Assembly (NCBI RefSeq): GCF_035917995.1
Contig: NZ_CP109131.1
Location: 4,278,001-4,342,000 of the forward strand
DNA: 64,000 nucleotides
DNA from: Streptosporangium sp. NBC_01755
Lineage (GTDB): Bacteria; Actinomycetota; Actinomycetes; Streptosporangiales; Streptosporangiaceae
Reading direction: 5' to 3'
Translations under genes and position numbers: made by a program
Shown: positions 1 through 64,000 of the stretch, one piece after another
Position numbering within the stretch: position 1 is the first letter of the stretch
Layout of the letters: every line of letters begins with the position of its first letter
Notes under the pieces: model-generated
What the model was told of the DNA's origin: nothing
Databases searched by the model: none
What the model saw: the letters and a program-made list of their open reading frames with translations, nothing else

Positions 1-334
1 CCAGGCCCAACCGTGTCAGCGCGACCGGACGCATGTTGGTGACGAAGACGTCCGCGGTCCCGATCAGCCGTCGCGCCACGGTTTGGCCTGCCAGGGTGGT
101 CAGGTCGAGCGCGACACTGCGGCGTGTCCGGTTGTGCACGTCGAATCGCGGATTGACCCCGGCGGCGCCATTAGTGCCGGGGAGCGAACCTGGCCCTCGT
201 GCCGGGTCACCGTGCGGCGGCTCAAGCTTGATCACCTCGGCGCCCCAGTCGGCGAGAATGGTCGCGCAGGACGGTGCGGAGGCGAAGCGGCCGGCCTCGA
301 TCACCCGGATGCCGGACAGTGGTCCTTGATTCAC
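1..334 (-). CDS. CaiB/BaiF family CoA-transferase, N-terminal part
   Basis: Reading leftward from GTG at 334, the frame stays open to the window edge (about 111 residues). It begins with the family opening 'PLSGIRVIEAGRFASAP', followed by 'ADWGAEVIKLEPP' (the Rossmann-like CoA-binding start of formyl-CoA transferase and alpha-methylacyl-CoA racemase relatives) and later 'NMRPVALTRLGL'. The family moves CoA between carboxylates or epimerises alpha-methylacyl-CoA; the piece is too short to tell which. The start is supported by an operator/-10 element that ends 6 nt upstream, implying a leaderless message. It is the third CaiB-type gene of the island and shows that the catabolic cluster continues beyond the left edge. 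Confidence 0.85.
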   Translation of the reverse strand, partial: MNQGPLSGIRVIEAGRFASAPSCATILADWGAEVIKLEPPHGDPARGPGSLPGTNGAAGVNPRFDVHNRTRRSVALDLTTLAGQTVARRLIGTADVFVTNMRPVALTRLGL

Positions 335-340
335 CCCAGC

Positions 341-376
341 ATCGTGGCTCTCCGGACATTACCGGCGTCATTATCG
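341..376 (-). promoter_or_regulatory. Island operator/promoter A (for the CaiB gene at 334)
   Basis: On the plus strand ATTACCG (358-364) and ATTATCG (370-376) repeat with a 12-bp period; on the gene strand these read TAAT half-sites. Fifteen nt from the proximal TAAT lies CACGAT (346-341), a -10-like hexamer that ends 6 nt before the GTG at 334. The site separates the CaiB gene from the regulator gene that ends at 381. Its geometry matches the other island sites. Confidence 0.65.
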
Positions 377-380
377 CGAG

Positions 381-3300
381 TCAGGTTCCGTTGGTTCTAA
401 CGGCGCGCGCACCGGGTTGGGGTCGGATCTCGCGTCGGGGTGCGGCGGGTTTGGCCTCGAGCAGCCGGCGGGCGTCGCCGGGTCCAAGGCCGAGCTCCTG
501 CAACGCGGCCACCGCCCGGCGATAGGCGGCCAGGACGGAGCTCTCGCTGCCGATCGTATGCTCGATCTGGACGAGCAGCCGGTATCCCGGGTCGCTGTAC
601 CGGTTGAGCGCCAGCAGCTGTTCGCACTCCTCGCGGGCCTGCTCGGGTTGGCCGAGCTCGACCAGCAGCCGGGCCAGTTCCAGGCGCGCCTCCTCTTGAA
701 CGACGTCGAGGTGATGGCGTCGCTCCTCGGCCCAGCTCAGGTTGCTGCCACCCAAATAGGGGCCCTGGACGATCTCAAGGGCGGCGCGAAGCCGGAGAAC
801 TCGCCCGTCGCCGCTCGCCCAGCTGGCGGTCCGCAGAAGGTCCTCGAACCGCACGTCCGCAGCGTCGACGACGGTGTCGGTCGGCAGGCCCACCAGGTTC
901 CCGTTGCGCCGGTCCAGCGACAGCCCCGTGATCCGCCGGAACTGGAACGAGATCTGGCGGAAGTGGTTGCCGCCGTTGCGCAGAGGGACGTCCGGGAACA
1001 GGACGCTCTGCAATCGGGTGCGGTCGATCCCATTGGGATGCAGAACCAGCAGCGCCATCAGCTCGATGATCTTCATGCGGCCGATCTTCTGGGGCACGCC
1101 GTTGATCCAGATGTCGCGTTCCGGTCCGAACGGTTGCAGCCCCAGCCGGACGTTGCCCACCGCGGTGGGCAGGCGGAGCGGCCGGGCCGACGGGGCGATG
1201 ACGAGCCTCCGCCAGCGCATGCCGATCGGGTCGCGGGCGTCCTCCCGCTTGGCGATGTCCGGGAATGCCCGAAGGGCAGGCAGTAAGGTGGTGAAGCTGC
1301 CCATCAGGGCCGCCGTGTGGTAGGCGAGGTCGGCGGCCTCGTGCGCGGCGTCAAGGTCGCCGCAGCGTGCTTCGGCTTCGGACAGGCATGCGGCCGCGAA
1401 CGGCAGGTAGAGCCGCCGATGTGCCTTGTTCATCGACCGCACGCACTCGTTCAGCAACGGTCGCGCGGTTTCGGCACGGTCGTCGACGAGCAGCGCGAGC
1501 CCGAGGTATGTCTGACCCCACTCCAGCAGCGCCGTCTGACCCGTGGTCGCGGTGCGCTCGATGCCGTCCTGGAGCGCGGCGACCGCATCCTCCCGCCGGC
1601 CGAGTTGGAGCAGGATGTAGCCGGACAACAGCTCGTAGGCGGGGAACAGGAAGAAGGTGGTCTTGCGGCTGTCGGTGAGCGCGACCCTGATCGCCGACAG
1701 CGCGAGCTCCCGCTCACCCTCACTCAGCAGCAGCAGGGCCTCGATGAAGTGTGACTGCGGGCGTTCCCGGATCTCTTCCGGGACGCGGTTCCACAGACCC
1801 TGCGCCTCTTCGACCTTGCCGGCGAAGATCGACGCCAGAATCACATTGGGGTTGACCACGGGAGCTTTGGGATCGGCCGGGATGAGCGCGCGGAGTTCGG
1901 CGACCCTGCCCTGCAGCAGCAGACCCCAACTCATGATCCGCTCCACGTCGCCCCAGTCGGATCCGAGCGGCGGCATGGCGGGAGTGAGGTCGGTGCACAC
2001 CGAAAGCATGAAACGCATGACGTCGGCCCGGTAGTCGCCCTGATAGCGGTCGAGCAGCCGGCGGGCTTCAGCGGGGTCGGACTGTAGCGCCCACGCCGCG
2101 GTGGCCAGCAGGGCGTGGTCGGCCTCCATCGCCGCCCGCAGCAGGCCGTTGCGGTCGAGGTTGCGGATCAGCTCGATCGTCTCCTGAAAGCAGCGCTGGC
2201 CGAACAGCGACCGGATCAGCGCGGCGAGCAGCTGGGGGCTGCTGTGCAGCCGCTCGCGACCGAGCCGGTTCGCCCAGCGCAGGAAGGTGTCCCAGTCGGA
2301 GCGATCGCACAGGGCCGCCGCGGCCATCTCGGCGGTCGTCTGTGCCTGACCGAGCTCGTCGATGGACAGGTACAGCTCGGTCGCCTCTTCGGCGTGCCGG
2401 TGGGCGAGCAGGAAGCGGGCGTACCGTCGCACCAGCTCGACTCGCCGCTGCGGGTCGCGGGCGAGCAGCTGGCGGTGCAGGAACGAGCGGAACAACGAGT
2501 GATAGACGACCGTGGTCTCGGTCATCGTGGTGGCCGGCAGGTGCAGCGTGCGGAGCGTGTCCCAGAGCGCATGCGCGTCGTCGCCGCACAGCGCCGCCGC
2601 CGTCTGCCGGGTGAGTACGTCGGGCACCGAGCTGTCCAGCAGGAACTGCTGTTCGGCGGGTGTCAGCTCGGACAGCACGTCGTTCATGATCACCGACGGC
2701 AGGTCGTGCGACAGGCGCTGCTCGTGGAGGCCGTAGCGGTAGCTGAACGCCGCGCCCGCGGTCCAGCCGCCGGTCGCCTCGTGGACACGTGCCCGTTGTT
2801 CCGGCGGCCCTCCGAGCAGCTCGCCCAGGTGCTCGTTCTCCTTGGACGTCAGCCGAAGCTGAGTGTCGGTCACCAGCCGGATCCGGCCGTCGAGCATCCG
2901 ATGCCGAAGCGGGCCGGTGAGATCGGTCCGGCTGAGCAACAGGATCCGCAGGGGTTCGGGGCAGTACTCCAGAAAGGTTCCCAGCGCCGACTGCGCGTCC
3001 TCGGAGTACTCGAGGTGTTCGCATTCGTCGATGACCAGCAGCACGGGCTCCGGCGGCACCGAACCGGCGATGAGCGACGCCGCCTCTTCCAGTGTCGTTT
3101 CCAGATGGAAGGCCGTGTGGCGCCCGCTTTCCTGCCCGGAACCGCGCGGCGTCATCAGCGCCTCTTCGAGCCCGGACAGCAGTCGGCGTGGCGAGCTGTG
3201 CGAGCTGTCCAGGGTGATCCAGGAGATCGGCAGGGGGGTCAGCGCGCCGTACAGCTGTGCCTGAACGGTCTTGCCCGATCCCGGTGCCGCCGACACGAGC

Positions 3301-3518
3301 AGCACGTTGCATTCAGCGAACAGCTCGTCGAACAGATGGTCGAGTCGGGCGCGCCGCAGCACCTCACGGGGCATCCCGGGCTGGCGCAGGCGGTGGGGGA
3401 GCAGCCCGGGTTGCTTGGCCGCCACAGTGCCCGGTCCCTGAGGTCTGCCGTCGGAGGCGTCGTCGCTGGTCACCAGGGCCCTACTCCTCTCTGAGCGAGT
3501 TGTGGTGCCCATTTGCAC
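381..3518 (-). CDS. MalT-like STAND ATPase regulator with C-terminal SARP-type winged helix and BTAD
   Basis: 1,045 residues from GTG 3518 (ATG at 3512 is an alternative). Residues about 50-340 form a STAND/MalT-type NTPase with Walker A 'APGSGKT' (78-84) and Walker B 'VLLVIDEC' (about 159-166). A long TPR-rich helical region follows (about 370-790). From residue about 792 there is an OmpR-like winged helix ('WINGVPQKIGRMKIIELMAL', then a recognition-helix region 'NHFRQISFQFRR'), and from about 890 a bacterial transcriptional activator domain ('ALEIVQGPYLGG...AYRRAVAALQ'). This is the domain order of AfsR turned round: sensor ATPase first, DNA-binding SARP module last. No LuxR-type HTH is present. 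It is the only regulator among the catabolic genes, so it is the natural candidate for the 12-bp direct-repeat operators found throughout 0.3-36.5 kb (inference). The inducer is unknown. Confidence 0.88.
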   Translation of the reverse strand: MQMGTTTRSERSRALVTSDDASDGRPQGPGTVAAKQPGLLPHRLRQPGMPREVLRRARLDHLFDELFAECNVLLVSAAPGSGKTVQAQLYGALTPLPISWITLDSSHSSPRRLLSGLEEALMTPRGSGQESGRHTAFHLETTLEEAASLIAGSVPPEPVLLVIDECEHLEYSEDAQSALGTFLEYCPEPLRILLLSRTDLTGPLRHRMLDGRIRLVTDTQLRLTSKENEHLGELLGGPPEQRARVHEATGGWTAGAAFSYRYGLHEQRLSHDLPSVIMNDVLSELTPAEQQFLLDSSVPDVLTRQTAAALCGDDAHALWDTLRTLHLPATTMTETTVVYHSLFRSFLHRQLLARDPQRRVELVRRYARFLLAHRHAEEATELYLSIDELGQAQTTAEMAAAALCDRSDWDTFLRWANRLGRERLHSSPQLLAALIRSLFGQRCFQETIELIRNLDRNGLLRAAMEADHALLATAAWALQSDPAEARRLLDRYQGDYRADVMRFMLSVCTDLTPAMPPLGSDWGDVERIMSWGLLLQGRVAELRALIPADPKAPVVNPNVILASIFAGKVEEAQGLWNRVPEEIRERPQSHFIEALLLLSEGERELALSAIRVALTDSRKTTFFLFPAYELLSGYILLQLGRREDAVAALQDGIERTATTGQTALLEWGQTYLGLALLVDDRAETARPLLNECVRSMNKAHRRLYLPFAAACLSEAEARCGDLDAAHEAADLAYHTAALMGSFTTLLPALRAFPDIAKREDARDPIGMRWRRLVIAPSARPLRLPTAVGNVRLGLQPFGPERDIWINGVPQKIGRMKIIELMALLVLHPNGIDRTRLQSVLFPDVPLRNGGNHFRQISFQFRRITGLSLDRRNGNLVGLPTDTVVDAADVRFEDLLRTASWASGDGRVLRLRAALEIVQGPYLGGSNLSWAEERRHHLDVVQEEARLELARLLVELGQPEQAREECEQLLALNRYSDPGYRLLVQIEHTIGSESSVLAAYRRAVAALQELGLGPGDARRLLEAKPAAPRREIRPQPGARAVRTNGT

Positions 3519-3590
3519 CCGACTGTCCGAATCTTAGTCATTTGCGCAAGTAATGCAAGGATCCGACACCGCTGGCCGGGCGACCGTCGT

Positions 3591-3622
3591 TAACGGAGCG
3601 GATAACGAGCGGGTCCGAGCCT
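3591..3622 (+). promoter_or_regulatory. Island operator/promoter B (for the ornithine-cyclodeaminase-like operon)
   Basis: TAACGGA (3591-3597) and TAACGAG (3603-3609) repeat with a 12-bp period, and GAGCCT (3617-3622) lies 14 nt from the start of the second repeat as a -10-like element. The site is in the divergent gap between the regulator gene (start 3518) and the plus-strand operon starting at 3661, so it could also influence the regulator's own transcription. A transcript from here would carry a leader of roughly 30 nt. Confidence 0.6.
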
Positions 3623-3660
3623 TGGTATGTCCTTCCAGTCCACCCGCGCAAGGGGAATTT

Positions 3661-4647
3661 GTGACCTTGATCCTGAGCGACAAGGATGTCCGCGGCCTCG
3701 CGGACATGCCCACCCTTGTCGATGCGCTCGAACACGGCCTCCGGGAGGAGGCGACCGGGCCTGGCGCGATCTTGCCGGAGCGCATGAACCTCGCGCTGGG
3801 CTTGACGTTGTTCCGTGTGATGCCGGCGATCCTTCCGGCCTCCGGGGTGCTCGGCCTGAAGTTCTTCTACGGCACCCTGTCCGAGGGGGTCCGGTATTCG
3901 GTCATGGTCTCGGCGATCGATGGCGGCGAGGTGCTCGCGGTGGTCGACGCCGCCTACCTCACGGCTCTGCGGACCGGCGCGACCAGCGGCGTCGCGACCC
4001 GGTATCTGGCCAGCCCGGACGCGCGTACGGTCGGGCTGATCGGATCGGGCATGGAAGCCGAGACGAATTTGGCGGCGGTCTGCGCGGTTCGCCCGATCGA
4101 GACGGTGCGGGTCTACAGCAGGAACCCGGCGCGGCGGTCCGATTTCGCCCGGCGGATGTCGGCGAGGTTCGGAATCGCGATCGAGCCGGTCGATACGCCG
4201 GAGCAGGCGGTCGCCGGAACCGATGTGGTGGTGGTGGCCACCAACACCGGCCGCGGCGGGGATGTCGCCTTCCGCGGTGAATGGCTCACGGCCGGGCAAC
4301 ATGTCGTGTCGATCGGATCGACGGCGACGTTCCTGCGGGAGATCGACGAGAACACCTTCCTGCGCCCGGAAGTGGTGGTTTTCGATGCCGCGCCGGCACA
4401 GGTCGGGGCCGAGTCGGGGGACGTCGTGGCCTTGATCGCCGAGCACCCGGGCTGGGAACCGCACGGCATTCTCGACGACGTGCTGGCCGGACGCCTCGCG
4501 CGTACCGATCCGGGACAGATCACCCTGTTCAAGTCCGTGGGCACGGCGGCGCAGGACCTGATCGGCGCGCTTGCCCTGTACCGGAGCGCCAGCGCTCGCG
4601 GCGTCGGACTCGTTGTGCCTGAACTGGCCGAACCCAAGGCGTTCTGA
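3661..4647 (+). CDS. Ornithine cyclodeaminase / mu-crystallin family NAD(P)-dependent protein
   Basis: 328 residues from GTG 3661, which has an AAGGGGA ribosome site just upstream; the frame is open back to 3553, but that start would precede the predicted promoter. Family marks are 'LTALRTGATSGVAT' before the nucleotide-binding turn 'VGLIGSGMEAE', then 'VVVVATNT', and 'FKSVGTAAQDL' near the C-terminus. Members include ornithine cyclodeaminases, ketimine reductases and alanine or opine-type dehydrogenases, so the reaction (reduction of a cyclic imine or a keto/imine group) is inferred only at family level. The gene starts a two-gene operon with the SDR 12 bp downstream, behind operator B. Confidence 0.85.
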   Translation: MTLILSDKDVRGLADMPTLVDALEHGLREEATGPGAILPERMNLALGLTLFRVMPAILPASGVLGLKFFYGTLSEGVRYSVMVSAIDGGEVLAVVDAAYLTALRTGATSGVATRYLASPDARTVGLIGSGMEAETNLAAVCAVRPIETVRVYSRNPARRSDFARRMSARFGIAIEPVDTPEQAVAGTDVVVVATNTGRGGDVAFRGEWLTAGQHVVSIGSTATFLREIDENTFLRPEVVVFDAAPAQVGAESGDVVALIAEHPGWEPHGILDDVLAGRLARTDPGQITLFKSVGTAAQDLIGALALYRSASARGVGLVVPELAEPKAF

Positions 4648-4659
4648 GGAGTTTCCAGC

Positions 4660-5484
4660 ATGATCATCGAAGGAGTACTCAGCGGCCGGACGGCGTTGAT
4701 GGTGGGCACCAGCCCCAACATCGGCGCCGGCATCGCCATCGAGCTCGCCCGGGCCGGCGCCCGCGTGGGCTGCGTGGACCGCGATCCGCACCTGGCCGCG
4801 CTGACGGCCAAGGACATCGCCGAGGGGGGCGGTGCCGCCCATGCCGTCGGCTGCGATGCCACCGATCCGGCGGCGGTGACCCGTGCCGTCGACGAGGTGA
4901 CCGAGTCCCTCGGCCCGATCGACCTGCTCGTCAACGGTGCCGTCGTCTATGCGGTCAAGGGGCTGCTCGAGATGGAGTTCACCCAGTGGCGGCGGCAACT
5001 GGCGGTCATGCTCGACAGCGCGTTCCTGTTCTCCTCACTCATCGCGAAGAGGCTGGTCGCCGACGGCCGCAGCGGCGCGATCGTGAACCTCATCTCGACT
5101 GCGGGACACCAGGGCGAGCCGGGGAACATCGGCTACGCGACGGCCAAGGGCGGCCTGCTCAACATGACGCGATCGGCCGCGACCGAACTCGCGCCGCACG
5201 GAATCCGGGTCAACAGCCTCACCCCGACCGCGACCGACCCGGCCGAGGCCATGGCTCGTGCGCAGCGGTGGGGCGTGCCGGGTCCGGACGAGGCGACCCG
5301 TGCGGCGCTGGCGCTGGCCGAGAGGCAACTGCCGCTGGGGGCACTGCCGTCGCCGTCGGACTACGGCCGCGCAGCGGTGTTCCTGTGCTCGGACGCCGCT
5401 CGCATGATCACCGGTATTGATCTGCCGGTCGACGCCGGTTCGCTCGCGCGGTACTGGCGGGCCAAGCCGGTCGAAGGCCCGTGA
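4660..5484 (+). CDS. SDR family oxidoreductase
   Basis: 274 residues from ATG 4660, with AGGAG about 8 nt upstream and only 12 bp after the preceding stop, so co-transcribed with it. This is a classical short-chain dehydrogenase fold. The nucleotide turn is a variant 'GTSPNIGAG' in place of TGxxxGxG, 'LVNGAV' replaces the usual NNAG, the catalytic Ser is in 'LISTAG', and YxxxK is 'YATAK'. A C-terminal 'GIDLPVDAGS' matches the family end. It should oxidise or reduce an alcohol/ketone in the pathway; substrate unknown. The degenerate NNAG motif is mildly unusual but occurs in active SDRs. Confidence 0.88.
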   Translation: MIIEGVLSGRTALMVGTSPNIGAGIAIELARAGARVGCVDRDPHLAALTAKDIAEGGGAAHAVGCDATDPAAVTRAVDEVTESLGPIDLLVNGAVVYAVKGLLEMEFTQWRRQLAVMLDSAFLFSSLIAKRLVADGRSGAIVNLISTAGHQGEPGNIGYATAKGGLLNMTRSAATELAPHGIRVNSLTPTATDPAEAMARAQRWGVPGPDEATRAALALAERQLPLGALPSPSDYGRAAVFLCSDAARMITGIDLPVDAGSLARYWRAKPVEGP

Positions 5485-5492
5485 GCGTGCGG

Positions 5493-5525
5493 TAACGAGG
5501 CCGGTAACCGGTCGGCCGCCATTCT
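5493..5525 (+). promoter_or_regulatory. Island operator/promoter C (for the extradiol dioxygenase-like operon)
   Basis: TAACGAG (5493-5499) and TAACCGG (5505-5511) are 12 bp apart. CATTCT (5520-5525) follows 15 nt from the second repeat as the -10-like element. The next gene starts at 5556, so a short leader with an AGGAGGAAG-type ribosome site is expected. Confidence 0.65.
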
Positions 5526-5555
5526 GCTTCAACAAATGAGGAGGAAGTTCGGCAC

Positions 5556-6506
5556 ATGAGTCTGATTCAGGAGATGGGCTACGCGGCCTACGGCGTCCGC
5601 GATCTCGACCATGCGGTCGAGTTCTTCCGCAACGTCTGCCAGTTGGAGGTAACCGAGCGGGGCGACGGCGTGGTGTTCCTCAGCGGCGACAAGCGCCACC
5701 ACTGGGTGCGCCTGGAGCAGCGCGCGGAACCCGGTCTGATCCGGCTGGGCTACCGGGCCGTGGACGCCGCCGCGATCGACGAGGTGGCGCGCAGGCTGGA
5801 CCGGCTCGGGGTGGCGTACCAGCGGGTCGAGGACTTCGTACACAACCGGGTCACCGGGGCGCTGCGTTTCACCGCGCCGGACGGTTTCGAATACGAGGTC
5901 TACGAGCAGATGCTGAGCCTGCCGGCGTCGCCCGCCCCGGCGCGCGGCATCGCGTGCCTGCTGCACGCGGTGATCTTCGTGACTGACGTCGCGAAGGCGC
6001 GGCAGTTCTACACCGACGCGCTCGGCATGCTGGTCTCCGACCGCATCGAGGAGGTCATCACCTTCCTGCGATGCGGAAACCAGTACCACCACTCGCTCGC
6101 ACTCGCCCGGGGCGAGGCCGGCAAGCTGGACCACATCGCGATGCTCGTCGACGAGATGGATGACGTGCTGGCGTTCCGCGCCCACGGCGTGGTCACCGAC
6201 ACCCTCGCCGGTGACGTGGTCAAGCATGTGGCGTCCAACTCCGTCTCGGTTTACCTGCGCGACGTGGTCGAGGGCATCGGCGTCGAGTACTGCAACGGCC
6301 ACGATGCGATCGCCGACGAGAGTTACCCGGGCCGGTTGATCAAGGCTGGGCCGACCACGGTGAACGCATGGGCGGCCGGTTTCCCCGTGCGGCCACCGAT
6401 GGATTCGCTGGACAAGCAGGCTGCCGTGGGAACAGGGCGGGGTGGCGGCACCGCGGCCGGGGCGGCCGCGAGCGGGGCCCCCGAACCATCGGCGGCGGAC
6501 GCGTGA
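5556..6506 (+). CDS. Type I extradiol (BphC-like) ring-cleavage dioxygenase, VOC superfamily
   Basis: 316 residues from ATG 5556, with GAGGAGGAAG upstream. There are two tandem vicinal-oxygen-chelate domains, about 8-120 and 134-250. The second carries the expected Fe(II) triad: His137 ('LLHAVIF'), His193 ('LDHIAM') and Glu244 ('GVEYCNG'), plus the paired His178-His179 in 'QYHHSLAL' that matches the catalytic-base segment of 2,3-dihydroxybiphenyl dioxygenases. This supports an active meta-cleaving enzyme rather than a simple glyoxalase. The last 50 residues are a Gly/Ala-rich tail. The gene overlaps the following aldehyde dehydrogenase by GTGA, which suggests that the aldehyde of the ring-cleavage product is oxidised next (inference). 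Confidence 0.85.
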   Translation: MSLIQEMGYAAYGVRDLDHAVEFFRNVCQLEVTERGDGVVFLSGDKRHHWVRLEQRAEPGLIRLGYRAVDAAAIDEVARRLDRLGVAYQRVEDFVHNRVTGALRFTAPDGFEYEVYEQMLSLPASPAPARGIACLLHAVIFVTDVAKARQFYTDALGMLVSDRIEEVITFLRCGNQYHHSLALARGEAGKLDHIAMLVDEMDDVLAFRAHGVVTDTLAGDVVKHVASNSVSVYLRDVVEGIGVEYCNGHDAIADESYPGRLIKAGPTTVNAWAAGFPVRPPMDSLDKQAAVGTGRGGGTAAGAAASGAPEPSAADA

Positions 6507-7927
6507 GCACCGAGACGCTGAGCCTGATCGGTGAGCGCTCCACCGGAGCGGATCCGATCCCGGTGTACGACCCGTCAACCGGTGACTTCGTGGCGTCGGT
6601 GCCGGACGCGACCGAGGACGACGCGCTGCGTGCGGTGGACGCGGCCTCGGCGGCCTTCGCGGCGTGGCGTACGTGGGCGCCGCGGCGGCGGGCCGAGGTG
6701 CTGCGGCGCTGCTACGACCTCATGTCCGAACGCGCCGAAGCGATCGCTGTGCTGATCTCCACCGAGAACGGCAAGCCACTGGCGGACTCCCGGGGTGAAG
6801 TGGGCTACGCGGCGGAGTTCTTCCGCTGGTATTCCGAAGAGGCCGTCCGGGCCACCGGTACGCTGGGCCGCTCTCCCTCAGGCGCCAACCACATCCTCAC
6901 CCAGCAGGAGCCGATCGGTGTGGCGGTGCTCGTCACGCCGTGGAACTTCCCGGCCGCGATGGCCACCCGCAAGATCGCCCCCGCGCTCGCGGCGGGCTGC
7001 ACCATGGTGCTCAAACCCGCAACCGAGACCCCGCTGACAGCCTTCGCGATCGCCGAGATCTGCCGCGAAGCCGGGGTGCCCGACGGCGTGGTCACGGTGC
7101 TCACCACCCGGCGCTCGGGGCCCGCTGTGGCCGCGATGCTGCACGATCCTCGGGTGCGCGCGCTGTCCTTCACCGGCTCGACGGAGGTGGGCAGGCGGCT
7201 GCTCCACGAGTCGGCCGACCAGGTGCTGAAATGCTCGATGGAACTGGGCGGCAACGCGCCGTTCCTGGTGTTCGCCGATGCCGACCTCGATGCCGCTGTC
7301 GACGGCCTGATGATCGCGAAGATGCGCAACGGCGGGCAGGCCTGCACCGCCGCGAACCGGATCTACGTGGAACAGCCGGTGCTGACCGAGTTCGCCGAAC
7401 GGCTCGCGGCCCGGATGGGTGCGCTGCGGGTCGGTCCCGGCACGGCCGAGGACACCGAGTGCGGCCCGCTGATCAACGCGGCAGCCGTCGCGAGGGTGTC
7501 CGATCTGGTCGACCAGGCCATCAGTGCCGGCGCTCGGGTGCTGACCGGAGCGGTCGCACCCGACGGCCCCGGGTCGTTCTACCTGCCCACCGTGCTGACC
7601 GACGTGGCACCGACCTCGGCCCTGGCCTCGGAGGAGATCTTCGGGCCGGTGGTCGGTTTCCAGGCATTCACCTCCGAGGACGCGGCCGTCGAGGCGGCCA
7701 ACTCCACCGAGTTCGGCCTGTCGGCCTACGTCTACACCGGGGACCTGAGCCGGGGACTGCGCGTCGCGGGGCGCCTGGAGAGCGGCATGGTCGCGATCAA
7801 CCGCGGCCTCGTATCCGACCCGGCGGCTCCGTTCGGGGGAGTCAAGCAGAGTGGTCTCGGCCGTGAGGGCGCGCACGACGGGCTGCTCGAGTTCACCGAG
7901 ACCAAGTACATCGCGGTCGACTGGTGA
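6503..7927 (+). CDS. NAD(P)-dependent aldehyde dehydrogenase (succinate-semialdehyde type)
   Basis: 474 residues from GTG 6503, which overlaps the TGA of the dioxygenase gene (GTGA) and so is probably translationally coupled; a longer open frame from 6368 is just read-through. ALDH marks are 'TPWNFP', the catalytic Glu in 'MELGGNAP' (near residue 247), the catalytic Cys in 'NGGQACTAANR' (near 279), and 'EEIFGPVV'. It oxidises an aldehyde to the acid, plausibly a ring-fission or side-chain product. A large perfect hairpin (7928-7974) starts directly at its stop. Confidence 0.92.
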   Translation: MSTETLSLIGERSTGADPIPVYDPSTGDFVASVPDATEDDALRAVDAASAAFAAWRTWAPRRRAEVLRRCYDLMSERAEAIAVLISTENGKPLADSRGEVGYAAEFFRWYSEEAVRATGTLGRSPSGANHILTQQEPIGVAVLVTPWNFPAAMATRKIAPALAAGCTMVLKPATETPLTAFAIAEICREAGVPDGVVTVLTTRRSGPAVAAMLHDPRVRALSFTGSTEVGRRLLHESADQVLKCSMELGGNAPFLVFADADLDAAVDGLMIAKMRNGGQACTAANRIYVEQPVLTEFAERLAARMGALRVGPGTAEDTECGPLINAAAVARVSDLVDQAISAGARVLTGAVAPDGPGSFYLPTVLTDVAPTSALASEEIFGPVVGFQAFTSEDAAVEAANSTEFGLSAYVYTGDLSRGLRVAGRLESGMVAINRGLVSDPAAPFGGVKQSGLGREGAHDGLLEFTETKYIAVDW

Positions 7928-7974
7928 GCCGGCCGCGTTCACCCCGGCGTCCAGGAGGGGTGAACGCGGCCGGC
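7928..7974. terminator. Bidirectional hairpin terminator between convergent genes
   Basis: A perfect 18-bp stem (7928-7945 with 7957-7974) with an 11-nt loop lies immediately after the aldehyde dehydrogenase stop. There is no U-run on either side, as is common for actinomycete terminators. It separates the plus-strand dioxygenase operon from the minus-strand hydrolase. A short CTCGTCGGC-type triplication follows around 7986-8015. Confidence 0.75.
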
Positions 7975-8083
7975 CCGTGGGCCGTGGCCTCGTCGGCCTC
8001 GTCGGCCTCGACCACTCGGTCTTACCGATCCCGGCCGCTGCCGGAGCTGCTCGGCGCGGCCGAGGATGTCCTCACCTGACCCC

Positions 8084-9061
8084 TCAGCCCACTATCGCGT
8101 CCCCGGACATGGCCACGGCGGCGGGGATCCAGGCGGCGATCCGGTCCCACAGCGTGGCGCGGTCGTCGGCCAGGTTGTGGCAGTGCCCGGACCTTGTCAC
8201 GACGTAAAGGGTCACGTCGCGGGAGGCGGGGTAGTTGCCCGGCTCGGCGTGCGGGTCGGGTGAGTTGTCGCGCACCGCGCCGAACCCCAGGAACACCGGC
8301 ACCTTGATCTCCGGGACGTACTTCGCGGCGAAGCCGGGCGTGATGGCCTCCGACACGGCTCGGACCGACACCCGCGATTCGGCGGCGTCGTCAGCCGCGA
8401 CGACCTCCTCGGGCACGCCGGGTGCGTGGAAGATCGGGTGCAGGCCGCTCCGCGGTACGACGCACGAGGTCGCGTCCGGCGCGGTGCCGTTGACCTGCCG
8501 GAAGATCGCCTCGCTTCGGGCGACGCGCTCGGCCAGGTCGTCCGCGCTGTTGTCCTTGTCGTAGGCGCTGACGAACTGCACGCCGTAGCCCAGCAGAACC
8601 ACCGCGTCGAACGGCCGGGCCTCGGCCTGTACGACCGCGGTCAGGCAGGCACCCAACGAATGCCCCACGCCGACGAGCGGCAGCTCCTGCGCGGGCAGGC
8701 CCGATGCCAGCGTGCCGTCGCGCAGCCGCTCGCCGAGCTGCGCCGCGACCGCGGCGTCTCCGCGGGCGAGCAGCCGCACTCCCCGCTCGCCCGAGTGCCG
8801 TGGGTCGCTGCTGCCGCCGACCCCGAGATGGTCGAGGGCGACGACAAGGTAGCCGTTCGCGGCCAGGTGCTCGGCGAAGCTGTAGCCGGGATGCCCGGGC
8901 ACCTCCAGGTGCCAGTAGCGCTTGTCATAGGTGCCGCCGGCCAGGCACAGCAAGGCCGCTTTCGGTGCTCCGGCCGGAGTGAACAGCCAGGCGGTCTGGG
9001 TCAGCCGCTCTCCCGTCCCCACCGCGTCGGTCACGTCGAAAACCAGTCCCTGCGGTCCCAT
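8084..9061 (-). CDS. Alpha/beta hydrolase family protein
   Basis: 325 residues from ATG 9061, chosen because GAAGGAGAG precedes it; the frame continues upstream but without a ribosome site. The nucleophile elbow is 'GVGHSLGA' with Ser135. The oxyanion-loop region holds 'LAGGTYDKRYW', a conserved acid is likely in 'DNSPDPHAEP', and the catalytic His is probably in 'RSGHCHNLADD' near the C-terminus. It hydrolyses an ester, thioester or C-C bond; the substrate is not evident. It lies 135 bp downstream of the amidohydrolase on the same strand and is probably transcribed with it from promoter D. No operator was found in front of it. Confidence 0.8.
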   Translation of the reverse strand: MGPQGLVFDVTDAVGTGERLTQTAWLFTPAGAPKAALLCLAGGTYDKRYWHLEVPGHPGYSFAEHLAANGYLVVALDHLGVGGSSDPRHSGERGVRLLARGDAAVAAQLGERLRDGTLASGLPAQELPLVGVGHSLGACLTAVVQAEARPFDAVVLLGYGVQFVSAYDKDNSADDLAERVARSEAIFRQVNGTAPDATSCVVPRSGLHPIFHAPGVPEEVVAADDAAESRVSVRAVSEAITPGFAAKYVPEIKVPVFLGFGAVRDNSPDPHAEPGNYPASRDVTLYVVTRSGHCHNLADDRATLWDRIAAWIPAAVAMSGDAIVG

Positions 9062-9196
9062 GTCTCTCCTTCGCGCATTCCACGAACAGGCCTTCGGACT
9101 CGGCGATGCACGTGTGCGAAGCATGCGGCATCGCCGAAGTCCAGGGGTTCTCGCCAAACCAGCCCTTGGAACAGGTGGTCTAGGCCAATCGCTGCC

Positions 9197-10429
9197 TCAG
9201 CGGTCGCGGTCCTTGTCCAGGTGCAGCATCTTGATCGCGTTGCCCCGGCAGACCTTGTAGATCTCCTCCTCGCTGAGCTCCGCGAACATCTCCTTGGCCA
9301 GCACCGCGGTGTGCGGCCAGGTGGAGTCGGTGTGCGGGTAGTCGACCTCGAAGGTGGCGTTGTCCACGCCCACATCGTGCAGGTTCTTGACGCCGTAGAA
9401 ATCGCGGAAGAAGCAGCCGTAGACCTGGCGGTAGTAGTAGTAGGACGGCGGCTCGGGCATCGCTTCGGCGAGCACGCCGTTCCACCCTCGGTGCTCCTGC
9501 CACACGGTGTCGGCCCGTTCGAGCTGGTAGGGCATCCAGCCGATCTGGCTTTCCGAGTAGCCCAGCTGCAGCGACGGCCACCGCGCGAGGATTCCGGAGA
9601 ACAGGTACTCCGTCAGCGAGGCGATCGCGTTGCTGGCGGCCAGGCTGATACCGACCGCCGGCGGCGCGTCGGGCGAGACGGTCTCCATCTTCGAAGAGGA
9701 GCCGATGTGCATGCAGATCGTCGTGTCGGTCTCGGCGCAGGCCTCGAAGAACGGGTTCCAGAATCCGGAGTGGATGCTCGGGAAACCGAGGACCCACGGA
9801 TTCTCGCTGAACGTCACGGCGTGGAAGCCGCGTTCGGCGTTGCGTCGCACTTCGGTGGCCGCGAGGTCGGCGTCCCAGAGCGGCACGACACCGAGCGGGA
9901 TGAGCCGGTCCGGGTTGGTGGCGCACCACTCCTCGTGCATCCAGTCGTTGTAGGCCTTGATGCAGGCGAGACCCAGTTCACGATCCTTGGTCTCGCTGAA
10001 CTCCTGCCCGCAGAACCGGATCATCTGCGGGAAGCACAACGACGCCTCGACGTGGTTGAGGTCCATGTCCTCCAGCCGCGCCACCGGATCGAAGCAGCCC
10101 CTGCGCATCTCGTCGAAGCTGATCGGGTTGAGGTCCATCTCCTCGCGGGCCAGACCCACGGAGGCGATGTTGCGGCGGATCGGCTTGACGACCTCATCGA
10201 AGACCCAGACGTCGGTCTCCGGGCCGTTTTCGTCCTTTTCTGTGACGAAGGACCCGGCATTCCACCGGGTCTTGCCGACCGAGCGGCGCTCGTAGTGCGG
10301 TGCCCGGTCCATGAACTTCTGCGGCAGCCGATCCGTCCAGACGTTCGGCGGTTCGACGACGTGGTCGTCGACGCTGATGAACCAGGGCAGCTCACCGCCG
10401 GTCGGCGAGGTGGCTTTGCTTTCGGTCAT
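9197..10429 (-). CDS. Amidohydrolase family protein (ACMSD / metal-dependent TIM-barrel type)
   Basis: 410 residues from ATG 10429 (AGAAGGGA upstream). It starts 'PWFISVDDHVVEPPNVW', the Amidohydrolase_2 opening in which D-x-H-like residues bind metal, and contains 'ICMHIGSSSKM', 'LGYSESQIGWMPY' and 'ATFEVDYPHTDSTWP', the last being the usual late metal/acid motif. Relatives decarboxylate or hydrate ring-cleavage and CoA-pathway intermediates (2-amino-3-carboxymuconate semialdehyde decarboxylase family). It leads an operon with the alpha/beta hydrolase, driven by operator D, and is divergent from the acyl-CoA ligase operon. Confidence 0.87.
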   Translation of the reverse strand: MTESKATSPTGGELPWFISVDDHVVEPPNVWTDRLPQKFMDRAPHYERRSVGKTRWNAGSFVTEKDENGPETDVWVFDEVVKPIRRNIASVGLAREEMDLNPISFDEMRRGCFDPVARLEDMDLNHVEASLCFPQMIRFCGQEFSETKDRELGLACIKAYNDWMHEEWCATNPDRLIPLGVVPLWDADLAATEVRRNAERGFHAVTFSENPWVLGFPSIHSGFWNPFFEACAETDTTICMHIGSSSKMETVSPDAPPAVGISLAASNAIASLTEYLFSGILARWPSLQLGYSESQIGWMPYQLERADTVWQEHRGWNGVLAEAMPEPPSYYYYRQVYGCFFRDFYGVKNLHDVGVDNATFEVDYPHTDSTWPHTAVLAKEMFAELSEEEIYKVCRGNAIKMLHLDKDRDR

Positions 10430-10491
10430 GCCAGATCCCTTCTGACGCGTGTCGGAGCCCAGGCCTGTATCCCGGTTTTCGTGTGGGGCCG

Positions 10492-10527
10492 AGTCTGCGC
10501 CGCGGCCTATTACCGCCGTCATTACGA
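10492..10527 (-). promoter_or_regulatory. Island operator/promoter D (for the amidohydrolase operon)
   Basis: On the plus strand ATTACCG (10509-10515) and ATTACGA (10521-10527) are 12 bp apart; on the gene strand they are TAAT repeats. CAGACT (10497-10492 on the minus strand) follows 15 nt from the proximal repeat. It is one half of a back-to-back operator pair with D2. Confidence 0.65.
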
Positions 10528-10537
10528 GGGCGATGGG

Positions 10538-10570
10538 TAACGCCCGCGGTAATCGGACCGGGCGCACGCT
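10538..10570 (+). promoter_or_regulatory. Island operator/promoter D2 (for the acyl-CoA ligase operon)
   Basis: TAACGCC (10538-10544) and TAATCGG (10550-10556) are 12 bp apart, with CACGCT (10565-10570) 15 nt after the second repeat. The gene starts at 10618. D and D2 point in opposite directions, each toward its own operon. Confidence 0.65.
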
Positions 10571-10617
10571 GCTTCGCGATGGCCGCAGGTAAGGGCTTGC
10601 GGGGAAGGAGCGCCCGG

Positions 10618-12711
10618 ATGACCGAGGTACAGCCTGTGGAGATCGAGCGTTTTTATCGACCGCGGTCGATCGCGGTCGTCGGCGCACACGACACACGAGC
10701 GGGTCTGGCCGGGCTGACGGAGAAGGCGATCACGCACGCCAAAGCCGTCGGGGCGGCGTTTCACCCGGTGAATCCGAAGCGAGAATCCGTGTTCGGGATT
10801 CCCTGCGTCGCGAGCCTGACCGATCTCCAAGGGCCCATCGATGTGGTGGTCGTCCAGGTCGGCGACCCGGTCGGCGTGATCGACGCGGCGGCCGACGCCG
10901 GGCTGAAGGTCGGGTTCTATCTGGTCTTCTCCAACGGGTTCTCCGAACTCGGCACCCCCGAGGGGGTCGCCCGGGAGCGCAGCCTGCTCGAGGCTGTGCG
11001 CCGGGCCGGAGCCCGGCTGGTCGGTCCGAACACCAACGTCAACGCCTGGGACCCGCTCGCCGACCTGCCCGGCCGCCGGCTCGCGGTGGTGTCGCAGAGC
11101 GGCGTGCAAGGGCGGCCGTTGACGCAGGCCCAGGAACTGGGGGTCGCACTGAGCTACTGGGCGCCGACGGGCAACGAGGCCGACCTGGAAGCGGCGGACT
11201 TCGCCGAGTTCTTCGTGCGCGACCCGGAGACCGCGGCCGTCTGCGGCTACATCGAGGGTTTCAATTCCGGCGAGAAGCTGCGCTCGGCCGCCATCGCCGC
11301 GATCGAGAACGACACCCCGATCGTGCTGGTGAAGGTCGGCCGCAGCAGCCTCGGCAGCTCGATGGCGCAGTCCCACACGGGCCACCTCGCCGGCGCCGAC
11401 GAAGTCTACGACGCGTTCTTCGAGCAGTTCGGCATGGTCCGGGTGCCCGACGTCGACCAGCTCGTCGAGGTCGGGGTGGCGCTGGCCCGATGTCCGATAC
11501 CGACCGCCGAAGGCGTGGTGATCTGCAGCGCCTCCGGCGGCACCGCGGCGCACGTCGCGGATCTGGCCACGCTCGGCGGCCTGTCGATGCCTTCGCTGTC
11601 CGCGCGGACGCAGGCGGATCTCGCCGAAGTCATCCCTGCGGGCTTCCGCCTCGACAACCCGGTCGACAACGGCGGCGCGGTGGTGATCGGCGATCGCGAG
11701 GCCGGGCGGCGGATCTGGGAGCTGTGCCTGCGTGACGAGCACATCGGCGTGATGCTCTGCCCGATCCCGGCGTCGGCCCCCCAGCTCACCGACGCGATGA
11801 TCGAGATCGTGCTGCAGGTCGCGGCTACGGCGACCAAGCCGATCCTGCCGATCTGGAGCGGCCCATCCGTGCGGCATCCCGGTTATCAGGCATTGTGGGA
11901 TGCCGGGCTGCCCGTGTTCCGCAATGTCAGCAATGCCGTCGCCGCGGCCCGTGCGCTGATCGGCCATCCGGCGCGTACGCCCCGGCTGAAGGAGATCGCC
12001 CGGCTGGCCCGGGAGCATCCCTCGCCGGCGGTGCCCAGCGGCGAGGGGTGGGTGCTGGAGGAGAGCGAGTCGACCCGCTGGCTCGAGAGCCACGGGATTC
12101 CGTTCGCCCGGCACGCCTTGGCCGGCACGGTCGAGGAGGCTGTCGAGGCGGCGGAGACCATCGGCTGTCCCGTCGTGCTCAAGGGCCGCGGCGCGGCACA
12201 CAAGAGCGAGCGCGGGTTCGTCGTCACCGGGCTCGCCGACGCGGCTGCCGTGCGGGCGGCCGCCGAGCTGCTTCGCGACCGGGGAGCGGCCGGATTCCTC
12301 GTCGCCGAGCAGGTCAGCGGGGGCATCGAACTGCTGGTGGGCATCACCGCTGACCCCGTCCTGGGCCCGGTGGTGCTGGTCGGCGCGGGCGGGGTGACCG
12401 CCGAGGCTCAGCGTGACGTCGCCCGCTCGGTGTTGCCGCTGACCCGCGAACGGGCCATGGAGATGCTCGCTGGCCTGCGCATTTCACCGCTGCTCGACGG
12501 CTGGCGCGGCGCGCCCGCGGCGGACCGCGACGCGGTGGTCGACCTGCTGTTGAAGCTCGCGAGCATCGCCGAGACCGGCCAGGTGGTCGAGCTGGACGTC
12601 AACCCGATTCTCGCGCGACCAGGCGGTGTGCTCGGGCTGGATGCGCTGGTCCGACTGGCTCCCGGGGTGACGGGCCCCGTAACGGGTTCGGGCACAGGGT
12701 GGTCGGCATGA
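10618..12711 (+). CDS. Acyl-CoA ligase (NDP-forming acetyl-CoA synthetase superfamily)
   Basis: 697 residues from ATG 10618 (GGAAGGAG upstream). The order is a CoA-binding domain (about 5-140, 'FYRPRSIAVVGAHDTRAG'), a succinyl-CoA-ligase-like flavodoxin domain with the phospho-acceptor His in 'QSHTGHLAG' (about residue 252), and a C-terminal ATP-grasp domain (about 480-697, 'GCPVVLKGRGAAHKSERGF', 'VLVGAGGV'). Relatives activate aromatic or branched acids as CoA thioesters with ADP formation. It opens a five-gene string with 4-nt overlaps (ligase, flavoprotein, Ltp, DUF35, epoxide hydrolase), so its product probably feeds those enzymes. Confidence 0.9.
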   Translation: MTEVQPVEIERFYRPRSIAVVGAHDTRAGLAGLTEKAITHAKAVGAAFHPVNPKRESVFGIPCVASLTDLQGPIDVVVVQVGDPVGVIDAAADAGLKVGFYLVFSNGFSELGTPEGVARERSLLEAVRRAGARLVGPNTNVNAWDPLADLPGRRLAVVSQSGVQGRPLTQAQELGVALSYWAPTGNEADLEAADFAEFFVRDPETAAVCGYIEGFNSGEKLRSAAIAAIENDTPIVLVKVGRSSLGSSMAQSHTGHLAGADEVYDAFFEQFGMVRVPDVDQLVEVGVALARCPIPTAEGVVICSASGGTAAHVADLATLGGLSMPSLSARTQADLAEVIPAGFRLDNPVDNGGAVVIGDREAGRRIWELCLRDEHIGVMLCPIPASAPQLTDAMIEIVLQVAATATKPILPIWSGPSVRHPGYQALWDAGLPVFRNVSNAVAAARALIGHPARTPRLKEIARLAREHPSPAVPSGEGWVLEESESTRWLESHGIPFARHALAGTVEEAVEAAETIGCPVVLKGRGAAHKSERGFVVTGLADAAAVRAAAELLRDRGAAGFLVAEQVSGGIELLVGITADPVLGPVVLVGAGGVTAEAQRDVARSVLPLTRERAMEMLAGLRISPLLDGWRGAPAADRDAVVDLLLKLASIAETGQVVELDVNPILARPGGVLGLDALVRLAPGVTGPVTGSGTGWSA

Positions 12712-14090
12712 CCACGGAACCGGATTTCGACGTCGCCGTCATCGGTGCCGGCGGCGCCGGACTGGCGGCGGCGGTGAGCGCCGCGGACGCCGGAGCGAGC
12801 GTGCTGATCGTCGAGGCCGCCGACACGGTGGGCGGCGCGACGACACTGGCCGGCGGGAGTTACATGGCCGCCGGTACGCCGGTGCAGGCCGCCGCAGGTT
12901 ACCCCGGTGACACGGCCGACGCCTTTTTCGACCACTATCTCACCTTCAATCGCTGGGCCGTCGACCCGGCGATCGCGCGCCGTTTCTGCGACGCGGCGTT
13001 ACCGACCTTCGAGTGGCTGGTCGGCCTCGGGGTGCGGTTCACGCCGGAAGGCTTGTATCGCGCGACCCGCGAGCCGGTGCCGCGCAGTCACCGGCCCGTC
13101 GGCGGAGGCCAGGCCTATGTCGATGCGCTGCACCGGGCCGTTCGCTCGCACGGGGTGGACATCGCGCTGAGACGGCGGGTGGACAGCCTCGTGCCCGGCG
13201 GCGAGGGGACCGGGTACACCATCGGCGCGGGCGGTGACGAGATGACCGCACGCTCCGTCGTGCTGGCCACCGGGGGGTTCGGGGCCAACTCGGACCTGGT
13301 GCGGCGGCATTTCCCGGACGCACAGGGCGAGGTGTGGTCTCCCGCGCCGCAGACCTGCCGGGGCGACGGCCTCGAACTGGCCACCGCCGCGGGCGCCGCG
13401 ACCAGCGGTGTCAACCACGGCGACCTGCTGCTCACGGCCGGTTTCGTACGGGACATCGAGCCCTTCGTGCCACCCTGGCTGCTCATGGTCGGCAGACACG
13501 GCCGCCGGTTCGTCGACGAGAGCGCCCCCTACGCCGTGGTGACCCCGCTCGCCCTGGAGCACGGGCCCTGTTGGGTGGTCCTCGACGACCGGATGCTGCG
13601 ATCGGCGAAGGCCGATCCGGCCAGCGCCTGGGGCGCGGGAACATGGACCGCCGACACCTTGCTGCCCGCGGTCGCCGACGGCCACGTGCTGCGAGCCGAC
13701 ACCGTCGAGGAGTTGGCGGCCGCCATCGGCACGCCGGGACCGGCGCTGGCCGCGACGATCCGCCGCTACAACGAGTCGTGCGCGGCCGGGGCGGACACTG
13801 AGTATCTCAAGAAGCCGGCCGGGCTCGTCGCCGTCGACCAAGCGCCCTACTACGCGGTCCGGCTGTGGCCGGCCGTGGTGGCGCTCACCGGGTACGGGCC
13901 GCGCATCGATCCGGACGCGCGGGTGTTGCGGGCCGTGGACGGAGACCCGGTGCCGAACCTCTACGCCGCCGGCGAGCTGACCGGCAACGTCCTCGGGCCC
14001 CAGTACCTCGGTGGGGGCAACGCGATCGGCAATGCGCTCGTGTTCGGCCGGATCGCCGGCCTGTCCGCGGCCGCGGGAGCCGACCGATGA
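12708..14090 (+). CDS. FAD-dependent oxidoreductase, fumarate reductase / 3-ketosteroid dehydrogenase family
   Basis: 460 residues from ATG 12708, overlapping the ligase stop as ATGA. The FAD dinucleotide site 'VIGAGGAGLAAA' (about 11-22) is followed by 'VVLATGGFGANSDLV' and the family C-terminal FAD segment 'LGPQYLGGGNAIGNA'. This organisation is shared by flavocytochrome c fumarate reductases and 3-ketosteroid-delta-1-dehydrogenases; at 460 residues it is shorter than typical KstD (over 500). It probably introduces or removes a C=C bond next to a carbonyl. The steroid assignment itself is not supported by anything else in the window. Confidence 0.85.
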   Translation: MTTEPDFDVAVIGAGGAGLAAAVSAADAGASVLIVEAADTVGGATTLAGGSYMAAGTPVQAAAGYPGDTADAFFDHYLTFNRWAVDPAIARRFCDAALPTFEWLVGLGVRFTPEGLYRATREPVPRSHRPVGGGQAYVDALHRAVRSHGVDIALRRRVDSLVPGGEGTGYTIGAGGDEMTARSVVLATGGFGANSDLVRRHFPDAQGEVWSPAPQTCRGDGLELATAAGAATSGVNHGDLLLTAGFVRDIEPFVPPWLLMVGRHGRRFVDESAPYAVVTPLALEHGPCWVVLDDRMLRSAKADPASAWGAGTWTADTLLPAVADGHVLRADTVEELAAAIGTPGPALAATIRRYNESCAAGADTEYLKKPAGLVAVDQAPYYAVRLWPAVVALTGYGPRIDPDARVLRAVDGDPVPNLYAAGELTGNVLGPQYLGGGNAIGNALVFGRIAGLSAAAGADR

Positions 14091-15253
14091 GCAGGGCGGG
14101 AACCTGCGCCATCGCGGGAATCGCCAACACGCCGTATACGCGGGGCACCGACAAGTCCACCTTGGACCTTCATCTGGAGGCCTCGCTCGCCGCGCTGGCC
14201 GACGCCGGGCTGACCCCGGCCGACGTCGACGGCGTGCTGCCCAGCGCGAGCGCGGGCCGCACCGCCGAGGACTTCATCCTCAATCTCGGCCTGCGCGATC
14301 TGGCGTTCGCCCCGACCGCGCATATGGGCGGCGCGAGCCTGATCTCCTCCATCCAGAACGCCTGCCTGGCCATCGACGCGGGCGTCGCGTCGTGCGTCCT
14401 CGTGCCGGCGGGGCGGCGCGGCTACTCGGGAGAGCGGATTTCGGCAGGTCGTGGCGTGATGGAGCCGATCATGTCGACTCTCGTCGAGTTCGAGGCGCCC
14501 TACGGCAACGTCGGTGCCGCCCAGTGGTTCGCGCAGGCAGCCCAGCGGCATATGCACGAATACGGCACCACGAGCGAGCAACTCGGCCACGTCGCGGTGA
14601 CCTGCCGTGCCCACGCGAACCTCAATCCGCAGGCCCTCATGTACGGAAAGCCGATGACGCTGGCCGACCACCAGGCCTCACGGATGATCACCACCCCGTT
14701 CCGGCTGCTGGACTGTTCGCTGGAGTCCGACGGCGCGGGAGCCCTGGTGATCACCAGCGCCGACCGGGCACGGTCGCTTGGACGTGGCGACGCGCTGATC
14801 GCCGGAGTCGGCGAGGCGCACAGCAGCGCGCCGACCTCGATCACCCAGAAGCCCGACGTCGCCGTCGTACGGAGTCTCCAGGTAGCCGCGGCACGGGCGT
14901 TCGCCATGGCCGGCATCACGGTGGCCGAGGCCGACACCGTCCTGATCCACGAGGGTTTCAGCTGGTACGTCATCGCCGCGCTGGAGGCCCTCGGTGTCGT
15001 CAAACCCGGTGAGGGCGGTCCGTTCGTCGCCGACGGCAACATCCGGCTCGGCGGGCCGCTCCCGGTGAACCCGCACGGCGGTGCCCTCTCCGAAGGACAC
15101 GTGTCCGGCGTCAATCATGTGATCGAGGGCGTCCGCCAGCTCCGCCGAACCGTTGAGCCGGCCCGGCAGGTTCCCGACTGCGCCACCGTCGTGGTCGTCA
15201 ACGAGGGGAACTTCTTCGACGGCACCGTTCTGGTCCTGGAGAAGGGACAGTGA
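14087..15253 (+). CDS. Thiolase-fold lipid-transfer protein (Ltp/SCP2-thiolase type), probable aldolase
   Basis: 388 residues from ATG 14087 (ATGA overlap). Fold marks are 'MGGASLISSIQNACLAIDAG' at the place where thiolases carry the nucleophilic Cys, 'DCSLESDGAGALVIT', 'LIHEGFSWYVIAALEALG' and 'VNPHGGALSEGHVSG'. The Cys of the thiolase C-x-S/A-G motif is absent, as in Ltp-type retro-aldolases of steroid side-chain degradation, which work with a DUF35 partner and use Tyr residues. The partner follows immediately (15253). I infer C-C cleavage of a beta-hydroxy acyl-CoA rather than thiolysis. Confidence 0.85.
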   Translation: MSRAGTCAIAGIANTPYTRGTDKSTLDLHLEASLAALADAGLTPADVDGVLPSASAGRTAEDFILNLGLRDLAFAPTAHMGGASLISSIQNACLAIDAGVASCVLVPAGRRGYSGERISAGRGVMEPIMSTLVEFEAPYGNVGAAQWFAQAAQRHMHEYGTTSEQLGHVAVTCRAHANLNPQALMYGKPMTLADHQASRMITTPFRLLDCSLESDGAGALVITSADRARSLGRGDALIAGVGEAHSSAPTSITQKPDVAVVRSLQVAAARAFAMAGITVAEADTVLIHEGFSWYVIAALEALGVVKPGEGGPFVADGNIRLGGPLPVNPHGGALSEGHVSGVNHVIEGVRQLRRTVEPARQVPDCATVVVVNEGNFFDGTVLVLEKGQ

Positions 15254-15651
15254 TGAGCAGCCGACCGATGCCGCCACCCAATCCGCTGACAGCCGGGTTC
15301 TGGGAAGCTGCCCGCCGTCACGAGCTGGTGCTCCAGCGCTGCGCGTGCGGCCGGTTCCGGCACTACCCCCAACCGTTGTGCCCGGAGTGCTACGGCGGCG
15401 ACTGGAGCTGGGTACCGGTCAGCGGCAAGGGCGCCATCTACACCTACACCGTGACGCACCGGCCGTTCCATCCGGCGTGGGCCGGGCAGACGCCCTATGT
15501 GGTGGCGACCGTCGAGTTGCCCGAGGGAGTTCGAATGGTCAGTGACCTGCCACCCGAGGACACCGAGGCGGTCCGCATCGGGGCGCCCGTCGAGGTGTTC
15601 TTCGACGACCACGAAGCCGTGACACTGCCCCGGTTCCGGCTGGTCCGATGA
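15253..15651 (+). CDS. DUF35 Zn-ribbon / OB-fold protein, partner of the Ltp enzyme
   Basis: 132 residues from ATG 15253, sharing one base with the stop of the Ltp gene (TGATG). An N-terminal helix (about 8-20, 'GFWEAARRHELVLQRC') leads into a rubredoxin-like zinc ribbon with four Cys in 'CACG...CPEC'. The OB-fold half starts 'PVSGKGAIYTYTVTHRPFHP' and is thought to hold the acyl-CoA. DUF35 proteins form complexes with Ltp-type thiolases and are needed for activity. The next gene overlaps by ATGA. Confidence 0.92.
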   Translation: MSSRPMPPPNPLTAGFWEAARRHELVLQRCACGRFRHYPQPLCPECYGGDWSWVPVSGKGAIYTYTVTHRPFHPAWAGQTPYVVATVELPEGVRMVSDLPPEDTEAVRIGAPVEVFFDDHEAVTLPRFRLVR

Positions 15652-16790
15652 AGCCGTTCCGGGTGCACGTCGCCGAGGACGCGTTGGCGGAGCTGGGTCG
15701 CCGCATCGCCGCCACGAGATTTCCGCCGCCCTCTCCGGGTGAGCCGTGGTCGGACGGGACATCCGAGGCGTACCTGCGTGAGCTGCTGGAGTACTGGCGG
15801 GATGGATTCGATTGGCGCGCGCAGGAGGAACGCATCAACGCCCTCCCGCAGTTCCAGGCCGAGGTCGACGGACGGGAACTGCATTTCGTGCACGCCCGCT
15901 CGGCGGAACCGGGTGCGTTCCCCCTCCTGATGACGCACGGGTGGCCCGGATCGTTCTGGGAGTTCCACCGGATCATTCCGCTGCTGACCGACCCGGCCGC
16001 ACATGGCGGGGACCCACGCGACGCCTTCCACGTCGTCGCACCCTCGCTTCCCGGCTACGGCTGGTCGGCCATCCCGGACCAGCCCGGCTGTGACCCTGCC
16101 GCCATCGCTCGCGCGTTCGCCGCGTTGATGGCGAACCTGGGCTACTCCACCTATGGCGCGCAGGGAGGTGACTGGGGAGCGCGGATCTCGGCCCAACTGG
16201 GGGTGAGCGACGCCGACCACGTCGCCGGCGTGCATCTCAACTTCCCGAGCTTCATCACCCCGCCACCCGACTTCGACGGCTCCGGCCTGGACGCCGCCGA
16301 CCGCGCGGCGCTGGCGGCCGCCCGAGCCTTCGGCAGGGACGCCGCCGCCTATCTCCACTTGCAGTCCACCCGCCCGCAGACGCCCGCGTTCGGGCTGTCG
16401 GACTCACCGGCCGGCCTGGCCGCCTGGATTGCCGAAAAGTACCGGGAGTGGACCGACTGCCACGGCGAGGTGGATCGCGCGGTCGGGCGCGACGACCTGC
16501 TCACCATCATCACGATCTACTGGGTGACCAACACGATCGGCCCGTCGATGCGGCTCTATCACGAGCACGGTCGCCGGCCGTGGAATCAGCGGGTGCCGGT
16601 GCCCGCGGGCTGCGCGGTGTTCCCGGCCGAGACCTCGCCGCCGGTGCGGAGCTGGGTCGAGCGGTTCCTCGACGTACGCCAGTGGACGGATATGCCACGG
16701 GGCGGGCATTTCGCGGCGCTCGAGCAACCCGATCTACTCGCTGCCGACATCCGCCGATTCTTCCGTCCGCTCCGTGCGACGTCCCGCTGA
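15648..16790 (+). CDS. Epoxide hydrolase (microsomal EH-like, EHN domain + alpha/beta hydrolase)
   Basis: 380 residues from ATG 15648 (ATGA overlap with the DUF35 gene). The N-terminal EHN domain ('FRVHVAEDALAELGRRI...FDWRAQEERINALPQF') precedes an alpha/beta hydrolase domain with oxyanion 'HGWPGS' (97-102), nucleophile Asp175 in 'QGGDWGAR', Tyr in 'ITIYWVTN' and 'MRLYHE' that can serve as epoxide-opening tyrosines, and the catalytic His in 'GGHFAALEQP'. It hydrates an epoxide to a vicinal diol, which implies an epoxidation step elsewhere in the pathway. No oxygenase gene for that is visible in the window. Confidence 0.88.
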   Translation: MKPFRVHVAEDALAELGRRIAATRFPPPSPGEPWSDGTSEAYLRELLEYWRDGFDWRAQEERINALPQFQAEVDGRELHFVHARSAEPGAFPLLMTHGWPGSFWEFHRIIPLLTDPAAHGGDPRDAFHVVAPSLPGYGWSAIPDQPGCDPAAIARAFAALMANLGYSTYGAQGGDWGARISAQLGVSDADHVAGVHLNFPSFITPPPDFDGSGLDAADRAALAAARAFGRDAAAYLHLQSTRPQTPAFGLSDSPAGLAAWIAEKYREWTDCHGEVDRAVGRDDLLTIITIYWVTNTIGPSMRLYHEHGRRPWNQRVPVPAGCAVFPAETSPPVRSWVERFLDVRQWTDMPRGGHFAALEQPDLLAADIRRFFRPLRATSR

Positions 16791-16851
16791 ACCGCAGCGG
16801 GCCGAGCGCGACTGGCCCCCACCCACCACCACAAGGGAAGGCGGACCAAAG

Positions 16852-17043
16852 ATGAAGGTAACCGTCGACGTCGGCCGCTGTCAGAGGCACGGCCGTTGCA
16901 ACACCACCTGCCCCGATGTCTTCGCTTTCGACGAGGAGGGTTTCGTCTTGTGCTGACCTCCTCGGTCGGGGACGAGCTGGCGGCTGACTGAGGTCCGGAA
17001 CGCCGGACGCAACTGCCCAGAGCGAGCCATCTCCACCGAATGA
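16852..17043 (+). pseudogene. [3Fe-4S]-type ferredoxin with two compensating frameshifts
   Basis: ATG 16852 (GGCGGACC upstream) starts a ferredoxin with the actinomycete P450-partner motif Cys10-x2-His-x2-Cys16-x3-Cys20-Pro, but TGA at 16954 stops it at 34 residues. Reading the next frame from 16953 gives the family middle 'LTSSVGDELAAD' up to TGA 16989. Back in the first frame from 16990 comes the family end 'CPERAIS', stopping at 17043. Two extra bases near 16951 and one near 16989 therefore restore a normal protein of about 62 residues. Either the gene is freshly broken or these are sequencing indels. It would donate electrons to an oxygenase, but no P450 gene is seen nearby. Confidence 0.75.
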
Positions 17044-17060
17044 GCCCGTCGAACGTGGAG

Positions 17061-17098
17061 CGGCCCCGGAAAAGATCTCCTGGATCTGTCCGGGGCCG
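17061..17098. terminator. Hairpin terminator after the ligase-to-ferredoxin operon
   Basis: A 10-bp GC-rich stem (CGGCCCCGGA at 17061-17070, complement at 17089-17098) with an 18-nt loop lies between the ferredoxin remnant and the convergent CaiB gene. There is no U-run. Between it and 17246 I see no further gene. Confidence 0.6.
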
Positions 17099-17245
17099 TC
17101 GCATGTTCACATCAGGCGGGATCGCGGCCGATGAGGAATTCCGCGTCCGCATCCGGCGCGTCCGGGATCCCGGACGCGCGAAGCCGGCACAGCACGGGCA
17201 GTCCCAGTAGGCGTGGTCAGCGTGAACCCGTGCATGAGACCGCGC

Positions 17246-18490
17246 CTAGCCGAGCGCGCCGGATTCCCTGAGCTTGGCGATATCCGGTTCAGTGAACCCC
17301 AGCAGCCGGGTCAGGACCTGCTCCGTGTCCTGGCCCACGTCCGGGTGGCGATGCAGCGGTCCCTCGCTGACGCGGGACATCTTGATCGGGTTTCCCGGCA
17401 TGAGCACGGGCCGCTCGGTGCCGGTCGGGATCTCGACAAGCATATTGTGCTCGCGCACGTGCTCGTCGGCCGCCAGATCGTCCATCGTGAAGCACGGCCC
17501 GGCCGGAATGCCTGCCGCCGCCATTTCCTCGACGGCCTGAAGCCTGGTGCGCCGCCGCGCCCACTCTTCGATCGCCGGCCGGAAGATGTCCTCGATGTGA
17601 GCCGTCCAGGCCAGACGATCGGACAGGCGCGGATCGTCGAGCCACTCCGGCCGGCCGAGCAACTCCGCGAGGCCGGCCAATTGGTGCTCACGGATCACCG
17701 CCATCAGGAAGTACCCGTCGGCCGCCTCGAACGTCGTCATGATCCCGACACCATGGCCGGTGGCCATCCTGGCCGGCAGCCCCAGCGACCACAACTGCGG
17801 GTACATGTCGTTCATCGCGATCATGGCGTCGAACATCGACACGTCCACCTGCTGCCCCAGCCCCGTCACCTCCCGATGCCGGACCGCCGCGAGCAGGCCG
17901 ATGACGGCGAACAGGCCCGCCGAGAGGTCACCGAGCGCTCCGGCGACCCCGGTGCGCGGGGGGTCGCCGGGCTCCCGGGCGATCTCGGGCAGCCCGGCCA
18001 TGGCTTCGACCACCGGCGCATACGCAGGCCATGAACGGTACGGCGAGGGCGTGTGGTTGCCGAACCCCGACACCGACAGGTAGATCGCGCGCGGGGCGAC
18101 CTTGGCGACGTCGGCGTACCCGAGCCCGAGCCGGTCCATCACGCCGGGCCGCATGTTCTCGGCGACGACGTCGACCTCCCCGGCCAGGCGCAGAAAGAGC
18201 GCGCGGCCCTCGGGATTCTTGAGGTCGAGCACGATGCTCGACTTGTTGAGGTTGCTCCGGGCGAAGGTGCCGCCGACCGTGGTGCCGCCAGGTTCGGGCA
18301 CGATCGGGCGCGCCGCACGGCCACCTTCGCCGGCCGGCGGTTCCACCTTGATCACCTCGGCGCCGAGGACTGCCAGCAACTGGGTGCCGTACGGCAGTGA
18401 CAGCATGTGCTCGGCGGCCAGGATCCGCAGGCCGGCCAAGGGCTTGCCCCACTCCGCCCGGTCCTCGCCGTATACGGTTTCGAGTCGCAC
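17246..18490 (-). CDS. CaiB/BaiF family CoA-transferase
   Basis: 414 residues from GTG 18490 (AGAGAGGG upstream). Family marks are 'LAGLRILAAEHMLSLPYGTQ', 'LAVLGAEVIKVEPPAGEGG', 'SIVLDLKNPEGRALFLRLA' and 'ENMRPGVMDRLGLGY'. It should transfer CoA between a CoA donor and a carboxylic acid intermediate. It sits 34 bp downstream of a second CaiB gene on the same strand and is presumably co-transcribed from promoter E. The two paralogues share only family-level similarity, so they may act on different acids or as a pair. Confidence 0.9.
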   Translation of the reverse strand: MRLETVYGEDRAEWGKPLAGLRILAAEHMLSLPYGTQLLAVLGAEVIKVEPPAGEGGRAARPIVPEPGGTTVGGTFARSNLNKSSIVLDLKNPEGRALFLRLAGEVDVVAENMRPGVMDRLGLGYADVAKVAPRAIYLSVSGFGNHTPSPYRSWPAYAPVVEAMAGLPEIAREPGDPPRTGVAGALGDLSAGLFAVIGLLAAVRHREVTGLGQQVDVSMFDAMIAMNDMYPQLWSLGLPARMATGHGVGIMTTFEAADGYFLMAVIREHQLAGLAELLGRPEWLDDPRLSDRLAWTAHIEDIFRPAIEEWARRRTRLQAVEEMAAAGIPAGPCFTMDDLAADEHVREHNMLVEIPTGTERPVLMPGNPIKMSRVSEGPLHRHPDVGQDTEQVLTRLLGFTEPDIAKLRESGALG

Positions 18491-18524
18491 GTCGACCCTC
18501 TCTGCTCAACAGTGAAAACGCTGG

Positions 18525-19664
18525 TCAACCGAACGCACCGCTGCCGCGCAGCCCGGTGATCTCCTCGTCGGTCAGGCTGAATCCGCGCAGGAGTTCGTCG
18601 ACGTCCGCCGTGCTGGTCGGTCCTACGGGCTGCTGGTTCAGGTCCGGGGGATCGGGGACGGCCAGCCGGGGGGCGAGTTGGCGGATCGAGCGGCCTTCGT
18701 GCTCCACCTCGATCGTGAGCGCGCGGCTGCGCAGGTGGGGATCGGCGAGGGCTTCGGCGGGCGAGTTGACCGGGGCGACGCAGGCGTGCGGCCCCAGCTC
18801 GGTGATCCATTCCGCACGGGTACGGGTGGCGAACACCGCGGCCACCTCAGCGCGGATCTCCTCCTGCGAACCCGGATGGTGCTGATCTGGTATCCGGTGT
18901 TCCAGACCAAGCCCCCGGCACAGCGCCGCCCAGAAGTGGGGTTCGATCGCACCGACGCTGAGCCATCGGCCATCGGCCGTCCGGTACACGTCGTAGCAGG
19001 CCGAACCACCGGTCAGCAGGCCCGGCCCCGAATGCTCCTCGCCGGCGAGGTGGCCGTCGAGGACGAATTGCATCACCCGAAGCACACTGTCCATCACGGA
19101 CACGTCCAGCCGGGCGCCTTCGCCGGTCTGCACCCTGCGCAGCAGAGCGCTGAGCAAGGCCACGGCGGTGGAATAGCCGCCGACGGCGTCGGCGACCGTT
19201 CCTCCTGGCAGCGCCGGTCCTCCGTCGGCGCGACGCGTCCCCGCATCGAGGAAACCGCCGAGCGCGAGCCAGTTGAGGTCATGGGCGGGCCATTGCGCAT
19301 AGGGTCCGTGCTGGCCGTAACCGCTCACCGAGCAGTACACGATGGACTCGTTGGTGCGGCGGACGTCTTCGTAGCCGATGCCCAGACGGGCCGCGACGCC
19401 GGGCCGGAAGCTCTCCACCATCGCGTCGGCGGTGCCGAGCAGCCGATGGACGAGCGCGCGACCGCTGTCGTGCTTGAGGTCGACGGTCAGCTGCGGGATG
19501 CCCCGGTTCGCGCTGTAGGCGTACCACGGCGCCGCCATGACCCGGTTGCCCCGGTCCGGCGGCCGCACCTTGATCACCCGCACACCGTAGTCCGCCAGCA
19601 GCCGAGTGCATCGCGGTCCCGGACCCATGCTGGAGAAGTCCAGCAGAACGAGCTTGTCCAACAT
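18525..19664 (-). CDS. CaiB/BaiF family protein, alpha-methylacyl-CoA racemase-like
   Basis: 379 residues from ATG 19664, which lies 6 nt downstream of a -10-like element and is probably leaderless. Family segments are 'LVLLDFSSMGPGPRC', 'LLADYGVRVIKVRPPDRG', 'DLKHDSGRALVHRLL' and 'ESFRPGVAARLGIGYEDV'. The segment 'AHDLNWLALGG' and the later 'TVADAVGGYSTAVALL' place a His and an Asp where racemases of this family have their catalytic His/Asp pair. A role in epimerising an alpha-methyl-branched acyl-CoA is therefore possible; CoA transfer is the alternative. Confidence 0.87.
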   Translation of the reverse strand: MLDKLVLLDFSSMGPGPRCTRLLADYGVRVIKVRPPDRGNRVMAAPWYAYSANRGIPQLTVDLKHDSGRALVHRLLGTADAMVESFRPGVAARLGIGYEDVRRTNESIVYCSVSGYGQHGPYAQWPAHDLNWLALGGFLDAGTRRADGGPALPGGTVADAVGGYSTAVALLSALLRRVQTGEGARLDVSVMDSVLRVMQFVLDGHLAGEEHSGPGLLTGGSACYDVYRTADGRWLSVGAIEPHFWAALCRGLGLEHRIPDQHHPGSQEEIRAEVAAVFATRTRAEWITELGPHACVAPVNSPAEALADPHLRSRALTIEVEHEGRSIRQLAPRLAVPDPPDLNQQPVGPTSTADVDELLRGFSLTDEEITGLRGSGAFG

Positions 19665-19670
19665 GCGGCA

Positions 19671-19706
19671 AGGCTCTCGTCCGACTCGTTATCAAACCCG
19701 TTAACG
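19671..19706 (-). promoter_or_regulatory. Island operator/promoter E (for the tandem CaiB genes)
   Basis: On the plus strand GTTATCA (19688-19694) and GTTAACG (19700-19706) have a 12-bp period. GAGCCT (19676-19671, minus strand) follows 15 nt from the proximal repeat. It ends 6 nt before the ATG at 19664, consistent with a leaderless mRNA. It is back to back with E2. Confidence 0.65.
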
Positions 19707-19734
19707 GGGGTGTAATCCGCCAGGCCGTGACTGG

Positions 19735-19767
19735 TAACGCGGACCGTAATGGAACGCCGCCGATGCT
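19735..19767 (+). promoter_or_regulatory. Island operator/promoter E2 (for the SDR at 19800)
   Basis: TAACGCG (19735-19741) and TAATGGA (19747-19753) are 12 bp apart; GATGCT (19762-19767) follows 15 nt from the second repeat. An extra TAAT at 19713 lies 22 bp upstream of the first repeat and may be a third, weaker half-site. The gene start (19800) has GAGGAG before it. Confidence 0.65.
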
Positions 19768-19799
19768 CGCACGATCAGCCGACGAGGTGAGGAGAAGTC

Positions 19800-20558
19800 A
19801 TGTCAGGGCCACACGACGGACGAATAGCTGTTGTCACAGGTGCCGGTCGCGGCATCGGTCAGGAGTACGCCGCCGCGTTGGCGTCGGACGGTGCGACTGT
19901 GGTCATCGCGGATGTGGACGACCGGCTCGCCGCGGAGACCGTCCAGCTCATCACCGACAAGGGCGGCAAGGCGGTCGCGAGGCACGTCGATGTCGCGGCC
20001 AAGGAGTCGACCGCCGAACTCGGTGACTGGGTGCGCAGAGAGTTCGGTGCGGCGCACATCTTGGTGAACAACGCCGCGATCTATCACTCGATGCGCATGG
20101 ACGCTCAAATGGATGTCGACATCGATTACTGGCGCAAGATCTTCTCGGTCAACCTCGATGGCGCGCTGCTGATGACGCAGGCGTTGGCGCCGTTGATGAT
20201 CGAAGCCGGGTGGGGCCGCATCGTCAACCAGACCTCCACCGGGGCGTATGCGGGACTCGGCGGCGCGTACTCTGTCTCGAAGCTGGCCCTCATCGGCCTC
20301 TCACAAGGATTCGCCCGGGAACTCGGCAAGCACGGCATCACAGTCAACACGATCGCCCCCGGCCTGATCCACACCGAAGCCACCATGGTGACCGTCTCAG
20401 CCGAAGCCCGCGCCGCGATGCTGGCCCAACAGGCGGTGAAGAAGGAGGGTCAGCCCGCCGACCTGGTCGCCGCGCTGCGCTTCTTCTGCAGCGACGAGGC
20501 CGGCTGGGTCAGCGGCCAGGTCACCATCGTCGACGGGTTCAAGACCCTGCGCCTCTGA
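19800..20558 (+). CDS. SDR family oxidoreductase (3-oxoacyl reductase-like)
   Basis: 252 residues from ATG 19800 (GTGAGGAGAAG upstream). All classical SDR motifs are intact: 'TGAGRGIG' (about 14-21), 'LVNNAA', the catalytic Ser in 'NQTSTGAY', YxxxK as 'YSVSK', and 'GQVTIVDGF' at the end. NAD(P)-dependent alcohol/ketone interconversion is expected; the substrate is unknown. It is a single-gene unit behind operator E2, closed by the hairpin at 20571. Confidence 0.9.
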   Translation: MSGPHDGRIAVVTGAGRGIGQEYAAALASDGATVVIADVDDRLAAETVQLITDKGGKAVARHVDVAAKESTAELGDWVRREFGAAHILVNNAAIYHSMRMDAQMDVDIDYWRKIFSVNLDGALLMTQALAPLMIEAGWGRIVNQTSTGAYAGLGGAYSVSKLALIGLSQGFARELGKHGITVNTIAPGLIHTEATMVTVSAEARAAMLAQQAVKKEGQPADLVAALRFFCSDEAGWVSGQVTIVDGFKTLRL

Positions 20559-20570
20559 GGCGCGCGGCGC

Positions 20571-20605
20571 GCCCGCGGTGCCGCGATTTCTCCGGCACCG
20601 CGGGC
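20571..20605. terminator. Bidirectional hairpin between convergent SDR and ALDH genes
   Basis: A perfect 13-bp stem (20571-20583 with 20593-20605) with a 9-nt loop lies between the stop at 20558 and the convergent stop at 20612. There is no U-run. Confidence 0.7.
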
Positions 20606-20611
20606 ACAGGC

Positions 20612-22072
20612 TCACTTCGCGACGGGGACCACGCCGACCGGGCGCGCGCTCGGACCGCCCACGTCATGCTGGACGGACAGTTCGGTGAAGCTCTCCATGC
20701 CCCAGGCGCCCAGTTCGGCGCCGAGGCCGCTCTGCTTGACACCCGCGATGGGCTGCACCGGCCACAGCACGTTCTTGTGGGTGTTGACCCACGTCGTCCC
20801 GGCTTCGATCCGATCGGCGACGACCCGGCCACGCGCCGGATCCGCGCTCCACACCGAGCTACCGAGACCGTATTCCGACGCGTTCACCGTGGCCAGCACC
20901 TGTTCGACGTCGCGGTAGGCGACGACCGGCAGGGCGGGGCCGAACTGCTCCTCGTCGACGATCCGGAACCCGTCGGCGACCGAATCGAGGATGGTCGGCC
21001 GGTAGAAGTAGCCGGGGCCCTCGATGGGCGCGCCGCCGGCGGCCACCCGCCCGCCGCGTCGAACCGCGTCGGTCACCAGTTCCCCGACGATCGACCGCTG
21101 GGCGTCGTAGGTCAGCGGCCCCATCCGGGTGGCCGGGTCATGGCCGTCGCCCACCACGACGGTGTCCGCGATGGCGGCGAGCGCGGCGACGAGTTCATCG
21201 CGCAGCGATTCGGGCACGTATACCCGCTTGACCGCCACACAGGTCTGCCCGGCATTGCCGAACGCACCCCAGAAGAGCGCCTCCGCGACATCGGACACGA
21301 CGGCATCGTCCAGGACGATGGCCGGGTCGTTGCCGCCCAGTTCCAGCACGGTCCGCTTCAGGTCCCGTGCCGCCGATTCGGCGACGAGCCGCCCGGTGCG
21401 GGGAGACCCCGTGAAGGTGATCAGCCGTGGCACCGGGTGGCTCGTCATCCACCGGCCCAGGTCGGTTGCCCCCCCGCTCAGCACGTTGACCACACCTGCG
21501 GGCAGCACCGGGCGCAACACCTCACCGAGGCGCAACGTGGCCAGCGGCGTGAACGGGGACGGCTTGAGCACAACCGTGTTCCCGGCCGCCAACGCCGGCG
21601 CGATCTTCATCCCGCCGGCGACCAGCAGCGGCGCGTTCCACGGTGTGATCGCCGCGACCACACCCACCGGGCGGCGCCGGACGACGACCCGCGCCTCCGG
21701 GCCGTCCTGCAACACCATCGGTTCGAGCCGCACACCGGCGAAGTGCCGCAACGCGGCGACCGTGCCGAGCACCTCCGCCCGCGCCTCGGCGAGCGGCTTG
21801 CCCTGTTCACTGGTGACGAGCTCGGTCAGCTCGTCAGCCGCGGCGACGACCGCGTCGGCCGCCGCGTTCAGGGCGGATTCCCGACCGTCCGCGTCGGCGG
21901 CCCACCCCGGCAACGCACGGGCGGCCGCCCGGAAGGCGTCGTCGAGCTGGGCCGAGGTGGCATCCGGAGCCACGGCGAGGACCTTGCCGGTCGCCGGGTC
22001 CTCGACCGAGAAGGTCGCGCTCCCACGCACTGCGGTCCCATCGATGGTCATGGTCAGCCCGTCGGGTGCCAT
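20612..22072 (-). CDS. Aldehyde dehydrogenase family protein
   Basis: 486 residues from ATG 22072 with a strong AAGGGAGGT ribosome site. ALDH marks are 'ITPWNAPLLVAGGMKIAPAL', the catalytic Glu in 'LELGGNDP', the catalytic Cys in 'FGNAGQTCVAVKR', 'EEQFGPALPV' and 'GVKQSGLGAE'. It belongs to the NAD(P)-dependent aldehyde to carboxylate class and is clearly distinct from the first ALDH (6503-7927), so two aldehyde intermediates are likely in the pathway. It is a monocistronic unit behind operator F. Confidence 0.92.
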   Translation of the reverse strand: MAPDGLTMTIDGTAVRGSATFSVEDPATGKVLAVAPDATSAQLDDAFRAAARALPGWAADADGRESALNAAADAVVAAADELTELVTSEQGKPLAEARAEVLGTVAALRHFAGVRLEPMVLQDGPEARVVVRRRPVGVVAAITPWNAPLLVAGGMKIAPALAAGNTVVLKPSPFTPLATLRLGEVLRPVLPAGVVNVLSGGATDLGRWMTSHPVPRLITFTGSPRTGRLVAESAARDLKRTVLELGGNDPAIVLDDAVVSDVAEALFWGAFGNAGQTCVAVKRVYVPESLRDELVAALAAIADTVVVGDGHDPATRMGPLTYDAQRSIVGELVTDAVRRGGRVAAGGAPIEGPGYFYRPTILDSVADGFRIVDEEQFGPALPVVAYRDVEQVLATVNASEYGLGSSVWSADPARGRVVADRIEAGTTWVNTHKNVLWPVQPIAGVKQSGLGAELGAWGMESFTELSVQHDVGGPSARPVGVVPVAK

Positions 22073-22150
22073 TTCCTACCTCCCTTTTGGTCGGGCGGTC
22101 GAAACCGCCGCATGTGCGCGCCATTGCCGCAGGTCTGTGTTTCGGCTGCG

Positions 22151-22186
22151 AGCGTGACCGGCTGCGGGTTACCGGCCGCGTTACCG
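22151..22186 (-). promoter_or_regulatory. Island operator/promoter F (for the ALDH at 22072)
   Basis: On the plus strand GTTACCG (22168-22174) and GTTACCG (22180-22186) are an exact direct repeat with a 12-bp period. CACGCT (22156-22151, minus strand) lies 15 nt from the proximal repeat. A leader of about 75 nt carries the AGGAGGT-like ribosome site. Confidence 0.68.
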
Positions 22187-22303
22187 CGCGCCCGCCGCCT
22201 TCGACCGGCTCGGCCGGGATGTCACGAATGGCCAACGCTACGGATCCGGTGTCCGAGCACCGGATGGGGACCTGCTCGCACGTGTCGCGCTACGCCGCCA
22301 CCT

Positions 22304-22816
22304 TCATCCATCCGCGGACGCCGAGGGCCGCCAGCACGCGGCCAGTAGTCCGAGTGCGCCCAAAACCCCGGCCGCGAGCACGCCGAGGGCCGGCCAGCCG
22401 CCCGCGAAGTCGATGCCCACCAGGTGGTCGAGCGACCACGCGCCGGGACCGAGCGCGGCGAGCGCGGCCGATGCCACCGCGAGCACCAGCACGTATTCGT
22501 ATCCGTCCTTGAACACGAAGAATCCGTTCGGCCGGTGGGCCGCGATCCCCGCCACCGTGGCCACCCCCACCGTGGCGGCAGTCCACAGTGGAGTCGCCAG
22601 GCCGAGCAGCAGGCCGACCCCGGCGGCCATCTCGAGCAGCCCGCTCGTCCAGGCATGCAGCGCGGGCGGCCGCAGGCCAAGCCCGCCGAACCAGCGCGCC
22701 GTGCCGGCCACTCCGCCCGGCCCGAACAGATGGTTGTGGCCGTGCGCGATCATGATCACGCCGATCACCGCCCGCAACAGGGCCGCCGCGAGATCGATCT
22801 CGGTCAACTCGATCAC
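22304..22816 (-). CDS. DoxX family membrane protein
   Basis: 170 residues from GTG 22816, overlapping the stop of the LLM gene (GTGA); the frame continues upstream inside that gene but is not the real start. About four hydrophobic helices are visible ('LLRAVIGVIMIAHG', 'GLLEMAAGVGLLLGLA', 'AATVGVATVAGIAA', 'LGVLAAGVLGALGLLAA'), with the family-typical 'HGHNHLFG' after helix 1. DoxX proteins are integral membrane subunits often tied to quinone or thiol redox reactions. Here the coupling to an F420-type oxidoreductase suggests a membrane redox partner (inference). Confidence 0.82.
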   Translation of the reverse strand: MIELTEIDLAAALLRAVIGVIMIAHGHNHLFGPGGVAGTARWFGGLGLRPPALHAWTSGLLEMAAGVGLLLGLATPLWTAATVGVATVAGIAAHRPNGFFVFKDGYEYVLVLAVASAALAALGPGAWSLDHLVGIDFAGGWPALGVLAAGVLGALGLLAACWRPSASADG

Positions 22817-23790
22817 CCGCCCAGAGCCGGCAGGACCTTGTCGATCACCAGGTCGAGCTGCTCGCGCTGGTGCCACGACGCGATCCGCAGGGCTAGGTGC
22901 GTAGTGCCCTCCGCGATTACCGCGCGGAGCTGCTCGACGCACTGCTCGGGTGAGCCCGCCGCCGTCATGGCGGCCGCGGCGTCACGGTCGAACATGCCCT
23001 CGCCGTAGTACTGGTCGAAGAAGCGCTGTGCCTCGTCGAGGCAGGCCTCGCGATCGGGTCCGATGTTGACGCTGTGGTATGCCGCGACCGGGAACGTGCC
23101 CGGGTCCCGGCCCGCGGCCACCAACTGCTCGTCGAGCTGGACCCTGGTGTCGGCGATGTAGCCCGGCCGCACGCGAACCGTCAGCAGGCCGTCGGCCTTC
23201 GTGGCCACCCGTTTGATCACCCGCTCGGCGGCCGGGCCTGCCGGGGGGTTCGCGCTGATCCAGATGGGGCAGGGCCGCTGCACCGGGATGGGCTGGATGC
23301 GGATGGCGTCGTACTGCGAGAAGCGCCCGTGGAAGGTCACCGCGTCGCCGGTCCACAGCCGGCGGACCAGGTCGATGTTCTCCTCAAGCCGCGCCGCTCG
23401 CAGCTTGTCGGGCACTCCGCCGAAATGCGCGCCTTCGAGCTCCGACGCCCCGCCCCGCTTCTGCAGGCCGTTGCACACCGCCAGCAACATCCGGCCGCCC
23501 GAGATCTCATCGAGTGAGGCCCACTGGTAGGCGAACAGGGCCGGGTCGCGGATGGGGAAGCTCGCCATGCAGCCGACGGCCAGCCGAATCCGGCTGGTCA
23601 CCCCGGCGAGCGCTCCGAGGCACGCGATCGAGTCCGCGCGCGCCTTGGAGGTGAGGCTGTCGCCCACCCAGACCGTGTCGAACAGGCCGGACTCCTCGGC
23701 CACCGGAGCCATCCTGAGCAGTTCGGGCAGGTCGGCGACGCCAAACAGCGCGCTTCGCTGCGGGATGATCAGGCCGATCGAGTCCACCAT
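22813..23790 (-). CDS. LLM class (F420-type) oxidoreductase
   Basis: 325 residues from ATG 23790 (GAGGAGGCGCC upstream). Luciferase-like TIM-barrel signs are 'FDTVWVGDSL', 'SRIRLAVGCMASFPIRDPAL', 'DEISGGRMLLAVCNG', 'ARLEENIDLVRRLWTGD' and 'PCPIWISANPP'. Actinobacterial members usually use F420 rather than FMN. It should catalyse hydride transfer to an alcohol, ketone or unsaturated intermediate. It forms an operon with the DoxX gene behind operator G and is divergent from a second LLM gene at 23909. Confidence 0.88.
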   Translation of the reverse strand: MVDSIGLIIPQRSALFGVADLPELLRMAPVAEESGLFDTVWVGDSLTSKARADSIACLGALAGVTSRIRLAVGCMASFPIRDPALFAYQWASLDEISGGRMLLAVCNGLQKRGGASELEGAHFGGVPDKLRAARLEENIDLVRRLWTGDAVTFHGRFSQYDAIRIQPIPVQRPCPIWISANPPAGPAAERVIKRVATKADGLLTVRVRPGYIADTRVQLDEQLVAAGRDPGTFPVAAYHSVNIGPDREACLDEAQRFFDQYYGEGMFDRDAAAAMTAAGSPEQCVEQLRAVIAEGTTHLALRIASWHQREQLDLVIDKVLPALGG

Positions 23791-23823
23791 GGCGCCTCCT
23801 CGCGCTGGGAAAAGCTGAGGCCC

Positions 23824-23859
23824 ACCTTGCCCCCGGGGACGTTATCGACCTCGTTAACC
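23824..23859 (-). promoter_or_regulatory. Island operator/promoter G (for LLM-DoxX)
   Basis: On the plus strand GTTATCG (23841-23847) and GTTAACC (23853-23859) are 12 bp apart. CAAGGT (23829-23824, minus strand) is 15 nt from the proximal repeat. It is the left half of a back-to-back operator pair, 10 bp from G2. Confidence 0.65.
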
Positions 23860-23869
23860 GGCAAGCCCG

Positions 23870-23901
23870 TAACGTTGCCGGTAATCCGTCGCAAGCACGC
23901 T
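23870..23901 (+). promoter_or_regulatory. Island operator/promoter G2 (for the LLM gene at 23909)
   Basis: TAACGTT (23870-23876) and TAATCCG (23882-23888) are 12 bp apart; CACGCT (23896-23901) lies 14 nt from the second repeat and ends 7 nt before the GTG at 23909. There is no ribosome site between them, so the mRNA is probably leaderless. Confidence 0.67.
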
Positions 23902-23908
23902 CGCTGAT

Positions 23909-24835
23909 GTGACCACTGAGAAGACATCCGTCGCTCGCTTGACCGCCGATCGCCTCGGCCGGGTCGGCGCCTGGAGTTTCGGCCTCGACGGGCTGCCCGT
24001 CGCCGAGGCGATCCGGGTCGCCCGCGCTGTGGAAGACCTCGGTTTCGGATCGCTGTGGATCGCCGAGGGCGCCGCGAGCCGGGAGGCGCTTTCACATGCC
24101 GCCGTCCTGCTCGGCGCGACCTCCCGGCTCGTGGTGGGTACCGGGATCGCCAGCATCTGGGCGCGGGATCCCGCCGCGATGGCCGCGGGGTGGCGGACCT
24201 TGGCGGACGCGTTCCCTGGCCGGTTCGTACTCGGCATGGGAGTGAGCCACGCCGGCGCGGTCGGGCGCCGGGGCCACGAGTACACCGCCCGGCCACTCAC
24301 CCGGATGCGCGAGTACCTCGACGCCATGGACTCGGCCACCCTGCACAGCCCGGTGCCCGAGCCCGGACCCACCCGGGTGCTCGCCGCGCTGCGCCCGCGC
24401 ATGCTCGAGCTCGCCGCGCAGCGAACCGACGGTGTGCACAGCTATTTCGTCCCCGTCGAGCACACCCGCCGCGCCCGCGCGGCGATCGGCCCGGACGCGC
24501 TCCTGGTGCCCGAGCAGGCCGTTGTGCTGGAACGCGACCCGGCGACCGCCCGGGCGGTGGCACGGACGCACACCGGGCACTACCTCGCCAGGGAGAACTA
24601 CCGGGAGAACCTGCGCTCGCTGGGCATGCCCGCGGAGGAACTGGACCACGACGGAAGTGACGGCGTGGTCGACGCGCTGGTCGCCTGGGGCGATGACGAC
24701 GCCATCCGGGCCCGGATCGAGGAACACCTCGGCGCCGGGGCCGACCACGTGGTGCTTCAGCCGATCGGGGCGGTGCCCGGCGCGGACGCGGCGATCGAGC
24801 AGTTCACCCGGCTCGCCGCGATCGTCAAGGCGTGA
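23909..24835 (+). CDS. LLM class F420-dependent oxidoreductase
   Basis: 308 residues from GTG 23909. Luciferase-like features are 'RVGAWSFGLDGLPVAEAIRV', 'VEDLGFGSLWIAEGA', 'TSRLVVGTGIASIWARDPAA', 'AFPGRFVLGMGVSH' and 'GADHVVLQPIG'. The overall shape fits the actinobacterial F420-dependent subfamily. It is only distantly similar to the LLM gene on the other strand. The start is supported by the leaderless promoter geometry at G2. Its 3' end overlaps the convergent SDR gene by 11 bp. Confidence 0.87.
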   Translation: MTTEKTSVARLTADRLGRVGAWSFGLDGLPVAEAIRVARAVEDLGFGSLWIAEGAASREALSHAAVLLGATSRLVVGTGIASIWARDPAAMAAGWRTLADAFPGRFVLGMGVSHAGAVGRRGHEYTARPLTRMREYLDAMDSATLHSPVPEPGPTRVLAALRPRMLELAAQRTDGVHSYFVPVEHTRRARAAIGPDALLVPEQAVVLERDPATARAVARTHTGHYLARENYRENLRSLGMPAEELDHDGSDGVVDALVAWGDDDAIRARIEEHLGAGADHVVLQPIGAVPGADAAIEQFTRLAAIVKA

Positions 24836-25589
24836 GTCCGGAGCCCGCCGTCAGCAGTTCGCCGCCGTCGATGGGGATCGTCACCCCGGTGAGGTAGGCC
24901 GCGTGGTCTCCCACCAGGAACGCGACGAGATCCGCCACCTCTCGAGGGGTGCCGAGGCGGCCCTGCGGATTGAGCGGCTGATCGCGTTTGCGCGCCCATT
25001 GAACGATGGGCCCGACCAGATCGGTCTCGACCTTGCCCGGCGCCACGCCGATGACCCGGACCTGCGAAGAGGCCCATTCGAGAGCGAGCACCCGGGTGAG
25101 CATGACCAGAGCGGACTTGCTGACGTTGTAGGCGACCAGCCCGCGCGAAGGATAGTAGGCGGCAGTGCTGGCGTTGTTGACGATCACACCGCCGCGCTCA
25201 CCCATCAGCCCCTTCGCGCGGCAGGCCAGGTACCAGGGCGCCGACAGATTGACCTCGAGGGTGTGATCCCAGACGTCCTGGTCGGTGCGCTCGGCCCGGG
25301 TCGCGGTCGGCAGCACGCCGGCATTGTTGACCAGGATGTCCAGGGAACCGAACTCGTCCTCGACGCGGTCCATCAGCGCGCTCAACGACGATCGGTCCGC
25401 CATGTCGGCGGCGATCGCCGCCGCCCGCGCACCAGAGGTCCGCAGTTCCTTCGCGAGTGCGGTGATTGGGCCCTCGCTGCGGGCGACGAGCACCACCTCG
25501 GCGCCGTCCTCGGCGAGCCGCCGGGCGATGGCTTCGCCGATTCCCCGGCTCGCCCCGGTAACCAGGGCTCGACGTCCATGTAGCTGCAT
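24825..25589 (-). CDS. SDR family oxidoreductase
   Basis: 254 residues from ATG 25589; the open frame extends far upstream but the operator and -10-like element lie directly before this ATG. Intact SDR motifs are 'TGASRGIG' (about 10-17), 'LVNNAG', the catalytic Ser in 'NNASTAAY', YxxxK as 'YNVSK', and 'TGVTIPIDGG'. NAD(P)-dependent dehydrogenase/reductase; the substrate is unknown. Its last 11 bp overlap the end of the convergent LLM gene, an unusually tight arrangement in an otherwise hairpin-separated island. Confidence 0.9.
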   Translation of the reverse strand: MQLHGRRALVTGASRGIGEAIARRLAEDGAEVVLVARSEGPITALAKELRTSGARAAAIAADMADRSSLSALMDRVEDEFGSLDILVNNAGVLPTATRAERTDQDVWDHTLEVNLSAPWYLACRAKGLMGERGGVIVNNASTAAYYPSRGLVAYNVSKSALVMLTRVLALEWASSQVRVIGVAPGKVETDLVGPIVQWARKRDQPLNPQGRLGTPREVADLVAFLVGDHAAYLTGVTIPIDGGELLTAGSGLTP

Positions 25590-25595
25590 GCCATC

Positions 25596-25630
25596 ACTGT
25601 CGGCACGGCATATTACCGCCCGCGTTATGA
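25596..25630 (-). promoter_or_regulatory. Island operator/promoter H (for the SDR at 25589)
   Basis: On the plus strand ATTACCG (25612-25618) and GTTATGA (25624-25630) are 12 bp apart. GACAGT (25601-25596, minus strand) is 14 nt from the proximal repeat and ends 6 nt before the ATG, again pointing to a leaderless transcript. Confidence 0.65.
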
Positions 25631-25631
25631 G

Positions 25632-25663
25632 TGGTGGGCGGCGTAACGCCCCCTGGATAGACC
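25632..25663 (+). promoter_or_regulatory. Weak island operator/promoter H2 (for the acyl-CoA dehydrogenase operon)
   Basis: Only one good half-site is present: TAACGCC (25644-25650). The distal position 12 bp upstream reads TGGTGGG. TAGACC (25658-25663) lies 14 nt from the good half-site, in the right place for a -10 element. This is the least convincing member of the set, although it precedes the largest core operon. Confidence 0.35.
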
Positions 25664-25712
25664 GGTGTAGAACGCCCAGGCTCGACAGCCGGACGCGATG
25701 AGGAGGTAACAG

Positions 25713-28046
25713 GTGAGCTTCAGCCCGGACGAGGAAGCCGAGGCCTTGCGCGCGGTGGTCCGCGACTTCCTGGACAAGCAGTCGCCCGAGGACGAGGTTC
25801 GCCGCCTCATGGAGACCGGTAGCGGCGTCGATCCCACGGTCTGGCGGAAGGCGGCCGAGGAGCTCGGGCTGCACGGGATCGCGATCCCCGAACGTCACGG
25901 TGGCAGCGGGGCGGGCCCGGTCGAACTCGGGGTGGTGTTCGAGGAGATGGGCGCCGCGCTCTACTGCGGCCCGTTCTTCGCCACCGTGGGCCTGGCCGCG
26001 ACCGCGCTGACCGAGTTCGGCGGGGACGGCGCCGCCGAGTACCTGCCGGGCATCGCCGCGGGCGACACGATCGCGACGCTGGCCTGGCCGGGTACCGGCA
26101 CCGGCGGCGGTGCGTTGAGGGCCCTGGAAACCGACGGTGGGTGGACGGTGTCGGGGACGGCCGGCATCGTCATCGACGGCGCCGCCGCCGATCTCGTCCT
26201 GGCCGCGGCCGACACCGCCGCCGGCGTGGGCCTGTTCGCCGTCGACGGCACGGCGTCGGGCCTGCGGCGCACCCCGCTCACGACGCTGGATTCCACCCGC
26301 AAGCTCGCTGAGCTTAAGTTCCACCGCGTCCCCGCCCGCCTGCTCGGCAGGGCGGAAGGCGTGCTCCGCCGCACCGGCGACCTCGCCACCCTGTATCTGG
26401 CCGCGGAGCAGCTGGGCGGGGCGGCTCGGGTGCTCTCGACCTCGGTGGACTACGCCGGCACCCGCGTGCAGTTCGGCCGGGCGATCGGCTCGTTCCAGGC
26501 CATCAAGCACCGCTGCGCGGACATGCTGATCGACGTGGAGTCCGCGCGTTCGGTGGTCTACCACGGCCTGTGGACCGCGGTGCACGACCCGGTCAACCTG
26601 CCGGCCGCCGCGGCGCTGGCCCGCGCGATCGCCTCCGACGCCTACCAGCGCGTCGCGGCGCACAACGTGCAGATCCACGGCGGCATCGGATTCACCTGGG
26701 AACACTCGGCGCACCTGTATCTCAAGCGGGCCAAGAGCAGCCAGCTGCTGCTCGGCCCTCCTGCCCGCCACCGTGCCCGGCTCGCCGAACTCGTCGACAT
26801 CGCCGGCACCGGAGCGGCTGGCACGAGAGCCGCCGCCCTTGAACCGGCTCTCGAACCCACGCCGCTGGAGGAGGCCGTCTCGGAGTTCCTCCGGACGCAC
26901 CCGGTTCCCGATCCGGCCGACCGGGCGGCCGACCGGGCGTTCCGCGAAGCCCGGTTCGACTCCGGGCTCGCGGTGGTGAACTTCGCCGCCGGTTTCGGCG
27001 GGCGGGGACTCGACCCGTCCCTGCAGCCGGCGGTCGAGGAACGGTTCGCCCGGGCCGGAGCCGCGGACCATAGCGGGCGCAATGTCATCGGGCTCGGCAT
27101 GGCCATGCCCACGATCCACGCCCACGGCACCGACGAGCAGAAACGACGCCACCTGCGCCCCTGCTTCTCCGGCGAGCACATCTGGTGCCAGCTTTTCTCC
27201 GAGCCGGGCGCGGGTTCCGACCTCGCCGCCCTTGCCACCCGGGCCGTGCGCGACGGTGACGACTTCGTGGTCAACGGGCAGAAGATCTGGACCTCGCTCG
27301 GGCACGTCTCCGATTGGGGCATCCTGCTGGCCCGCACCGATCCCGACGTGCCCAAGCACCAGGGGCTGACCTACTTCCTGCTGGACATGCGCTCACCCGG
27401 TGTCGAGGTCCGCCCGCTGCGCCAGCTGACCGGCGAGGCCGAGTTCAACGAGGTCTACCTGACCGACGTGCGGATCCCCGTGGCGAACGTGCTCGGTGAG
27501 GTCGGGCAGGGCTGGCGGGTCGCGATGACGACCCTCGCGAACGAGCGGGTGTCGCTCGGCGGCCGTACGGCCGAGCGCGGCGCCGGCCCGATCGCCCAGG
27601 CCGTCGAGATCTACCGCACCGCGCTGGCCGAGGGGCGCGTCGACGCCGCGACCACCGAGCGGCTCATGCTGCTGTGGACCCGGGCCGAGGCCGCCCGGCT
27701 CACCAACGCCCGGGCCGCGGCGCAGATCGGCCGCGAGCCGGGGCCGGAGGGGTCGATCGCCAAGCTGCAGATGGCCGAGCTGAACAAAGCGATCTACGAG
27801 CTGTGCGTCGACCTGTCCGGGGACGCCGGCCTGCTGATCGACGACTACACCGAGACCACGCCCGACACCACCGCCGTGCACGGCGGTTCCGATGTGCGCA
27901 AGGCCTATCTGCGTTCGCTGGCCAACTCGATCGAGGGCGGCACCTCGGAGGTGCTGCGCACCATTCTCGGGGAGAGGGTGCTGGGCCTGCCCGGCGAACC
28001 CCGGATCGATCGCGACATCCCCTGGAAGGACACCCGACGCTCGTGA
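25713..28046 (+). CDS. Two-domain (fused) acyl-CoA dehydrogenase, FadE34-like
   Basis: 777 residues from GTG 25713 with a full AGGAGGT ribosome site. It is two acyl-CoA dehydrogenases in one chain. Residues about 1-365 end in 'HNVQIHGGIGFTWEHSAHLY'; residues about 385-777 contain the flavin/substrate loop 'CQLFSEPGAGSDLA', 'GQKIWTSLGH' and end in 'SIEGGTSEVLRTILGERVLG'. Single-chain pairs like this replace the alpha2beta2 dehydrogenases that act on bulky (for example sterol side-chain) acyl-CoAs. It should introduce the alpha,beta double bond and is followed by an SDR, a second SDR, thiolase and MaoC, a full beta-oxidation set. Confidence 0.9.
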   Translation: MSFSPDEEAEALRAVVRDFLDKQSPEDEVRRLMETGSGVDPTVWRKAAEELGLHGIAIPERHGGSGAGPVELGVVFEEMGAALYCGPFFATVGLAATALTEFGGDGAAEYLPGIAAGDTIATLAWPGTGTGGGALRALETDGGWTVSGTAGIVIDGAAADLVLAAADTAAGVGLFAVDGTASGLRRTPLTTLDSTRKLAELKFHRVPARLLGRAEGVLRRTGDLATLYLAAEQLGGAARVLSTSVDYAGTRVQFGRAIGSFQAIKHRCADMLIDVESARSVVYHGLWTAVHDPVNLPAAAALARAIASDAYQRVAAHNVQIHGGIGFTWEHSAHLYLKRAKSSQLLLGPPARHRARLAELVDIAGTGAAGTRAAALEPALEPTPLEEAVSEFLRTHPVPDPADRAADRAFREARFDSGLAVVNFAAGFGGRGLDPSLQPAVEERFARAGAADHSGRNVIGLGMAMPTIHAHGTDEQKRRHLRPCFSGEHIWCQLFSEPGAGSDLAALATRAVRDGDDFVVNGQKIWTSLGHVSDWGILLARTDPDVPKHQGLTYFLLDMRSPGVEVRPLRQLTGEAEFNEVYLTDVRIPVANVLGEVGQGWRVAMTTLANERVSLGGRTAERGAGPIAQAVEIYRTALAEGRVDAATTERLMLLWTRAEAARLTNARAAAQIGREPGPEGSIAKLQMAELNKAIYELCVDLSGDAGLLIDDYTETTPDTTAVHGGSDVRKAYLRSLANSIEGGTSEVLRTILGERVLGLPGEPRIDRDIPWKDTRRS

Positions 28047-28783
28047 CCATCTCCTTCGACTTCACCGGCCGTACCGTGATCGTCACCGGCGCGGCCCAGG
28101 GCATCGGGCGGGGCATCGCCGCCCTGTTCGCGGATGCCGGCGCGCGCGTCGCGCCGTTCGACCTCGACCCCGCCGCGCTCAAGGCGGCCTGGGGCGAGCG
28201 CGGTGACACCATCGCTCCGGTCGCCGTCGACGTGGCGGACGCGGACGCGGTCGCGGCGGCCGTCGAGGACGTCGCGGGCTGGGGCGGCGGCATCGACATC
28301 GCGGTGAACAACGCCGGCATCACCCGCGACGCGGTGGTCTGGAAGCTGTCGTCGGCGCACTGGCAGCAGGTCCTGGACGTGCACCTGGGCGGCACCTTCC
28401 ACCTCACCCGGGCGGTCGTGGGGCACATGCGCGCGGCCGCCTTCGGCCGGATCATCAACGTCACCTCCTACACCGGCCTGCACGGCAACATCGGCCAGTC
28501 CAACTACGCGGCCGCCAAGGCCGGGATCATCGGATTCACCAAGGCCGTCGCCAAGGAGGTCGCCCGGTTCGGCATCACCGTGAACGCGATCTCCCCCAAC
28601 GCCGCCACCGCGATGGTCGCCGGCGTTCCGGCGGGCAAGCTCGCCGAGCTCACCGCCGCGATCCCGCTCGGGCGCTTCGCCGATCCCGCGGAGATCGCGC
28701 CCGCGGTCGGCTTCCTGGCCTCCGAACAGGCGGGATACATCACCGGGACCGTCCTCCCGGTCGACGGCGGGATGTCGATGTGA
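28043..28783 (+). CDS. SDR family oxidoreductase (FabG-like)
   Basis: 246 residues from GTG 28043 (GTGA overlap with the dehydrogenase stop). Motifs are 'TGAAQGIG' (about 14-21), 'VNNAGIT', the catalytic Ser in 'NVTSYTG', YxxxK as 'YAAAK', and '[13 protein letters not shown]'. The '[14 protein letters not shown]' block is typical of 3-oxoacyl-ACP/CoA reductases, so this is probably a 3-hydroxyacyl-CoA/3-ketoacyl-CoA oxidoreductase of the beta-oxidation spiral. The next gene overlaps its stop by GTGA. Confidence 0.9.
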
Positions 28784-29538
28784 AGATCACTGATTCCGTC
28801 GCCCTGGTCACCGGCGGCGCCTCCGGTCTCGGCCGGGCCACCGCAGAACGCCTGCGGGGCGATGGCGCCCGGGTGGTCATCGCCGACCTGCCCGCCTCCG
28901 GCGGTGAGGCGGTCGCGGCGCGGATCGGCGCCGTCTTCGCCCCGGCCGACGTCACCTCCGAGGCCGACACGCGCGCGGCGGTCGCCGCCGCGACCGGGCT
29001 CGGCCCGCTGCGTGTCCTGGTGAACTGCGCCGGCGTCCCGGAGTCGCTCAAGGTCCTTGACCGGTCCGGGCAGGCCTCCGACCTCGAGCGGTTCCGCCGA
29101 ACGGTGTCGGTCAACCTGATCGGCACCTTCAACGTGATCCGGCTCGCCGCCGAGGCCATGATCGGCAACGAACCCGTCGACGGCGACCGCGGCGTCGTGG
29201 TCTGCACCTCCTCGGTGGCCGCCTTCGACGGCACCGTGGGCCAGGCCGCCTACAGCGCGTCGAAAGCCGGCGTCGCGGGTATGACGCTGCCAATCGCCCG
29301 GGAACTCGCCGAGCACGCGATCCGGGTCGTTTCCATCGCCCCCGGCATGTTCGAGACCCCGCTGTTCCTCGGACTTCCGGAGAAGGCCCAGCGCTCGCTG
29401 GCCGCGCAGGTGCCGCACCCCAGCCGGATGGGACGACCGGTCGAGTTCGCCGACTGTGTCTCCTTCATCGTCGGCAACCCCATGATCAACGGCGAGACGC
29501 TGCGGCTGGACGGCGCGCTCAGAATGGCACCCCGGTGA
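28780..29538 (+). CDS. SDR, HSD10-type 3-hydroxyacyl-CoA dehydrogenase-like
   Basis: 252 residues from GTG 28780 (GTGA overlap). Motifs are '[11 protein letters not shown]' (about 11-21), 'LVNCAGV' in place of NNAG, a long loop before '[13 protein letters not shown]' with the catalytic Ser, YxxxK as 'YSASK', and '[14 protein letters not shown]'. The loop and 'APGMFETPL' are characteristic of type 2 3-hydroxyacyl-CoA dehydrogenase (HSD17B10). Position between the acyl-CoA dehydrogenase and thiolase fits the third beta-oxidation step. The gap to the thiolase (128 bp) contains no operator. Confidence 0.88.
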
Positions 29539-29666
29539 CGGGTGCCGACCAGCAGCAGGCCGCTCGCGGGTCATGACCGCGGCCGTCCTTCGATCGCATG
29601 CCAGGACGCCCGATTCGCCGGTCCCGCCGACCGACGCCATACATCAATCCCCGAGAGGAAACCCTC

Positions 29667-30818
29667 ATGCGTGACGCCGTCATCGTCGAGGCCGTCCGTA
29701 CGCCCGTCGGTAAACGCAACGGCGGCCTGTCCGGCGTGCACCCGGCCGACCTGTCCGCCACCGTGCTCCGCGCCCTGGCCGACCGCGCGGGGATCGCCCC
29801 GGCGCTCGTCGATGACGTGGTGTGGGGCTGTGTGAGCCAGATCGGCGAGCAGACCTTCGACATCGCGCGGACCGCGGTGCTCGGCGCGGGCTGGCCCGAG
29901 TCGGTGCCCGGCACGACCGTCGACCGGCAGTGCGGCTCATCCCAGCAGGCGCTGAGCTTCGCCGCGGCCTCGGTGATCGCCGGGCATTACGACCTCGCCG
30001 TCGCCGGCGGCGTGGAGTCGATGTCGCGGGTCCCGATGGGTTCGGCCATGAGCGACGGCCAGTCCCCGCTGGGGCTGGGCTACGTCGCCCGCTACGGGGC
30101 GGACTTCCCGAACCAGGGGCTGGGCGCGGAGGAGATCGCCCGGCGTTGGTCGATCACGCGGGAAGCCGTGGACACGTACGCGCTGCAGTCCCACGAACGT
30201 GCCGCCGCCGCAGCCGACGGCGGGCTGTTCGCCGGCCAGATCATTCCGGTCACGACTCCTGACGGCACGGTGGTCGACGCCGACGAGGGGATCCGCCGCG
30301 GGGGCACGCTCGAGACGCTCGGCGGGATCAAACCGGCGTTCCGGCCCGACGGCGTAGTGACCGCAGGAAACAGCTCGCAGATCAGCGACGGCGCGGCAGC
30401 GCTGCTGGTCACGACCTCGCAGCGGGCGCGTGAACTCGGGCTGACCCCGATCGTGCGGGTGCACACCGCCGTCGTGGTCGGGTCGGAACCGGGAATCATG
30501 CTGACGGGGCCGATCCCGGCCACGCACAAGGCGTTGCGGCGCAGCGGTCTCGCGCTGGCCGATATCGGCGCGTTCGAGGTCAACGAGGCGTTCGCCACCG
30601 TCACGCTGGCCTGGCTCGCCGAGATCGGCGCGGACCAGAAGCTGCTCAACCCCAACGGCGGCGCGATCGCGCTGGGGCACCCGCTGGGCGGGTCGGGCGC
30701 CCGGCTGGCCACCACCCTCGTCCACCACATGCGCGACAACGGCATCCGCTACGGCCTGCAGACCATGTGCGAAGGCGGCGGGCAGGCCAACGCGACGATC
30801 CTGGAGCTGATCGCGTGA
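29667..30818 (+). CDS. Acetyl-CoA acetyltransferase / 3-ketoacyl-CoA thiolase
   Basis: 383 residues from ATG 29667 with GAGAGGAA upstream. The thiolase catalytic set is complete: nucleophilic Cys in '[11 protein letters not shown]' (about residue 88), 'NEAFA', His in '[16 protein letters not shown]', and the second Cys in 'MCEGGGQ'. Unlike the Ltp protein at 14087 this is a true Cys thiolase, so it should cleave a 3-ketoacyl-CoA to acetyl- or propionyl-CoA. It overlaps the MaoC gene by GTGA. Confidence 0.93.
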
Positions 30819-31267
30819 CCGTCACGATCAGCTTCGACGAGCTGCGCGGCGCCGCCGGTCGCGACCTCGGGTACAGCGACTGGATGGTCGTCGATCAGTC
30901 CCGCATCGACACCTTCGCCGACGCGATCGAGGACCACCAGTGGATCCACCTCGACCCCGTCCGCGCGAAGGACACCCCGTTCGGCCAGACCATCGCCCAT
31001 GGCTACCTCACGCTGGCCGCGGCCGGCACCCGCCTGGGCGAACTGCTCAAGGTCGACGGCGCGTCGAGCATCATCAACTACGGCCTGGACCGGGTCCGGT
31101 TCCCCGCCCCCGTCCTGTCCGGTTCCCGGATCCGCACGCATGCCACGATCACCGAGGTGAGCGAGGTCCCGCGCGGACTCCAGGTCGCGGCCCGCGTCAC
31201 AGCCGAGGTCGAAGGCGGCGACCGGCCGGTCTGCGTAGCCGACGTTCACATCCGCTACCTGCGCTGA
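30815..31267 (+). CDS. MaoC-like (R)-specific enoyl-CoA hydratase
   Basis: 150 residues from GTG 30815, overlapping the thiolase stop. The hydratase-2 dyad region reads 'EDHQWIHLDPVRAKDTPFGQ' followed by 'TIAHGYLTLA', supplying the Asp and His that activate water in single-hotdog MaoC enzymes. It should hydrate the enoyl-CoA made by the fused dehydrogenase, completing the four beta-oxidation activities in this operon. The operon ends at the perfect hairpin at 31282. Confidence 0.92.
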   Translation: MTVTISFDELRGAAGRDLGYSDWMVVDQSRIDTFADAIEDHQWIHLDPVRAKDTPFGQTIAHGYLTLAAAGTRLGELLKVDGASSIINYGLDRVRFPAPVLSGSRIRTHATITEVSEVPRGLQVAARVTAEVEGGDRPVCVADVHIRYLR

Positions 31268-31281
31268 CGCGAGCGGGGGAC

Positions 31282-31308
31282 GCCGATTGCCCGGGTCGGG
31301 CAATCGGC
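31282..31308. terminator. Perfect hairpin between the MaoC and LivF genes
   Basis: An 11-bp perfect stem (31282-31292 with 31298-31308) with a 5-nt loop lies 14 bp after the MaoC stop and 26 bp before the convergent ABC gene's stop. It should act in both directions. Confidence 0.8.
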
Positions 31309-31334
31309 GATGGTGTGTGCGTGGCCCGAGACGG

Positions 31335-32087
31335 TCATTCGGTCAGGGCCGGCTCCGAGCCGGTCTCTGGACGCCTGTGTCCCATGTACGCCTCGCGAAG
31401 TCCCGAAAGATCTTCGATGTCCTTGGCCGGCGTCGACAGGGTCACGCGGCCGTGATCCAGGAGCACGACATGGTCGGCCACCGGCATCGCCTTGTCCACG
31501 AGCTGCTCGACGAGCAGGATCCCGATCCCTTCGCTCTTGAGCCGATCGACGATGTGCAGGACCTCCTTGACGATCGAGGGCGCCAGTCCTGCCGACGGCT
31601 CGTCGAGCATCAGCACGGTCGGGGAGGGCATCAGCGCCTGTGCGATGGCCAGCATCTGCTGCTGCCCTCCGCTGAGGGAGCCCGCCAGGGCCTTCCGCTT
31701 GTCCGCGAGGATCGGGAACCGGGAGTACGCCTCCTCCATCGCTTGTCTGCGGTCGTTCTTGTTCATGGAGTACCCGCCGAGCACGAGGTTCTGCTCGACG
31801 GTCCGCCGCTTGAAGACGCGTTTGTTCTCCTGCACGAGGGCCAGACCAGCCCGGGTCCGGCGATGAGCGGGCATCGAGGTCAGGTCCTCGCCTTGGAAGC
31901 GCACCCCTCCCGATGAGGGCCGGATGACACCCGACGCGGTGAGGAGGGCGGTCGACTTGCCGGCGCCGTTCCTCCCGAGAAGGAGCGTGCAGGCGCCGGC
32001 CCACACCGACAGCGAGACGTCCCACAGGACCCTGATGTCCCCATAGCCGGCGGTGATCCCCTTCAGGTCCAGCGCGGGCTCAGTCAT
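31335..32087 (-). CDS. Liv-type ABC transporter ATP-binding protein (LivF-like)
   Basis: 250 residues from ATG 32087 (GGGAGGTC upstream, overlapping the end of the upstream gene). ABC motifs are Walker A 'LLGRNGAGKST', signature 'LSGGQQQ', Walker B 'VLMLDEPSAGL' and the H-loop region 'ILLVEQLVDKA' with Gln-Leu where most relatives have a His-type switch. It is one of the two nucleotide-binding domains of a hydrophobic amino acid/urea/aromatic-acid uptake (HAAT) importer. It is the last gene of the transport operon. Confidence 0.92.
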   Translation of the reverse strand: MTEPALDLKGITAGYGDIRVLWDVSLSVWAGACTLLLGRNGAGKSTALLTASGVIRPSSGGVRFQGEDLTSMPAHRRTRAGLALVQENKRVFKRRTVEQNLVLGGYSMNKNDRRQAMEEAYSRFPILADKRKALAGSLSGGQQQMLAIAQALMPSPTVLMLDEPSAGLAPSIVKEVLHIVDRLKSEGIGILLVEQLVDKAMPVADHVVLLDHGRVTLSTPAKDIEDLSGLREAYMGHRRPETGSEPALTE

Positions 32088-33936
32088 GATGACCTCCCAT
32101 TTCGAGAGCAACGGTGGCCGCCGCATCAGTCGGTTCGAGCACGGCTTCGACGTCGTCGCCCAGGTAGCTGCGAACCACGACCGGATTCTGCTGGATCTGG
32201 TCGGGAGTGCCCGAGGCGATCAGGCGACCGAACTCCAGCACGTGCACGACATCGGACACCTCGCAGATCAGCCCGAAGTTGTGCTCGACCAGCAGGACCG
32301 TCGTGCCGAGGTCGGCGACCCGGCGGATCAGGCGGCCAAGGTCCTCGACCTCTCCCTCGTCCAGACCTGAGGCCGGCTCGTCCAGGAGCAGTACGGCCGG
32401 CTCGGCCACCAGGGCGCGGGCGACTTCGACCATGCGACGGCTCCCCAGGGGCAACGACGCCGCGGCGACGTGCTGCAGGTGCTCGATGCCCAGCATCCGC
32501 AGGACGTTCAACGACTTCTCATGGTCGAGCGCCCGCTGCCGTCGGTACGGCGGGAGTCTGAGGACCGCGGCCGCTATGCCCGCGTAGTGGCCGGCGTACC
32601 GCGCTGTGGCCAGCACTTCGAGCGTGGTGAGCGACCGGGGGATCACGGGTGTCTGGAAGGTGCGAGCCACGCCGCGACGGGCGACGTGGTGAGGCGCCTG
32701 GGCGCTGATCACCTTGCCGGCCAGCGAGACTGTGCCGTGATCGGCGCGGTAGAAGCCGGAGACGATGTTCAAGATCGTGGTCTTCCCCGATCCGTTGCCG
32801 CCGATCAGACCGGTGACCTGCCCCGGCAACGCGGCGAGGGACACCCCGGACACGGCCTTGACCCCACCGAATTCCTTCACGACGCCCTCGACCTCCAGCG
32901 CCTTGCCCTGGATGGGGTCGATGGTCGCTTCGGCGGCGGCTGTTCGGCGGGTCGGCTCCGGGTCGGTGAGGCGGGACTTCGCGAAGCCGAGGACCTGCCG
33001 CGCGAGCCCAGCGGCTCCGCCGGGGAGGAACACCCCGCCGAGCAGCAGGAACGCGCCGTACGCCACCAGCGCGTACTGGGCGAACCCGGCCGTCTGCATC
33101 GGGCCGATCTGCAGCAGGAAGGCGCCGATGAACGCACCGTAGATGCTGGCCGACCCGCCAAGGACACTGGCCGCGATGAAGGCGATGGAGAGCTGGAAGG
33201 TGAAGGACTCGGGCGCGAGGTAGAGATCCACGTGGGCGAACAGCACGCCCGCGAGCCCCGCAGGTACGGCGCCGAGCACGTAGGCGGTCATCTTGGTCCG
33301 GTAGACGTTGATACCGAGCGACGAGGCCAGGACGGTGCTCTGGCGCAGCACCTGAAGGGCTCCGCCGTGACGTGACTTGACGATGTTTCGCATGACCGCG
33401 AGCCACAAGATCATCACCGCGATCACGACCATGTAGAAGGCGTCCGGTTCCAACGGGACTCCGAACAGGGTGGCCGGAGGGATGCCGGCCAGGCCCGAGT
33501 AGCCGCCGGTGTACTCCCTGAAGAGGCTGACGGCGTCCGGAATCATGATCACCAGGAAGAACGACGACATGGCCAGTCCCCAGCCGGCCAGCCGAGCTCC
33601 AGGTATGCCCGACACGAAACCGAGCACAGCGGCGACGACCACACCCGCGAGCAGTTCCAGCGCCAGGTCCCACCCTCGGATCGCCATGATGCCGCTGGTG
33701 TAGGCGGCAGCGGCGTAGATCGCGACCTGACCGAGTGAGAGCTCTCCGGCGTAGCCGAAGCTCAGGTTCAGACCGCTCACGACCAACGTGAAGATCGCGA
33801 TCAGCATGAACTGGCGCGTCCATGACTGGTTCATCCCCAGCAGCGGGCCGAACAACAGCAGCACGCCCAGACCGAGCGGGATGAGCCACAGTGGTAGCCG
33901 CTCGGCGGTCTGGAACGAGGACTTCAGCACACTCAT
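32080..33936 (-). CDS. Fused Liv-type ABC permease (LivM) and ATPase (LivG)
   Basis: 618 residues from ATG 33936, which overlaps the LivH stop (ATGA). Residues about 1-315 are a LivM permease with many membrane helices ('LIPLGLGVLLLFGPLLG', 'GLNLSFGYAGELSLGQVAIY') and the cytoplasmic EAA-like 'ASSLGINVYRTKMTAYVLGA'. After a short linker, residues about 345-618 are a LivG ATPase: Walker A 'GGNGSGKTT', degenerate signature 'LPLGSRRMVEVARAL', Walker B 'VLLLDEPASGL' and switch 'LLVEHNFGLI'. LivM-LivG fusions are known but uncommon. Together with LivH and LivF it gives a complete importer with an asymmetric, permease-tethered ATPase. Confidence 0.92.
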   Translation of the reverse strand: MSVLKSSFQTAERLPLWLIPLGLGVLLLFGPLLGMNQSWTRQFMLIAIFTLVVSGLNLSFGYAGELSLGQVAIYAAAAYTSGIMAIRGWDLALELLAGVVVAAVLGFVSGIPGARLAGWGLAMSSFFLVIMIPDAVSLFREYTGGYSGLAGIPPATLFGVPLEPDAFYMVVIAVMILWLAVMRNIVKSRHGGALQVLRQSTVLASSLGINVYRTKMTAYVLGAVPAGLAGVLFAHVDLYLAPESFTFQLSIAFIAASVLGGSASIYGAFIGAFLLQIGPMQTAGFAQYALVAYGAFLLLGGVFLPGGAAGLARQVLGFAKSRLTDPEPTRRTAAAEATIDPIQGKALEVEGVVKEFGGVKAVSGVSLAALPGQVTGLIGGNGSGKTTILNIVSGFYRADHGTVSLAGKVISAQAPHHVARRGVARTFQTPVIPRSLTTLEVLATARYAGHYAGIAAAVLRLPPYRRQRALDHEKSLNVLRMLGIEHLQHVAAASLPLGSRRMVEVARALVAEPAVLLLDEPASGLDEGEVEDLGRLIRRVADLGTTVLLVEHNFGLICEVSDVVHVLEFGRLIASGTPDQIQQNPVVVRSYLGDDVEAVLEPTDAAATVALEMGGHHD

Positions 33937-34793
33937 ACCACTCGCTCCGATCGCATCCCGAACAGCCCCTGGGGCCGCAGCAGCAGCACGCCCATCAGCA
34001 GGACGAACAGGGACAGGTTGGCGTACGACGCGCCCAGGTACCGGGCGCTCAGGGACTCCGTCACACCCACGGCGAGCGCGCCGACCAGGACGCCCAGGTT
34101 GCTGCCGTATCCGCCGATGGTCAAGACAACGAAGGCGTGCATGACGAGCAGCGCTCCGAGGTTGAAGATGGCGTAGGTCTGCGGGCCGACGACGGGGCCC
34201 AGCGCCCCGAGCAGCCCTCCGCCCATGGCGAAGGCGACGGTGGACAGGAGCTTGACGTTGATGCCGCGCAGCGTCGCGGCCTCCCTGTCCTCTGCCGTCG
34301 CGAGGTTCGCCAGACCGGCGAGGGTGGCTCGCAGCCAGACGTGGAAGCCGATGGCGGTCGCGACGGCGAGCGCCACGATCACGAACTCGTTGATCGAGGC
34401 CCGGCCACCGATGAAGTCGATGACGGTGCGAGAGCCGAACCCTTCCAGTTCCAGTGGGTCCGGACCCCAGATCAGCAGGATGACGCTGACCATGACCACC
34501 GACCAGCCGAGCGTCGTGACCAGCTCACCGTGGCCACCGGCGCGCAGCGGCCGGATGGCTATCCGTTCCTCAAGTATTCCGATGACCGCACCGACCGCGA
34601 GGCCGATGGGGATCGCCATCACCACGGGCCAGTTGAGGGTCGAGGTGGTCAGGTACGATACGAACGCGCCCGCCACCAGGAACTCAGGCTGGGCGAAGTT
34701 CAGCGTCCCCGACGCGACGTAGACGATGTTGAACCCGATCGCCACCAAGGCCAGGACCGCCCCGGTCGAGATACCATGCCAAATGGTCAACAT
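33933..34793 (-). CDS. Liv-type ABC permease (LivH-like)
   Basis: 286 residues from ATG 34793 (GAGGTGGG upstream). The open frame reaches 34916, but the extra 41 residues are unlike the family and overlap the operator. Typical LivH text is 'GISTGAVLALVAIGFNIVYV', 'TLNFAQPEFLVAGAFVSYL', and 'MGGGLLGALGPVVGP' among about eight hydrophobic segments. It forms the channel with the LivM half of the fused gene. It is preceded by its own operator copy (site I) even though the SBP gene lies upstream on the same strand. Confidence 0.9.
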   Translation of the reverse strand: MLTIWHGISTGAVLALVAIGFNIVYVASGTLNFAQPEFLVAGAFVSYLTTSTLNWPVVMAIPIGLAVGAVIGILEERIAIRPLRAGGHGELVTTLGWSVVMVSVILLIWGPDPLELEGFGSRTVIDFIGGRASINEFVIVALAVATAIGFHVWLRATLAGLANLATAEDREAATLRGINVKLLSTVAFAMGGGLLGALGPVVGPQTYAIFNLGALLVMHAFVVLTIGGYGSNLGVLVGALAVGVTESLSARYLGASYANLSLFVLLMGVLLLRPQGLFGMRSERVV

Positions 34794-34886
34794 GTCGCCC
34801 ACCTCGTTGCGAGCGGGCCTAGGACAGAAATGTGGGGCATGGCGCGCTCCCTGTTCAATGGCAACCTCAGATGTTTCCAACTGCTC

Positions 34887-34921
34887 AAAGTTCCGTTGCG
34901 TCGTTATGAGGGGCATTACGT
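34887..34921 (-). promoter_or_regulatory. Island operator/promoter I (for the permease/ATPase genes)
   Basis: On the plus strand GTTATGA (34903-34909) and ATTACGT (34915-34921) are 12 bp apart; AACTTT (34892-34887, minus strand) is 14 nt from the proximal repeat. The site lies in the 258-bp gap between the binding-protein gene (stop 35052) and the permease start (34793), giving the membrane components a separate transcript with a leader of about 85 nt. Confidence 0.55.
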
Positions 34922-35051
34922 GAGCCGGGTCATACCGCTTCCGGCCGTCGTCGTCTCCCCGGCGCGCTGAGCTCGCTGTGGCCGACCTGGCTCGTGCCGC
35001 GACGCTGGGGGAGGCCCGACCATGACGGGGCCGGACCTCCCGGCGCTGTCA

Positions 35052-36248
35052 CTACTTCCAGGTCCCGTCCTCGAGGGGCGTGACCGACTTGACGACGGCG
35101 TAGTCGTTCTCGCCCGCGTCGATGAAGTGGTCGGTGGCGCTCCATGCCATCGTCGTGTAAGCGACGTAGGGACGGTCCTGCTCCGCCGGCTGCTCGAGAT
35201 TCTCCAGCGCCTGCTTGACCTGGTCCGGGTCGGTGGAGCCTGCCTGCCTGACGCCCATGGCCACCAGTTGGAGCAGGTCGTGCGGCCACGCGTAGTTGAG
35301 CAGGACGGCCTCCATATTCCCCTTGGCCTTGAGCCCGGCCTGAAGCGAGGTATAGGCGGGGGTCCGGGCGGCCGGCTCACGGTAGGCGTTGATGGCGTAG
35401 GTGTGAATGGAGACGCCTTCGAGCTCCTCCGGGCTGACGAGGTTGTACACGTCGGTGGTAATCGCCTCGTTCAACATCAGCGGGGCGTCCCAGCCGGACT
35501 TGGCGCGGCTCTTGATCACGTACGGCGCCGCCGGGCCCGCCGCGAACGCGACGACGCAGTCCACGCCGGCGGACTCCAACCGGGCCAGCGGAGCCGTCAT
35601 GTCGATGTCCCCGGTCGCGTACTCCTCGACGGTCAACGGCAACCCCGCGCTCTCGAATCCCGCGGGATAGTTGTCGCGTACCGGCTCACCACTCGCGTCG
35701 TTGGGTGCCAGCAGGCCGACGGACTTGCAGCCGAGTTCCTGCATGGCCGCGACGTTCGCCGGCATTCCGTCGGTCGCCTGGTGTGCGGACGAGTGGAAGG
35801 TGTAGGGATACTTCTCGGGGTCGTTGATCGCCTCGTTGCCGGTAGCGCCGATCGAGAGGATCTTGCGCTGGCTCAGCACCGGGAGCAGGGCGAGAGTCTC
35901 CGCGCTGATCGTGCCGTCCCACACGAGGTCGGGCTGGTCACCGCTGGCGAGCTCCTGCTGAAGCAGGCTGACGGCCTTTGTCGGGTCGCTCTGGGAGTCC
36001 AGGACCTTCAGCTCCACCTGCTGCCCGAGGATGCCACCCGCCTTGTTAAGCTCGTCGGCTGCGACCTGCAGCCCAATAAGGAACGGCTTTCCGAGAGCGG
36101 CCAGTGGCCCGGTCTGTGAGGCCACGACCAGGACCTTGAACGTCGAGTCTGCCGAGTCGCTGGAACCGCTCTCGGCGTCCCCCCCACAGCTGGACAGAAG
36201 GAGGGCGGACGCGGTGACCACAGCCGTTACCAGGATCTTGGGCTTCAT
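35052..36248 (-). CDS. Lipoprotein substrate-binding protein of the Liv-type importer
   Basis: 398 residues from ATG 36248. A lipoprotein signal peptide ends in the lipobox 'LLSSC' (Cys21), followed by a Gly/Ser/Asp-rich linker. The mature part is a periplasmic-binding fold type I of the HAAT/Leu-Ile-Val class ('VLVVASQTGPLAALGKPFLI', 'GLQVAADELNKAGGILGQ', 'VDCVVAFAAGP'). It captures the island's substrate outside the cell. Relatives bind amino acids, aromatic acids, amides or urea, so the ligand cannot be named. The gene is first in the transport cluster, with operator J upstream. Confidence 0.9.
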   Translation of the reverse strand: MKPKILVTAVVTASALLLSSCGGDAESGSSDSADSTFKVLVVASQTGPLAALGKPFLIGLQVAADELNKAGGILGQQVELKVLDSQSDPTKAVSLLQQELASGDQPDLVWDGTISAETLALLPVLSQRKILSIGATGNEAINDPEKYPYTFHSSAHQATDGMPANVAAMQELGCKSVGLLAPNDASGEPVRDNYPAGFESAGLPLTVEEYATGDIDMTAPLARLESAGVDCVVAFAAGPAAPYVIKSRAKSGWDAPLMLNEAITTDVYNLVSPEELEGVSIHTYAINAYREPAARTPAYTSLQAGLKAKGNMEAVLLNYAWPHDLLQLVAMGVRQAGSTDPDQVKQALENLEQPAEQDRPYVAYTTMAWSATDHFIDAGENDYAVVKSVTPLEDGTWK

Positions 36249-36287
36249 TGGGTCTACTTGCCCTTCATGAGATGACAGGTAGCGGCG

Positions 36288-36323
36288 AGTAGAGGACCCA
36301 GGCTGTTACCTCGAACGTTATGC
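36288..36323 (-). promoter_or_regulatory. Island operator/promoter J (for the binding-protein gene)
   Basis: On the plus strand GTTACCT (36305-36311) and GTTATGC (36317-36323) are 12 bp apart. TCTACT (36293-36288, minus strand) sits at the usual 15-nt distance but deviates from the SA start of the -10-like consensus. Confidence 0.55.
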
Positions 36324-36445
36324 GCGTCACACTCATGGCGTCGCGACGGTGCCGGATGTCCCGTGTGTCCGTACGCTCTGTCGAGAAGGCGCCGCGACCT
36401 CGTCGGTCCGCGATCTTCGACCTGGACCCAGCCTTTCCAGGGCGT

Positions 36446-36490
36446 TAACGGTGTTCGGTCACGGCGTGCGTAACGGTCCGGCCCGAGACT
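36446..36490 (+). promoter_or_regulatory. Island operator/promoter J2 (for the alcohol dehydrogenase)
   Basis: TCACGGC (36459-36465, one mismatch) and TAACGGT (36471-36477) are 12 bp apart; a further TAACGGT at 36446 lies 13 bp upstream of the TCAC, making a triple repeat. GAGACT (36485-36490) is 14 nt from the last repeat and ends 6 nt before the ATG at 36497, consistent with a leaderless message. Confidence 0.55.
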
Positions 36491-36496
36491 GGCGCC

Positions 36497-37621
36497 ATGA
36501 CCACAGGTATCAGGATCGCCCGCGCCGTCGTCGTGCTCGAGGACGGCGGTCAGCCCGTCCTCGAGGAGGTCGAGGTGTGGCCGCCCCAGCGGGGCGAGGT
36601 GCTGGTGCGTATCGTCGCCTCCGGGGTGTGCGCCTCGGACGCCCACGTCGTGAATGGTCGTAGCCCGGTGGCGAAGGCCCCATGCGTGCTCGGTCACGAG
36701 GGCGCGGGAGTCGTGGAGGAGGTCGGTCCGGGCGTGCGGTCGGTGAGCCCCGGAGACCACGTGATCATCACACTCGTGGGACCGTGCGGCGAGTGCTCCT
36801 ACTGTGTGGACGCCAAGCCCTGGCTGTGCAACGGGCCGGACACCCTGCGCGCCATGACCGGCGTGATGAGCGATGGTCGGACCCGCGTCCGGCTGGATGG
36901 CAAGGATCTGTTCCCGTTCATGGGCGCCGGCACGATGGCGGAGTTCTCGGTCGTGCGAGCCGCCCAGTTGGTCAAGGTGGATCCTGACCTCCCGCTGGAC
37001 CAGGTCTGCCTTCTCGGCTGCGGTGTGGTCACCGGGACCGGGGCCGCTCTCAAAACCGCGCGGGTCCAGCCTGGCGATGCCGTGGTCGTGATCGGTTGCG
37101 GTGGGGTCGGACTCAACGTCATCCAGGGGGCACGGCTCGCGGGCGCGACGTCGATCATCGCGGCCGACACCAAGCCCGACAAGCTGGAGCTCGCACGAAC
37201 GCTCGGCGCCACGCACACCGTCGACGTCGGCTCCGTCGATCTGTTCCAGCAGGTCCTGTCGATTCATCCCGAGGGCGTCGACTTCGCCTTCGAGGTCGTG
37301 GGGATCCCTCAGCTCGCCGCCGACTCCCTCAAGCTGCTGCGCCGGGGCGGGACCACCGTACTGGTCGGCTCCTGCCCACCGGGGTCCGTCATCCCGGTCA
37401 CGCGGGAGAACCTCATGATGGAGCGGCGGATCATGACCACCGTGGCGGGCAGCACCAGTCCCCAGCTGGACATCCCCAAGTTGATCCGCGCCTACCGGGC
37501 CGGGCGGCTGCAACTCGGCGAACTGGTCAGTTCCCGGCTTCTCCTCACCGACTACGCCCAGGCCTTCGCGGCCCTTGAGACCGGCAGCGCGGCGCGGACG
37601 GTACTCACCTTCTCCGAGTGA
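36497..37621 (+). CDS. Zinc-dependent medium-chain alcohol dehydrogenase
   Basis: 374 residues from ATG 36497. The catalytic zinc ligands are in 'GVCASDAH' and 'VLGHEGAG', with the third Cys in 'LLGCGVVTG'. The structural zinc lobe is 'CGECSYCVDAKPWLC'. The Rossmann turn is 'VIGCGGVGLNVIQGA', and an acidic residue in 'IIAADTKPDK' favours NAD(H). The lobe spacing fits the class III-like/actinomycete aryl-alcohol dehydrogenase group. It oxidises a primary or aryl alcohol, probably an entry or middle step of the pathway. It is the last gene of the intact island; a gene graveyard starts 160 bp later. Confidence 0.92.
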   Translation: MTTGIRIARAVVVLEDGGQPVLEEVEVWPPQRGEVLVRIVASGVCASDAHVVNGRSPVAKAPCVLGHEGAGVVEEVGPGVRSVSPGDHVIITLVGPCGECSYCVDAKPWLCNGPDTLRAMTGVMSDGRTRVRLDGKDLFPFMGAGTMAEFSVVRAAQLVKVDPDLPLDQVCLLGCGVVTGTGAALKTARVQPGDAVVVIGCGGVGLNVIQGARLAGATSIIAADTKPDKLELARTLGATHTVDVGSVDLFQQVLSIHPEGVDFAFEVVGIPQLAADSLKLLRRGGTTVLVGSCPPGSVIPVTRENLMMERRIMTTVAGSTSPQLDIPKLIRAYRAGRLQLGELVSSRLLLTDYAQAFAALETGSAARTVLTFSE

Positions 37622-37782
37622 ATCGTTCGTCCGCAGCGTTCGCCACGTTCCGACCGTAGCAGGTCGTTTTGCCCTGAAAAAAACGAGCCACTACCGTGCT
37701 GGCAGCGCTCACCGGCGTAAAGCTGACCGGCGGCAGACCGTTCTCTGGCGGATCTGGCCGCTAAAACAAGGGGGCAGGGCAG
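37622..37782. other. Gap at the right border of the catabolic island
   Basis: 161 bp without a gene, operator copy or convincing hairpin. It contains an unusual A-run (seven A around 37677-37683) for such GC-rich DNA. This is where sequence switches from intact catabolic genes to deleted gene fragments. Confidence 0.5.
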
Positions 37783-38115
37783 TTGAACGACCCGGTTGAG
37801 GTGTGGTTCCGTCGGTCCACGTCGGCCGCCGAGGCCTGGCCGATCGAACGCCTCCTCGCGGCCAAACGGGCCACCGAGGAGACGATCAGTGTGGTCGCCC
37901 CGGTTCGTGACCGGTCTGCTCGGGCCGTTGCTCAGCCGGCCCGAGACGCTGCTGGTGAAGGGCCTCTACCGGCGGCTGTTCATCGCCATGGCCTCGACGC
38001 GCTGGCGCAGGTGGATCTGGGCTGCCGGGGGCATCGGCACCAGCCGGTGCACGATCTGGGAGTGATGGCGGCCGAGTTGATGGGCGTCGCCCAGCGGCGG
38101 GGCGCCGGGTTCGGG
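37783..38115 (+). pseudogene. gpgS: Internally deleted glucosyl-3-phosphoglycerate synthase remnant
   Basis: The frame from 37783 begins with the GpgS N-terminus ('VEVWFRRSTSAAEAWPIERL') and then loses the family. A central piece ('FVTGLLGPLLSRPETLLVKG') appears in the next frame at about 37900-37975, and the C-terminal piece ('GLDALAQVDLGCRGHRHQP') returns in the first frame from about 37990. The glycosyltransferase DxD region and most of the roughly 300-residue enzyme are gone. The remnant runs straight into a folP remnant, the neighbour of gpgS in many actinomycetes, so the order is ancestral but the content has collapsed. Identification is from remembered family text. Confidence 0.6.
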
Positions 38116-38622
38116 ACGCGCACGCCCGATTCGTTCTACGACAGGGGTGTCACCTTCGCCCGCGAGCAGGCGCTGCGGCGGGTAGAGGAGGTCGTAGCCG
38201 AAGGCGCGGACATCGTTGACATCGGCGGTGTCAAGGCGGCTCCGGGGGTCGAGGTCGGCGTGGCCGAGGAGATCGACCGTACGGCCGCCTTCGTGGCGGA
38301 GATCCGGGAGCGGTACCCCGATCTGATCATTAGCGTGGACACCTGGCACTCGCTGGAGGTGACCCGCCGGTTGGCGGAATTGGTCGCCACCGGATGGCCG
38401 GTGCTGGTGTCGCTGTCGAACAAGGACTTCGTCGGCGAGTCCCTGGGGCTGCCCGTCGACCAGCGGATGTTCGGCACCCTGGCGGTGACCGCGATTTGCG
38501 CGTGGCAGGGCGCGCGGATATACCGCGCGCACAACGTCGCCCCCACCCGGCAGGTGCTCGACATGGTCGCGGTGACGCGCGGTGTCCGGGTGCCGTCGCG
38601 GATCGTGCGAGGGCTTGCGTGA
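38116..38622 (+). pseudogene. folP: Internally deleted dihydropteroate synthase remnant
   Basis: The DHPS start 'TPDSFYDRGVTF' and 'GADIVDIGGVKAAPG' run to 'LIISVDTW', where the chain jumps to 'HSLEVTRRL' of the C-terminal third and continues in frame to 'HNVAPTRQVLDMVAVTRG'. In normal DHPS the first segment is followed by an Asn-Asp-containing middle, and the second is preceded by 'NTW', so a deletion of roughly 250 bp joined two short TW-encoding stretches. The fold's pterin site is lost. The stop overlaps the next remnant (GTGA), an operon-like junction that survived. Confidence 0.65.
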
Positions 38623-39005
38623 TCGCGGCCGTGGCCTGCGTCCCCCAGGCCCCGCTGCTGCTGCCGGGCCTCACGGGTGGGCGCGTCGCCGAGGTCGAGG
38701 AGATCCGGCTGGCGGCGCGGGCCGCCGTCGAGGCCGTCGTCGGACAGGGGGTCGACGAGGTCGTGGTAGTGGGCGGCACACCGTGCACCAGGACGTATCC
38801 CGTGGACGCGCCGGCCCCGTCGGGGCGTCTGGCACCCGCTTCAGGGCGTCTGCCTCGCGACGGGTCGCTGCCGGTGTCCCTTGCCGTCGGCCGGTTGCTC
38901 CTGGCGGAGTCTCCGGTGCCCAGGGACGCCCGGACGTCTACACCGCCGACCAGGTCAGTTGGTACGACTCCCCGCTGGGCCAAGCGCTCTTTGCCCTTCC
39001 CATGA
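38619..39005 (+). pseudogene. Truncated class III extradiol dioxygenase B-like protein
   Basis: From GTG 38619 the text 'IAAVACVPQAPLLLPGLTGG', 'VDEVVVVGGTPCTRTYPVDA' and 'LPVSLAVGRLLLAE' matches the N-terminal half of the LigB-like proteins encoded near miaA in actinomycetes. After about 95 residues it turns into low-complexity sequence and stops at 39005; the full protein is over 200 residues. It is probably non-functional, or at best a shortened hypothetical. Confidence 0.5.
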
Positions 39006-39041
39006 CCGGTGCATGGGGCGGCTCCCGAGAAGGGAGAGGCC

Positions 39042-39458
39042 ATGGACACGGGCCGCACGGAGCTCCAGGTCAGCCCGATCTGCTACGGCACCTGGCAGTT
39101 CGGCGGCGACTGGGGCCAGGTCGACGAGCGCGCCGCCGTCGCCGCCATCCAGCACGCCCGCGCCTTCCCGGGCGTGGAGATCGTGCAGCCGCCGTATCAC
39201 GTCATGGAGATTCGGAACCAGTCCGTGCGCCCCCATCCCTCCGTGGTGGATCCATGGGCATGGGGTGGCTTAGCGGTCTGGATCGTCCTCACGACACTCG
39301 GAAGCGTGGGGTTGGCGGTGGGGTTGAAGGCGCTCGGCGTCGCTTACCCAGGGACCGTGATGGGCGTCACAATGACCGTGACCGCGGTGATCACCACGCC
39401 TATCCTGACCCGATGGATGTCCATGCGGACCGTTCGCCGGGCGGAGATGACGAACTGA
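39042..39458 (+). pseudogene. Aldo/keto reductase start fused to a small membrane-protein tail
   Basis: ATG 39042 with AAGGGAGAG upstream opens a typical aldo/keto reductase N-terminus ('GRTELQVSPICYGTWQFGG'). After about 30 residues it jumps to an AKR middle piece ('VEIVQPPYHVM') and then to an unrelated hydrophobic sequence with two likely membrane helices ('VWIVLTTLGSVGLAVGLKAL', 'VMGVTMTVTAVITTPI'), ending at 39458. It is a chimera produced by deletions. The hydrophobic part may be the intact 3' end of a small membrane gene whose stop overlaps the next (winged-helix) reading frame. Confidence 0.5.
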
Positions 39459-39580
39459 TGACCCCGCAGCTCGATCCGGTCATCCACGCCCCGACCCGGC
39501 TGCAGATCGTCTCCCTGCTCGCCGCCGCCGAGGAGGCCGAGTTCGCCTTCGTGCGCGACAGCCTGGACATCAGCGACTCG
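39458..39580 (+). pseudogene. N-terminal fragment of a winged-helix (MarR/ArsR-like) regulator
   Basis: ATG 39458 overlaps the preceding stop. The 41 residues ('LDPVIHAPTRLQIVSLLAAA...FAFVRDSLDISDSV') are the first helices of a small winged-helix regulator that normally continues with the recognition helix and wing. The sequence switches mid-helix to an FtsK-type ATPase in another frame at 39580. No promoter is evident. Confidence 0.55.
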
Positions 39581-40290
39581 GTGCCGGGGCCACCGGGGCG
39601 GGCAAGGGCTCGGTCATCTGGTCCACCATCCGGGGCCTGCTGCCTGCCGTCCGTGCGGGCCTGGTGCAGATCTGGGCGCTGGACCCCAAGCTGATGGAAC
39701 TGTCTTTCGGCCGTGACCTGTTCGACCGCTACGCCGCTGACCCGGCCGAGTGCGCCGATCTCTTGGAAAAGGCCGTGGAGATCATGCAGGAGCGTGCGGG
39801 CCGGTTCGCGGGAGTCCAGCGCAACCATGTCCCTACCGTCGATGACCCGTTCGTCCTGGTGGTGGTCGACGAGGTGGCCTTCCTGACCGCCTATCAGTCC
39901 GACAAGGGGCTCAAGCTCCGCATCTCGGCCGCGCTGGCAACCTTGACCACGCAGGGTCGTGCGGTGGGAGTCGGTGTCCTGGCGGCGTTGCAGGACCCGC
40001 GCAAGGACGTGCTGAGCATCCGCAACCTGTTCCCCGACAAGATCGCGCTGCGGCTGGACGAGTCCGAACAGGTGGACATGGTCCTCGGCGACGGCGCTCG
40101 GGACCGGGGCGCGCTGGCCGACCTGATCTCACCTCAGCCGAACCTCGGCGCGGGCATCGCCTACACCCGTCTGGAGACCTCACCCGAACCGATGCGTGCC
40201 CGTGCCGGCTACGTCTCCGATGCCGATATCCGCGACATGGTCGCCGTGTTCACCGCTGACACGCTGCCGCTGACGGTTGAGGGGGCCTGA
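39580..40290 (+). pseudogene. 5'-truncated FtsK/SpoIIIE (TraB/TraSA-type) DNA translocase of an AICE
   Basis: Homology begins abruptly at the P-loop, 'GATGAGKGS' (39583 on), and continues through 'VQIWALDPKLMELSFGRDLF', 'FVLVVVDEVAFLTAYQSD' (Walker B), 'TQGRAVGVGVLAALQDPRKD' and 'FPDKIALRLDE' to a normal C-terminus at 40290. The N-terminal membrane region and start are missing; the internal ATG at 39664 is not a plausible start because it is downstream of the P-loop. Such translocases move double-stranded DNA between mycelia in AICE conjugation. It overlaps the small gene at 40290. Confidence 0.8.
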
Positions 40291-40484
40291 TGAGAATCAC
40301 CCTGCACGGCACCCCGGCCGAGATCGAGGGCTTGCCCTTCCGGCGGCTGCGGACATTCAACGGCTCCGACCTCGCCGAAGGGACGGTGACTGTCGATCTC
40401 GACACTGCTCACCTCCTCAAGGCCCCCTACAGCGACGTCTGCCGGATCTCCGCCGACGTGGTCAACCGAGAGGAGGCCATGTGA
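40290..40484 (+). CDS. Small AICE-type hypothetical protein
   Basis: 64 residues from ATG 40290 (TGATG overlap with the translocase stop). It begins 'MRITLHGTPAEIEGLPFRRL' and has no domain I recognise. Short proteins of this kind follow the translocase gene in actinomycete integrative elements. Just downstream (40482-40529) a 15-codon frame ends early; the replication-initiator gene expected between here and the excisionase is absent. Confidence 0.5.
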   Translation: MRITLHGTPAEIEGLPFRRLRTFNGSDLAEGTVTVDLDTAHLLKAPYSDVCRISADVVNREEAM

Positions 40485-40556
40485 CCGTCACCCCGGCTCC
40501 CGCCGAGTCCCTTCACCAAGCACCGTAGTGGTGCCTGCGAGAAAGATGGTGCCCTA

Positions 40557-40748
40557 GTGACCAGGAAGACCAAGCAAGAGCACAACTCGCTCCTCCCGGA
40601 ACTCGCACAGGGCCGGTTGCTCACCGTCGAAGAGGCGGCCGAGCGGCTGAACACCTCGGTCCGCTTCCCCCGTCGCCTGATCGAGGAACGGCGGATCGCC
40701 TTCATTCACGTCGAAGGAGGCCGAGATCCTCGCGGAGGACTGGAGTAA
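40557..40748 (+). pseudogene. Excisionase (Xis) remnant, 3' end lost
   Basis: From GTG 40557 the first 50 residues are a MerR-like helix-turn-helix excisionase ('LLTVEEAAERLNTSVRFPRR', 'LIEERRIAFIHVEG'). At about 40712 the sequence changes to integrase text in a different frame, so the wing and C-terminus are missing and the frame ends at 40748 with unrelated residues. It would have directed excision of the AICE. Confidence 0.65.
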
Positions 40749-41159
40749 CCCGGACCTCGGCAAGGTGGCCTTCAAGGAGTACGGCTCCGACTGGGTGAAC
40801 GAGCGCCCCGGCCTGCGACCCAAGACGGTCCAGCTCTACGAGGGTCTGCTCCGCCTGCACCTGGTCCCGACTTTCGGCAACCTGGCCGTGAGTGAGATCA
40901 AGGCGGCTCACGTACGCAAGTGGCGCAAGACGCTCCTGGACGGGGGAGTAGGGCCGGTGACCGTGGCCAAGGCGTACCGGCTGCTCAAACGGGTGTGACG
41001 CTGCGGGAGTTGATGAACCGGATGGGGCACTCGACCACGCGGGCGGCGCTGATCTATCTGCACACCGAGAACGGGCGGGATCAGATGATCGCCGACGGCA
41101 TGGGAAAGCTCGCCGAAGCGGCCCTCAAGAAAGAAGATCCACCGGCATCGGGCACGTAA
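40713..41159 (+). pseudogene. Tyrosine integrase remnant with central deletion
   Basis: From about 40713 the N-terminal core-binding domain is readable ('GSDWVNERPGLRPKTVQLYE', 'LVPTFGNLAVSEIKAAHVRK'). At about 40985 the sequence jumps, with a frame change, to the C-terminal end 'TLRELMNRMGHSTTRAALIY', which carries the His-x-x-Arg and Tyr of the catalytic set, ending at 41159. The middle of the catalytic domain is gone. Its end overlaps an arm-type repeat and lies 83 bp from the first tRNA-derived core (41242), the normal position of int next to attP. Confidence 0.75.
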
Positions 41160-41166
41160 CGGGCAC
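41149..41166 (+). repeat. Arm-type repeat near att copy 1
   Basis: CGGGCACGTAACGGGCAC (two CGGGCA units). A near-identical 18-mer lies exactly the same distance (76 bp from its end) left of att copy 2, and a third copy lies right of att copy 3. It is probably an integrase arm-binding site. Confidence 0.55.
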
Positions 41167-41196
41167 GGAAGATCGAAGAGGCTCCGAAAACGACTA

Positions 41197-41284
41197 AGGC
41201 CCCGCTCTGGATTCACATCCTGACCTGGGCCTTTGAGGGTGGAGCGGGTGACGGGAATCGAACCCGCGCTGTCAGCTTGGGAAG
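41197..41284 (-). repeat. att copy 1: tRNA-Gly 3' end duplicate with its hairpin
   Basis: 41242-41284 repeats the last 43 nt of tRNA-Gly(CCC). It is preceded by AAGGCCCC...GACCTGGGCCTT, a hairpin resembling the terminator beside the real tRNA, and by the ACGACTAAGG box shared with copies 2 and 3. To the right lie candidate arm repeats AATGGCCCG (41370-41395, two copies). Confidence 0.8.
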
Positions 41285-41576
41285 TGCATCGATCACGGCT
41301 GGTAGGGCTGCCGGCCTGGGCTTCGGGCCGGTCGTGAGTAACCATAGTTGACCCCTTGTCACCCTGGTTAATGGCCCGCTAATGGCCCGGCGATCAGCTC
41401 GCGACCTGGTCTTACCTGTACAGCACCCACACCCTGCCCACCTGACCATCTCGTCCGCCTCGGTCTGCACGCGGGAGAAGCGGATTCGGGTTGGCTGTCC
41501 GGCTGGAGTGCTTGGTTCCTTGTGGGTTTGCGTGATCCGCGAGTATGGCACTTGCCCGCCGTATAACGTCCGTGTT

Positions 41577-41921
41577 ATGACTTGGGGAGAGGTGGAGCTG
41601 GAGCCAGAGGTGGACAAGTGGTTCGACACGCTTGATCAAGAAGGTCAGGAGACGGCGGTGTTCTATGTCGACCTGCTGGCCGAGCGGGGTGTCTTGCTCG
41701 ACGAGCCCTACACCCGGCAGTTGCGTGGCAAGTTGCGTGAGCTGCGTTTTCATCTTGAACGAGAGGCGGTGCGCGTCAGCTACTGGATCGCACCGGGCAG
41801 GCGGATCATCTTGTTGACGGTCTTCCGTAAGCAGCGGATGCGTGAGACTGCCGAAGTCGAGCGTGCGTGGCGGGCCATGCAGCGATGTATCGCTGAGGCT
41901 CACACGGCAGATGAGGAGTGA
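41577..41921 (+). CDS. RelE/HigB-type (Gp49-like) toxin
   Basis: 114 residues from ATG 41577. The text 'VELEPEVDKWFDTL', 'LRELRFHLEREAVRVSYWI' and 'IILLTVFRKQRMR' is that of the phage-derived Gp49-like/HigB family, ribosome-dependent mRNA interferases. TATAAC (41562-41567) ends 9 nt before the ATG, and no ribosome site intervenes, so translation is probably leaderless. The ATAAC/GTTAT inverted repeat (41563-41567, 41574-41578) spans -10 and start codon and is a likely autoregulatory operator. The antitoxin follows directly. The pair is the only content of the block between att copies 1 and 2. Confidence 0.82.
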   Translation: MTWGEVELEPEVDKWFDTLDQEGQETAVFYVDLLAERGVLLDEPYTRQLRGKLRELRFHLEREAVRVSYWIAPGRRIILLTVFRKQRMRETAEVERAWRAMQRCIAEAHTADEE

Positions 41922-41926
41922 GCGGA

Positions 41927-42226
41927 ATGGGCGAGCGCAAGACGTGGGCCGACAAGCGGGAAGAAATCATGAGTCGTCCCGGCGCGGGGGCCGCGTACGA
42001 AGCAGCGCGGATCCGTTTCGAGCTTGGTGAGGCGGTACGGCTGCGCCGCGAACAGCTCGGGCTGACTCAGGCCGAACTGGCCGAGCGCACAGGGTTGAAG
42101 CAGCCCGCGGTGGCGCGGTTCGAAGCAGGTGGGACGATGCCGACGATTCCGATGCTGGAGAGGCTTGCGGAGGCGTTGGAGATGCGGCTCAGTGTCCAGT
42201 TCCAGCCGTTGCGTGAGGCGAGCTGA
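41927..42226 (+). CDS. XRE-family antitoxin (HigA-like)
   Basis: 99 residues from ATG 41927, 5 bp after the toxin stop (GTG 41918 would overlap it). The helix-turn-helix is clear: 'LRREQLGLTQAELAERTGLK' then 'QPAVARFEAGGTMPTIPML'. As in higBA-type operons the toxin gene comes first and the antitoxin second, binding both the toxin and the operator. An arm-type repeat starts 26 bp downstream. Confidence 0.85.
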   Translation: MGERKTWADKREEIMSRPGAGAAYEAARIRFELGEAVRLRREQLGLTQAELAERTGLKQPAVARFEAGGTMPTIPMLERLAEALEMRLSVQFQPLREAS

Positions 42227-42251
42227 TCTGTTGAAGAGGTGCCGAAGCCAT

Positions 42252-42269
42252 CGGGCAGGCAACGGGCAT
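42252..42269 (+). repeat. Arm-type repeat near att copy 2
   Basis: CGGGCAGGCAACGGGCAT, 15 of 18 positions shared with the copy at 41149 and at the same 76-bp distance from its core. Confidence 0.55.
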
Positions 42270-42294
42270 AGGTGGTCGTTGAATTTCTGGAAAC

Positions 42295-42386
42295 GACTAA
42301 GGCCCGGGTCGGGAATCCGTCCCTGACCTGGGCCTTGAAGCGTGGAGCGGGTGACGGGAATCGAACCCGCGCTGTCACTTGGGAAG
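42295..42386 (-). repeat. att copy 2: tRNA-Gly 3' end duplicate with its hairpin
   Basis: 42345-42386 repeats the tRNA-Gly 3' end with one base missing in the anticodon-stem part. It is preceded by the shared ACGACTAAGG box and a GGCCCGGGTC...GACCTGGGCC hairpin. The missing base shows that this copy is not a functional half-tRNA. Confidence 0.8.
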
Positions 42387-42640
42387 TGCGTTGATCGTCG
42401 CTCGTAGGGCGGTTGACCTGTGGTTTGGGCCAGTCAGATGACCGTGGTTGCCCTGGTCACCTCCGACCTGTGGCGGTATGGCAAAGCGTTCGGCTCGTTG
42501 CTCGCCGAGCTGCCGCCGGGCCCGCCGACGACCCGGGTCCGGCCTGACCCGGTCCTCCATCGGCGCCCGGCGGCGCGACCGTCAGTACCCCGGGTGGTGT
42601 CGGCGTACTCTCCGGCGTGCAGAGGTATGTACGGGGAAAC
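42387..42640. other. Gap right of att copy 2
   Basis: About 250 bp. The first 60 bp resemble the right flank of att copy 1 (TGATCG..GCTCGTAGGGC against TGATCACGGCTGGTAGGGC), supporting related elements. The rest holds an 85-codon frame of unknown nature that I do not support as a gene. Confidence 0.4.
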
Positions 42641-43141
42641 GGGCTCTGTCGCTGATCTCGGGATGGTCGACTTTTAGGTCCGGAGCAGGATCCGCTTTCG
42701 GAGCAGATCGAAGTTAGCTCGCCCATAGCCTTGCCGCTGGATCAACTTCACTCGCGTGTTCTGTCCCTCGGCCTGGCCGGAGTTCCAGGGAAGCGACATG
42801 CCGGCGACGATGGCGTCCATGTCGTAGCGCAGGCCGTCAGCGAAGCGGTGCAGGTGGGGCAGGTCGTCGTGGTGAACTCCGTCGATCCAGCCGGGCAGTC
42901 GATCACCGCGTAGGTCACGCATCATGACCGCGAAGGTGCGGACATGGCGCAAAGTGGCATCCAGCTCGGGGCAGGCTTCGCGGACCTGCTTGAGGTCGAG
43001 AGCGTCGTCGAGTCGCAGATGATCAGGATGGCTCACGATCCACGCGGTGATCGTTCGGGGCTTGGGGGCGGGCCTGGGCGGTGGCGGCGCGACGGTGCCC
43101 TTGTAGATACCTCCTGAGAACAACTCGGCAGTGCTGAGCAT
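42641..43141 (-). mobile_element. ISL3-family insertion sequence remnant (transposase C-terminus)
   Basis: The minus-strand frame from 43141 to 42674 (155 residues) ends with the ISL3 signature 'PWNSGQAEGQNTRVKLIQRQ' and 'YGRANFDLLRKRILL', containing the final Glu of the DDE triad. Full ISL3 transposases are over 400 residues, so the N-terminal two thirds are lost. The 31 bp just after the stop (42641-42671, GGCTCTGTCGCTGATC start) look like the terminal inverted repeat. I see no partner repeat on the other side. Confidence 0.75.
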
Positions 43142-43167
43142 CGCTGCATCGCACCTGGCCGGGCATG

Positions 43168-43527
43168 TTACTTCGACGGCATTGATGGCCAGCGAACGGT
43201 CAATACGACTGAGTCTTCTTCGGCTTGCCAGGAATGGTCGATGCCGGGTCCCCAGACGACGTAGTCGCCTTGGTGTTCGAGGGTCGTGCTACCCAGATTG
43301 AGGTCAAGGCGGAAGCGGCCTTGGATCAGCAGCAGAAGAGTAGTGCGTTGGTCGTCGGCAGTCCACTCGGGGCGTTGCTGGCCGGCGGGGTGGATGCCCC
43401 ACTTCACTTCGAGCGCGTCGGTGGAGCGGATGCCTCCGGCTCCGGGGTCGACGAAGTGGCCCATGAGCCAGCCCCGGTACTGGTCGGCGTCATTGGTGGC
43501 GTTGCCGGTGTAGCAGTTGTCGGCCAT
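43168..43527 (-). CDS. Cupin-like protein of the XRE/cupin pair
   Basis: 119 residues from ATG 43527, 2 bp after the stop of the regulator gene. The sequence 'WGIHPAGQQRPEWTADDQRT', 'LLLLIQGRFRLDLNLGSTTL' and 'GDYVVWGPGIDHSWQAEEDS' is a single small beta-barrel with a cupin-like His ('GPGIDHSW'). Similar actinomycete proteins are often mislabelled 'signal peptidase I', but no signal peptidase motif is present. It is perhaps a sensor or effector for the neighbouring regulator (inference). Confidence 0.6.
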   Translation of the reverse strand: MADNCYTGNATNDADQYRGWLMGHFVDPGAGGIRSTDALEVKWGIHPAGQQRPEWTADDQRTTLLLLIQGRFRLDLNLGSTTLEHQGDYVVWGPGIDHSWQAEEDSVVLTVRWPSMPSK

Positions 43528-43529
43528 GG

Positions 43530-44321
43530 TTATAGCTCCACTTCGATGGTCGGTAGGTTCACGCGGCTGCCGCCGATCTCACTGAGTCGCCGGAGTCCTT
43601 CGGAGAGGGCGAACAGGCCTTCGTTGCTCCAGGCGGGGTCGCGGAGTAGCGAGGCGATGAGGTCGGTGTCGAGGGTGGAGTAGCGCCGCATGCCGCTGGA
43701 TTCCCAGTTCGCGGTGGTGTGGCCGCCGAAGCGGGTCCACCATTCCTCGTTGTCGATGACGATGAGCGAGGCGAACTCGAAGTTGCCGCTGACGAGGTTG
43801 AAGCCGAACCCGGTGCACTCTGTGCGCCAGTGATCCGGATGTTCCGCTAGCCATGCCATGGGTTCGGACAGCCGGCTGCCGCCTGGCTCCCATCCGGCTT
43901 GCTGGTCGAGCCAGTCGAGGGCGGCGGTGATGTGCCGATCGGTGGCAAGGCGCAGTTCGGCCTCCTCCACCTGTGAGGTGACGCCGCCCATGTGATCAGG
44001 GGCCGGATCGCCTTGGGGAGCGTTGGTCAGGACGGGAACCGCGGTGCCTGGAGGTGTTTTCACGATCTCGTCACGTACAGGGCGGGAGAAACCCAGCTCC
44101 TCCGGTGTCAGGCCGGTGAGCTGAGTCAGGGCCAGGCGGTAGGGCGTACTGGGCCACCTGACGTCTCCGGTCTCCCAGCGTCGGACCCGTTCTTGATCAC
44201 AGGCCAGGGGGTCGGCAATTCCGGTCGGGGTGGCGTTGATCTGGTCGGCCATTTCGACTCGGGTGAGCCGGTTGGCGTTGCGCCATGCCCGTAGCAGGGC
44301 ATTCAGTGCCTTCTCGGGCAT
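43530..44321 (-). CDS. XRE-family transcriptional regulator with long C-terminal domain
   Basis: 263 residues from ATG 44321 (GAAAGG upstream). An N-terminal helix-turn-helix ('TRVEMADQINATPTG', then 'ACDQERVRRWETGDVRWPS') is followed by about 180 residues without a recognised domain, including 'ECTGFGFNLVSGNFEFASLI'. It is co-transcribed with the cupin gene. This type of regulator is common in AICE cargo and in gamma-butyrolactone-unrelated actinomycete operons. Target unknown. Confidence 0.7.
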   Translation of the reverse strand: MPEKALNALLRAWRNANRLTRVEMADQINATPTGIADPLACDQERVRRWETGDVRWPSTPYRLALTQLTGLTPEELGFSRPVRDEIVKTPPGTAVPVLTNAPQGDPAPDHMGGVTSQVEEAELRLATDRHITAALDWLDQQAGWEPGGSRLSEPMAWLAEHPDHWRTECTGFGFNLVSGNFEFASLIVIDNEEWWTRFGGHTTANWESSGMRRYSTLDTDLIASLLRDPAWSNEGLFALSEGLRRLSEIGGSRVNLPTIEVEL

Positions 44322-44478
44322 CTACAGCCTTTCCTCTCGGCAGGGGGAGTCAAGAGGGGAGCGGAGAGGGGGCTGCGCAGGGGTCCCGTCACGCTCCGTT
44401 TGCCGGTGGACTTGCCATCGAGCAACACGGTACGTCAGCCCGCTTTCCGCCGCAGGGAGCGCGGATCAATCCGAGGAG

Positions 44479-44673
44479 ATGGCGACGGTGACCCGGCCAG
44501 AGGAGACCAGCGAGACACGCCCCTGCCCCGCGTGCCGGGGACGTGGTACCAAGCTGCGCAGCTCGCGCCGTGCCCTTCTCGTCGGCGAGAGCAGTGGTGA
44601 TCACGAGACGCAGGGAGAACAGGAATGTCTCGACTGCCTCGCAACCGGCCGGGTCGAAAGGAACGTGAGATGA
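44479..44673 (+). CDS. Small DnaJ-like zinc-finger protein
   Basis: 64 residues from ATG 44479 (GAGGAG directly upstream). Two Cys pairs in a DnaJ-type spacing, 'CPACRGRGTK' and 'CLDCLATGR', suggest one zinc site. It overlaps the next gene by ATGA. Small zinc-finger genes of this kind occur in actinomycete integrative elements; the function is unknown. Confidence 0.6.
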   Translation: MATVTRPEETSETRPCPACRGRGTKLRSSRRALLVGESSGDHETQGEQECLDCLATGRVERNVR

Positions 44674-44960
44674 ATCCGATCATGCAGGCCGCTGCGGCCT
44701 GCCTACAGCAGGAACGCCGGCAGAACGAGGCGCTTGCCCTCACTCGGCTGCGGAACGCGTTGCTGCGGCTCGGTGTACGGGCCGAACTGCGCGACAACGA
44801 CAGTGCGCTGATGATTCCCCGTCCACAGGTCGGCCTGCCGGTGTGGGTGTTCGTCGGCTACGGCGGCGCCTTCCACTCCTGGCAGTCGGCCGAGAAGCGC
44901 CACCCGATCAACGACGTGGCGGGCGCGGCCCAGGTACTGGCCGACTACGCCGGTCGATAG
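44670..44960 (+). CDS. Small AICE-type hypothetical protein
   Basis: 96 residues from ATG 44670 (ATGA overlap with the zinc-finger gene). The N-terminus is helical and Gln/Ala-rich ('AAAACLQQERRQNEALALTR'); the C-terminal half looks like a small alpha/beta unit ('VWVFVGYGGAFHSWQSAEKR'). No catalytic motif is recognised. The coupling to the upstream gene suggests a joint role. Confidence 0.6.
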   Translation: MNPIMQAAAACLQQERRQNEALALTRLRNALLRLGVRAELRDNDSALMIPRPQVGLPVWVFVGYGGAFHSWQSAEKRHPINDVAGAAQVLADYAGR

Positions 44961-45037
44961 GCGGGCGCGGCGGGGCGGTGTCCTCCAGCGCGGAGGGTGC
45001 TGGAGAGCGTTACCGCTGCTCCGTCGCGCTCTTCGAC

Positions 45038-45118
45038 ATCCCGGCAGGCAGCAGAGCGGCGCGCGGCCCACCCCATGCAGCCGCAGCGTCCTTCTTCCCT
45101 CTCTCCGCCTGCCGGGAT
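45038..45118. repeat. 12-bp inverted repeat flanking a 57-bp insert at a gene break
   Basis: ATCCCGGCAGGC (45038-45049) and its exact complement (45107-45118) bracket 57 bp, ending precisely where the GntR remnant becomes recognisable. It may be a terminator-like fold-back or the scar that beheaded the GntR gene. Confidence 0.5.
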
Positions 45119-45682
45119 CTGTACGAACAGGGCTGGATCGACTCCCAGCAGGGCAAGGGACGCTTCGTACGTGGTCGTCCGGCGATGACGATGGAACAGC
45201 CTCGCCCCGGACAGGCGTACCTGACCGGTCCCGAGAGTGCCTCCGATGGCGAGGTGCTGGAAGCGGCGGCGCTGGCCTTGCCCAACCGGGTCGCCGCCCT
45301 GCTGGACATCACCCCGAAGAGCAAGGCGTTCCTGCGGCGTCGCCTGGTCAGCCGGGCCGGCGAACCGACCGAGATCGTCTCGGTGTGGTTGCCGCTGGAG
45401 CTGCCCGAGGGCACCGACCTGACCAGCGCCGACCCACTGCCCGAAGGGCTTCGCGAGCATCTCCAGTCGCGAAAGGGGGTGCGCTTCGACCACATCGTGG
45501 AACAGATCGTCGCGCGCATGCCCACCACCGAGGAGGCCAAGCGACTCGGCATGCCGAAGAACATCCCGCTGCTGTGCGTGTACGCGGCGGTACGTGACGC
45601 GGCCGGTCACGCCCTGGTCGTGGCTGAAGTGCTTCTCCCGGCCGATCGCCATGAACTGGAAGACGCCTACCCGATCACGTAA
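45116..45682 (+). pseudogene. GntR/UTRA regulator lacking its DNA-binding head
   Basis: Homology starts at the wing of the GntR winged helix ('DLYEQGWIDSQQGKGRFVRG') and continues through an apparently intact UTRA ligand domain ('FLRRRLVSRAGEPTEIVSVW', 'HIVEQIVARMPTTEEAKRLG', 'HALVVAEVLLPADRHELEDA') to 45682. The first 50 or so residues with the recognition helix are missing. Upstream sequence in the same frame (from 44843) is unrelated. An ATG at 45185 could yield only the UTRA domain. AICEs often carry a GntR-type repressor. Confidence 0.7.
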
Positions 45683-45852
45683 CCTGTCACGGGCGGTGCC
45701 TTGAAATCTCAGGTAGAACGCTTCGTCTGCCACGGCCTCTCCAGTTGGCTTCCACTACGGGTCATCGACTCACAGCCGCGCTCGCCCACGCGGTAAGGCT
45801 CTCGCAGGGTGAAAGCCAATGACCCGAGAAGATCGAAAAGTCCTGGAAACGA
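45683..45852. other. Gap before att copy 3
   Basis: No gene seen. A degenerate version of the arm/flank text (AATGACCCGAGAAGATCGAAAAG, split around 45818-45840, resembling 41158-41181) precedes the hairpin of att copy 3. Confidence 0.4.
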
Positions 45853-45943
45853 CTAAGGCCCGGGTCGGGAATTCATCCGTGACCTGGGCTTTCATGAGTG
45901 GAGCGGGTGACGGGAATCGAACCCGCGCTGTCAGCTTGGGAAG
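45853..45943 (-). repeat. att copy 3: tRNA-Gly 3' end duplicate with its hairpin
   Basis: 45901-45943 is identical to the last 43 nt of tRNA-Gly(CCC). It is preceded by the ACGACTAAGG box and GGCCCGGGTC...GACCTGGGCT hairpin, as in copies 1 and 2. Confidence 0.82.
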
Positions 45944-46045
45944 TCTCTAACGCATCTGGTGGCTGAGCTGGGAGAGGGCTGACCTGCGGAGGAGGGGGCC
46001 GAGTATCCGTGGTTCCCCGTGAGTCCCCCTTGTTCCCCCTCCTGA

Positions 46046-46063
46046 CGGGCACGCAACGGGCAC
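46046..46063 (+). repeat. Arm-type repeat right of att copy 3
   Basis: CGGGCACGCAACGGGCAC, 17 of 18 positions identical to the copy at 41149, but 103 bp to the right of its core rather than to the left. From here to 46320 I see no gene. Confidence 0.5.
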
Positions 46064-46342
46064 GGGGTCATGCGCCAGCGTGATCGGTGAAGTCTCCACG
46101 TGCCATGGCGATGGCCTACCAGGACGGCAAACCACCACGCAGCGAATCCCCCTGACCTCAACCCCGTACAGGCCTAGCGGACGGCCGGCGGGGCCAACTA
46201 TCGCCTCAGTTAGGCCAAGGGCTCAGCTGAGGGCATAGCGGCTGATCTGGGATGGCAACCAAGATCGAGGAGTGGACACGAGGTCAGGCCTGGTGCTCAT
46301 CTCCGCCGCGGGTTACCATCGAGTGCATATACTATTGATGGT

Positions 46343-46714
46343 ATGTCTCAGTGGGAGATCGACCTGGAGCCGGAGGTGGAGTCTTGGCTGGACGGACTTT
46401 CCTTTCCGCTCTATCAGCGGGTCATGCGGAACGTAGACGACTACCTCGTCACTGGTGGCATCCCTGATGGGGATCACGTGAAGAAGCTGAAGGATGCCGA
46501 AGGGGTGCACGAGCTGCGTGTTGCTCTCGACCGCACGACCTGGCGGTTGACCTTCTGGAAGCCGTCCAACAAGGTGATTGTGATCCTGACGGTTTTCCGT
46601 AAGACACAGGATGGGACACAGACCACCGACATCGACCGAGCGATCGCTGCTAAGAAGCGGTGTGAGGCAGAGCACGACTTAACCACCACGCACGTGTTCG
46701 AGAGGAGCGCATGA
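46343..46714 (+). CDS. RelE/HigB-type (Gp49-like) toxin
   Basis: 123 residues from ATG 46343. Family text is 'WEIDLEPEVESWLDGL', 'GVHELRVALDRTTWRLTFWK' and 'VIVILTVFRKTQ'. TATACT (46328-46333) ends 9 nt before the ATG with no ribosome site, as in the first toxin gene, so it is probably leaderless. ATAC/GTAT half-sites (46329-46332, 46341-46344) flank the start as a possible operator. It is only about a third identical to the toxin at 41577 by eye, so the two modules are not a recent duplication. It overlaps the antitoxin gene by ATGATG. Confidence 0.83.
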   Translation: MSQWEIDLEPEVESWLDGLSFPLYQRVMRNVDDYLVTGGIPDGDHVKKLKDAEGVHELRVALDRTTWRLTFWKPSNKVIVILTVFRKTQDGTQTTDIDRAIAAKKRCEAEHDLTTTHVFERSA

Positions 46715-47067
46715 TGGGGCACAGCCGTTGGGAGACCTACAAGGCGAAGCGTCTGCGCGAGATGGAGGCGGATGCGCAGCCCCACTCCGAGTACGAGCAG
46801 GCAGGCCGTGACCTGGAGCTTGGAGACCAGTTGCGTGAGATCCGTAAGCGCCGAGGCTTGTCTCAGAAGGTCGTAGCGGAGCGCTCCGGGATGTCCCAGC
46901 CCGCCCTGTCTCGCATCGAGGGCGGTGGTGGCATTCCGGATATAGCGACACTGCTGCGCCTCGGTGCGGCAATGGGGGTTCGGTTCCGCGTCGAGCTCGT
47001 CGTCGACGACGACACCACTGAAATCGAGCCTCTAACGGTGCATCACCGACAGCTCACGAACGCATAA
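46711..47067 (+). CDS. XRE-family antitoxin (HigA-like)
   Basis: 118 residues from ATG 46711 (ATG 46714 is also possible), overlapping the toxin stop. The helix-turn-helix is 'LREIRKRRGLSQKVVAERSG' then 'MSQPALSRIEGGGGIPDIAT'. A dimerising, charged N-terminal helix precedes it. It is the sole partner of the toxin and the last gene before the tRNA. Confidence 0.85.
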   Translation: MMGHSRWETYKAKRLREMEADAQPHSEYEQAGRDLELGDQLREIRKRRGLSQKVVAERSGMSQPALSRIEGGGGIPDIATLLRLGAAMGVRFRVELVVDDDTTEIEPLTVHHRQLTNA

Positions 47068-47182
47068 GCTGCAGGCGGCCACTTCTAGGCTCAGTCTGTA
47101 AGCTTCCGCTGCTCCTTCCGCAGTAGCGGTCTTCAGCTGCGACAGCCTTGCTCGGGAGTCGTCGGCGCCAGGGGAACGAGGA

Positions 47183-47220
47183 AAGGCCCAGCTCTAGATC
47201 ACGTTCTTGAGCTGGGCTTT
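47183..47220. terminator. Terminator hairpin of the tRNA-Gly gene
   Basis: AAGGCCCAGCTC (47183-47194) pairs with GAGCTGGGCTTT (47209-47220), giving a 12-bp stem with one mismatch and a 14-nt loop directly downstream of the minus-strand tRNA. The three att copies carry related hairpins at the same place. Confidence 0.75.
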
Positions 47221-47229
47221 TGATATCAG

Positions 47230-47300
47230 AGCGGGTGACGGGAATCGAACCCGCGCTGTCAGCTTGGGAAGCTGATGTTCTGCCATTGAACTACACCCGC
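47230..47300 (-). tRNA. tRNA-Gly (anticodon CCC)
   Basis: Read on the minus strand: acceptor GCGGGTG/CACCCGC, D-arm GTTC..GAAC, anticodon stem TCAGC/GCTGA with loop TTCCCAA (anticodon CCC, codon GGG), T-arm CGGG-TTCGATT-CCCG, discriminator T, no encoded CCA. It is 71 nt. Its 3' 43 nt (47229-47271) are the repeated integration core. It lies just upstream of dcd, a conserved actinomycete neighbourhood. Confidence 0.93.
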
Positions 47301-47421
47301 AGCGGTGTTCCGCTCCACCACTGTAGCGGAAAGTTGGGTGACTCTCGCCCACCTTGGGAAGCGAGATCGGGAGTATGCGCCGCCGCCCCGGGGAGGGTGT
47401 GGCGTTGGTAGGTTGCCTCAC

Positions 47422-47997
47422 GTGCTGCTTTCCGATCGTGACATCGTTGCCGAGATCGAGACGGGGAGGGTGAGGATCGATCCCTTCCAGCCGGAGATGA
47501 TCCAGCCGTCCAGTGTCGACGTACGCCTGGACCGCTACTTCAGGGTCTTCGAGAACCACCGGTACCCGCACATCGATCCGGCCGTCGAGCAGCCGGATCT
47601 GACGCGGACGGTCGAGCCCGAGAAGGATGAGCCGTTCATCCTGCATCCGGGGGAGTTCGTGCTGGCGAGCACGTACGAGGTCGTCACACTGCCGGATGAC
47701 ATCGCCTCGCGGCTGGAGGGGAAGAGCTCGCTGGGCAGGCTCGGCCTGCTGACCCACTCCACGGCCGGGTTCATCGACCCGGGCTTCAGCGGGCACGTCA
47801 CGCTTGAGCTCTCCAACGTCGCGACGTTGCCGATCAAGCTCTGGCCCGGGATGAAGATCGGACAGCTCTGCATGTTCAAGCTCAGCTCGCCGGCGGAGTA
47901 TCCCTACGGTTCGGCGAAGTACGGATCGCGTTACCAGGGGCAGCGGGGGCCGACGCCGAGCCGTTCGTACCTCAACTTTCACCGGACGCCGATCTGA
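47422..47997 (+). CDS. dcd: dCTP deaminase
   Basis: 191 residues from GTG 47422; the frame is open upstream but the family starts at '[20 protein letters not shown]'. Conserved blocks are '[12 protein letters not shown]', '[20 protein letters not shown]', '[20 protein letters not shown]' with the nucleotide-binding Arg/Ser and catalytic Glu region, and '[11 protein letters not shown]'. It converts dCTP to dUTP (some actinobacterial members also hydrolyse to dUMP). Chromosomal housekeeping gene marking the right side of the tRNA integration hotspot. Confidence 0.96.
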
Positions 47998-48696
47998 GGT
48001 CCGGCATCTGCTCTTCAGCGGGATCAGGTCCCAGTGAAGGCGCATTTCCGGCTTGAGATGAACTAAAGATGAATTCAAGGTGAATTTTCATGCCGGATCG
48101 GGTGTCGTGGCGGGTGAACCTTCGCGTCGTCGGGGCCTTCCGAAGGAGCCGGCGGGGGCCTTCCGAAGGAGCCGGCGGGGGCCTTCCGAAGGAATCGGCG
48201 GGGACCCTCGGGGGAAGAGGGACCTTCCGGAGAAGAGGGGCATCCGGGACTCTGAGGGGACGGAAGGCTACGGGAACGGGGATGAGTGACAGTCCGCGGG
48301 TGGGGGCGAGGAGGGTTGCGGTGAGCAGTCCAAATGCGGTTCAGTGAGTGACCGTGATGTAAATCACCCTGATTTTCCGCAGGGGTCGGCCGGTTCCGGT
48401 GACCTTGGTGGAACCGGAGGGAAACCCGGTGAGAGCGGGGGGTCCGGCCGGGAGTACGGGCAACACGCGGGATGGCGTTTGAGGGTAGAGAAGTCCCATA
48501 CTTGCTCTGTCTTCGACATACTGTGGCCGAAAACCAGCAAAACGGTCAGCGGAAAGATGCCCTCAAGGCTGCCTCAAGCTGTGTGTCGCCGGGTAGCGAC
48601 ATCGGGAAGAGTGCGTGTCTAGCGGGTGAAGTTCGCATTTCCGCTGGTAACCCGTACCCTTCTCTGCGGACCATCCCCGCACATCTGGAGAACGAC
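47998..48696. other. 700-bp gap between dcd and the phosphate operon
   Basis: No convincing gene: small frames here (for example 48090-48347) are made of the tandem repeat. The left part holds the 23-bp repeats at 48136-48204; the right part has a TTGCTC..CATACT-like stretch around 48500-48525 that could be a promoter for the DUF47 gene, with weak support. Confidence 0.45.
48136..48204. repeat. Three tandem 23-bp repeats
   Basis: Units start at 48136, 48159 and 48182 (CCTTCCGAAGGAGCCGGCGG plus GGG); the third has diverged. Each unit contains the palindrome CCTTC-C-GAAGG, so RNA or DNA fold-back is possible. A degenerate further copy (ACCTTCCGGAG) lies at about 48222. Confidence 0.8.
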
Positions 48697-49314
48697 GTGC
48701 GCCTCCGTCTCACACCAAGTGAGGACAGCTACTACGACTTGTTCGCAGATTCGGCGAACAACCTCGTCACAGCGTCCCGTCTGCTGGTAGAGATCATCAG
48801 CGACGGATCGGACAGGGAAGCTCTGGCCGAGAAGATGCGCGCATGTGAGCACGCCGGTGACGAGCGTACTCACGCGATCATGAATCGGCTCAACGAGAGC
48901 TTCATCACCCCCTTCGACCGCGAGGACATCTACCGTCTCGCCTCGAACCTCGACGACGTGATGGACTACATGGAGGCGGCCGCCGACCTCATCGTCCTGT
49001 ACCAGATCGATCACCTTCCCAAAGAGGTGGTCCGGCAGGTCGAGGTTCTGGAACGTGCCGCGGAGCTCACCGCCGAGGCCATGCCGCGGCTGCGCTCGAT
49101 GAAGAACCTCAACGAGTACTGGATCGAGATCAACCGGCTTGAGAACCAGGCCGACCAGGTCTACCGCCGCCTTCTCGCCAAGCTCTTCGGCGGGGAGTAC
49201 GACGCGTTGACGGTGCTCAAGATGAAGGAGGTCATCGATCAGCTCGAGATGGCCGCCGACGCCTTCGAGCACGTGGCCAACACGATCGAGTCGATCGCGG
49301 TCAAGGAAAGCTAA
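48697..49314 (+). CDS. DUF47 (PhoU-like) phosphate transport accessory protein
   Basis: 205 residues from GTG 48697 (CTGGAGAA upstream); the longer frame to 48472 is unlikely. It is all-helical, with two PhoU-type repeats: 'YYDLFADSANNLVTASRLLV', 'EHAGDERTHAIMNRLN' and 'REDIYRLASNLDDVMDYMEA'. Conserved acidic/His residues such as ExxxD and 'DDVMDYME' are typical metal-binding PhoU motifs. It acts with the adjacent Pit permease (zero to one bp apart), regulating phosphate uptake. Confidence 0.9.
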   Translation: MRLRLTPSEDSYYDLFADSANNLVTASRLLVEIISDGSDREALAEKMRACEHAGDERTHAIMNRLNESFITPFDREDIYRLASNLDDVMDYMEAAADLIVLYQIDHLPKEVVRQVEVLERAAELTAEAMPRLRSMKNLNEYWIEINRLENQADQVYRRLLAKLFGGEYDALTVLKMKEVIDQLEMAADAFEHVANTIESIAVKES

Positions 49315-50319
49315 GTGGATCTCACGCTCGCACTCGTCATCGGCGTGGTGGTCATAGCGTTGGTGTTCGACTACACCAATGGCTTCCATGACGCCGCGAA
49401 CGCGATCGCGACCTCCGTCTCAACACGCGCTCTGACGCCGAGGGCCGCGCTGTTCATGGCAGCGGCCATGAACTTCCTGGGCGCGCACCTTGGCACACAG
49501 GTGGCCGCGACCGTCGGCAAAGGCATCATCGACGCTCCGCAGGGAAGCCACGGCCTCGTCATCGTCGGCTCGGGCCTGATCGGCGCGATCACCTGGAACC
49601 TCGTCACCTGGTACTTCGGCCTTCCCTCCTCAAGCAGTCACGCGCTGATCGGCGGCCTGGTCGGTGCCGCGCTCGCCTCGGCGAGCAACGTGCACTGGGA
49701 CGGGGTGCTGGAGAAGGTCGTCATCCCGATGATCCTGTCCCCGGTGATCGGCTTCAGCCTTGCCGGGCTCATCATGATCGGTATTCTGTGGGGGTTCCGG
49801 CGCTCCCAGCCGTCGAAGACCAACCGGGGCTTCCGGCACGCGCAGACCGTCTCCGCGGCGGCGATGGCGCTGGGCCACGGTCTCCAGGACGCGCAGAAGA
49901 CCATGGGCGTCATCTTCCTGGCTCTCGTGGTCGGCGGCTACCAGAATGACGGCGATCCGATCCCGCAGTGGGTCATCCTCGCCGCCGCCACGGCCATCTC
50001 GCTCGGCACGTACGCGGGAGGCTGGCGGATCATGCGGACGCTCGGCCGCCGGATCATCGCACTCGACCCCCCGCAGGGATTCGCCGCCGAGACGGCCGCG
50101 GCGACGGTGCTCTACACCGCGGCCATCGGCTTCGGTGCCCCCATCTCGACCACCCACACGATCACCAGCGCGATCATGGGCGTCGGCGCCACCAAGCGCC
50201 TGTCGGCCGTGCGCTGGGGGGTCGCGGGCAACATCGTGACCGCCTGGATTCTCACCATCCCGGCAGCCGCGCTCGTCGCCGCGCTGTCCTACTTCGCGCT
50301 CCACTGGATGATCGAGTAG
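49315..50319 (+). CDS. pit: Inorganic phosphate transporter (Pit family)
   Basis: 334 residues from GTG 49315, directly abutting the DUF47 stop. Pit signature 'GFHDAANAIATSVSTRAL' occurs near the N-terminus and its inverted-repeat partner, 'GLQDAQKTMGVIFLAL', in the second half. About ten hydrophobic helices are visible. 'GLPSSSSHALIGGLVGAAL' and 'ISTTHTITSAIMGVGATKR' are further family blocks. It is a low-affinity proton-coupled metal-phosphate importer. Confidence 0.95.
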   Translation: MDLTLALVIGVVVIALVFDYTNGFHDAANAIATSVSTRALTPRAALFMAAAMNFLGAHLGTQVAATVGKGIIDAPQGSHGLVIVGSGLIGAITWNLVTWYFGLPSSSSHALIGGLVGAALASASNVHWDGVLEKVVIPMILSPVIGFSLAGLIMIGILWGFRRSQPSKTNRGFRHAQTVSAAAMALGHGLQDAQKTMGVIFLALVVGGYQNDGDPIPQWVILAAATAISLGTYAGGWRIMRTLGRRIIALDPPQGFAAETAAATVLYTAAIGFGAPISTTHTITSAIMGVGATKRLSAVRWGVAGNIVTAWILTIPAAALVAALSYFALHWMIE

Positions 50320-50333
50320 TCCTGCCGCCGAGG

Positions 50334-50366
50334 GCGGGCCAGGTCCCTCGGGGGAACCTGGCCCGC
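50334..50366. terminator. Hairpin terminator between pit and mshD
   Basis: An 11-bp perfect stem (GCGGGCCAGGT 50334-50344 with its complement 50356-50366) and an 11-nt loop lie in the convergent gap. There is no U-run. Confidence 0.8.
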
Positions 50367-50376
50367 CTGAGGACCG

Positions 50377-51309
50377 TCAGGTGCTGTTTTTCCGGTACAT
50401 CACGTCGATGTCCCACCGGGTGAAGCCCAGCCCCTTGTACAGGCGGATCGCCGCGGAGTTGCTCTCGTCGACGTACAGCATCACGTGGGTCAGGTTCCGT
50501 GACCGCAGGTGGGCCAGGCCCGCCAGGGTCAGTGACCTGCCCAGGCCGCCGCCCTGCTCGGCGGGGTCGACGCCGACGACGTAGACCTCGCCGATCGGGT
50601 CGTGCGTGTGGTCGCCGTCGCCGTGCACCTTGGTCCAGTGGAAACCCACCAGCCGGTCACCGCCCCCGGGGCCGCCGGGCCGTACGGCGAGGAAGAATCC
50701 GGCCGGATCGAACCAGGGTTCCCGCTCGCGCAGCTTGAGGTCGTCAAGCGTCCACGCCCCCTGCTCGGGGTGGTGGGCGAAGGCCTTGGCGTTGAGGGCG
50801 AGCCAAGCCTCCTGGTCTGAGGTGCCGGGTTCGAACGTGCGTAGCCGCACGCCCTCGGGGAGGTCGAAATCACCGATGTCGACGGACAGGGAGCGGCGCA
50901 TCTGCCACAGTGACCTGGCCCTTTCGAACCCCTCCGACAGGGCGAGGGCATCGGCCGCAGGGTGTCCGCCATGCGCCCACAGACGCAGCCGCCCGCCGGC
51001 GTGGTCGAGCACGGCCCGCAGCAGCCGCCTTCCGTATCCCCGCCCGCGAAAGGCGGGGTGGACGACCAGCTCTCCGCTGGGCCCCTCGACGGGGTCTGTC
51101 GGGTCCAGGTGGGCGTAGCCCGCCAGGTCGTCCCCGGCGTACAGGAGTACGGCTCTCGCCCGCTCGTCGCCGCCGTAGCGCAGGTGCAGCATGACATGTT
51201 CGTTGACCGGCCGGACCCCGTCGGCCTTCGTGGCCGCATCCACCACCCTGAGGACCTCGGACACCTCTTGTTCGCCGAGCAGTCCCCGGTGTTCAACACG
51301 CGCTTTCAT
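50377..51309 (-). CDS. mshD: Mycothiol acetyltransferase (mycothiol synthase)
   Basis: 310 residues from ATG 51309 (the frame is open to 51348). Two GNAT domains are present. The first has the acetyl-CoA loop 'VHPAFRGRGYGRRLLRAVLD', the second 'VDPAEQGGGLGRSLTLAGLA' preceded by 'GEVYVVGVDP', and the protein ends 'LYKGLGFTRWDIDVMYRK', the MshD terminus. It catalyses the last step of mycothiol synthesis, acetylating Cys-GlcN-Ins. Its presence places the organism among mycothiol-using Actinobacteria. Confidence 0.93.
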   Translation of the reverse strand: MKARVEHRGLLGEQEVSEVLRVVDAATKADGVRPVNEHVMLHLRYGGDERARAVLLYAGDDLAGYAHLDPTDPVEGPSGELVVHPAFRGRGYGRRLLRAVLDHAGGRLRLWAHGGHPAADALALSEGFERARSLWQMRRSLSVDIGDFDLPEGVRLRTFEPGTSDQEAWLALNAKAFAHHPEQGAWTLDDLKLREREPWFDPAGFFLAVRPGGPGGGDRLVGFHWTKVHGDGDHTHDPIGEVYVVGVDPAEQGGGLGRSLTLAGLAHLRSRNLTHVMLYVDESNSAAIRLYKGLGFTRWDIDVMYRKNST

Positions 51310-51440
51310 GCTGTGGACTCTAGGCGGGTATGTATCTCGTGGGGGCACCGGGTACTGGCAAAAGCCGCCATTTACCGGCCTGGTGAATCGTTATCTCTCG
51401 GACATTCCCTGCACAGATAGTCCCTTTAGTGTCGTGGACC

Positions 51441-53237
51441 ATGATGTCTCGTTCCTTCCTGCGGCTGGCCATGGCGTGCGTGCTCGCCGGTGCCGGTGTC
51501 GCGCTCGCCATGGGGCCTGCCGAAGCGGTCAACAAGCCTGCCAAGACGGTGCCGGTCCGCCTGCTCTCCCTCAACGACTTCCACGGCAACCTCGAACCGC
51601 CGACCGGTTCGTCCGGACGCATGGTGGACGAGACCGGCGCCACCGTCGAAGCGGGCGGTGCCGTGTACGTCGCCACCCACCTCAAGCAGTTGTCCGACAA
51701 GAACACGCTGAAGGTCGCCCAGGGCGACCTGATCGGCGCGACCCCCCTGATCTCCGCGGCCTACCACGACGAGCCGTCCGTGGAGTTTCTCGGCAAGGTC
51801 GGCGTCACCGCCTCCGCCGTGGGCAACCACGAGTTCGACGAGGGATACGCCGAGCTCAGGCGGATCATGAACGGCGGCTGTCACCCGGTGGACGGCTGCT
51901 CGCCCGCGGGGAGGTGGAAGGGCGCGAACTACAGCTACCTCGGCGCGAACGTTCTCTTCAAGCGGCCCGCGCAGGGCGCGGAGAGGCAGGCGCTGGACGC
52001 CCTGGGCGGGACGAACACCGCCTCGCTGCGCGCCCTGCTCAAGGACTACGGCATCCCGGCCCTGCCCCCGGTCGCGATCCGCTGGATGAACGGCGTGCCG
52101 GTCGGCTTCATCGGCCTGGTCACCGGGAGCACCCCGAGCATCGTCACCTCCGAGGGCATCAAGGACCTTGAGTTCATCGACGAGGTGAAGGCCGCGAACG
52201 TCGCGTCCAGGCTTCTCAAGCTCGTTGGGGTCAAGGCCCAGGTCGTGCTCGTCCACGAGGGCGACCAGGTCACCGCGGGCCAGTCGCCCGACAGCTGCAG
52301 CGCCCGGCCGGGTACGGGCAACCGGATCGCCACGCAGGTCGACGCCGAGATCGACATGATCCTCAGCGGCCACTCCCACCAGGCCTACCTCTGCACGGTG
52401 GTCGACCCCAAGGGCGCCGGCCGCCTCTACAGCCAGGGTGGCTCCTTCGGCCGCGTCATCACCAAGGTCGACTTCCAGGTGGACGTCAGGACCCGCGACG
52501 TCGTGCGCTCCTCGGTCGTGGCCGACAACCAGGTCGTGACCAGGACCGTCACCCCCGACCCGGAGATCAGCACGTTCGTCCAGACCTGGAAGGACCGTGT
52601 CGCGCCGGTGGCCAACAGGCCGATCGGCAGGATCACCGCGGACATCACCAACGCCGCGTCCGCGTCCGGCGAGTCCTCCCTGGGCAACCTCATCGCCGAC
52701 GGCCAGCTCGCCGCGACCAGGACCGGTGGCAACGCCCAGATAGCCCTGATGAACCCGGGCGGCGTGCGGGCCGGCCTCACCTACGCGGGCTCGGCCGCCG
52801 GTGAGGGCGACGGGGTGGTGACGTACGGCGAGGCGTTCACGGTCCAGCCGTTCAACAACCTCATGCAGGTGGTCACGCTCACCGGTGCGCAGCTCAAGAC
52901 CGTTCTGGAGCAGCAGTTCACCGGTGGTCCCAACGCCCAGGCGTTCACCAAGATCCTGCAGCCCTCGTCGAACTTCACCTACACCTACAGTGCGAGCGCG
53001 GCGTGGGGTTCGAAGGTCTCCGCCATGAAGATCGACGGGGTCGACGTGACGGACACCCAGACGATCAGGGTCGCGGCCAACAACTTCCTCGTCGGCGGCG
53101 GTGACGCGTTCCTCGCCTTCACCGGCGGCACCGACCTGTGGAGCGGCCCGCTCGACATCGACGCCTTCGCCGCCCACTTCGCGGCGAACCCGTTGATCAC
53201 TCCCCCGGTTCCCAACCACATCACGGTCGCTCCGTAA
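51441..53237 (+). CDS. Secreted 5'-nucleotidase / UshA-like metallophosphatase
   Basis: 598 residues from ATG 51441 (GTG 51429 and ATG 51444 are alternatives). A Sec signal peptide ('SFLRLAMACVLAGAGVALAM', cleavage near 'GPAEA-VN') precedes the calcineurin-like domain with metal ligands in 'LNDFHGN', 'GDLIGATP', 'GNHEFDEG' and 'SGHSHQAY'. The C-terminal 5'-nucleotidase domain has 'NPGGVRAGL', 'QPFNNLMQVVTLTGAQLKTV' and 'NNFLVGGGDAF'. It hydrolyses extracellular nucleotides and could feed the neighbouring phosphate transporter. No strong ribosome site is visible. Confidence 0.92.
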   Translation: MMSRSFLRLAMACVLAGAGVALAMGPAEAVNKPAKTVPVRLLSLNDFHGNLEPPTGSSGRMVDETGATVEAGGAVYVATHLKQLSDKNTLKVAQGDLIGATPLISAAYHDEPSVEFLGKVGVTASAVGNHEFDEGYAELRRIMNGGCHPVDGCSPAGRWKGANYSYLGANVLFKRPAQGAERQALDALGGTNTASLRALLKDYGIPALPPVAIRWMNGVPVGFIGLVTGSTPSIVTSEGIKDLEFIDEVKAANVASRLLKLVGVKAQVVLVHEGDQVTAGQSPDSCSARPGTGNRIATQVDAEIDMILSGHSHQAYLCTVVDPKGAGRLYSQGGSFGRVITKVDFQVDVRTRDVVRSSVVADNQVVTRTVTPDPEISTFVQTWKDRVAPVANRPIGRITADITNAASASGESSLGNLIADGQLAATRTGGNAQIALMNPGGVRAGLTYAGSAAGEGDGVVTYGEAFTVQPFNNLMQVVTLTGAQLKTVLEQQFTGGPNAQAFTKILQPSSNFTYTYSASAAWGSKVSAMKIDGVDVTDTQTIRVAANNFLVGGGDAFLAFTGGTDLWSGPLDIDAFAAHFAANPLITPPVPNHITVAP

Positions 53238-53340
53238 CAGGGGCGAAAGGCGCGGCGCGCGCGTCAGACCTGCCGGACACCTCCGGTGGGTCCGGCGGGT
53301 GCGGGTGCTTGAGCAACTGTCCCCGCTGCCGGCCGCACAT

Positions 53341-53400
53341 CGGGGACCCGTGCGGCCGTACGTCGGGGACCCGTGCGGCCGTACGTCGGGGACCCGTGCC
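53341..53400. repeat. Tandem 23-bp repeats
   Basis: Units starting CGGGGACCCGTGCGGCCGTA occur at 53341 and 53364, with a partial third at 53387. The half-unit GGCCGCACAT just before 53341 is a diverged fourth. Confidence 0.75.
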
Positions 53401-53415
53401 CACGGGGCGCCGGAG

Positions 53416-53525
53416 GCATGTGTACGACCGAGGGTGCGCGAGTTCGCCGGGCACTTCGCGACCGGCACGAGGCCGGGCGGCAGAAGGGAGCATGTGTACG
53501 ACCGAGGGCGCGCGAGTTCGCCGGG
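53416..53525. repeat. 36-bp direct repeat
   Basis: 53416-53451 and 53490-53525 agree at 35 of 36 positions (GCATGTGTACGACCGAGGG start) and are separated by 38 bp. They lie in the 5'-nucleotidase/glnR gap. Function unknown. Confidence 0.75.
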
Positions 53526-53643
53526 TGGCGGCCGACCTGGTGCCTCAGATGAAGGCCAGTGCCGATCGCGGTGGGACAGGCCGCCAGGCGTGCCTGTTCT
53601 CCGGCCTCGCGCGGTGACCGTCGCGGGGCGGGAACCGCTCTCC

Positions 53644-54357
53644 CTAGTGGCGGGCCGGCTCGCGCTCCTCGACGGCCTCGTTGCCGCGCTCGGGGACGAA
53701 CCGGTAGCCGACGTTGCGGACCGTTCCGATCAGCGCCTCGTACTCGGCGCCGAGCTTGGCGCGGAGCCGCCGGACGTGGACGTCCACGGTGCGGGTGCCA
53801 CCGAAGTAGTCGTACCCCCAGACCTCTTGGAGGAGCTGGGCGCGGGTGAAGACCCTGCCGGGGTGCTGCGCCAGGTACTTCAGGAGCTCGAACTCCTTGA
53901 AGGTCAGATCCAGCGCGCGGCCGCGGAGCCGGGCGGTGTAGGTGGCCTCGTCGATCGACAGGTCACCGTTGCGGATCTCGTCCGGCACCTCCTCGGCGGC
54001 GGCCAGGTTGAGCCTGCCCACGGCCATCCTGAGCCGGGCCTCGACCTCGGCGGGACCGGCGCTGTCGAGGATGACGTCGTCGGTACCCCACTCCGCGGTC
54101 AGCCCGGCGAGACCGCCCTCGGTGACGATCACTACCAGAGGGCAGGAAACGCCCGTGGTGCGGAGCAGCCGGCACAGGCTTTTGGCCTGGACGAGCTCGC
54201 GGCGCGCGTCCACCAGGATCGCGTCGGCGGGCGGGGCGTCGAGCAGAGCGGACGCCTCCGCGGGCACAACACGTACCGAGTGCAGTAGCAGCCCCAGCGC
54301 CGGAAGCACCTCAGTAGAGGGCTCAAGGGCGTTGGTGAGCAGTAGGAGATTGCTCAC
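53644..54357 (-). CDS. glnR: GlnR, OmpR-type global nitrogen regulator
   Basis: 237 residues from GTG 54357 with AAGGAGG upstream. The start '[20 protein letters not shown]' and '[20 protein letters not shown]' match the atypical GlnR receiver domain, and the winged helix '[20 protein letters not shown]', '[20 protein letters not shown]' is nearly invariant in GlnR. It controls ammonium assimilation and nitrate/urea genes in actinomycetes, mostly without a cognate kinase. Neighbours (MoaD-like, LmeA-like, sigma factor, mshD, pit) fit the Streptomyces-type glnR neighbourhood. The C-terminal tail is much shorter than in Streptomyces. Confidence 0.9.
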
Positions 54358-54562
54358 AATGCCTCCTTCCCGCGTCATGTCGGCGATAGCCGTACAAACA
54401 CGTAAGGACCCGGGGGCTACGTTGCCCAGGTCCCGTAATACGTGAGGATAACCCACGAGGATGAGGCGTCCAGCGAACGTCCACCTGCTGAACACCCGTT
54501 CTCCGGTGAATTCGCCGTAATGGTGTGGTAACCCTTTGTATGTTCAAGGAGTTGATGCACAG

Positions 54563-54814
54563 GTGGCGACGGGCACTGTCAGATATTGGGCCGCGGCCAA
54601 AGACGCGGCGGGAATCGCGGAGGAGTCTTTCGAGGCCGAGACTCTTGCCGAGTTGATGACGAAAATCACATCGAGCCGTGAGGAGCTGGCCCGCGTGGTG
54701 AGGCGGTCGTCGTTCCTGGTGAACGGGGATCCGGTGGGCCGGCGGGCGCACGAGACGATAGTCCTGCCCGAGGGGGCGACGGTGGAGGTGCTCCCGCCCT
54801 TCGCGGGTGGTTGA
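54563..54814 (+). CDS. MoaD/ThiS family ubiquitin-like sulfur carrier
   Basis: 83 residues from GTG 54563, 11 bp after AAGGAG; the frame could start at 54536. A beta-grasp fold is expected: 'VRYWAAAKDAAGIAEESFEA', 'LVNGDPV', 'LPEGATVEVLPPFAGG', ending in the Gly-Gly that is thiocarboxylated. It is probably the small subunit of molybdopterin synthase or another sulfur carrier. It is divergent from glnR, an arrangement conserved in related genera. Confidence 0.85.
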   Translation: MATGTVRYWAAAKDAAGIAEESFEAETLAELMTKITSSREELARVVRRSSFLVNGDPVGRRAHETIVLPEGATVEVLPPFAGG

Positions 54815-54910
54815 TCGGGCGCTACCGCCGACGCCGCGTTTCGGACAGGATCGCCAGGGGAGGTCATGCGGATGGGCCTCCCTCGTGCCGGAGGATGAAC
54901 AGGGAGTCGG

Positions 54911-55591
54911 ATGCGCAAGCTGATCGCTTTTCTGGTCCTGCTTCTCGTTCTCGTCGCGATCCTGGACAGGGTCGCCGTCACCGGAGTCCAGCGCGAGATC
55001 GCCACGCAGGCGACGGCCAAGTACGACCTGGAGTCCCCACCCGAGGTCACCATCGAGGGCATCCCCTTCCTGACCCAGGCGATCGCCGGGCGCTACGAGG
55101 AGGTCAAGGTCGCCGCGGGCGAGATGACCGTCTCGGGTGTCGCGCTGTCGAGCGTCGACTTCACCCTGTACGGTGTCACCGCGCCGCTCGCGGACCTGGT
55201 GCTCCGCCCACAGCAGGTCGACATGCGCGCCGAGCGCGTGGTGGGGACGGTGGTCGTCCCGGTGGAGACGCTCAGCCGGCGGGCGCCCCGCGGGATCAAG
55301 GTCGATGTCGCGGGCGACGCGCTCAACGTCAGCGGGGAGATCACCGTGCTGGGACAGAAGGTGCCGGTGAAGGCGGCGCTCAAGGTCGAGATCGTCGAGG
55401 GCGGCCTGAGGCTCGCCCCCGAGAAGGTGACCCTGGGCGGCGGCGTCCCCGTGCCCGATCCCGAGCGGTTCATCAACTTCCAGATCCCGATCGGGAAGCT
55501 GCCGTACGACATCAAGCTGACCGACATCAAGGTCGTGCCCGAAGGTCTGCGCATCTCGGGTGAGGCGTCCGACGTGCCTCTGAGAGGCTGA
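54911..55591 (+). CDS. DUF2993 (LmeA-like) envelope protein
   Basis: 226 residues from ATG 54911 (CAGGGAG upstream). An N-terminal hydrophobic anchor ('KLIAFLVLLLVLVAILDRVA') precedes the DUF2993 domain ('VTIEGIPFLTQAIAGRYEEV', 'VDFTLYGVTAPLADLV', 'FINFQIPIGKLPYDIKLTDI'). LmeA of mycobacteria is a periplasmic phosphatidylinositide-binding protein needed for mannan elongation. A similar envelope-lipid role is inferred. The sigma-factor gene begins 9 bp later. Confidence 0.88.
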   Translation: MRKLIAFLVLLLVLVAILDRVAVTGVQREIATQATAKYDLESPPEVTIEGIPFLTQAIAGRYEEVKVAAGEMTVSGVALSSVDFTLYGVTAPLADLVLRPQQVDMRAERVVGTVVVPVETLSRRAPRGIKVDVAGDALNVSGEITVLGQKVPVKAALKVEIVEGGLRLAPEKVTLGGGVPVPDPERFINFQIPIGKLPYDIKLTDIKVVPEGLRISGEASDVPLRG

Positions 55592-55600
55592 ACGTGCCCC

Positions 55601-56152
55601 GTGTCTGAACCGGATCGTCCCGCCGTACGTCGTGGGGATGTGAGTCAAGCCGGAACCGCCGACGAGCAGCTTGTCAGAGCGCTCTTCGACGAGCACGGCG
55701 GGCCACTCTACGGTTACGCGCTGCGGCTGACGGGCGACTCGGGGAGAGCGGAGGACGTCGTGCAGGAGACGCTGTTGCGAGCCTGGCGCCATCCGAACGC
55801 GTTCGCCGGCCGTTCCATCCGGGCGTGGCTGTTCACGGTGGCCCGCAACCTCGTCGTCGACCAGCACCGGGCACGTAAGGCGCGCCCGCCGGAGACGGGC
55901 GACGAGGCGCTCGCCGTGGTGCCCGCCGATGACGAGCTGGAGCGGGCGGTGGAGTCGTGGGCGGTCGCCGAGGCGCTGGCCGCGCTGCGGCCCGAGCACC
56001 GCGAGGTGCTGGCCGAGGTCTACTACCAGGGGAAATCCGTCGCCGAGGCGGCCGCGTCGCTCGGCATCCCCGCCGGAACGGTTAAGTCGCGCACGTATTA
56101 CGCGCTTCGGGCGCTCAAGCTGGCGCTGGAGGAGCGGGGGCTCGCGCCATGA
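55601..56152 (+). CDS. ECF RNA polymerase sigma factor
   Basis: 183 residues from GTG 55601. Region 2 is 'LFDEHGGPLYGYALRLTGDS...AEDVVQETLLRAWRHP', followed by 'IRAWLFTVARNLVVDQHRAR'. Region 4 is 'LRPEHREVLAEVYYQGKSVA...GTVKSRTYYALRALK'. It is of the SigL/K-like ECF type with a membrane zinc anti-sigma encoded next to it (4-nt overlap). It probably senses envelope or redox stress. Confidence 0.93.
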   Translation: MSEPDRPAVRRGDVSQAGTADEQLVRALFDEHGGPLYGYALRLTGDSGRAEDVVQETLLRAWRHPNAFAGRSIRAWLFTVARNLVVDQHRARKARPPETGDEALAVVPADDELERAVESWAVAEALAALRPEHREVLAEVYYQGKSVAEAAASLGIPAGTVKSRTYYALRALKLALEERGLAP

Positions 56153-56958
56153 TGACCTGTGACGAGGTACGGATGTCGCTCGGGGTCTACCTGCTCGGAG
56201 CCCTGGAGCCGGACGAGCGCGTGCTCGTCGAGGCCCATCTCGCCGAGTGCGCGGAGTGCGCGGCGGAGCTCGCCGAGCTGAGCGGGGTGGCGACGTTCCT
56301 GGGCAGAGTGTCCGAGGCTGACGTGGCGCAGGTGGCGAGCCCGCCCACGGTGGTGCTCGACCGGCTGCTCAGCGCCAAGGTCAAGCGGCGTCGCACGACC
56401 CGGCTGATGCTCGCCCTGGCGGCCTCGGTCCTGGTGGTCGGGCTGGGCGGCGGGACCCTGTGGGCCGTCACCCGGTCCCCGGAGAACGTCGTGTCGGCCG
56501 CCGCGCCGGAGTCGTCGGCCGCCGACCTGAGCACTCAGGTACAGGAGGCTCCGGGACAGGCCGGGTCCCTCCCCGCCTCGCCCGTGCCCGACGCCAGGGC
56601 CAAGGCCGCTCCCTCCTCGGCGCCCAGCGTCGACCCGCAGATCATGATCGCCCCGAGCGACCTGCGGGTCACGGGGAAGAAGGGCACGATCCGCGCGGTG
56701 GTGACCGCGTCCGCCGGACAGGGGGCGACCACGGTCAAGGTCGTGCTCACCGGCGTGGCCAAGGGCACGCGCTGCCGGTTGGATGTGATCGGGTACGGCG
56801 GCGTCAGGGAGACGGCGGGCAACTGGACCGTCAACAGGGCCGCCTATGACGAGTCGGGCGCCTTCACCGGTACCACGACGATCCCGCCGGAGCACATCAC
56901 GTCGTTCGAGATCGCCACCGCCGAGGGGCGGGTGCTGCTCACGGTCGCCGTCCCCTGA
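56149..56958 (+). CDS. Zinc-finger (ZAS) membrane anti-sigma factor
   Basis: 269 residues from ATG 56149, overlapping the sigma gene. The N-terminal zinc anti-sigma motif is His-x3-Cys-x2-Cys ('HLAECAECAAEL', about 26-37). One membrane helix follows ('LMLALAASVLVVGLGGGTLW', about 82-101), then a Pro/Ala/Ser linker and an extracytoplasmic beta-rich domain with a Cys in 'KGTRCRLDV'. It should hold the ECF factor at the membrane until an outside signal arrives. Confidence 0.9.
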   Translation: MMTCDEVRMSLGVYLLGALEPDERVLVEAHLAECAECAAELAELSGVATFLGRVSEADVAQVASPPTVVLDRLLSAKVKRRRTTRLMLALAASVLVVGLGGGTLWAVTRSPENVVSAAAPESSAADLSTQVQEAPGQAGSLPASPVPDARAKAAPSSAPSVDPQIMIAPSDLRVTGKKGTIRAVVTASAGQGATTVKVVLTGVAKGTRCRLDVIGYGGVRETAGNWTVNRAAYDESGAFTGTTTIPPEHITSFEIATAEGRVLLTVAVP

Positions 56959-57055
56959 GCCTGTCCGGCGCCGCCGGGGCACGCGGGCACACAAGGCATG
57001 CGGGGCACGCGAGGCACGCGAGGGCGTTCCGGGCGAGAGGCGTTCCTGGCAGGCG

Positions 57056-57118
57056 CCTTCCCGGCAGGGACCGGGTGCCTTCCCGGCAGGGACCGGGTGC
57101 CTTCCCGGCAGGGACGTT
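57056..57118. repeat. Tandem 22-bp repeats
   Basis: Units starting CCTTCCCGGCAGGGACCGGG lie at 57056, 57078 and 57100 (the third partial). Each holds the dyad TCCC-GGCA-GGGA. They occupy the gap between the anti-sigma and thioredoxin genes, together with irregular GGCACGCGA repeats just before (56985-57025). Confidence 0.75.
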
Positions 57119-57164
57119 CCGGGTAGGGGACGTTCCCGCAGTGCGCGGAAACGGAGCCGGGTGG

Positions 57165-57629
57165 GTGAGCGGTGCGGGAATGGCTCGGAGCGCCCGCCTG
57201 TTGTCGTGTTCCGTGACCGGATTGACGGTGGTGGTCGTCACCCTCGCCCTCGCCACGCTCGCGGGTGTGGTGATGCGGCGGCGGAACGGCGTGGCGCGAG
57301 AGGTGAGGGGCGAGGTGGAGCGGCTCACGTCCGGCGACATCCACGCGGAACTGGGGGAGCGGGCCACGCTGGTGCAGTTCTCCAGCTCCTTCTGCCAGCC
57401 GTGCCGGGCGACCCGGCGGATCCTCGGCGAGGTGGCGGGGATGGTGCCCGGCGTCGCGCACGTGGAGATCGACGCGGAGTCCCGCCTCGATCTGGTCCGG
57501 TCGCTGAACATCCTGCGCACCCCCACCGTCCTCGTCCTCGACGCGTCGGGGCGGGTCGTGCGGCGAGCCTCCGGCCAGCCCAGAAAGGCCGATGTCATCG
57601 GCGCCCTCGGTCTGGCGGTCGGCGAGTGA
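57165..57629 (+). CDS. Membrane-anchored thioredoxin-like protein
   Basis: 154 residues from GTG 57165 (GGAG 8 nt upstream; ATG 57180 is an alternative). A hydrophobic N-terminal segment ('LTVVVVTLALATLAGVVMRR') anchors or exports it. The thioredoxin domain has the active site 'SSSFCQPCRATRR' (CxxC with Gln-Pro) and the cis-Pro 'LRTPTVLVL'. It is likely a thiol-disulfide reductase or oxidase at the membrane, and its position before the sulfur operon suggests a link to sulfur or redox handling. Confidence 0.85.
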   Translation: MSGAGMARSARLLSCSVTGLTVVVVTLALATLAGVVMRRRNGVAREVRGEVERLTSGDIHAELGERATLVQFSSSFCQPCRATRRILGEVAGMVPGVAHVEIDAESRLDLVRSLNILRTPTVLVLDASGRVVRRASGQPRKADVIGALGLAVGE

Positions 57630-57683
57630 GCGGGGCAGCTTATCGCCCCTTAAGCGATCATGTCTCAGAAATTGGACAGGGAT

Positions 57684-57713
57684 GTGACAGATGGCGGGAC
57701 GCCGGGGTAATGT
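57684..57713 (+). promoter_or_regulatory. Promoter of the sulfur operon leader
   Basis: GTGACA (57684-57689) and TAATGT (57708-57713) are 18 bp apart. The predicted start of transcription falls at the ATG of the leader peptide at 57721, so the message is probably leaderless. Confidence 0.6.
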
Positions 57714-57720
57714 CGTGGAC

Positions 57721-57804
57721 ATGAACCCCACGACGGAGCTGCTCACAAAGCGGCGCGCGGTTGATTTCTGCCGCGTGACCACCGCGCTCTGTCGCGTTTC
57801 CTAA
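57721..57804 (+). CDS. Cys-containing leader peptide of the sulfur operon
   Basis: 27 residues from ATG 57721, ending 'RRAVDFCRVTTALCRVS'. The Arg-Arg-x-Val-Asp-x-Cys-Arg-Val core with a second Cys-Arg is the pattern of the short leader peptides found before sulfur-assimilation and rhodanese genes in many actinomycetes. Ribosome stalling at the Cys or downstream codons under cysteine shortage would regulate DUF4395-rhodanese expression (inference). The 63 bp between its stop and the next gene could hold the attenuator; I see only a weak hairpin there. Confidence 0.7.
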   Translation: MNPTTELLTKRRAVDFCRVTTALCRVS

Positions 57805-57867
57805 AGGGCGATCTCAAGCGGCCGTCGAGCCGCACCGATCTGCACAACCCTTCAGGAGCATCACGCG

Positions 57868-58266
57868 ATGCAAGCTGATTCCCGAGCCCTACGCTTCACC
57901 GCGGCCGTCACGACAGTCGTGCTCGCGCTCGTCCTCATGACGGGCAGCGCGTGGTTGCTGGCCGTACAGGCCGCGGCGTTCGCACTGGGCATTCTCGGCC
58001 TCTCGCCGTACGGAATGGTTTTCAAAGGGATAGTGAAGAGCCCTCCGAAGGCGTTGGAGGACGCCGGCCCGCCGCGCTTCGCGCAGGGAGTCGGACTCGC
58101 CTTCGCGTCGGTGGGCTTGGTCGGATACGTCGCACAGATCACGCCGCTGGCCCTCGGGGCCACCGCGGCGGCACTTTTCGCCGCATTTCTCAACGCCGCT
58201 TTCGGCTTCTGTCTCGGCTGCGAGATGTTTTTGATCATTCGCCGCCTACTACCCGCCGCACGATGA
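57868..58266 (+). CDS. DUF4395 membrane protein
   Basis: 132 residues from ATG 57868 (AGGAG upstream). Four hydrophobic helices are visible, with the family end 'FLNAAFGFCLGCEMFLIIRR' carrying the conserved Cys-x-x-Cys-Glu. DUF4395 proteins sit next to rhodaneses and thioredoxins in actinomycetes and may transport or reduce a sulfur species. The rhodanese gene begins 15 bp later. Confidence 0.9.
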   Translation: MQADSRALRFTAAVTTVVLALVLMTGSAWLLAVQAAAFALGILGLSPYGMVFKGIVKSPPKALEDAGPPRFAQGVGLAFASVGLVGYVAQITPLALGATAAALFAAFLNAAFGFCLGCEMFLIIRRLLPAAR

Positions 58267-58281
58267 TCCTGGAGGATCAAA

Positions 58282-59121
58282 ATGAGCCGCTCCGCCGTCC
58301 TGGTCGATGCTGACTGGGTCGAGGCCAACCTCGATACCCCCGGTGTCGTTCTCGTTGAAGTGGACGAGGACGCCAGCGCATATGACAAGGGCCACATCCG
58401 TGGCGCCGTGAAGGTCGACTGGAAGAAGGACCTTCAGGACCCGGTCCGCCGTGACTTCGTCGACCGGGAGGGCTTCGAGGCGCTGCTGTCCGCCCGAGGC
58501 ATCGCAGGCGACGACACCGTGGTCCTCTACGGTGGCAACAACAACTGGTTCGCCGCCTACGCGTACTGGTACTTCAAGCTGTACGGCCACGAGAACATCA
58601 GGCTTCTCGACGGTGGCCGTAAGAAGTGGGAGCTTGAGTCCCGCGAGCTGGTCAAGGACGTTCCCGACCGCCCCGCCACGGACTACAAGGCCAAGGAGCA
58701 GGACCGGTCCCTGCGCGCCTCCCGCGACGAGGTCGTCGCCGCGATCGGCAAGCTCAGCCTGGTCGACGTGCGCTCGCCCGACGAGTTCACCGGCAAGCTG
58801 CTCGCCCCCGCGCACCTTCCGCAGGAGCAGGCGCAGCGTGTCGGCCACGTGCCCACCGCCCGCAACATCCCGTGGTCCAAGGCTGCCAACGACGACGGCA
58901 CCTTCAAGTCCGACGAGGAGCTCAAGGCCCTCTACGAGGGCGCGGGTGTCGACTTCAGCAAGGACATCATCGCCTACTGCCGCATCGGGGAGCGCTCGGC
59001 CCACACGTGGTTCGTGCTGCACGAGCTCCTCGACCAGGCAGGTGTCAAGAACTACGACGGTTCATGGGTTGAGTACGGCTCGCTGGTTGGCGTGCCGATC
59101 GAACTGGGAGAGGCCCGATAA
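58282..59121 (+). CDS. Thiosulfate sulfurtransferase (two-domain rhodanese)
   Basis: 279 residues from ATG 58282 with GGAGGATC upstream. There are two rhodanese domains. The N-terminal one is inactive ('VLVEVDEDASAYDKGHIRGA'), and the C-terminal one has the persulfide Cys in 'IIAYCRIGERSAHTWFVL' (about residue 233). The CysA/SseA-type loop 'CRIGERS' is typical of actinobacterial enzymes. It transfers sulfane sulfur from thiosulfate to cyanide or thiols. It overlaps DUF1416 by one base. Confidence 0.95.
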   Translation: MSRSAVLVDADWVEANLDTPGVVLVEVDEDASAYDKGHIRGAVKVDWKKDLQDPVRRDFVDREGFEALLSARGIAGDDTVVLYGGNNNWFAAYAYWYFKLYGHENIRLLDGGRKKWELESRELVKDVPDRPATDYKAKEQDRSLRASRDEVVAAIGKLSLVDVRSPDEFTGKLLAPAHLPQEQAQRVGHVPTARNIPWSKAANDDGTFKSDEELKALYEGAGVDFSKDIIAYCRIGERSAHTWFVLHELLDQAGVKNYDGSWVEYGSLVGVPIELGEAR

Positions 59122-59417
59122 TGACTCAGGGATGCGCTGCTCCAGAACAGACGATTGCCCTTCCGGCCGGGATCGATCTTGCGAACCAGGCCGTCATCCA
59201 GGGTGTGGTCACGGGCACGGGCACGGCCTACGCCCGCCTGCTCGACCACACCGGTGAGTTCACCGGTGAGGTCGTGGTGTCCGAGGAGGGCATCTTCCGC
59301 TTCTTCGCCGCCCCCGGTGACTGGACCGTCCGCATCATCGCGGGCGGCGGCGTCACCAAGGACATCCCGGCTCAGGCGCGCCTGGGTGAGGTCACCCAGC
59401 TCGCCGTGGCCGTCTGA
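59121..59417 (+). CDS. DUF1416 protein
   Basis: 98 residues from ATG 59121 (TAATG overlap). The conserved text is 'GCAAPEQTIALPAG', 'VIQGVVTGTGTAYARLLD', 'FFAAPGDWTVRIIAGGG'. It is probably a transthyretin-like beta sandwich, always linked to the rhodanese gene in actinobacteria. A Cys near the N-terminus ('GCAAP') could accept sulfur. The function is not established. Confidence 0.92.
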   Translation: MTQGCAAPEQTIALPAGIDLANQAVIQGVVTGTGTAYARLLDHTGEFTGEVVVSEEGIFRFFAAPGDWTVRIIAGGGVTKDIPAQARLGEVTQLAVAV

Positions 59418-59451
59418 CCTTTCGGTCCGACGCACGCCGAACCAGTAAAGC

Positions 59452-59493
59452 AAAAGGACCGGCACTCCCTCGAAGGGAGTGCCGGTCCTTTTT
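59452..59493. terminator. Strong intrinsic terminator of the sulfur operon
   Basis: A perfect 19-bp stem (59452-59470 with 59474-59492) and 3-nt loop are followed by a T-run, a rare U-tail for this genome. It ends the leader-DUF4395-rhodanese-DUF1416 transcript. Confidence 0.93.
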
Positions 59494-59520
59494 GTCACGC
59501 CGGAGCGGCATCACCGCCGG

Positions 59521-59803
59521 GCGCTTTCGAGCACGTCGGTGAGCGAGCCCCGCTCTACCGGCGGATGCTCGGGCCCTCCGGCAGCGCCCGCTTCTGCGCG
59601 CGGCTACGCGAGACGCTGGTCGCGGAACTGCGTGGTCCCTTCGCGGCGGGCTCCCGGCCCCCGGGCATGACGAGGTGCCACCGGAGATCCATGCCCATCA
59701 CGTGGCGGGCACGCTGGTCGGGCTCTTCACGTACTGGCTGGGAGAGCAGCCGCCCCGCCCGGCCGAGGAGATCGCGGCGATGGCGTGGAACCTGATCCGC
59801 TGA
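59521..59803 (+). pseudogene. C-terminal relic of a TetR-type regulator, frameshifted
   Basis: Read from about 59521 the text 'FEHVGERAPLYRRMLGPSG' and 'FCARLRETLVAELRGPFAAG' is a TetR ligand-domain helix pair. At about 59667 the frame must change to continue with 'EVPPEIHAHHVAGTLVGLFT' and 'GEQPPRPAEEIAAMAWNLIR' to the stop at 59803. The DNA-binding N-terminus is missing. It is a dead gene between the sulfur operon and the membrane-ATPase pair. The stretch 59804-60033 holds no other gene. Confidence 0.65.
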
Positions 59804-60033
59804 TTCGGAGATGGGACGCCGTCGTCCGGGTGGACCCTCGGAGGGGGAGTCACGGGAGACGCACGGGAGACGGTGGTGATCGGTGATGTCCATCCCACCC
59901 GACTCATCAATCCCTTAAGTGATGGTAAAACCGGGGAAAATGCAGCGGATTGCTGGGAACGCTGCCCGAATATGATGTCGAACTCTTACGCTGTCTCCGA
60001 GGCTTCCGATGAGCCCGACGGCGGAGGGGTTCC

Positions 60034-61986
60034 GTGGCGGACGTGCATCCCGAGCATGCGCAACTCCAGGCGGACCGGATCTACCTGGGCTGGCAGTATG
60101 CGCTGTTGCACCCGGATCCAGGTCCGGCTCCCAAGCGACCCTCGCCGGTGGAGGCTCCCGAGGAACCTGTCGACCCCGAGTGGGTGCGCAGGGAACGCCT
60201 CAACGAAGACCTCCTGAACCGGCCGGTCAAGATCGTCCGTGCGTTCATGACCGCACTCGCCACGCTGATCCTCGTTCTCGGCGTCACCGAGATGCTGAGC
60301 TGGTCGTTCGCCGTCGTCGGGGTGATCGCCGCCGGCGGCATCGCGGCGTTCTGCAGCTACGCCGTCCACCAGGGCGACCGGGCGGTCCGCCACCGCATCA
60401 AGGCGAGGGAGGTGGCCGGTGACCGGCTACGGGAGGAACGGGACAGGGAGCTCTTCGCCGCCCAGGAGGAGCATGCCGCCCGCTACCGGGAGTGGGCGGA
60501 GAAGAAGGAGCGTCACGACCGTCAGCTGACCTGGTACGCGGTGGCCGTGCCCGACGAGATCGACCGGATCGACGTGGCCGGAGGCACGCTGCCCGGCTGG
60601 TCGGCGCTGATCACCCTGCTGGGCGCGACCCGCCTCTACAGCGGTGGCCACCTGACCGTGCTCGACCTGTCCGAGGGCGCGATCGCCAAGGACCTGATCG
60701 AGCTGGCGCGCAGGGGCGGTGACGACCCGCTGGTCTGGGTGCTGCCGGTGGACCTTCCCCGGCTCGACCTGGGCGCCACGCTGACCCCCGAGGCGTTCGC
60801 CGACGTCCTCGCCCACGTCGTGAGCGTCAGCGAGGAGCACCGCACGACCAGGGACCTGTCGTTCGACAACGCCATCCTGGAGCGGGTGCTGGAAGTCCTC
60901 GGCGAAAGTGCCACGATCAACCAGGTCACCGCCGCGCTGCGCGCCCTGGCCCAGGTCGGCGACCCCCGGGAGGACCTGCGGTTCGGCCTGATCACCGCCA
61001 CCCAGCTGGAGCGGATCGGCACGCTCTTCGGCCGTGGCGTCAGCGACCGCGTGGTGATCGAGCGGGCCTGGGCGCTGGAGTCGCAGCTGCGCAAGCTGGA
61101 GACCCTCGGCTCGGAGGCGGTGCGCCTGCCGCCCGCGCGCCTGCGCGTCGTGTCGATGGACCGTCAGGCGGGCGTGTTCGGCAACCGTGTCCTCGGCACG
61201 TACGTGGCCACCGCGCTCACCCACATCCTGCGCCAGTCGCCCGCCTCCGAGCGGCCGTGGTACCACACGATCATCGTCGCGGGCGCAGACAAGCTCCGCG
61301 GTGACGTCCTGGACCGGCTCATGGACGCCTGCGAGACCTCCAGGACCGGACTGGTGCTCACCTACCGCTCGCTGACCCCGACGGTGCGGGAGCGGCTCGG
61401 GCGTGGGCACGCGGCGGTCACGTTCATGCGGCTCGGCAACGCCGAGGACGCCCGGATCGCCAGCGAGCACGTCGGCACCGAGCACCGCCTGGAGCTCGCC
61501 CAGCTCACCGAGACGATTAGTGCCGCCGGGGCCGGTATGGACGGCGGCTACATCTCCACGGTCGGCCAGGCGGAGGAGGGCGACGACGAGCGCGACGTGA
61601 GCCGCGCCGACCTCAAGGAGGACATCACCTCCTCCACCGAGTGGGGCCGTCGCGCGACCAAGGCGATGGGGGAGACGGAGCGGGTGTTGCACCGGTCCCG
61701 GGAGTTCCTCGTGGAGCCTCACCAGCTCCAGCAGCTTCCCACCACCTCGGTGATCGTCACCGATGCCACCGTCCAGGGGCGCAGGGTCCGTCTCGCCGAT
61801 GCCAACCCGGCCATACTGACCTTCCCCAAGACGACGCTGGGCGAGTTCGACGAGATCAAGGAAGCCGCGCTGGAGCGCGTACAGGAGAAGAAGGAGGAGG
61901 AGCCGCGCGAGCCGAGCCCGTTCGAGGACGCGCCGCCCAACCTCGGCCCGCCCCCGGCCAGGCTCGACTGGCGCCGCCGCCAATGA
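60034..61986 (+). CDS. Membrane protein with P-loop-less TraD/VirD4-like C-terminal domain
   Basis: 650 residues from GTG 60034 (GGAGGGG upstream). Two membrane helices are present ('FMTALATLILVLGVTEML', 'VVGVIAAGGIAAFCSYAV', about 68-108), then a charged coiled coil ('DRLREERDRELFAAQEEHAA'). The large C-terminal part has 'GGHLTVLDLSEGAIAKDLIE' and 'IIVAGADKLRGDVLDRLMDA', 'GLVLTYRSLTPTVRERLGRG', 'AAVTFMRLGNAEDARIASEH', which read like the second half of coupling-protein ATPases, but I find no Walker A. It ends in a Pro/Glu-rich tail. The next gene is a complete P-loop ATPase of the HerA/FtsK type, so the two may form one machine. Exact function unknown. Confidence 0.75.
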   Translation: MADVHPEHAQLQADRIYLGWQYALLHPDPGPAPKRPSPVEAPEEPVDPEWVRRERLNEDLLNRPVKIVRAFMTALATLILVLGVTEMLSWSFAVVGVIAAGGIAAFCSYAVHQGDRAVRHRIKAREVAGDRLREERDRELFAAQEEHAARYREWAEKKERHDRQLTWYAVAVPDEIDRIDVAGGTLPGWSALITLLGATRLYSGGHLTVLDLSEGAIAKDLIELARRGGDDPLVWVLPVDLPRLDLGATLTPEAFADVLAHVVSVSEEHRTTRDLSFDNAILERVLEVLGESATINQVTAALRALAQVGDPREDLRFGLITATQLERIGTLFGRGVSDRVVIERAWALESQLRKLETLGSEAVRLPPARLRVVSMDRQAGVFGNRVLGTYVATALTHILRQSPASERPWYHTIIVAGADKLRGDVLDRLMDACETSRTGLVLTYRSLTPTVRERLGRGHAAVTFMRLGNAEDARIASEHVGTEHRLELAQLTETISAAGAGMDGGYISTVGQAEEGDDERDVSRADLKEDITSSTEWGRRATKAMGETERVLHRSREFLVEPHQLQQLPTTSVIVTDATVQGRRVRLADANPAILTFPKTTLGEFDEIKEAALERVQEKKEEEPREPSPFEDAPPNLGPPPARLDWRRRQ

Positions 61987-62263
61987 GGCCCCGGCCCGCG
62001 CCGCCGACGAGTCGGCGGGCGGGGATTCGGGCGGTGGGGATCCGGGTAGCGATGATCCCGTCGGTGACGGTATCGCCGGGCATGCCAACGGGGCGTCCGT
62101 ATGTCGTAATGGGATGGTCAATGTGGGGGTGCGAGCCCCGAGTCAGGTTCGACCGTGGTTACGGGGGTGACCTACCCCCGATTACGCGTCGGCCGGTATG
62201 GCGGAGTGATCCGTGAAGCGTCAACCCTCCGGCCTGGAGCCGGGTCCCCCGGGTGGAGACCAA
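61987..62263. other. Gap between the membrane protein and ATPase genes
   Basis: 277 bp, GC-rich, no gene. A 7-bp hairpin (CGGGGGT...ACCCCCG, 62163-62181) lies near its end. A promoter for the ATPase is not obvious, so the pair may be co-transcribed. Confidence 0.4.
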
Positions 62264-64000
62264 ATGCAGCCAAGTGTGTCCCGTCCGCCCAATGCCCTGA
62301 CCGGTCCCTGGTACAGAATCCAGGCGATCACGGCGCCCTCCCGTAGTTCCTCCGCCGAGTGGGACTTCGTCACGGTCCTGCCCGCCGTACTCTCCACGGC
62401 CCAGCGCAACCGGCCCTTCGTGGTCGGCTGGCTCTCGCGGGGGTCCGGCGCTCCGCTGGAGCTGATCACCAACGCGGGGCCGCTGACCCCGCCGCGCCCA
62501 CCCCGCAGGGCCGCCACCGAGGTCGAGCACGCCCCCGGCGGTCCCGAGCCGCTGCTCTTTCCCAGCGGCGCCCGCGGTGTCCGGATCGGTGACGAGTGGC
62601 TCCGCGACCTGTCCGACCTGGCCTGGACCGTCTGCCCCGGCCGGCAGGCTCCGCCGCTCGGCGGCCGTCGCGAGCCGGACGCCGACGAGCTCAGGCGCCC
62701 CACGCTTTTCGAGTCGACGCTGGTCACGCTCATGTCCCGGCCGTTCGCCTGGCTGGTGGTGGCCGAGCAGACCGATCTGCTGGACGCCGAGGTCGCGCAC
62801 CTGCGTACCCAGCTCAACGTGCTGCGGCAGTACGGTGACGCCTCCGAGCGCTCCCGCTACGACGCGGAGCGGGCCGAGCGACGCATGCAGGAGCTGGACG
62901 CCTTCCGCGAGGCGGGACTCTGGAACGTCCGGTTGCTGGCCGGGGCCGCCGGGCCCGAGGAACTGCGCCAGATCGCGCCGGTGCTCGTCGGCTCCGCCGA
63001 GATGAGCCACCACCCCTACCGTCTGCGCAGTGCGCTGTCCGGTCCCGTACACGGTTTCGCCGAGGCGCTGACGGTGACCCTGCAGGATCCGGCGGACGGT
63101 GCCGCCGCCCCGTTCGCGGCCACCGCCGGGGCGCTCGCCGCTCTCGCCGGGCTGCCGCACCGGGAGGTGCCGGGGGTACGGGTGCTCGACGCGGGCTTCT
63201 TCGACGTGACCAGCGAGGCCGACACCGCGCCCGGCGCGCCAGCCGTCGAGCTCGGAGCCATCCTCGACGGCCAAGACAGGCCGGTCGGCTCGTTCAGGGT
63301 CCCGCTGGCCACCCTCAACCGGCACGCTTTCGTCACCGGCGCCACCGGCTCCGGCAAGTCCCAGACCGTCAGACACCTGCTGGAACAGCTCACCGGCGCG
63401 GGCATCCCGTGGCTGGCCATCGAACCCGCGAAGTCCGAGTACGCCTCGATGGGCGGCCGGATCGAGCACCTCGCCCCGGTGACCGTGATCAACCCGTCCG
63501 CCCCGGAGAGCGTGCCGTTCAGCGTCAACCCGCTCGCCCCCGAACCCGGCTATCCGGTCCAGGCCCACATCGACATGGTCAGGGCGCTGTTCATGGCGGC
63601 CTTCGACGCCGAGGAGCCGTTCCCGCAGATCATGTCGCTCGCCCTGCAACGGGTGTACGAGGCCAACGGGTGGGACGTGGTCACCGGCTGGGCCGCCCCC
63701 GGCGCCGCCGTGCGACCCGCTGTGCCGACCCTCGAACAGCTGCAGCGGCACGCGATGGAGGTGATCAAGGAGATCGGCTACGGACGGGAGGTCCAGGCCG
63801 ATGTCGAGGGCTTCATCTCGCTGCGGCTGCGGTCGCTCCGGGTCGGCTCCGCCGGCCGGTTCTTCGAGGGCGGCCACCCCGCGGACATCGGCGACCTGCT
63901 CCAGCGCAACGTGGTGCTCGCGATCGAGGACGTCGCCAACGACGAGGACAAGGCGTTCCTGATGGGCACGCTGATCATCCGGATCGTGGAGCACCTGCGG
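62264..64000 (+). CDS. HerA/FtsK-like (DUF87) ATP-binding protein, 3' end outside the window
   Basis: The frame from ATG 62264 (GGTGGAG 5 nt upstream) is open to the right edge, 579 codons. The first 350 residues are a family-specific region ('GPWYRIQAITAPSRSSSAEW', 'FAWLVVAEQTDLLDAEVAHL') with a coiled-coil stretch. The Walker A motif is 'VTGATGSGKSQT' (about 356-367), followed by 'GIPWLAIEPAKSEYASM' and, near the edge, 'VVLAIEDVANDEDKAFLMGT' (Walker B-like). The architecture matches bacterial HerA/TraC-type pumping ATPases. Together with the P-loop-less membrane partner it could be a DNA or protein translocation system; which is not shown. Confidence 0.82.
   Translation, partial: MQPSVSRPPNALTGPWYRIQAITAPSRSSSAEWDFVTVLPAVLSTAQRNRPFVVGWLSRGSGAPLELITNAGPLTPPRPPRRAATEVEHAPGGPEPLLFPSGARGVRIGDEWLRDLSDLAWTVCPGRQAPPLGGRREPDADELRRPTLFESTLVTLMSRPFAWLVVAEQTDLLDAEVAHLRTQLNVLRQYGDASERSRYDAERAERRMQELDAFREAGLWNVRLLAGAAGPEELRQIAPVLVGSAEMSHHPYRLRSALSGPVHGFAEALTVTLQDPADGAAAPFAATAGALAALAGLPHREVPGVRVLDAGFFDVTSEADTAPGAPAVELGAILDGQDRPVGSFRVPLATLNRHAFVTGATGSGKSQTVRHLLEQLTGAGIPWLAIEPAKSEYASMGGRIEHLAPVTVINPSAPESVPFSVNPLAPEPGYPVQAHIDMVRALFMAAFDAEEPFPQIMSLALQRVYEANGWDVVTGWAAPGAAVRPAVPTLEQLQRHAMEVIKEIGYGREVQADVEGFISLRLRSLRVGSAGRFFEGGHPADIGDLLQRNVVLAIEDVANDEDKAFLMGTLIIRIVEHLR

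What the first reader, a model, noticed from the sequence alone, without database searches (positions are those of the whole stretch)
341..36490. A 36-kb regulon marked by 12-bp-spaced TAAY direct repeats
Nearly every transcription unit of the catabolic island is preceded by two half-sites, TAAY on the gene strand, exactly 12 bp apart: 358/370, 3591/3603, 5493/5505, 10509/10521, 10538/10550, 19688/19700, 19735/19747, 22168/22180, 23841/23853, 23870/23882, 25612/25624, 34903/34915, 36305/36317 and 36459/36471 (the last with one mismatch). All 14 have the same orientation toward their gene, and divergent units carry two back-to-back copies. Fourteen such sites at gene starts cannot reasonably be chance. 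They define a coordinated pathway from importer to beta-oxidation. I know of no described operator of this form.
Basis: partly seen in the sequence, partly recalled or inferred. Interest (0 to 1): 0.88.

Follow-up and report, generated by a model that had tools for sequence, protein, structure and literature searches.

The report
Direct-repeat operator of a catabolic regulon
A soil bacterium's gene cluster, probably for breaking down a ring-shaped compound, carries the same double DNA tag in front of most of its operons, very likely the landing site of one large regulator encoded in the cluster and related to the switches of antibiotic genes.

Summary
All 13 exact TAAY-N8-TAAY sites and the one-mismatch site lie where stated. 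The island runs 7.7 kb left of the window, with four more exact sites there. Of 46 exact sites in the 8.15-Mb genome, 17 lie in this 45-kb island; 57 kb of flanks have none. The full site is a heptamer, GRTAAYG, repeated with a 12-bp period, followed at a fixed distance by a weak -10 hexamer (28 of 31 sites).

The regulator at 381-3473(-) joins a MalT-like ATPase to a C-terminal SARP-type (winged helix + BTAD) domain. SARPs bind heptameric direct repeats, so the operator has a known class, and regulators of this architecture are known beside aromatic-degradation genes (CphR/NpdR). New here is the operator: its heptamer, 12-bp period and reuse at about 17 promoters.

Six of six regulators with GGN[HY]FRQ in the recognition helix have 12-bp-spaced sites around them; eight of eight relatives with another helix, CphR/NpdR included, have none.

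Verdict: a convincing regulon; binding and activation are inferred.

The parts
381..3473 (-). Regulator gene: MalT-like STAND ATPase, helical-repeat middle, C-terminal SARP-type domain (the frame allows a start at 3518)
   Evidence: Pfam AAA_22 and BTAD; profile match to MalT 8bob E 4e-35, EmbR E 6e-10 and AfsR E 3e-8
456..1154 (-). SARP-type (OmpR-like winged helix + BTAD) part of the regulator, with GGNHFRQ at the recognition helix
   Evidence: low-confidence models
358..373 (-). operator of CoA-transferase gene (window -895..304)
   Evidence: exact site; NANNNT at +27
3591..3606 (+). operator of mu-crystallin-like + SDR operon 3661-5484
5493..5508 (+). operator of extradiol dioxygenase-like + aldehyde dehydrogenase operon 5556-7927
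10509..10524 (-). operator of amidohydrolase gene 9197-10429 (hydrolase 8084-9061 behind it)
10538..10553 (+). operator of ADP-forming CoA ligase operon 10618-16790
12668..12683 (+). weak internal site, one mismatch, 31 bp before 12699
   Evidence: weight-matrix score 16.0; lowest training site 17.4
19688..19703 (-). operator of two CoA-transferase genes 17246-19664
19735..19750 (+). operator of SDR gene (start 19800 or 19899)-20558
22168..22183 (-). operator of aldehyde dehydrogenase gene 20612-22072
23841..23856 (-). operator of luciferase-like monooxygenase + DoxX genes 22304-23790
23870..23885 (+). operator of F420-type LLM oxidoreductase gene 23909-24835
25612..25627 (-). operator of SDR gene 24825-25589 (not of the operon at 25713)
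34903..34918 (-). operator of ABC importer genes 31335-34793
36305..36320 (-). operator of periplasmic binding protein gene 35052-36248; no NANNNT at the usual offset
36459..36474 (+). one-mismatch operator of alcohol dehydrogenase gene 36497-37621
25713..31267 (+). beta-oxidation operon (fused acyl-CoA dehydrogenase, two SDR, thiolase, MaoC) without a recognisable site

Best explanation
The repeats are the operator of the large regulator encoded at 381-3473(-). Each site is two copies of the heptamer GRTAAYG, 12 bp apart, lying in the -35/-10 spacer. Two SARP-type domains (winged helix + BTAD at the C-terminus of the regulator) bind side by side, one per heptamer, and give sigma region 4 and RNA polymerase a substitute for the missing -35, as AfsR does. 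The N-terminal MalT-like ATPase and helical-repeat arm gate this, probably on binding a pathway substrate or CoA thioester. One regulator thereby turns on about 17 transcription units for import and degradation of an aromatic or alicyclic acid. Shown here: site, clustering, orientation, phasing to a -10, co-occurrence with one regulator clade, domain homology. Inferred: binding, activation, inducer, substrate.
For: Clustering and spacing specificity. G after the first TAAY in 31 of 31 sites and in 12 of 12 sites of two genomes examined later. NANNNT at offset 26 or 27 in 28 of 31 sites, about 0.7 expected per offset and 0-2 at other offsets. With that hexamer at -12..-7, the downstream half-site T falls at -27 or -26 and the upstream one at -39 or -38; in AfsR, T-38 and T-27 are the contacted bases (PMC10936776 section 7). 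The C-terminal profile matches EmbR and AfsR over the whole SARP domain. Among 200 family genomes the two with a regulator of this clade have 18 and 15 matches to the extended pattern (reversed control 3 and 3); the other 198 have at most 8. Two genomes found afterwards (39% identity) have 8 and 4 sites at spacing 12 near the regulator and 0-1 at every other spacing from 5 to 30. GGN[HY]FRQ is shared by 6 of 6 site-bearing regulators; 8 of 8 relatives without sites lack it. In 6 of 6 loci the regulator gene has no same-strand site upstream, and in 5 of 6 a divergent site lies beside it. None of the 38 island genes scanned, other than the regulator, matched a transcription-regulator family.
Against: No binding or expression data. 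A single-sequence PDB search of the regulator found no SARP; the homology shows with profiles and the Pfam BTAD hit. The AlphaFold models are poor (mean pLDDT 49 and 59); Foldseek ranks EmbR and AfsR first, but with E 0.02-0.1, TM 0.27-0.37 and rmsd 15-17. The period is 12 bp, not the classical 11, and the gap from the second heptamer to the -10 is 9-10 bp against the 8 bp given for SARPs. One exact site is inverted and lacks a -10; the beta-oxidation operon has no site. In the later genomes only 7 of 12 sites have the -10 hexamer at the usual offset. The extended pattern was derived partly from the two genomes that score highest with it.
Confidence: 0.85

Rival explanations
1. The sites are bound by a different transcription factor encoded elsewhere in the genome; the 381-3473 protein is a bystander or acts upstream of it.
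For: No direct evidence links protein and site; the regulator gene has no same-strand site in 6 of 6 loci.
Against: Sites appear around all five other regulators of the clade, in rearranged neighbourhoods, and not around eight relatives with another recognition helix; the 198 family genomes in which the clade was not found have at most 8 matches each.
Confidence: 0.08
2. The repeats are part of promoters of an alternative (ECF-type) sigma factor, TAAC being its -35 element.
For: Rigid spacing to a NANNNT hexamer.
Against: Two equal half-sites 12 bp apart do not look like a sigma -35; the hexamer is a weak housekeeping-type -10, like the CACTGT of the AfsR-dependent afsS promoter (PMC10936776); no sigma factor was matched among the 38 island genes scanned.
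Confidence: 0.03
3. The island is repressed, not activated: the protein occupies the -35/-10 spacer and blocks polymerase until an inducer arrives.
For: The site lies inside the promoter, which would also suit a repressor.
Against: The promoters lack good -10 hexamers, so they need help rather than blocking; AfsR and the Actinoplanes MalT are activators (PMC10936776, PMC7567727).
Confidence: 0.04

Closest known systems
CphR / NpdR-type BTAD regulators of chlorophenol and nitrophenol degradation (Pseudarthrobacter chlorophenolicus A6, Arthrobacter sp. YC-RL1) and relatives on Rhodococcus opacus plasmids
   Same: Full-length homologues (27-30% identity over 91-96% of the query), annotated as BTAD regulators and lying with aromatic-degradation genes; NpdR is placed in the DnrI/RedD/AfsR family in PMC6193132 (one passage seen)
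   Different: Different recognition helix (YLRQA instead of GGNHFRQI) and no TAAY pair at spacing 12 in the 32-33 kb around each of five relatives of this type
AfsR and other SARP activators (Streptomyces)
   Same: Winged helix + BTAD domain; direct repeats in the -35/-10 spacer; suboptimal -10; downstream repeat starting about -29 (PMC10936776: passages and section 7 seen)
   Different: SARP domain at the C-terminus instead of the N-terminus; 12-bp instead of 11-bp period; heptamer GRTAAYG; catabolic genes
SARP-LAL regulators PimR, FilR, SanG
   Same: SARP domain joined to a large ATPase half; two or three heptamers (PMC5930380 and PMC10972967, passages seen)
   Different: Domain order reversed; PimR heptamer CGGCAAG with 3-4-nt spacers; PimR has a single target gene
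MalT and the Actinoplanes MalT-regulated large genomic region
   Same: MalT-type regulator; one regulator, 17 motif-bearing start sites in one large region, gene order differing between relatives (PMC7567727, passages seen)
   Different: Binds TCATCC-N5-GGATGA, a different sequence; its regulator is annotated as LuxR family
EmbR (Mycobacterium)
   Same: Best PDB match of the C-terminal profile (2fez, E 6e-10)
   Different: SARP domain first, followed by an FHA domain (PMC10936776); 388-residue chain without room for the ATPase half

Membership tests
SARP family (DNA-binding part) | OmpR-type winged helix followed by BTAD | tested here: met
   Profile of nine relatives aligns to EmbR and AfsR over about 220 residues; Pfam BTAD E 6e-8 in the window protein and found in 5 of 7 relatives, Trans_reg_C in 3 of 7 but not in the window protein
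SARP family (DNA-binding part) | Heptameric direct repeats in the target promoter, in the -35/-10 spacer | tested here: met
   31 sites, -10 at a fixed offset in 28; direct binding not tested
SARP family (DNA-binding part) | 11-bp (or 22-bp) period of the repeats | tested here: not met
   Period 12 in all site-bearing loci, 0-1 pairs at 11; PMC10972967 gives spacers of 4-15 nt for SARPs, so this is a variant, not an exclusion
Classical large SARP / SARP-LAL | SARP domain at the N-terminus | tested here: not met
   SARP domain lies at residues about 770-1006 of 1030
SARP family | Activates transcription by sigma adaptation | not testable with these tools
   Needs in vitro transcription or a structure
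CphR/NpdR-type catabolic BTAD regulators | Full-length homology (ATPase to BTAD) and location in a catabolic cluster | tested here: met
   27-30% identity over 91-96% of the query; catabolic genes around both
CphR/NpdR-type catabolic BTAD regulators | Same recognition helix and operator | tested here: not met
   Helix differs and TAAY pairs at spacing 12 are absent in 5 of 5 loci
MalT / LAL (LuxR-type) | N-terminal STAND ATPase | tested here: met
   8bob MalT ATPase E 4e-35
MalT / LAL (LuxR-type) | C-terminal LuxR (GerE) helix-turn-helix | tested here: not met
   No GerE match in the Pfam table of the window protein at E up to 1; BTAD there instead; NCBIfam MalT model 69 bits against a cut-off of 537
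MalT / LAL (LuxR-type) | GGATGA boxes at target promoters | not tested
   Not scanned

The most novel reading that the evidence does not exclude
The C-terminal-SARP regulators of actinomycete degradation clusters (CphR/NpdR type) form a class with clade-specific direct-repeat operators. The clade described here reads GRTAAYG with a 12-bp period and controls a whole degradation island through one reused promoter module that travels with it between genomes. The extra base pair implies a protomer arrangement on DNA different from AfsR's.
Probability: 0.6. Interest if true: 0.57.

Novelty: new variant of a known kind. Interest (0 to 1): 0.48.

Why it matters
SARPs are studied mainly as switches of antibiotic clusters. 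Here a SARP-type domain, at the end of a MalT-like sensor, appears to run a many-operon catabolic regulon through a simple, searchable operator. The operator lets regulons of uncharacterised degradation islands be read from sequence, suggests how to look for the operators of the CphR/NpdR relatives, offers a promoter module, and its 12-bp period tests how strictly the side-by-side SARP dimer is fixed on DNA.

Tried and rejected
Chance or a repeat family: rejected by spacing specificity, Markov resampling and clustering. Ordinary MalT/LuxR regulator: rejected, no C-terminal LuxR HTH seen. De novo search for exact 5-mer direct repeats around two 28% relatives gave nothing clear; the same crude method does not bring out the known site in the window either, so that negative is uninformative. 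Structure: two AlphaFold jobs gave low-confidence models; Foldseek was run on the second only. Substrate: family matches point to aromatic/alicyclic acid degradation via CoA thioesters, but no equivalog cut-off was reached among the families shown for the proteins scanned with NCBIfam (25 families shown per protein), so the compound is not named. Literature: ten searches of the open-access library (at most 20 rows shown per search, up to 566 hits in one) showed no title or abstract start on a TAAY operator or on the operator of a C-terminal-BTAD catabolic regulator. PMC4848846 (passages) was not relevant. Subscription papers are not held, so this is no proof of absence.
Full report
Observation. 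In the whole 8,149,094-bp genome there are 46 exact TAAY-N8-TAAY; 17 lie between genome positions 4272188 and 4314320, in an island of 45.3 kb (genes from 4270313 to 4315621), and 29 in all the rest. The total is no higher than for the reversed control pattern (45); what is extreme is the clustering, since the rest-of-genome rate predicts 0.16 for the island. In the island every other spacing between 5 and 33 bp gives 0 or 1 pair; the 56.7 kb of flanks give none at spacing 12. The island begins left of the window, where four more exact sites lie (window coordinates -5812, -5746, -3081, -942).

Anatomy. I aligned 31 exact sites: 17 here, 11 from G106, 3 from a MAG contig. The half-site is longer than TAAY: G (21 of 31) and R (24 of 31) precede it, and a G follows the first TAAY in 31 of 31; before the second TAAY there is G or C (31 of 31) and R (28 of 31), and G follows it in 18. 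So the operator is GRTAAYG-N5-GRTAAYG, two heptamers with a 12-bp period. A hexamer NANNNT begins 26 or 27 bases after the first T in 28 of 31 sites (11 and 17), against about 0.7 expected per offset and 0-2 at the other offsets tried. Sixteen of the 17 exact sites point at a gene start 38-164 bp downstream on their own strand. By my own grouping of genes into transcription units, 17 of 20 units in the island have a site in the right orientation (16 exact, one with a mismatch). The three without are the regulator gene, a DUF7064/7065 gene with an inverted site that has no -10, and the beta-oxidation operon 25713-31267. The site at 25612, which might be taken for that operon's, points at a divergent SDR gene that my gene caller had first missed.

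The regulator. The protein at 381-3473(-) has an N-terminal ATPase matching MalT (8bob, E 4e-35), a middle that matches designed helical-repeat proteins, and at residues about 770-1006 a domain matching EmbR and AfsR along its whole length. It is not MalT: no LuxR-type HTH was seen, and the NCBIfam MalT score is 69 bits against a cut-off of 537. A single-sequence search of the PDB found nothing useful, and the structure models are poor (mean pLDDT 49 and 59), although Foldseek ranks EmbR and AfsR first (E 0.02-0.1). In the alignment the AfsR recognition helix VRTYASRLRKV lines up with FRQISFQFRRI of the window protein; by my reading this keeps the arginine and basic positions that touch phosphates in AfsR (R87, R94, K95) and changes the base-reading ones (T88, R92), whose roles are given in PMC10936776 section 7.

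How it fits a SARP. According to PMC10936776 (passages and section 7) SARP operators are direct repeats with the 3' repeat 8 bp from the -10; the afs box spans -40 to -19, is centred at -29.5, and the specifically contacted non-template bases are T-38 and T-27. If the hexamer here is placed at -12 to -7, the second TAAY begins at -27 or -26 and the first at -39 or -38, i.e. in nearly the same place with one extra base pair between the repeats; the gap from the second heptamer to the -10 is 9-10 bp. The AfsR promoter's -10 (CACTGT) is of the same weak type as CACGCT, GACGCT and GAGCCT here. No transcription start has been mapped here, so this placement is inference.

Comparative test, same clade. 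In 200 genomes of the family, a regulator of the same clade was found only in the window's genome and G106 (which scored the best four candidates per genome; G052 and G082 have 28-29% relatives). The extended pattern TAAYGN5SRTAAY gave 18 and 15 matches in those two genomes (reversed control 3 and 3) and at most 8 in each of the other 198, by my reading of the table; of the 18 here, 17 are in the island. The pattern was drawn partly from these two genomes. G106 has two paralogous regulators (50% and 40% identity) in one cluster with 11 sites in 60 kb, none at spacing 11 or 13, each 14-107 bp before a predicted gene start; a dozen genes are 52-75% identical to island genes but differently arranged. 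A Pseudonocardia MAG contig (7.4 kb, 67% identity) has 3 sites. Two further genomes found later in a search of 345 order genomes (G603, G606; 39% identity; 93% like each other) have 4 and 8 sites at spacing 12 near the regulator and 0-1 at every other spacing from 5 to 30; 7 of these 12 have NANNNT at offset 26 or 27. With a looser pattern (TAAYGN7TAAY) the whole-genome counts against reversed control are G106 26/18, G606 13/7, G603 10/3, G052 5/6, G082 5/8, G405 5/6, so most matches outside the clusters look like background.

Comparative test, other clade. The 27-30% relatives in G052, G082 and G405 have no TAAY pair at spacing 12 in 20, 20 and 6 kb. Of 54 plasmid records with a match, 7 cover 80% or more of the query; the five I fetched include the regulators of Pseudarthrobacter chlorophenolicus A6 (CphR/CphS by the account of PMC6193132) and of Arthrobacter sp. 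YC-RL1 (NpdR). Four of the five regions are annotated and hold aromatic-degradation genes; the fifth has no annotation. None of the five has a TAAY pair at spacing 12 in 32-33 kb. The six site-bearing regulators share GGN[HY]FRQ at the start of the recognition helix; all eight others have a YLRQA type instead. So DNA-recognition residues and operator change together. G405 does hold five matches on another contig, three of them overlapping at 12-bp steps; such arrays are a source of false hits for this pattern.

What the regulon does. The units encode a Rieske dioxygenase, an extradiol-type dioxygenase, CoA ligases and CoA-transferases, aldehyde and alcohol dehydrogenases, LLM monooxygenases and a branched-chain-type ABC importer. 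This fits uptake and degradation of an aromatic or alicyclic acid through CoA thioesters; the compound is not identified. In the genus the regulator was found in 1 of 16 genomes, the window's own, so the island is probably acquired.

Conclusion. The most likely mechanism is a STAND-type sensor whose C-terminal SARP-like domain binds two heptamers as a dimer and recruits RNA polymerase at promoters without a good -35. It works like a SARP. In architecture it belongs with the CphR/NpdR-type catabolic BTAD regulators, already in print at least by annotation (PMC6193132); its recognition helix, heptamer, 12-bp period and many-promoter regulon set it apart, hence 'new variant of a known kind'.

Noticed in passing
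window -942 (genome 4277058, L011 about 9058): An exact site sharing its first 15 bases with the 358 site, but inverted relative to the DUF7064/7065 gene beside it and without a -10; possibly a relic of a duplication or an altered promoter.
   Followed up: partly
46343-47067, next to tRNA-Gly 47229-47300(-): A Gp49/DUF891 gene followed by an HTH gene, like a RelE/HigB-type toxin-antitoxin pair, in a stretch of lower GC (40-48 kb) beside a tRNA gene; perhaps an integrated element.
   Followed up: no
38047-38622: Short reading frame matching the pterin-binding enzyme family in two separate stretches, shorter than the family profile; may be a remnant.
   Followed up: no
G106:C16 (L019): Two paralogous regulators, 39% identical to each other, about 5 kb apart in one catabolic cluster with a single type of operator.
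   Followed up: partly
G405:C23:604651-604993 and G018:C3:10394-10658: Several matches to the 12-bp pattern within a few hundred bases; in G405 on a different contig from the regulator relative and partly an overlapping 12-bp tandem array.
   Followed up: no
genome 3012195 (G000): By my comparison, the only match to the extended operator pattern outside the island; its neighbourhood was not examined.
   Followed up: no
L031, L033, L034 (plasmids of Pseudarthrobacter and Rhodococcus): CphR/NpdR-type regulators with another recognition helix; their own operators are unknown to me and could be sought in the same way.
   Followed up: partly
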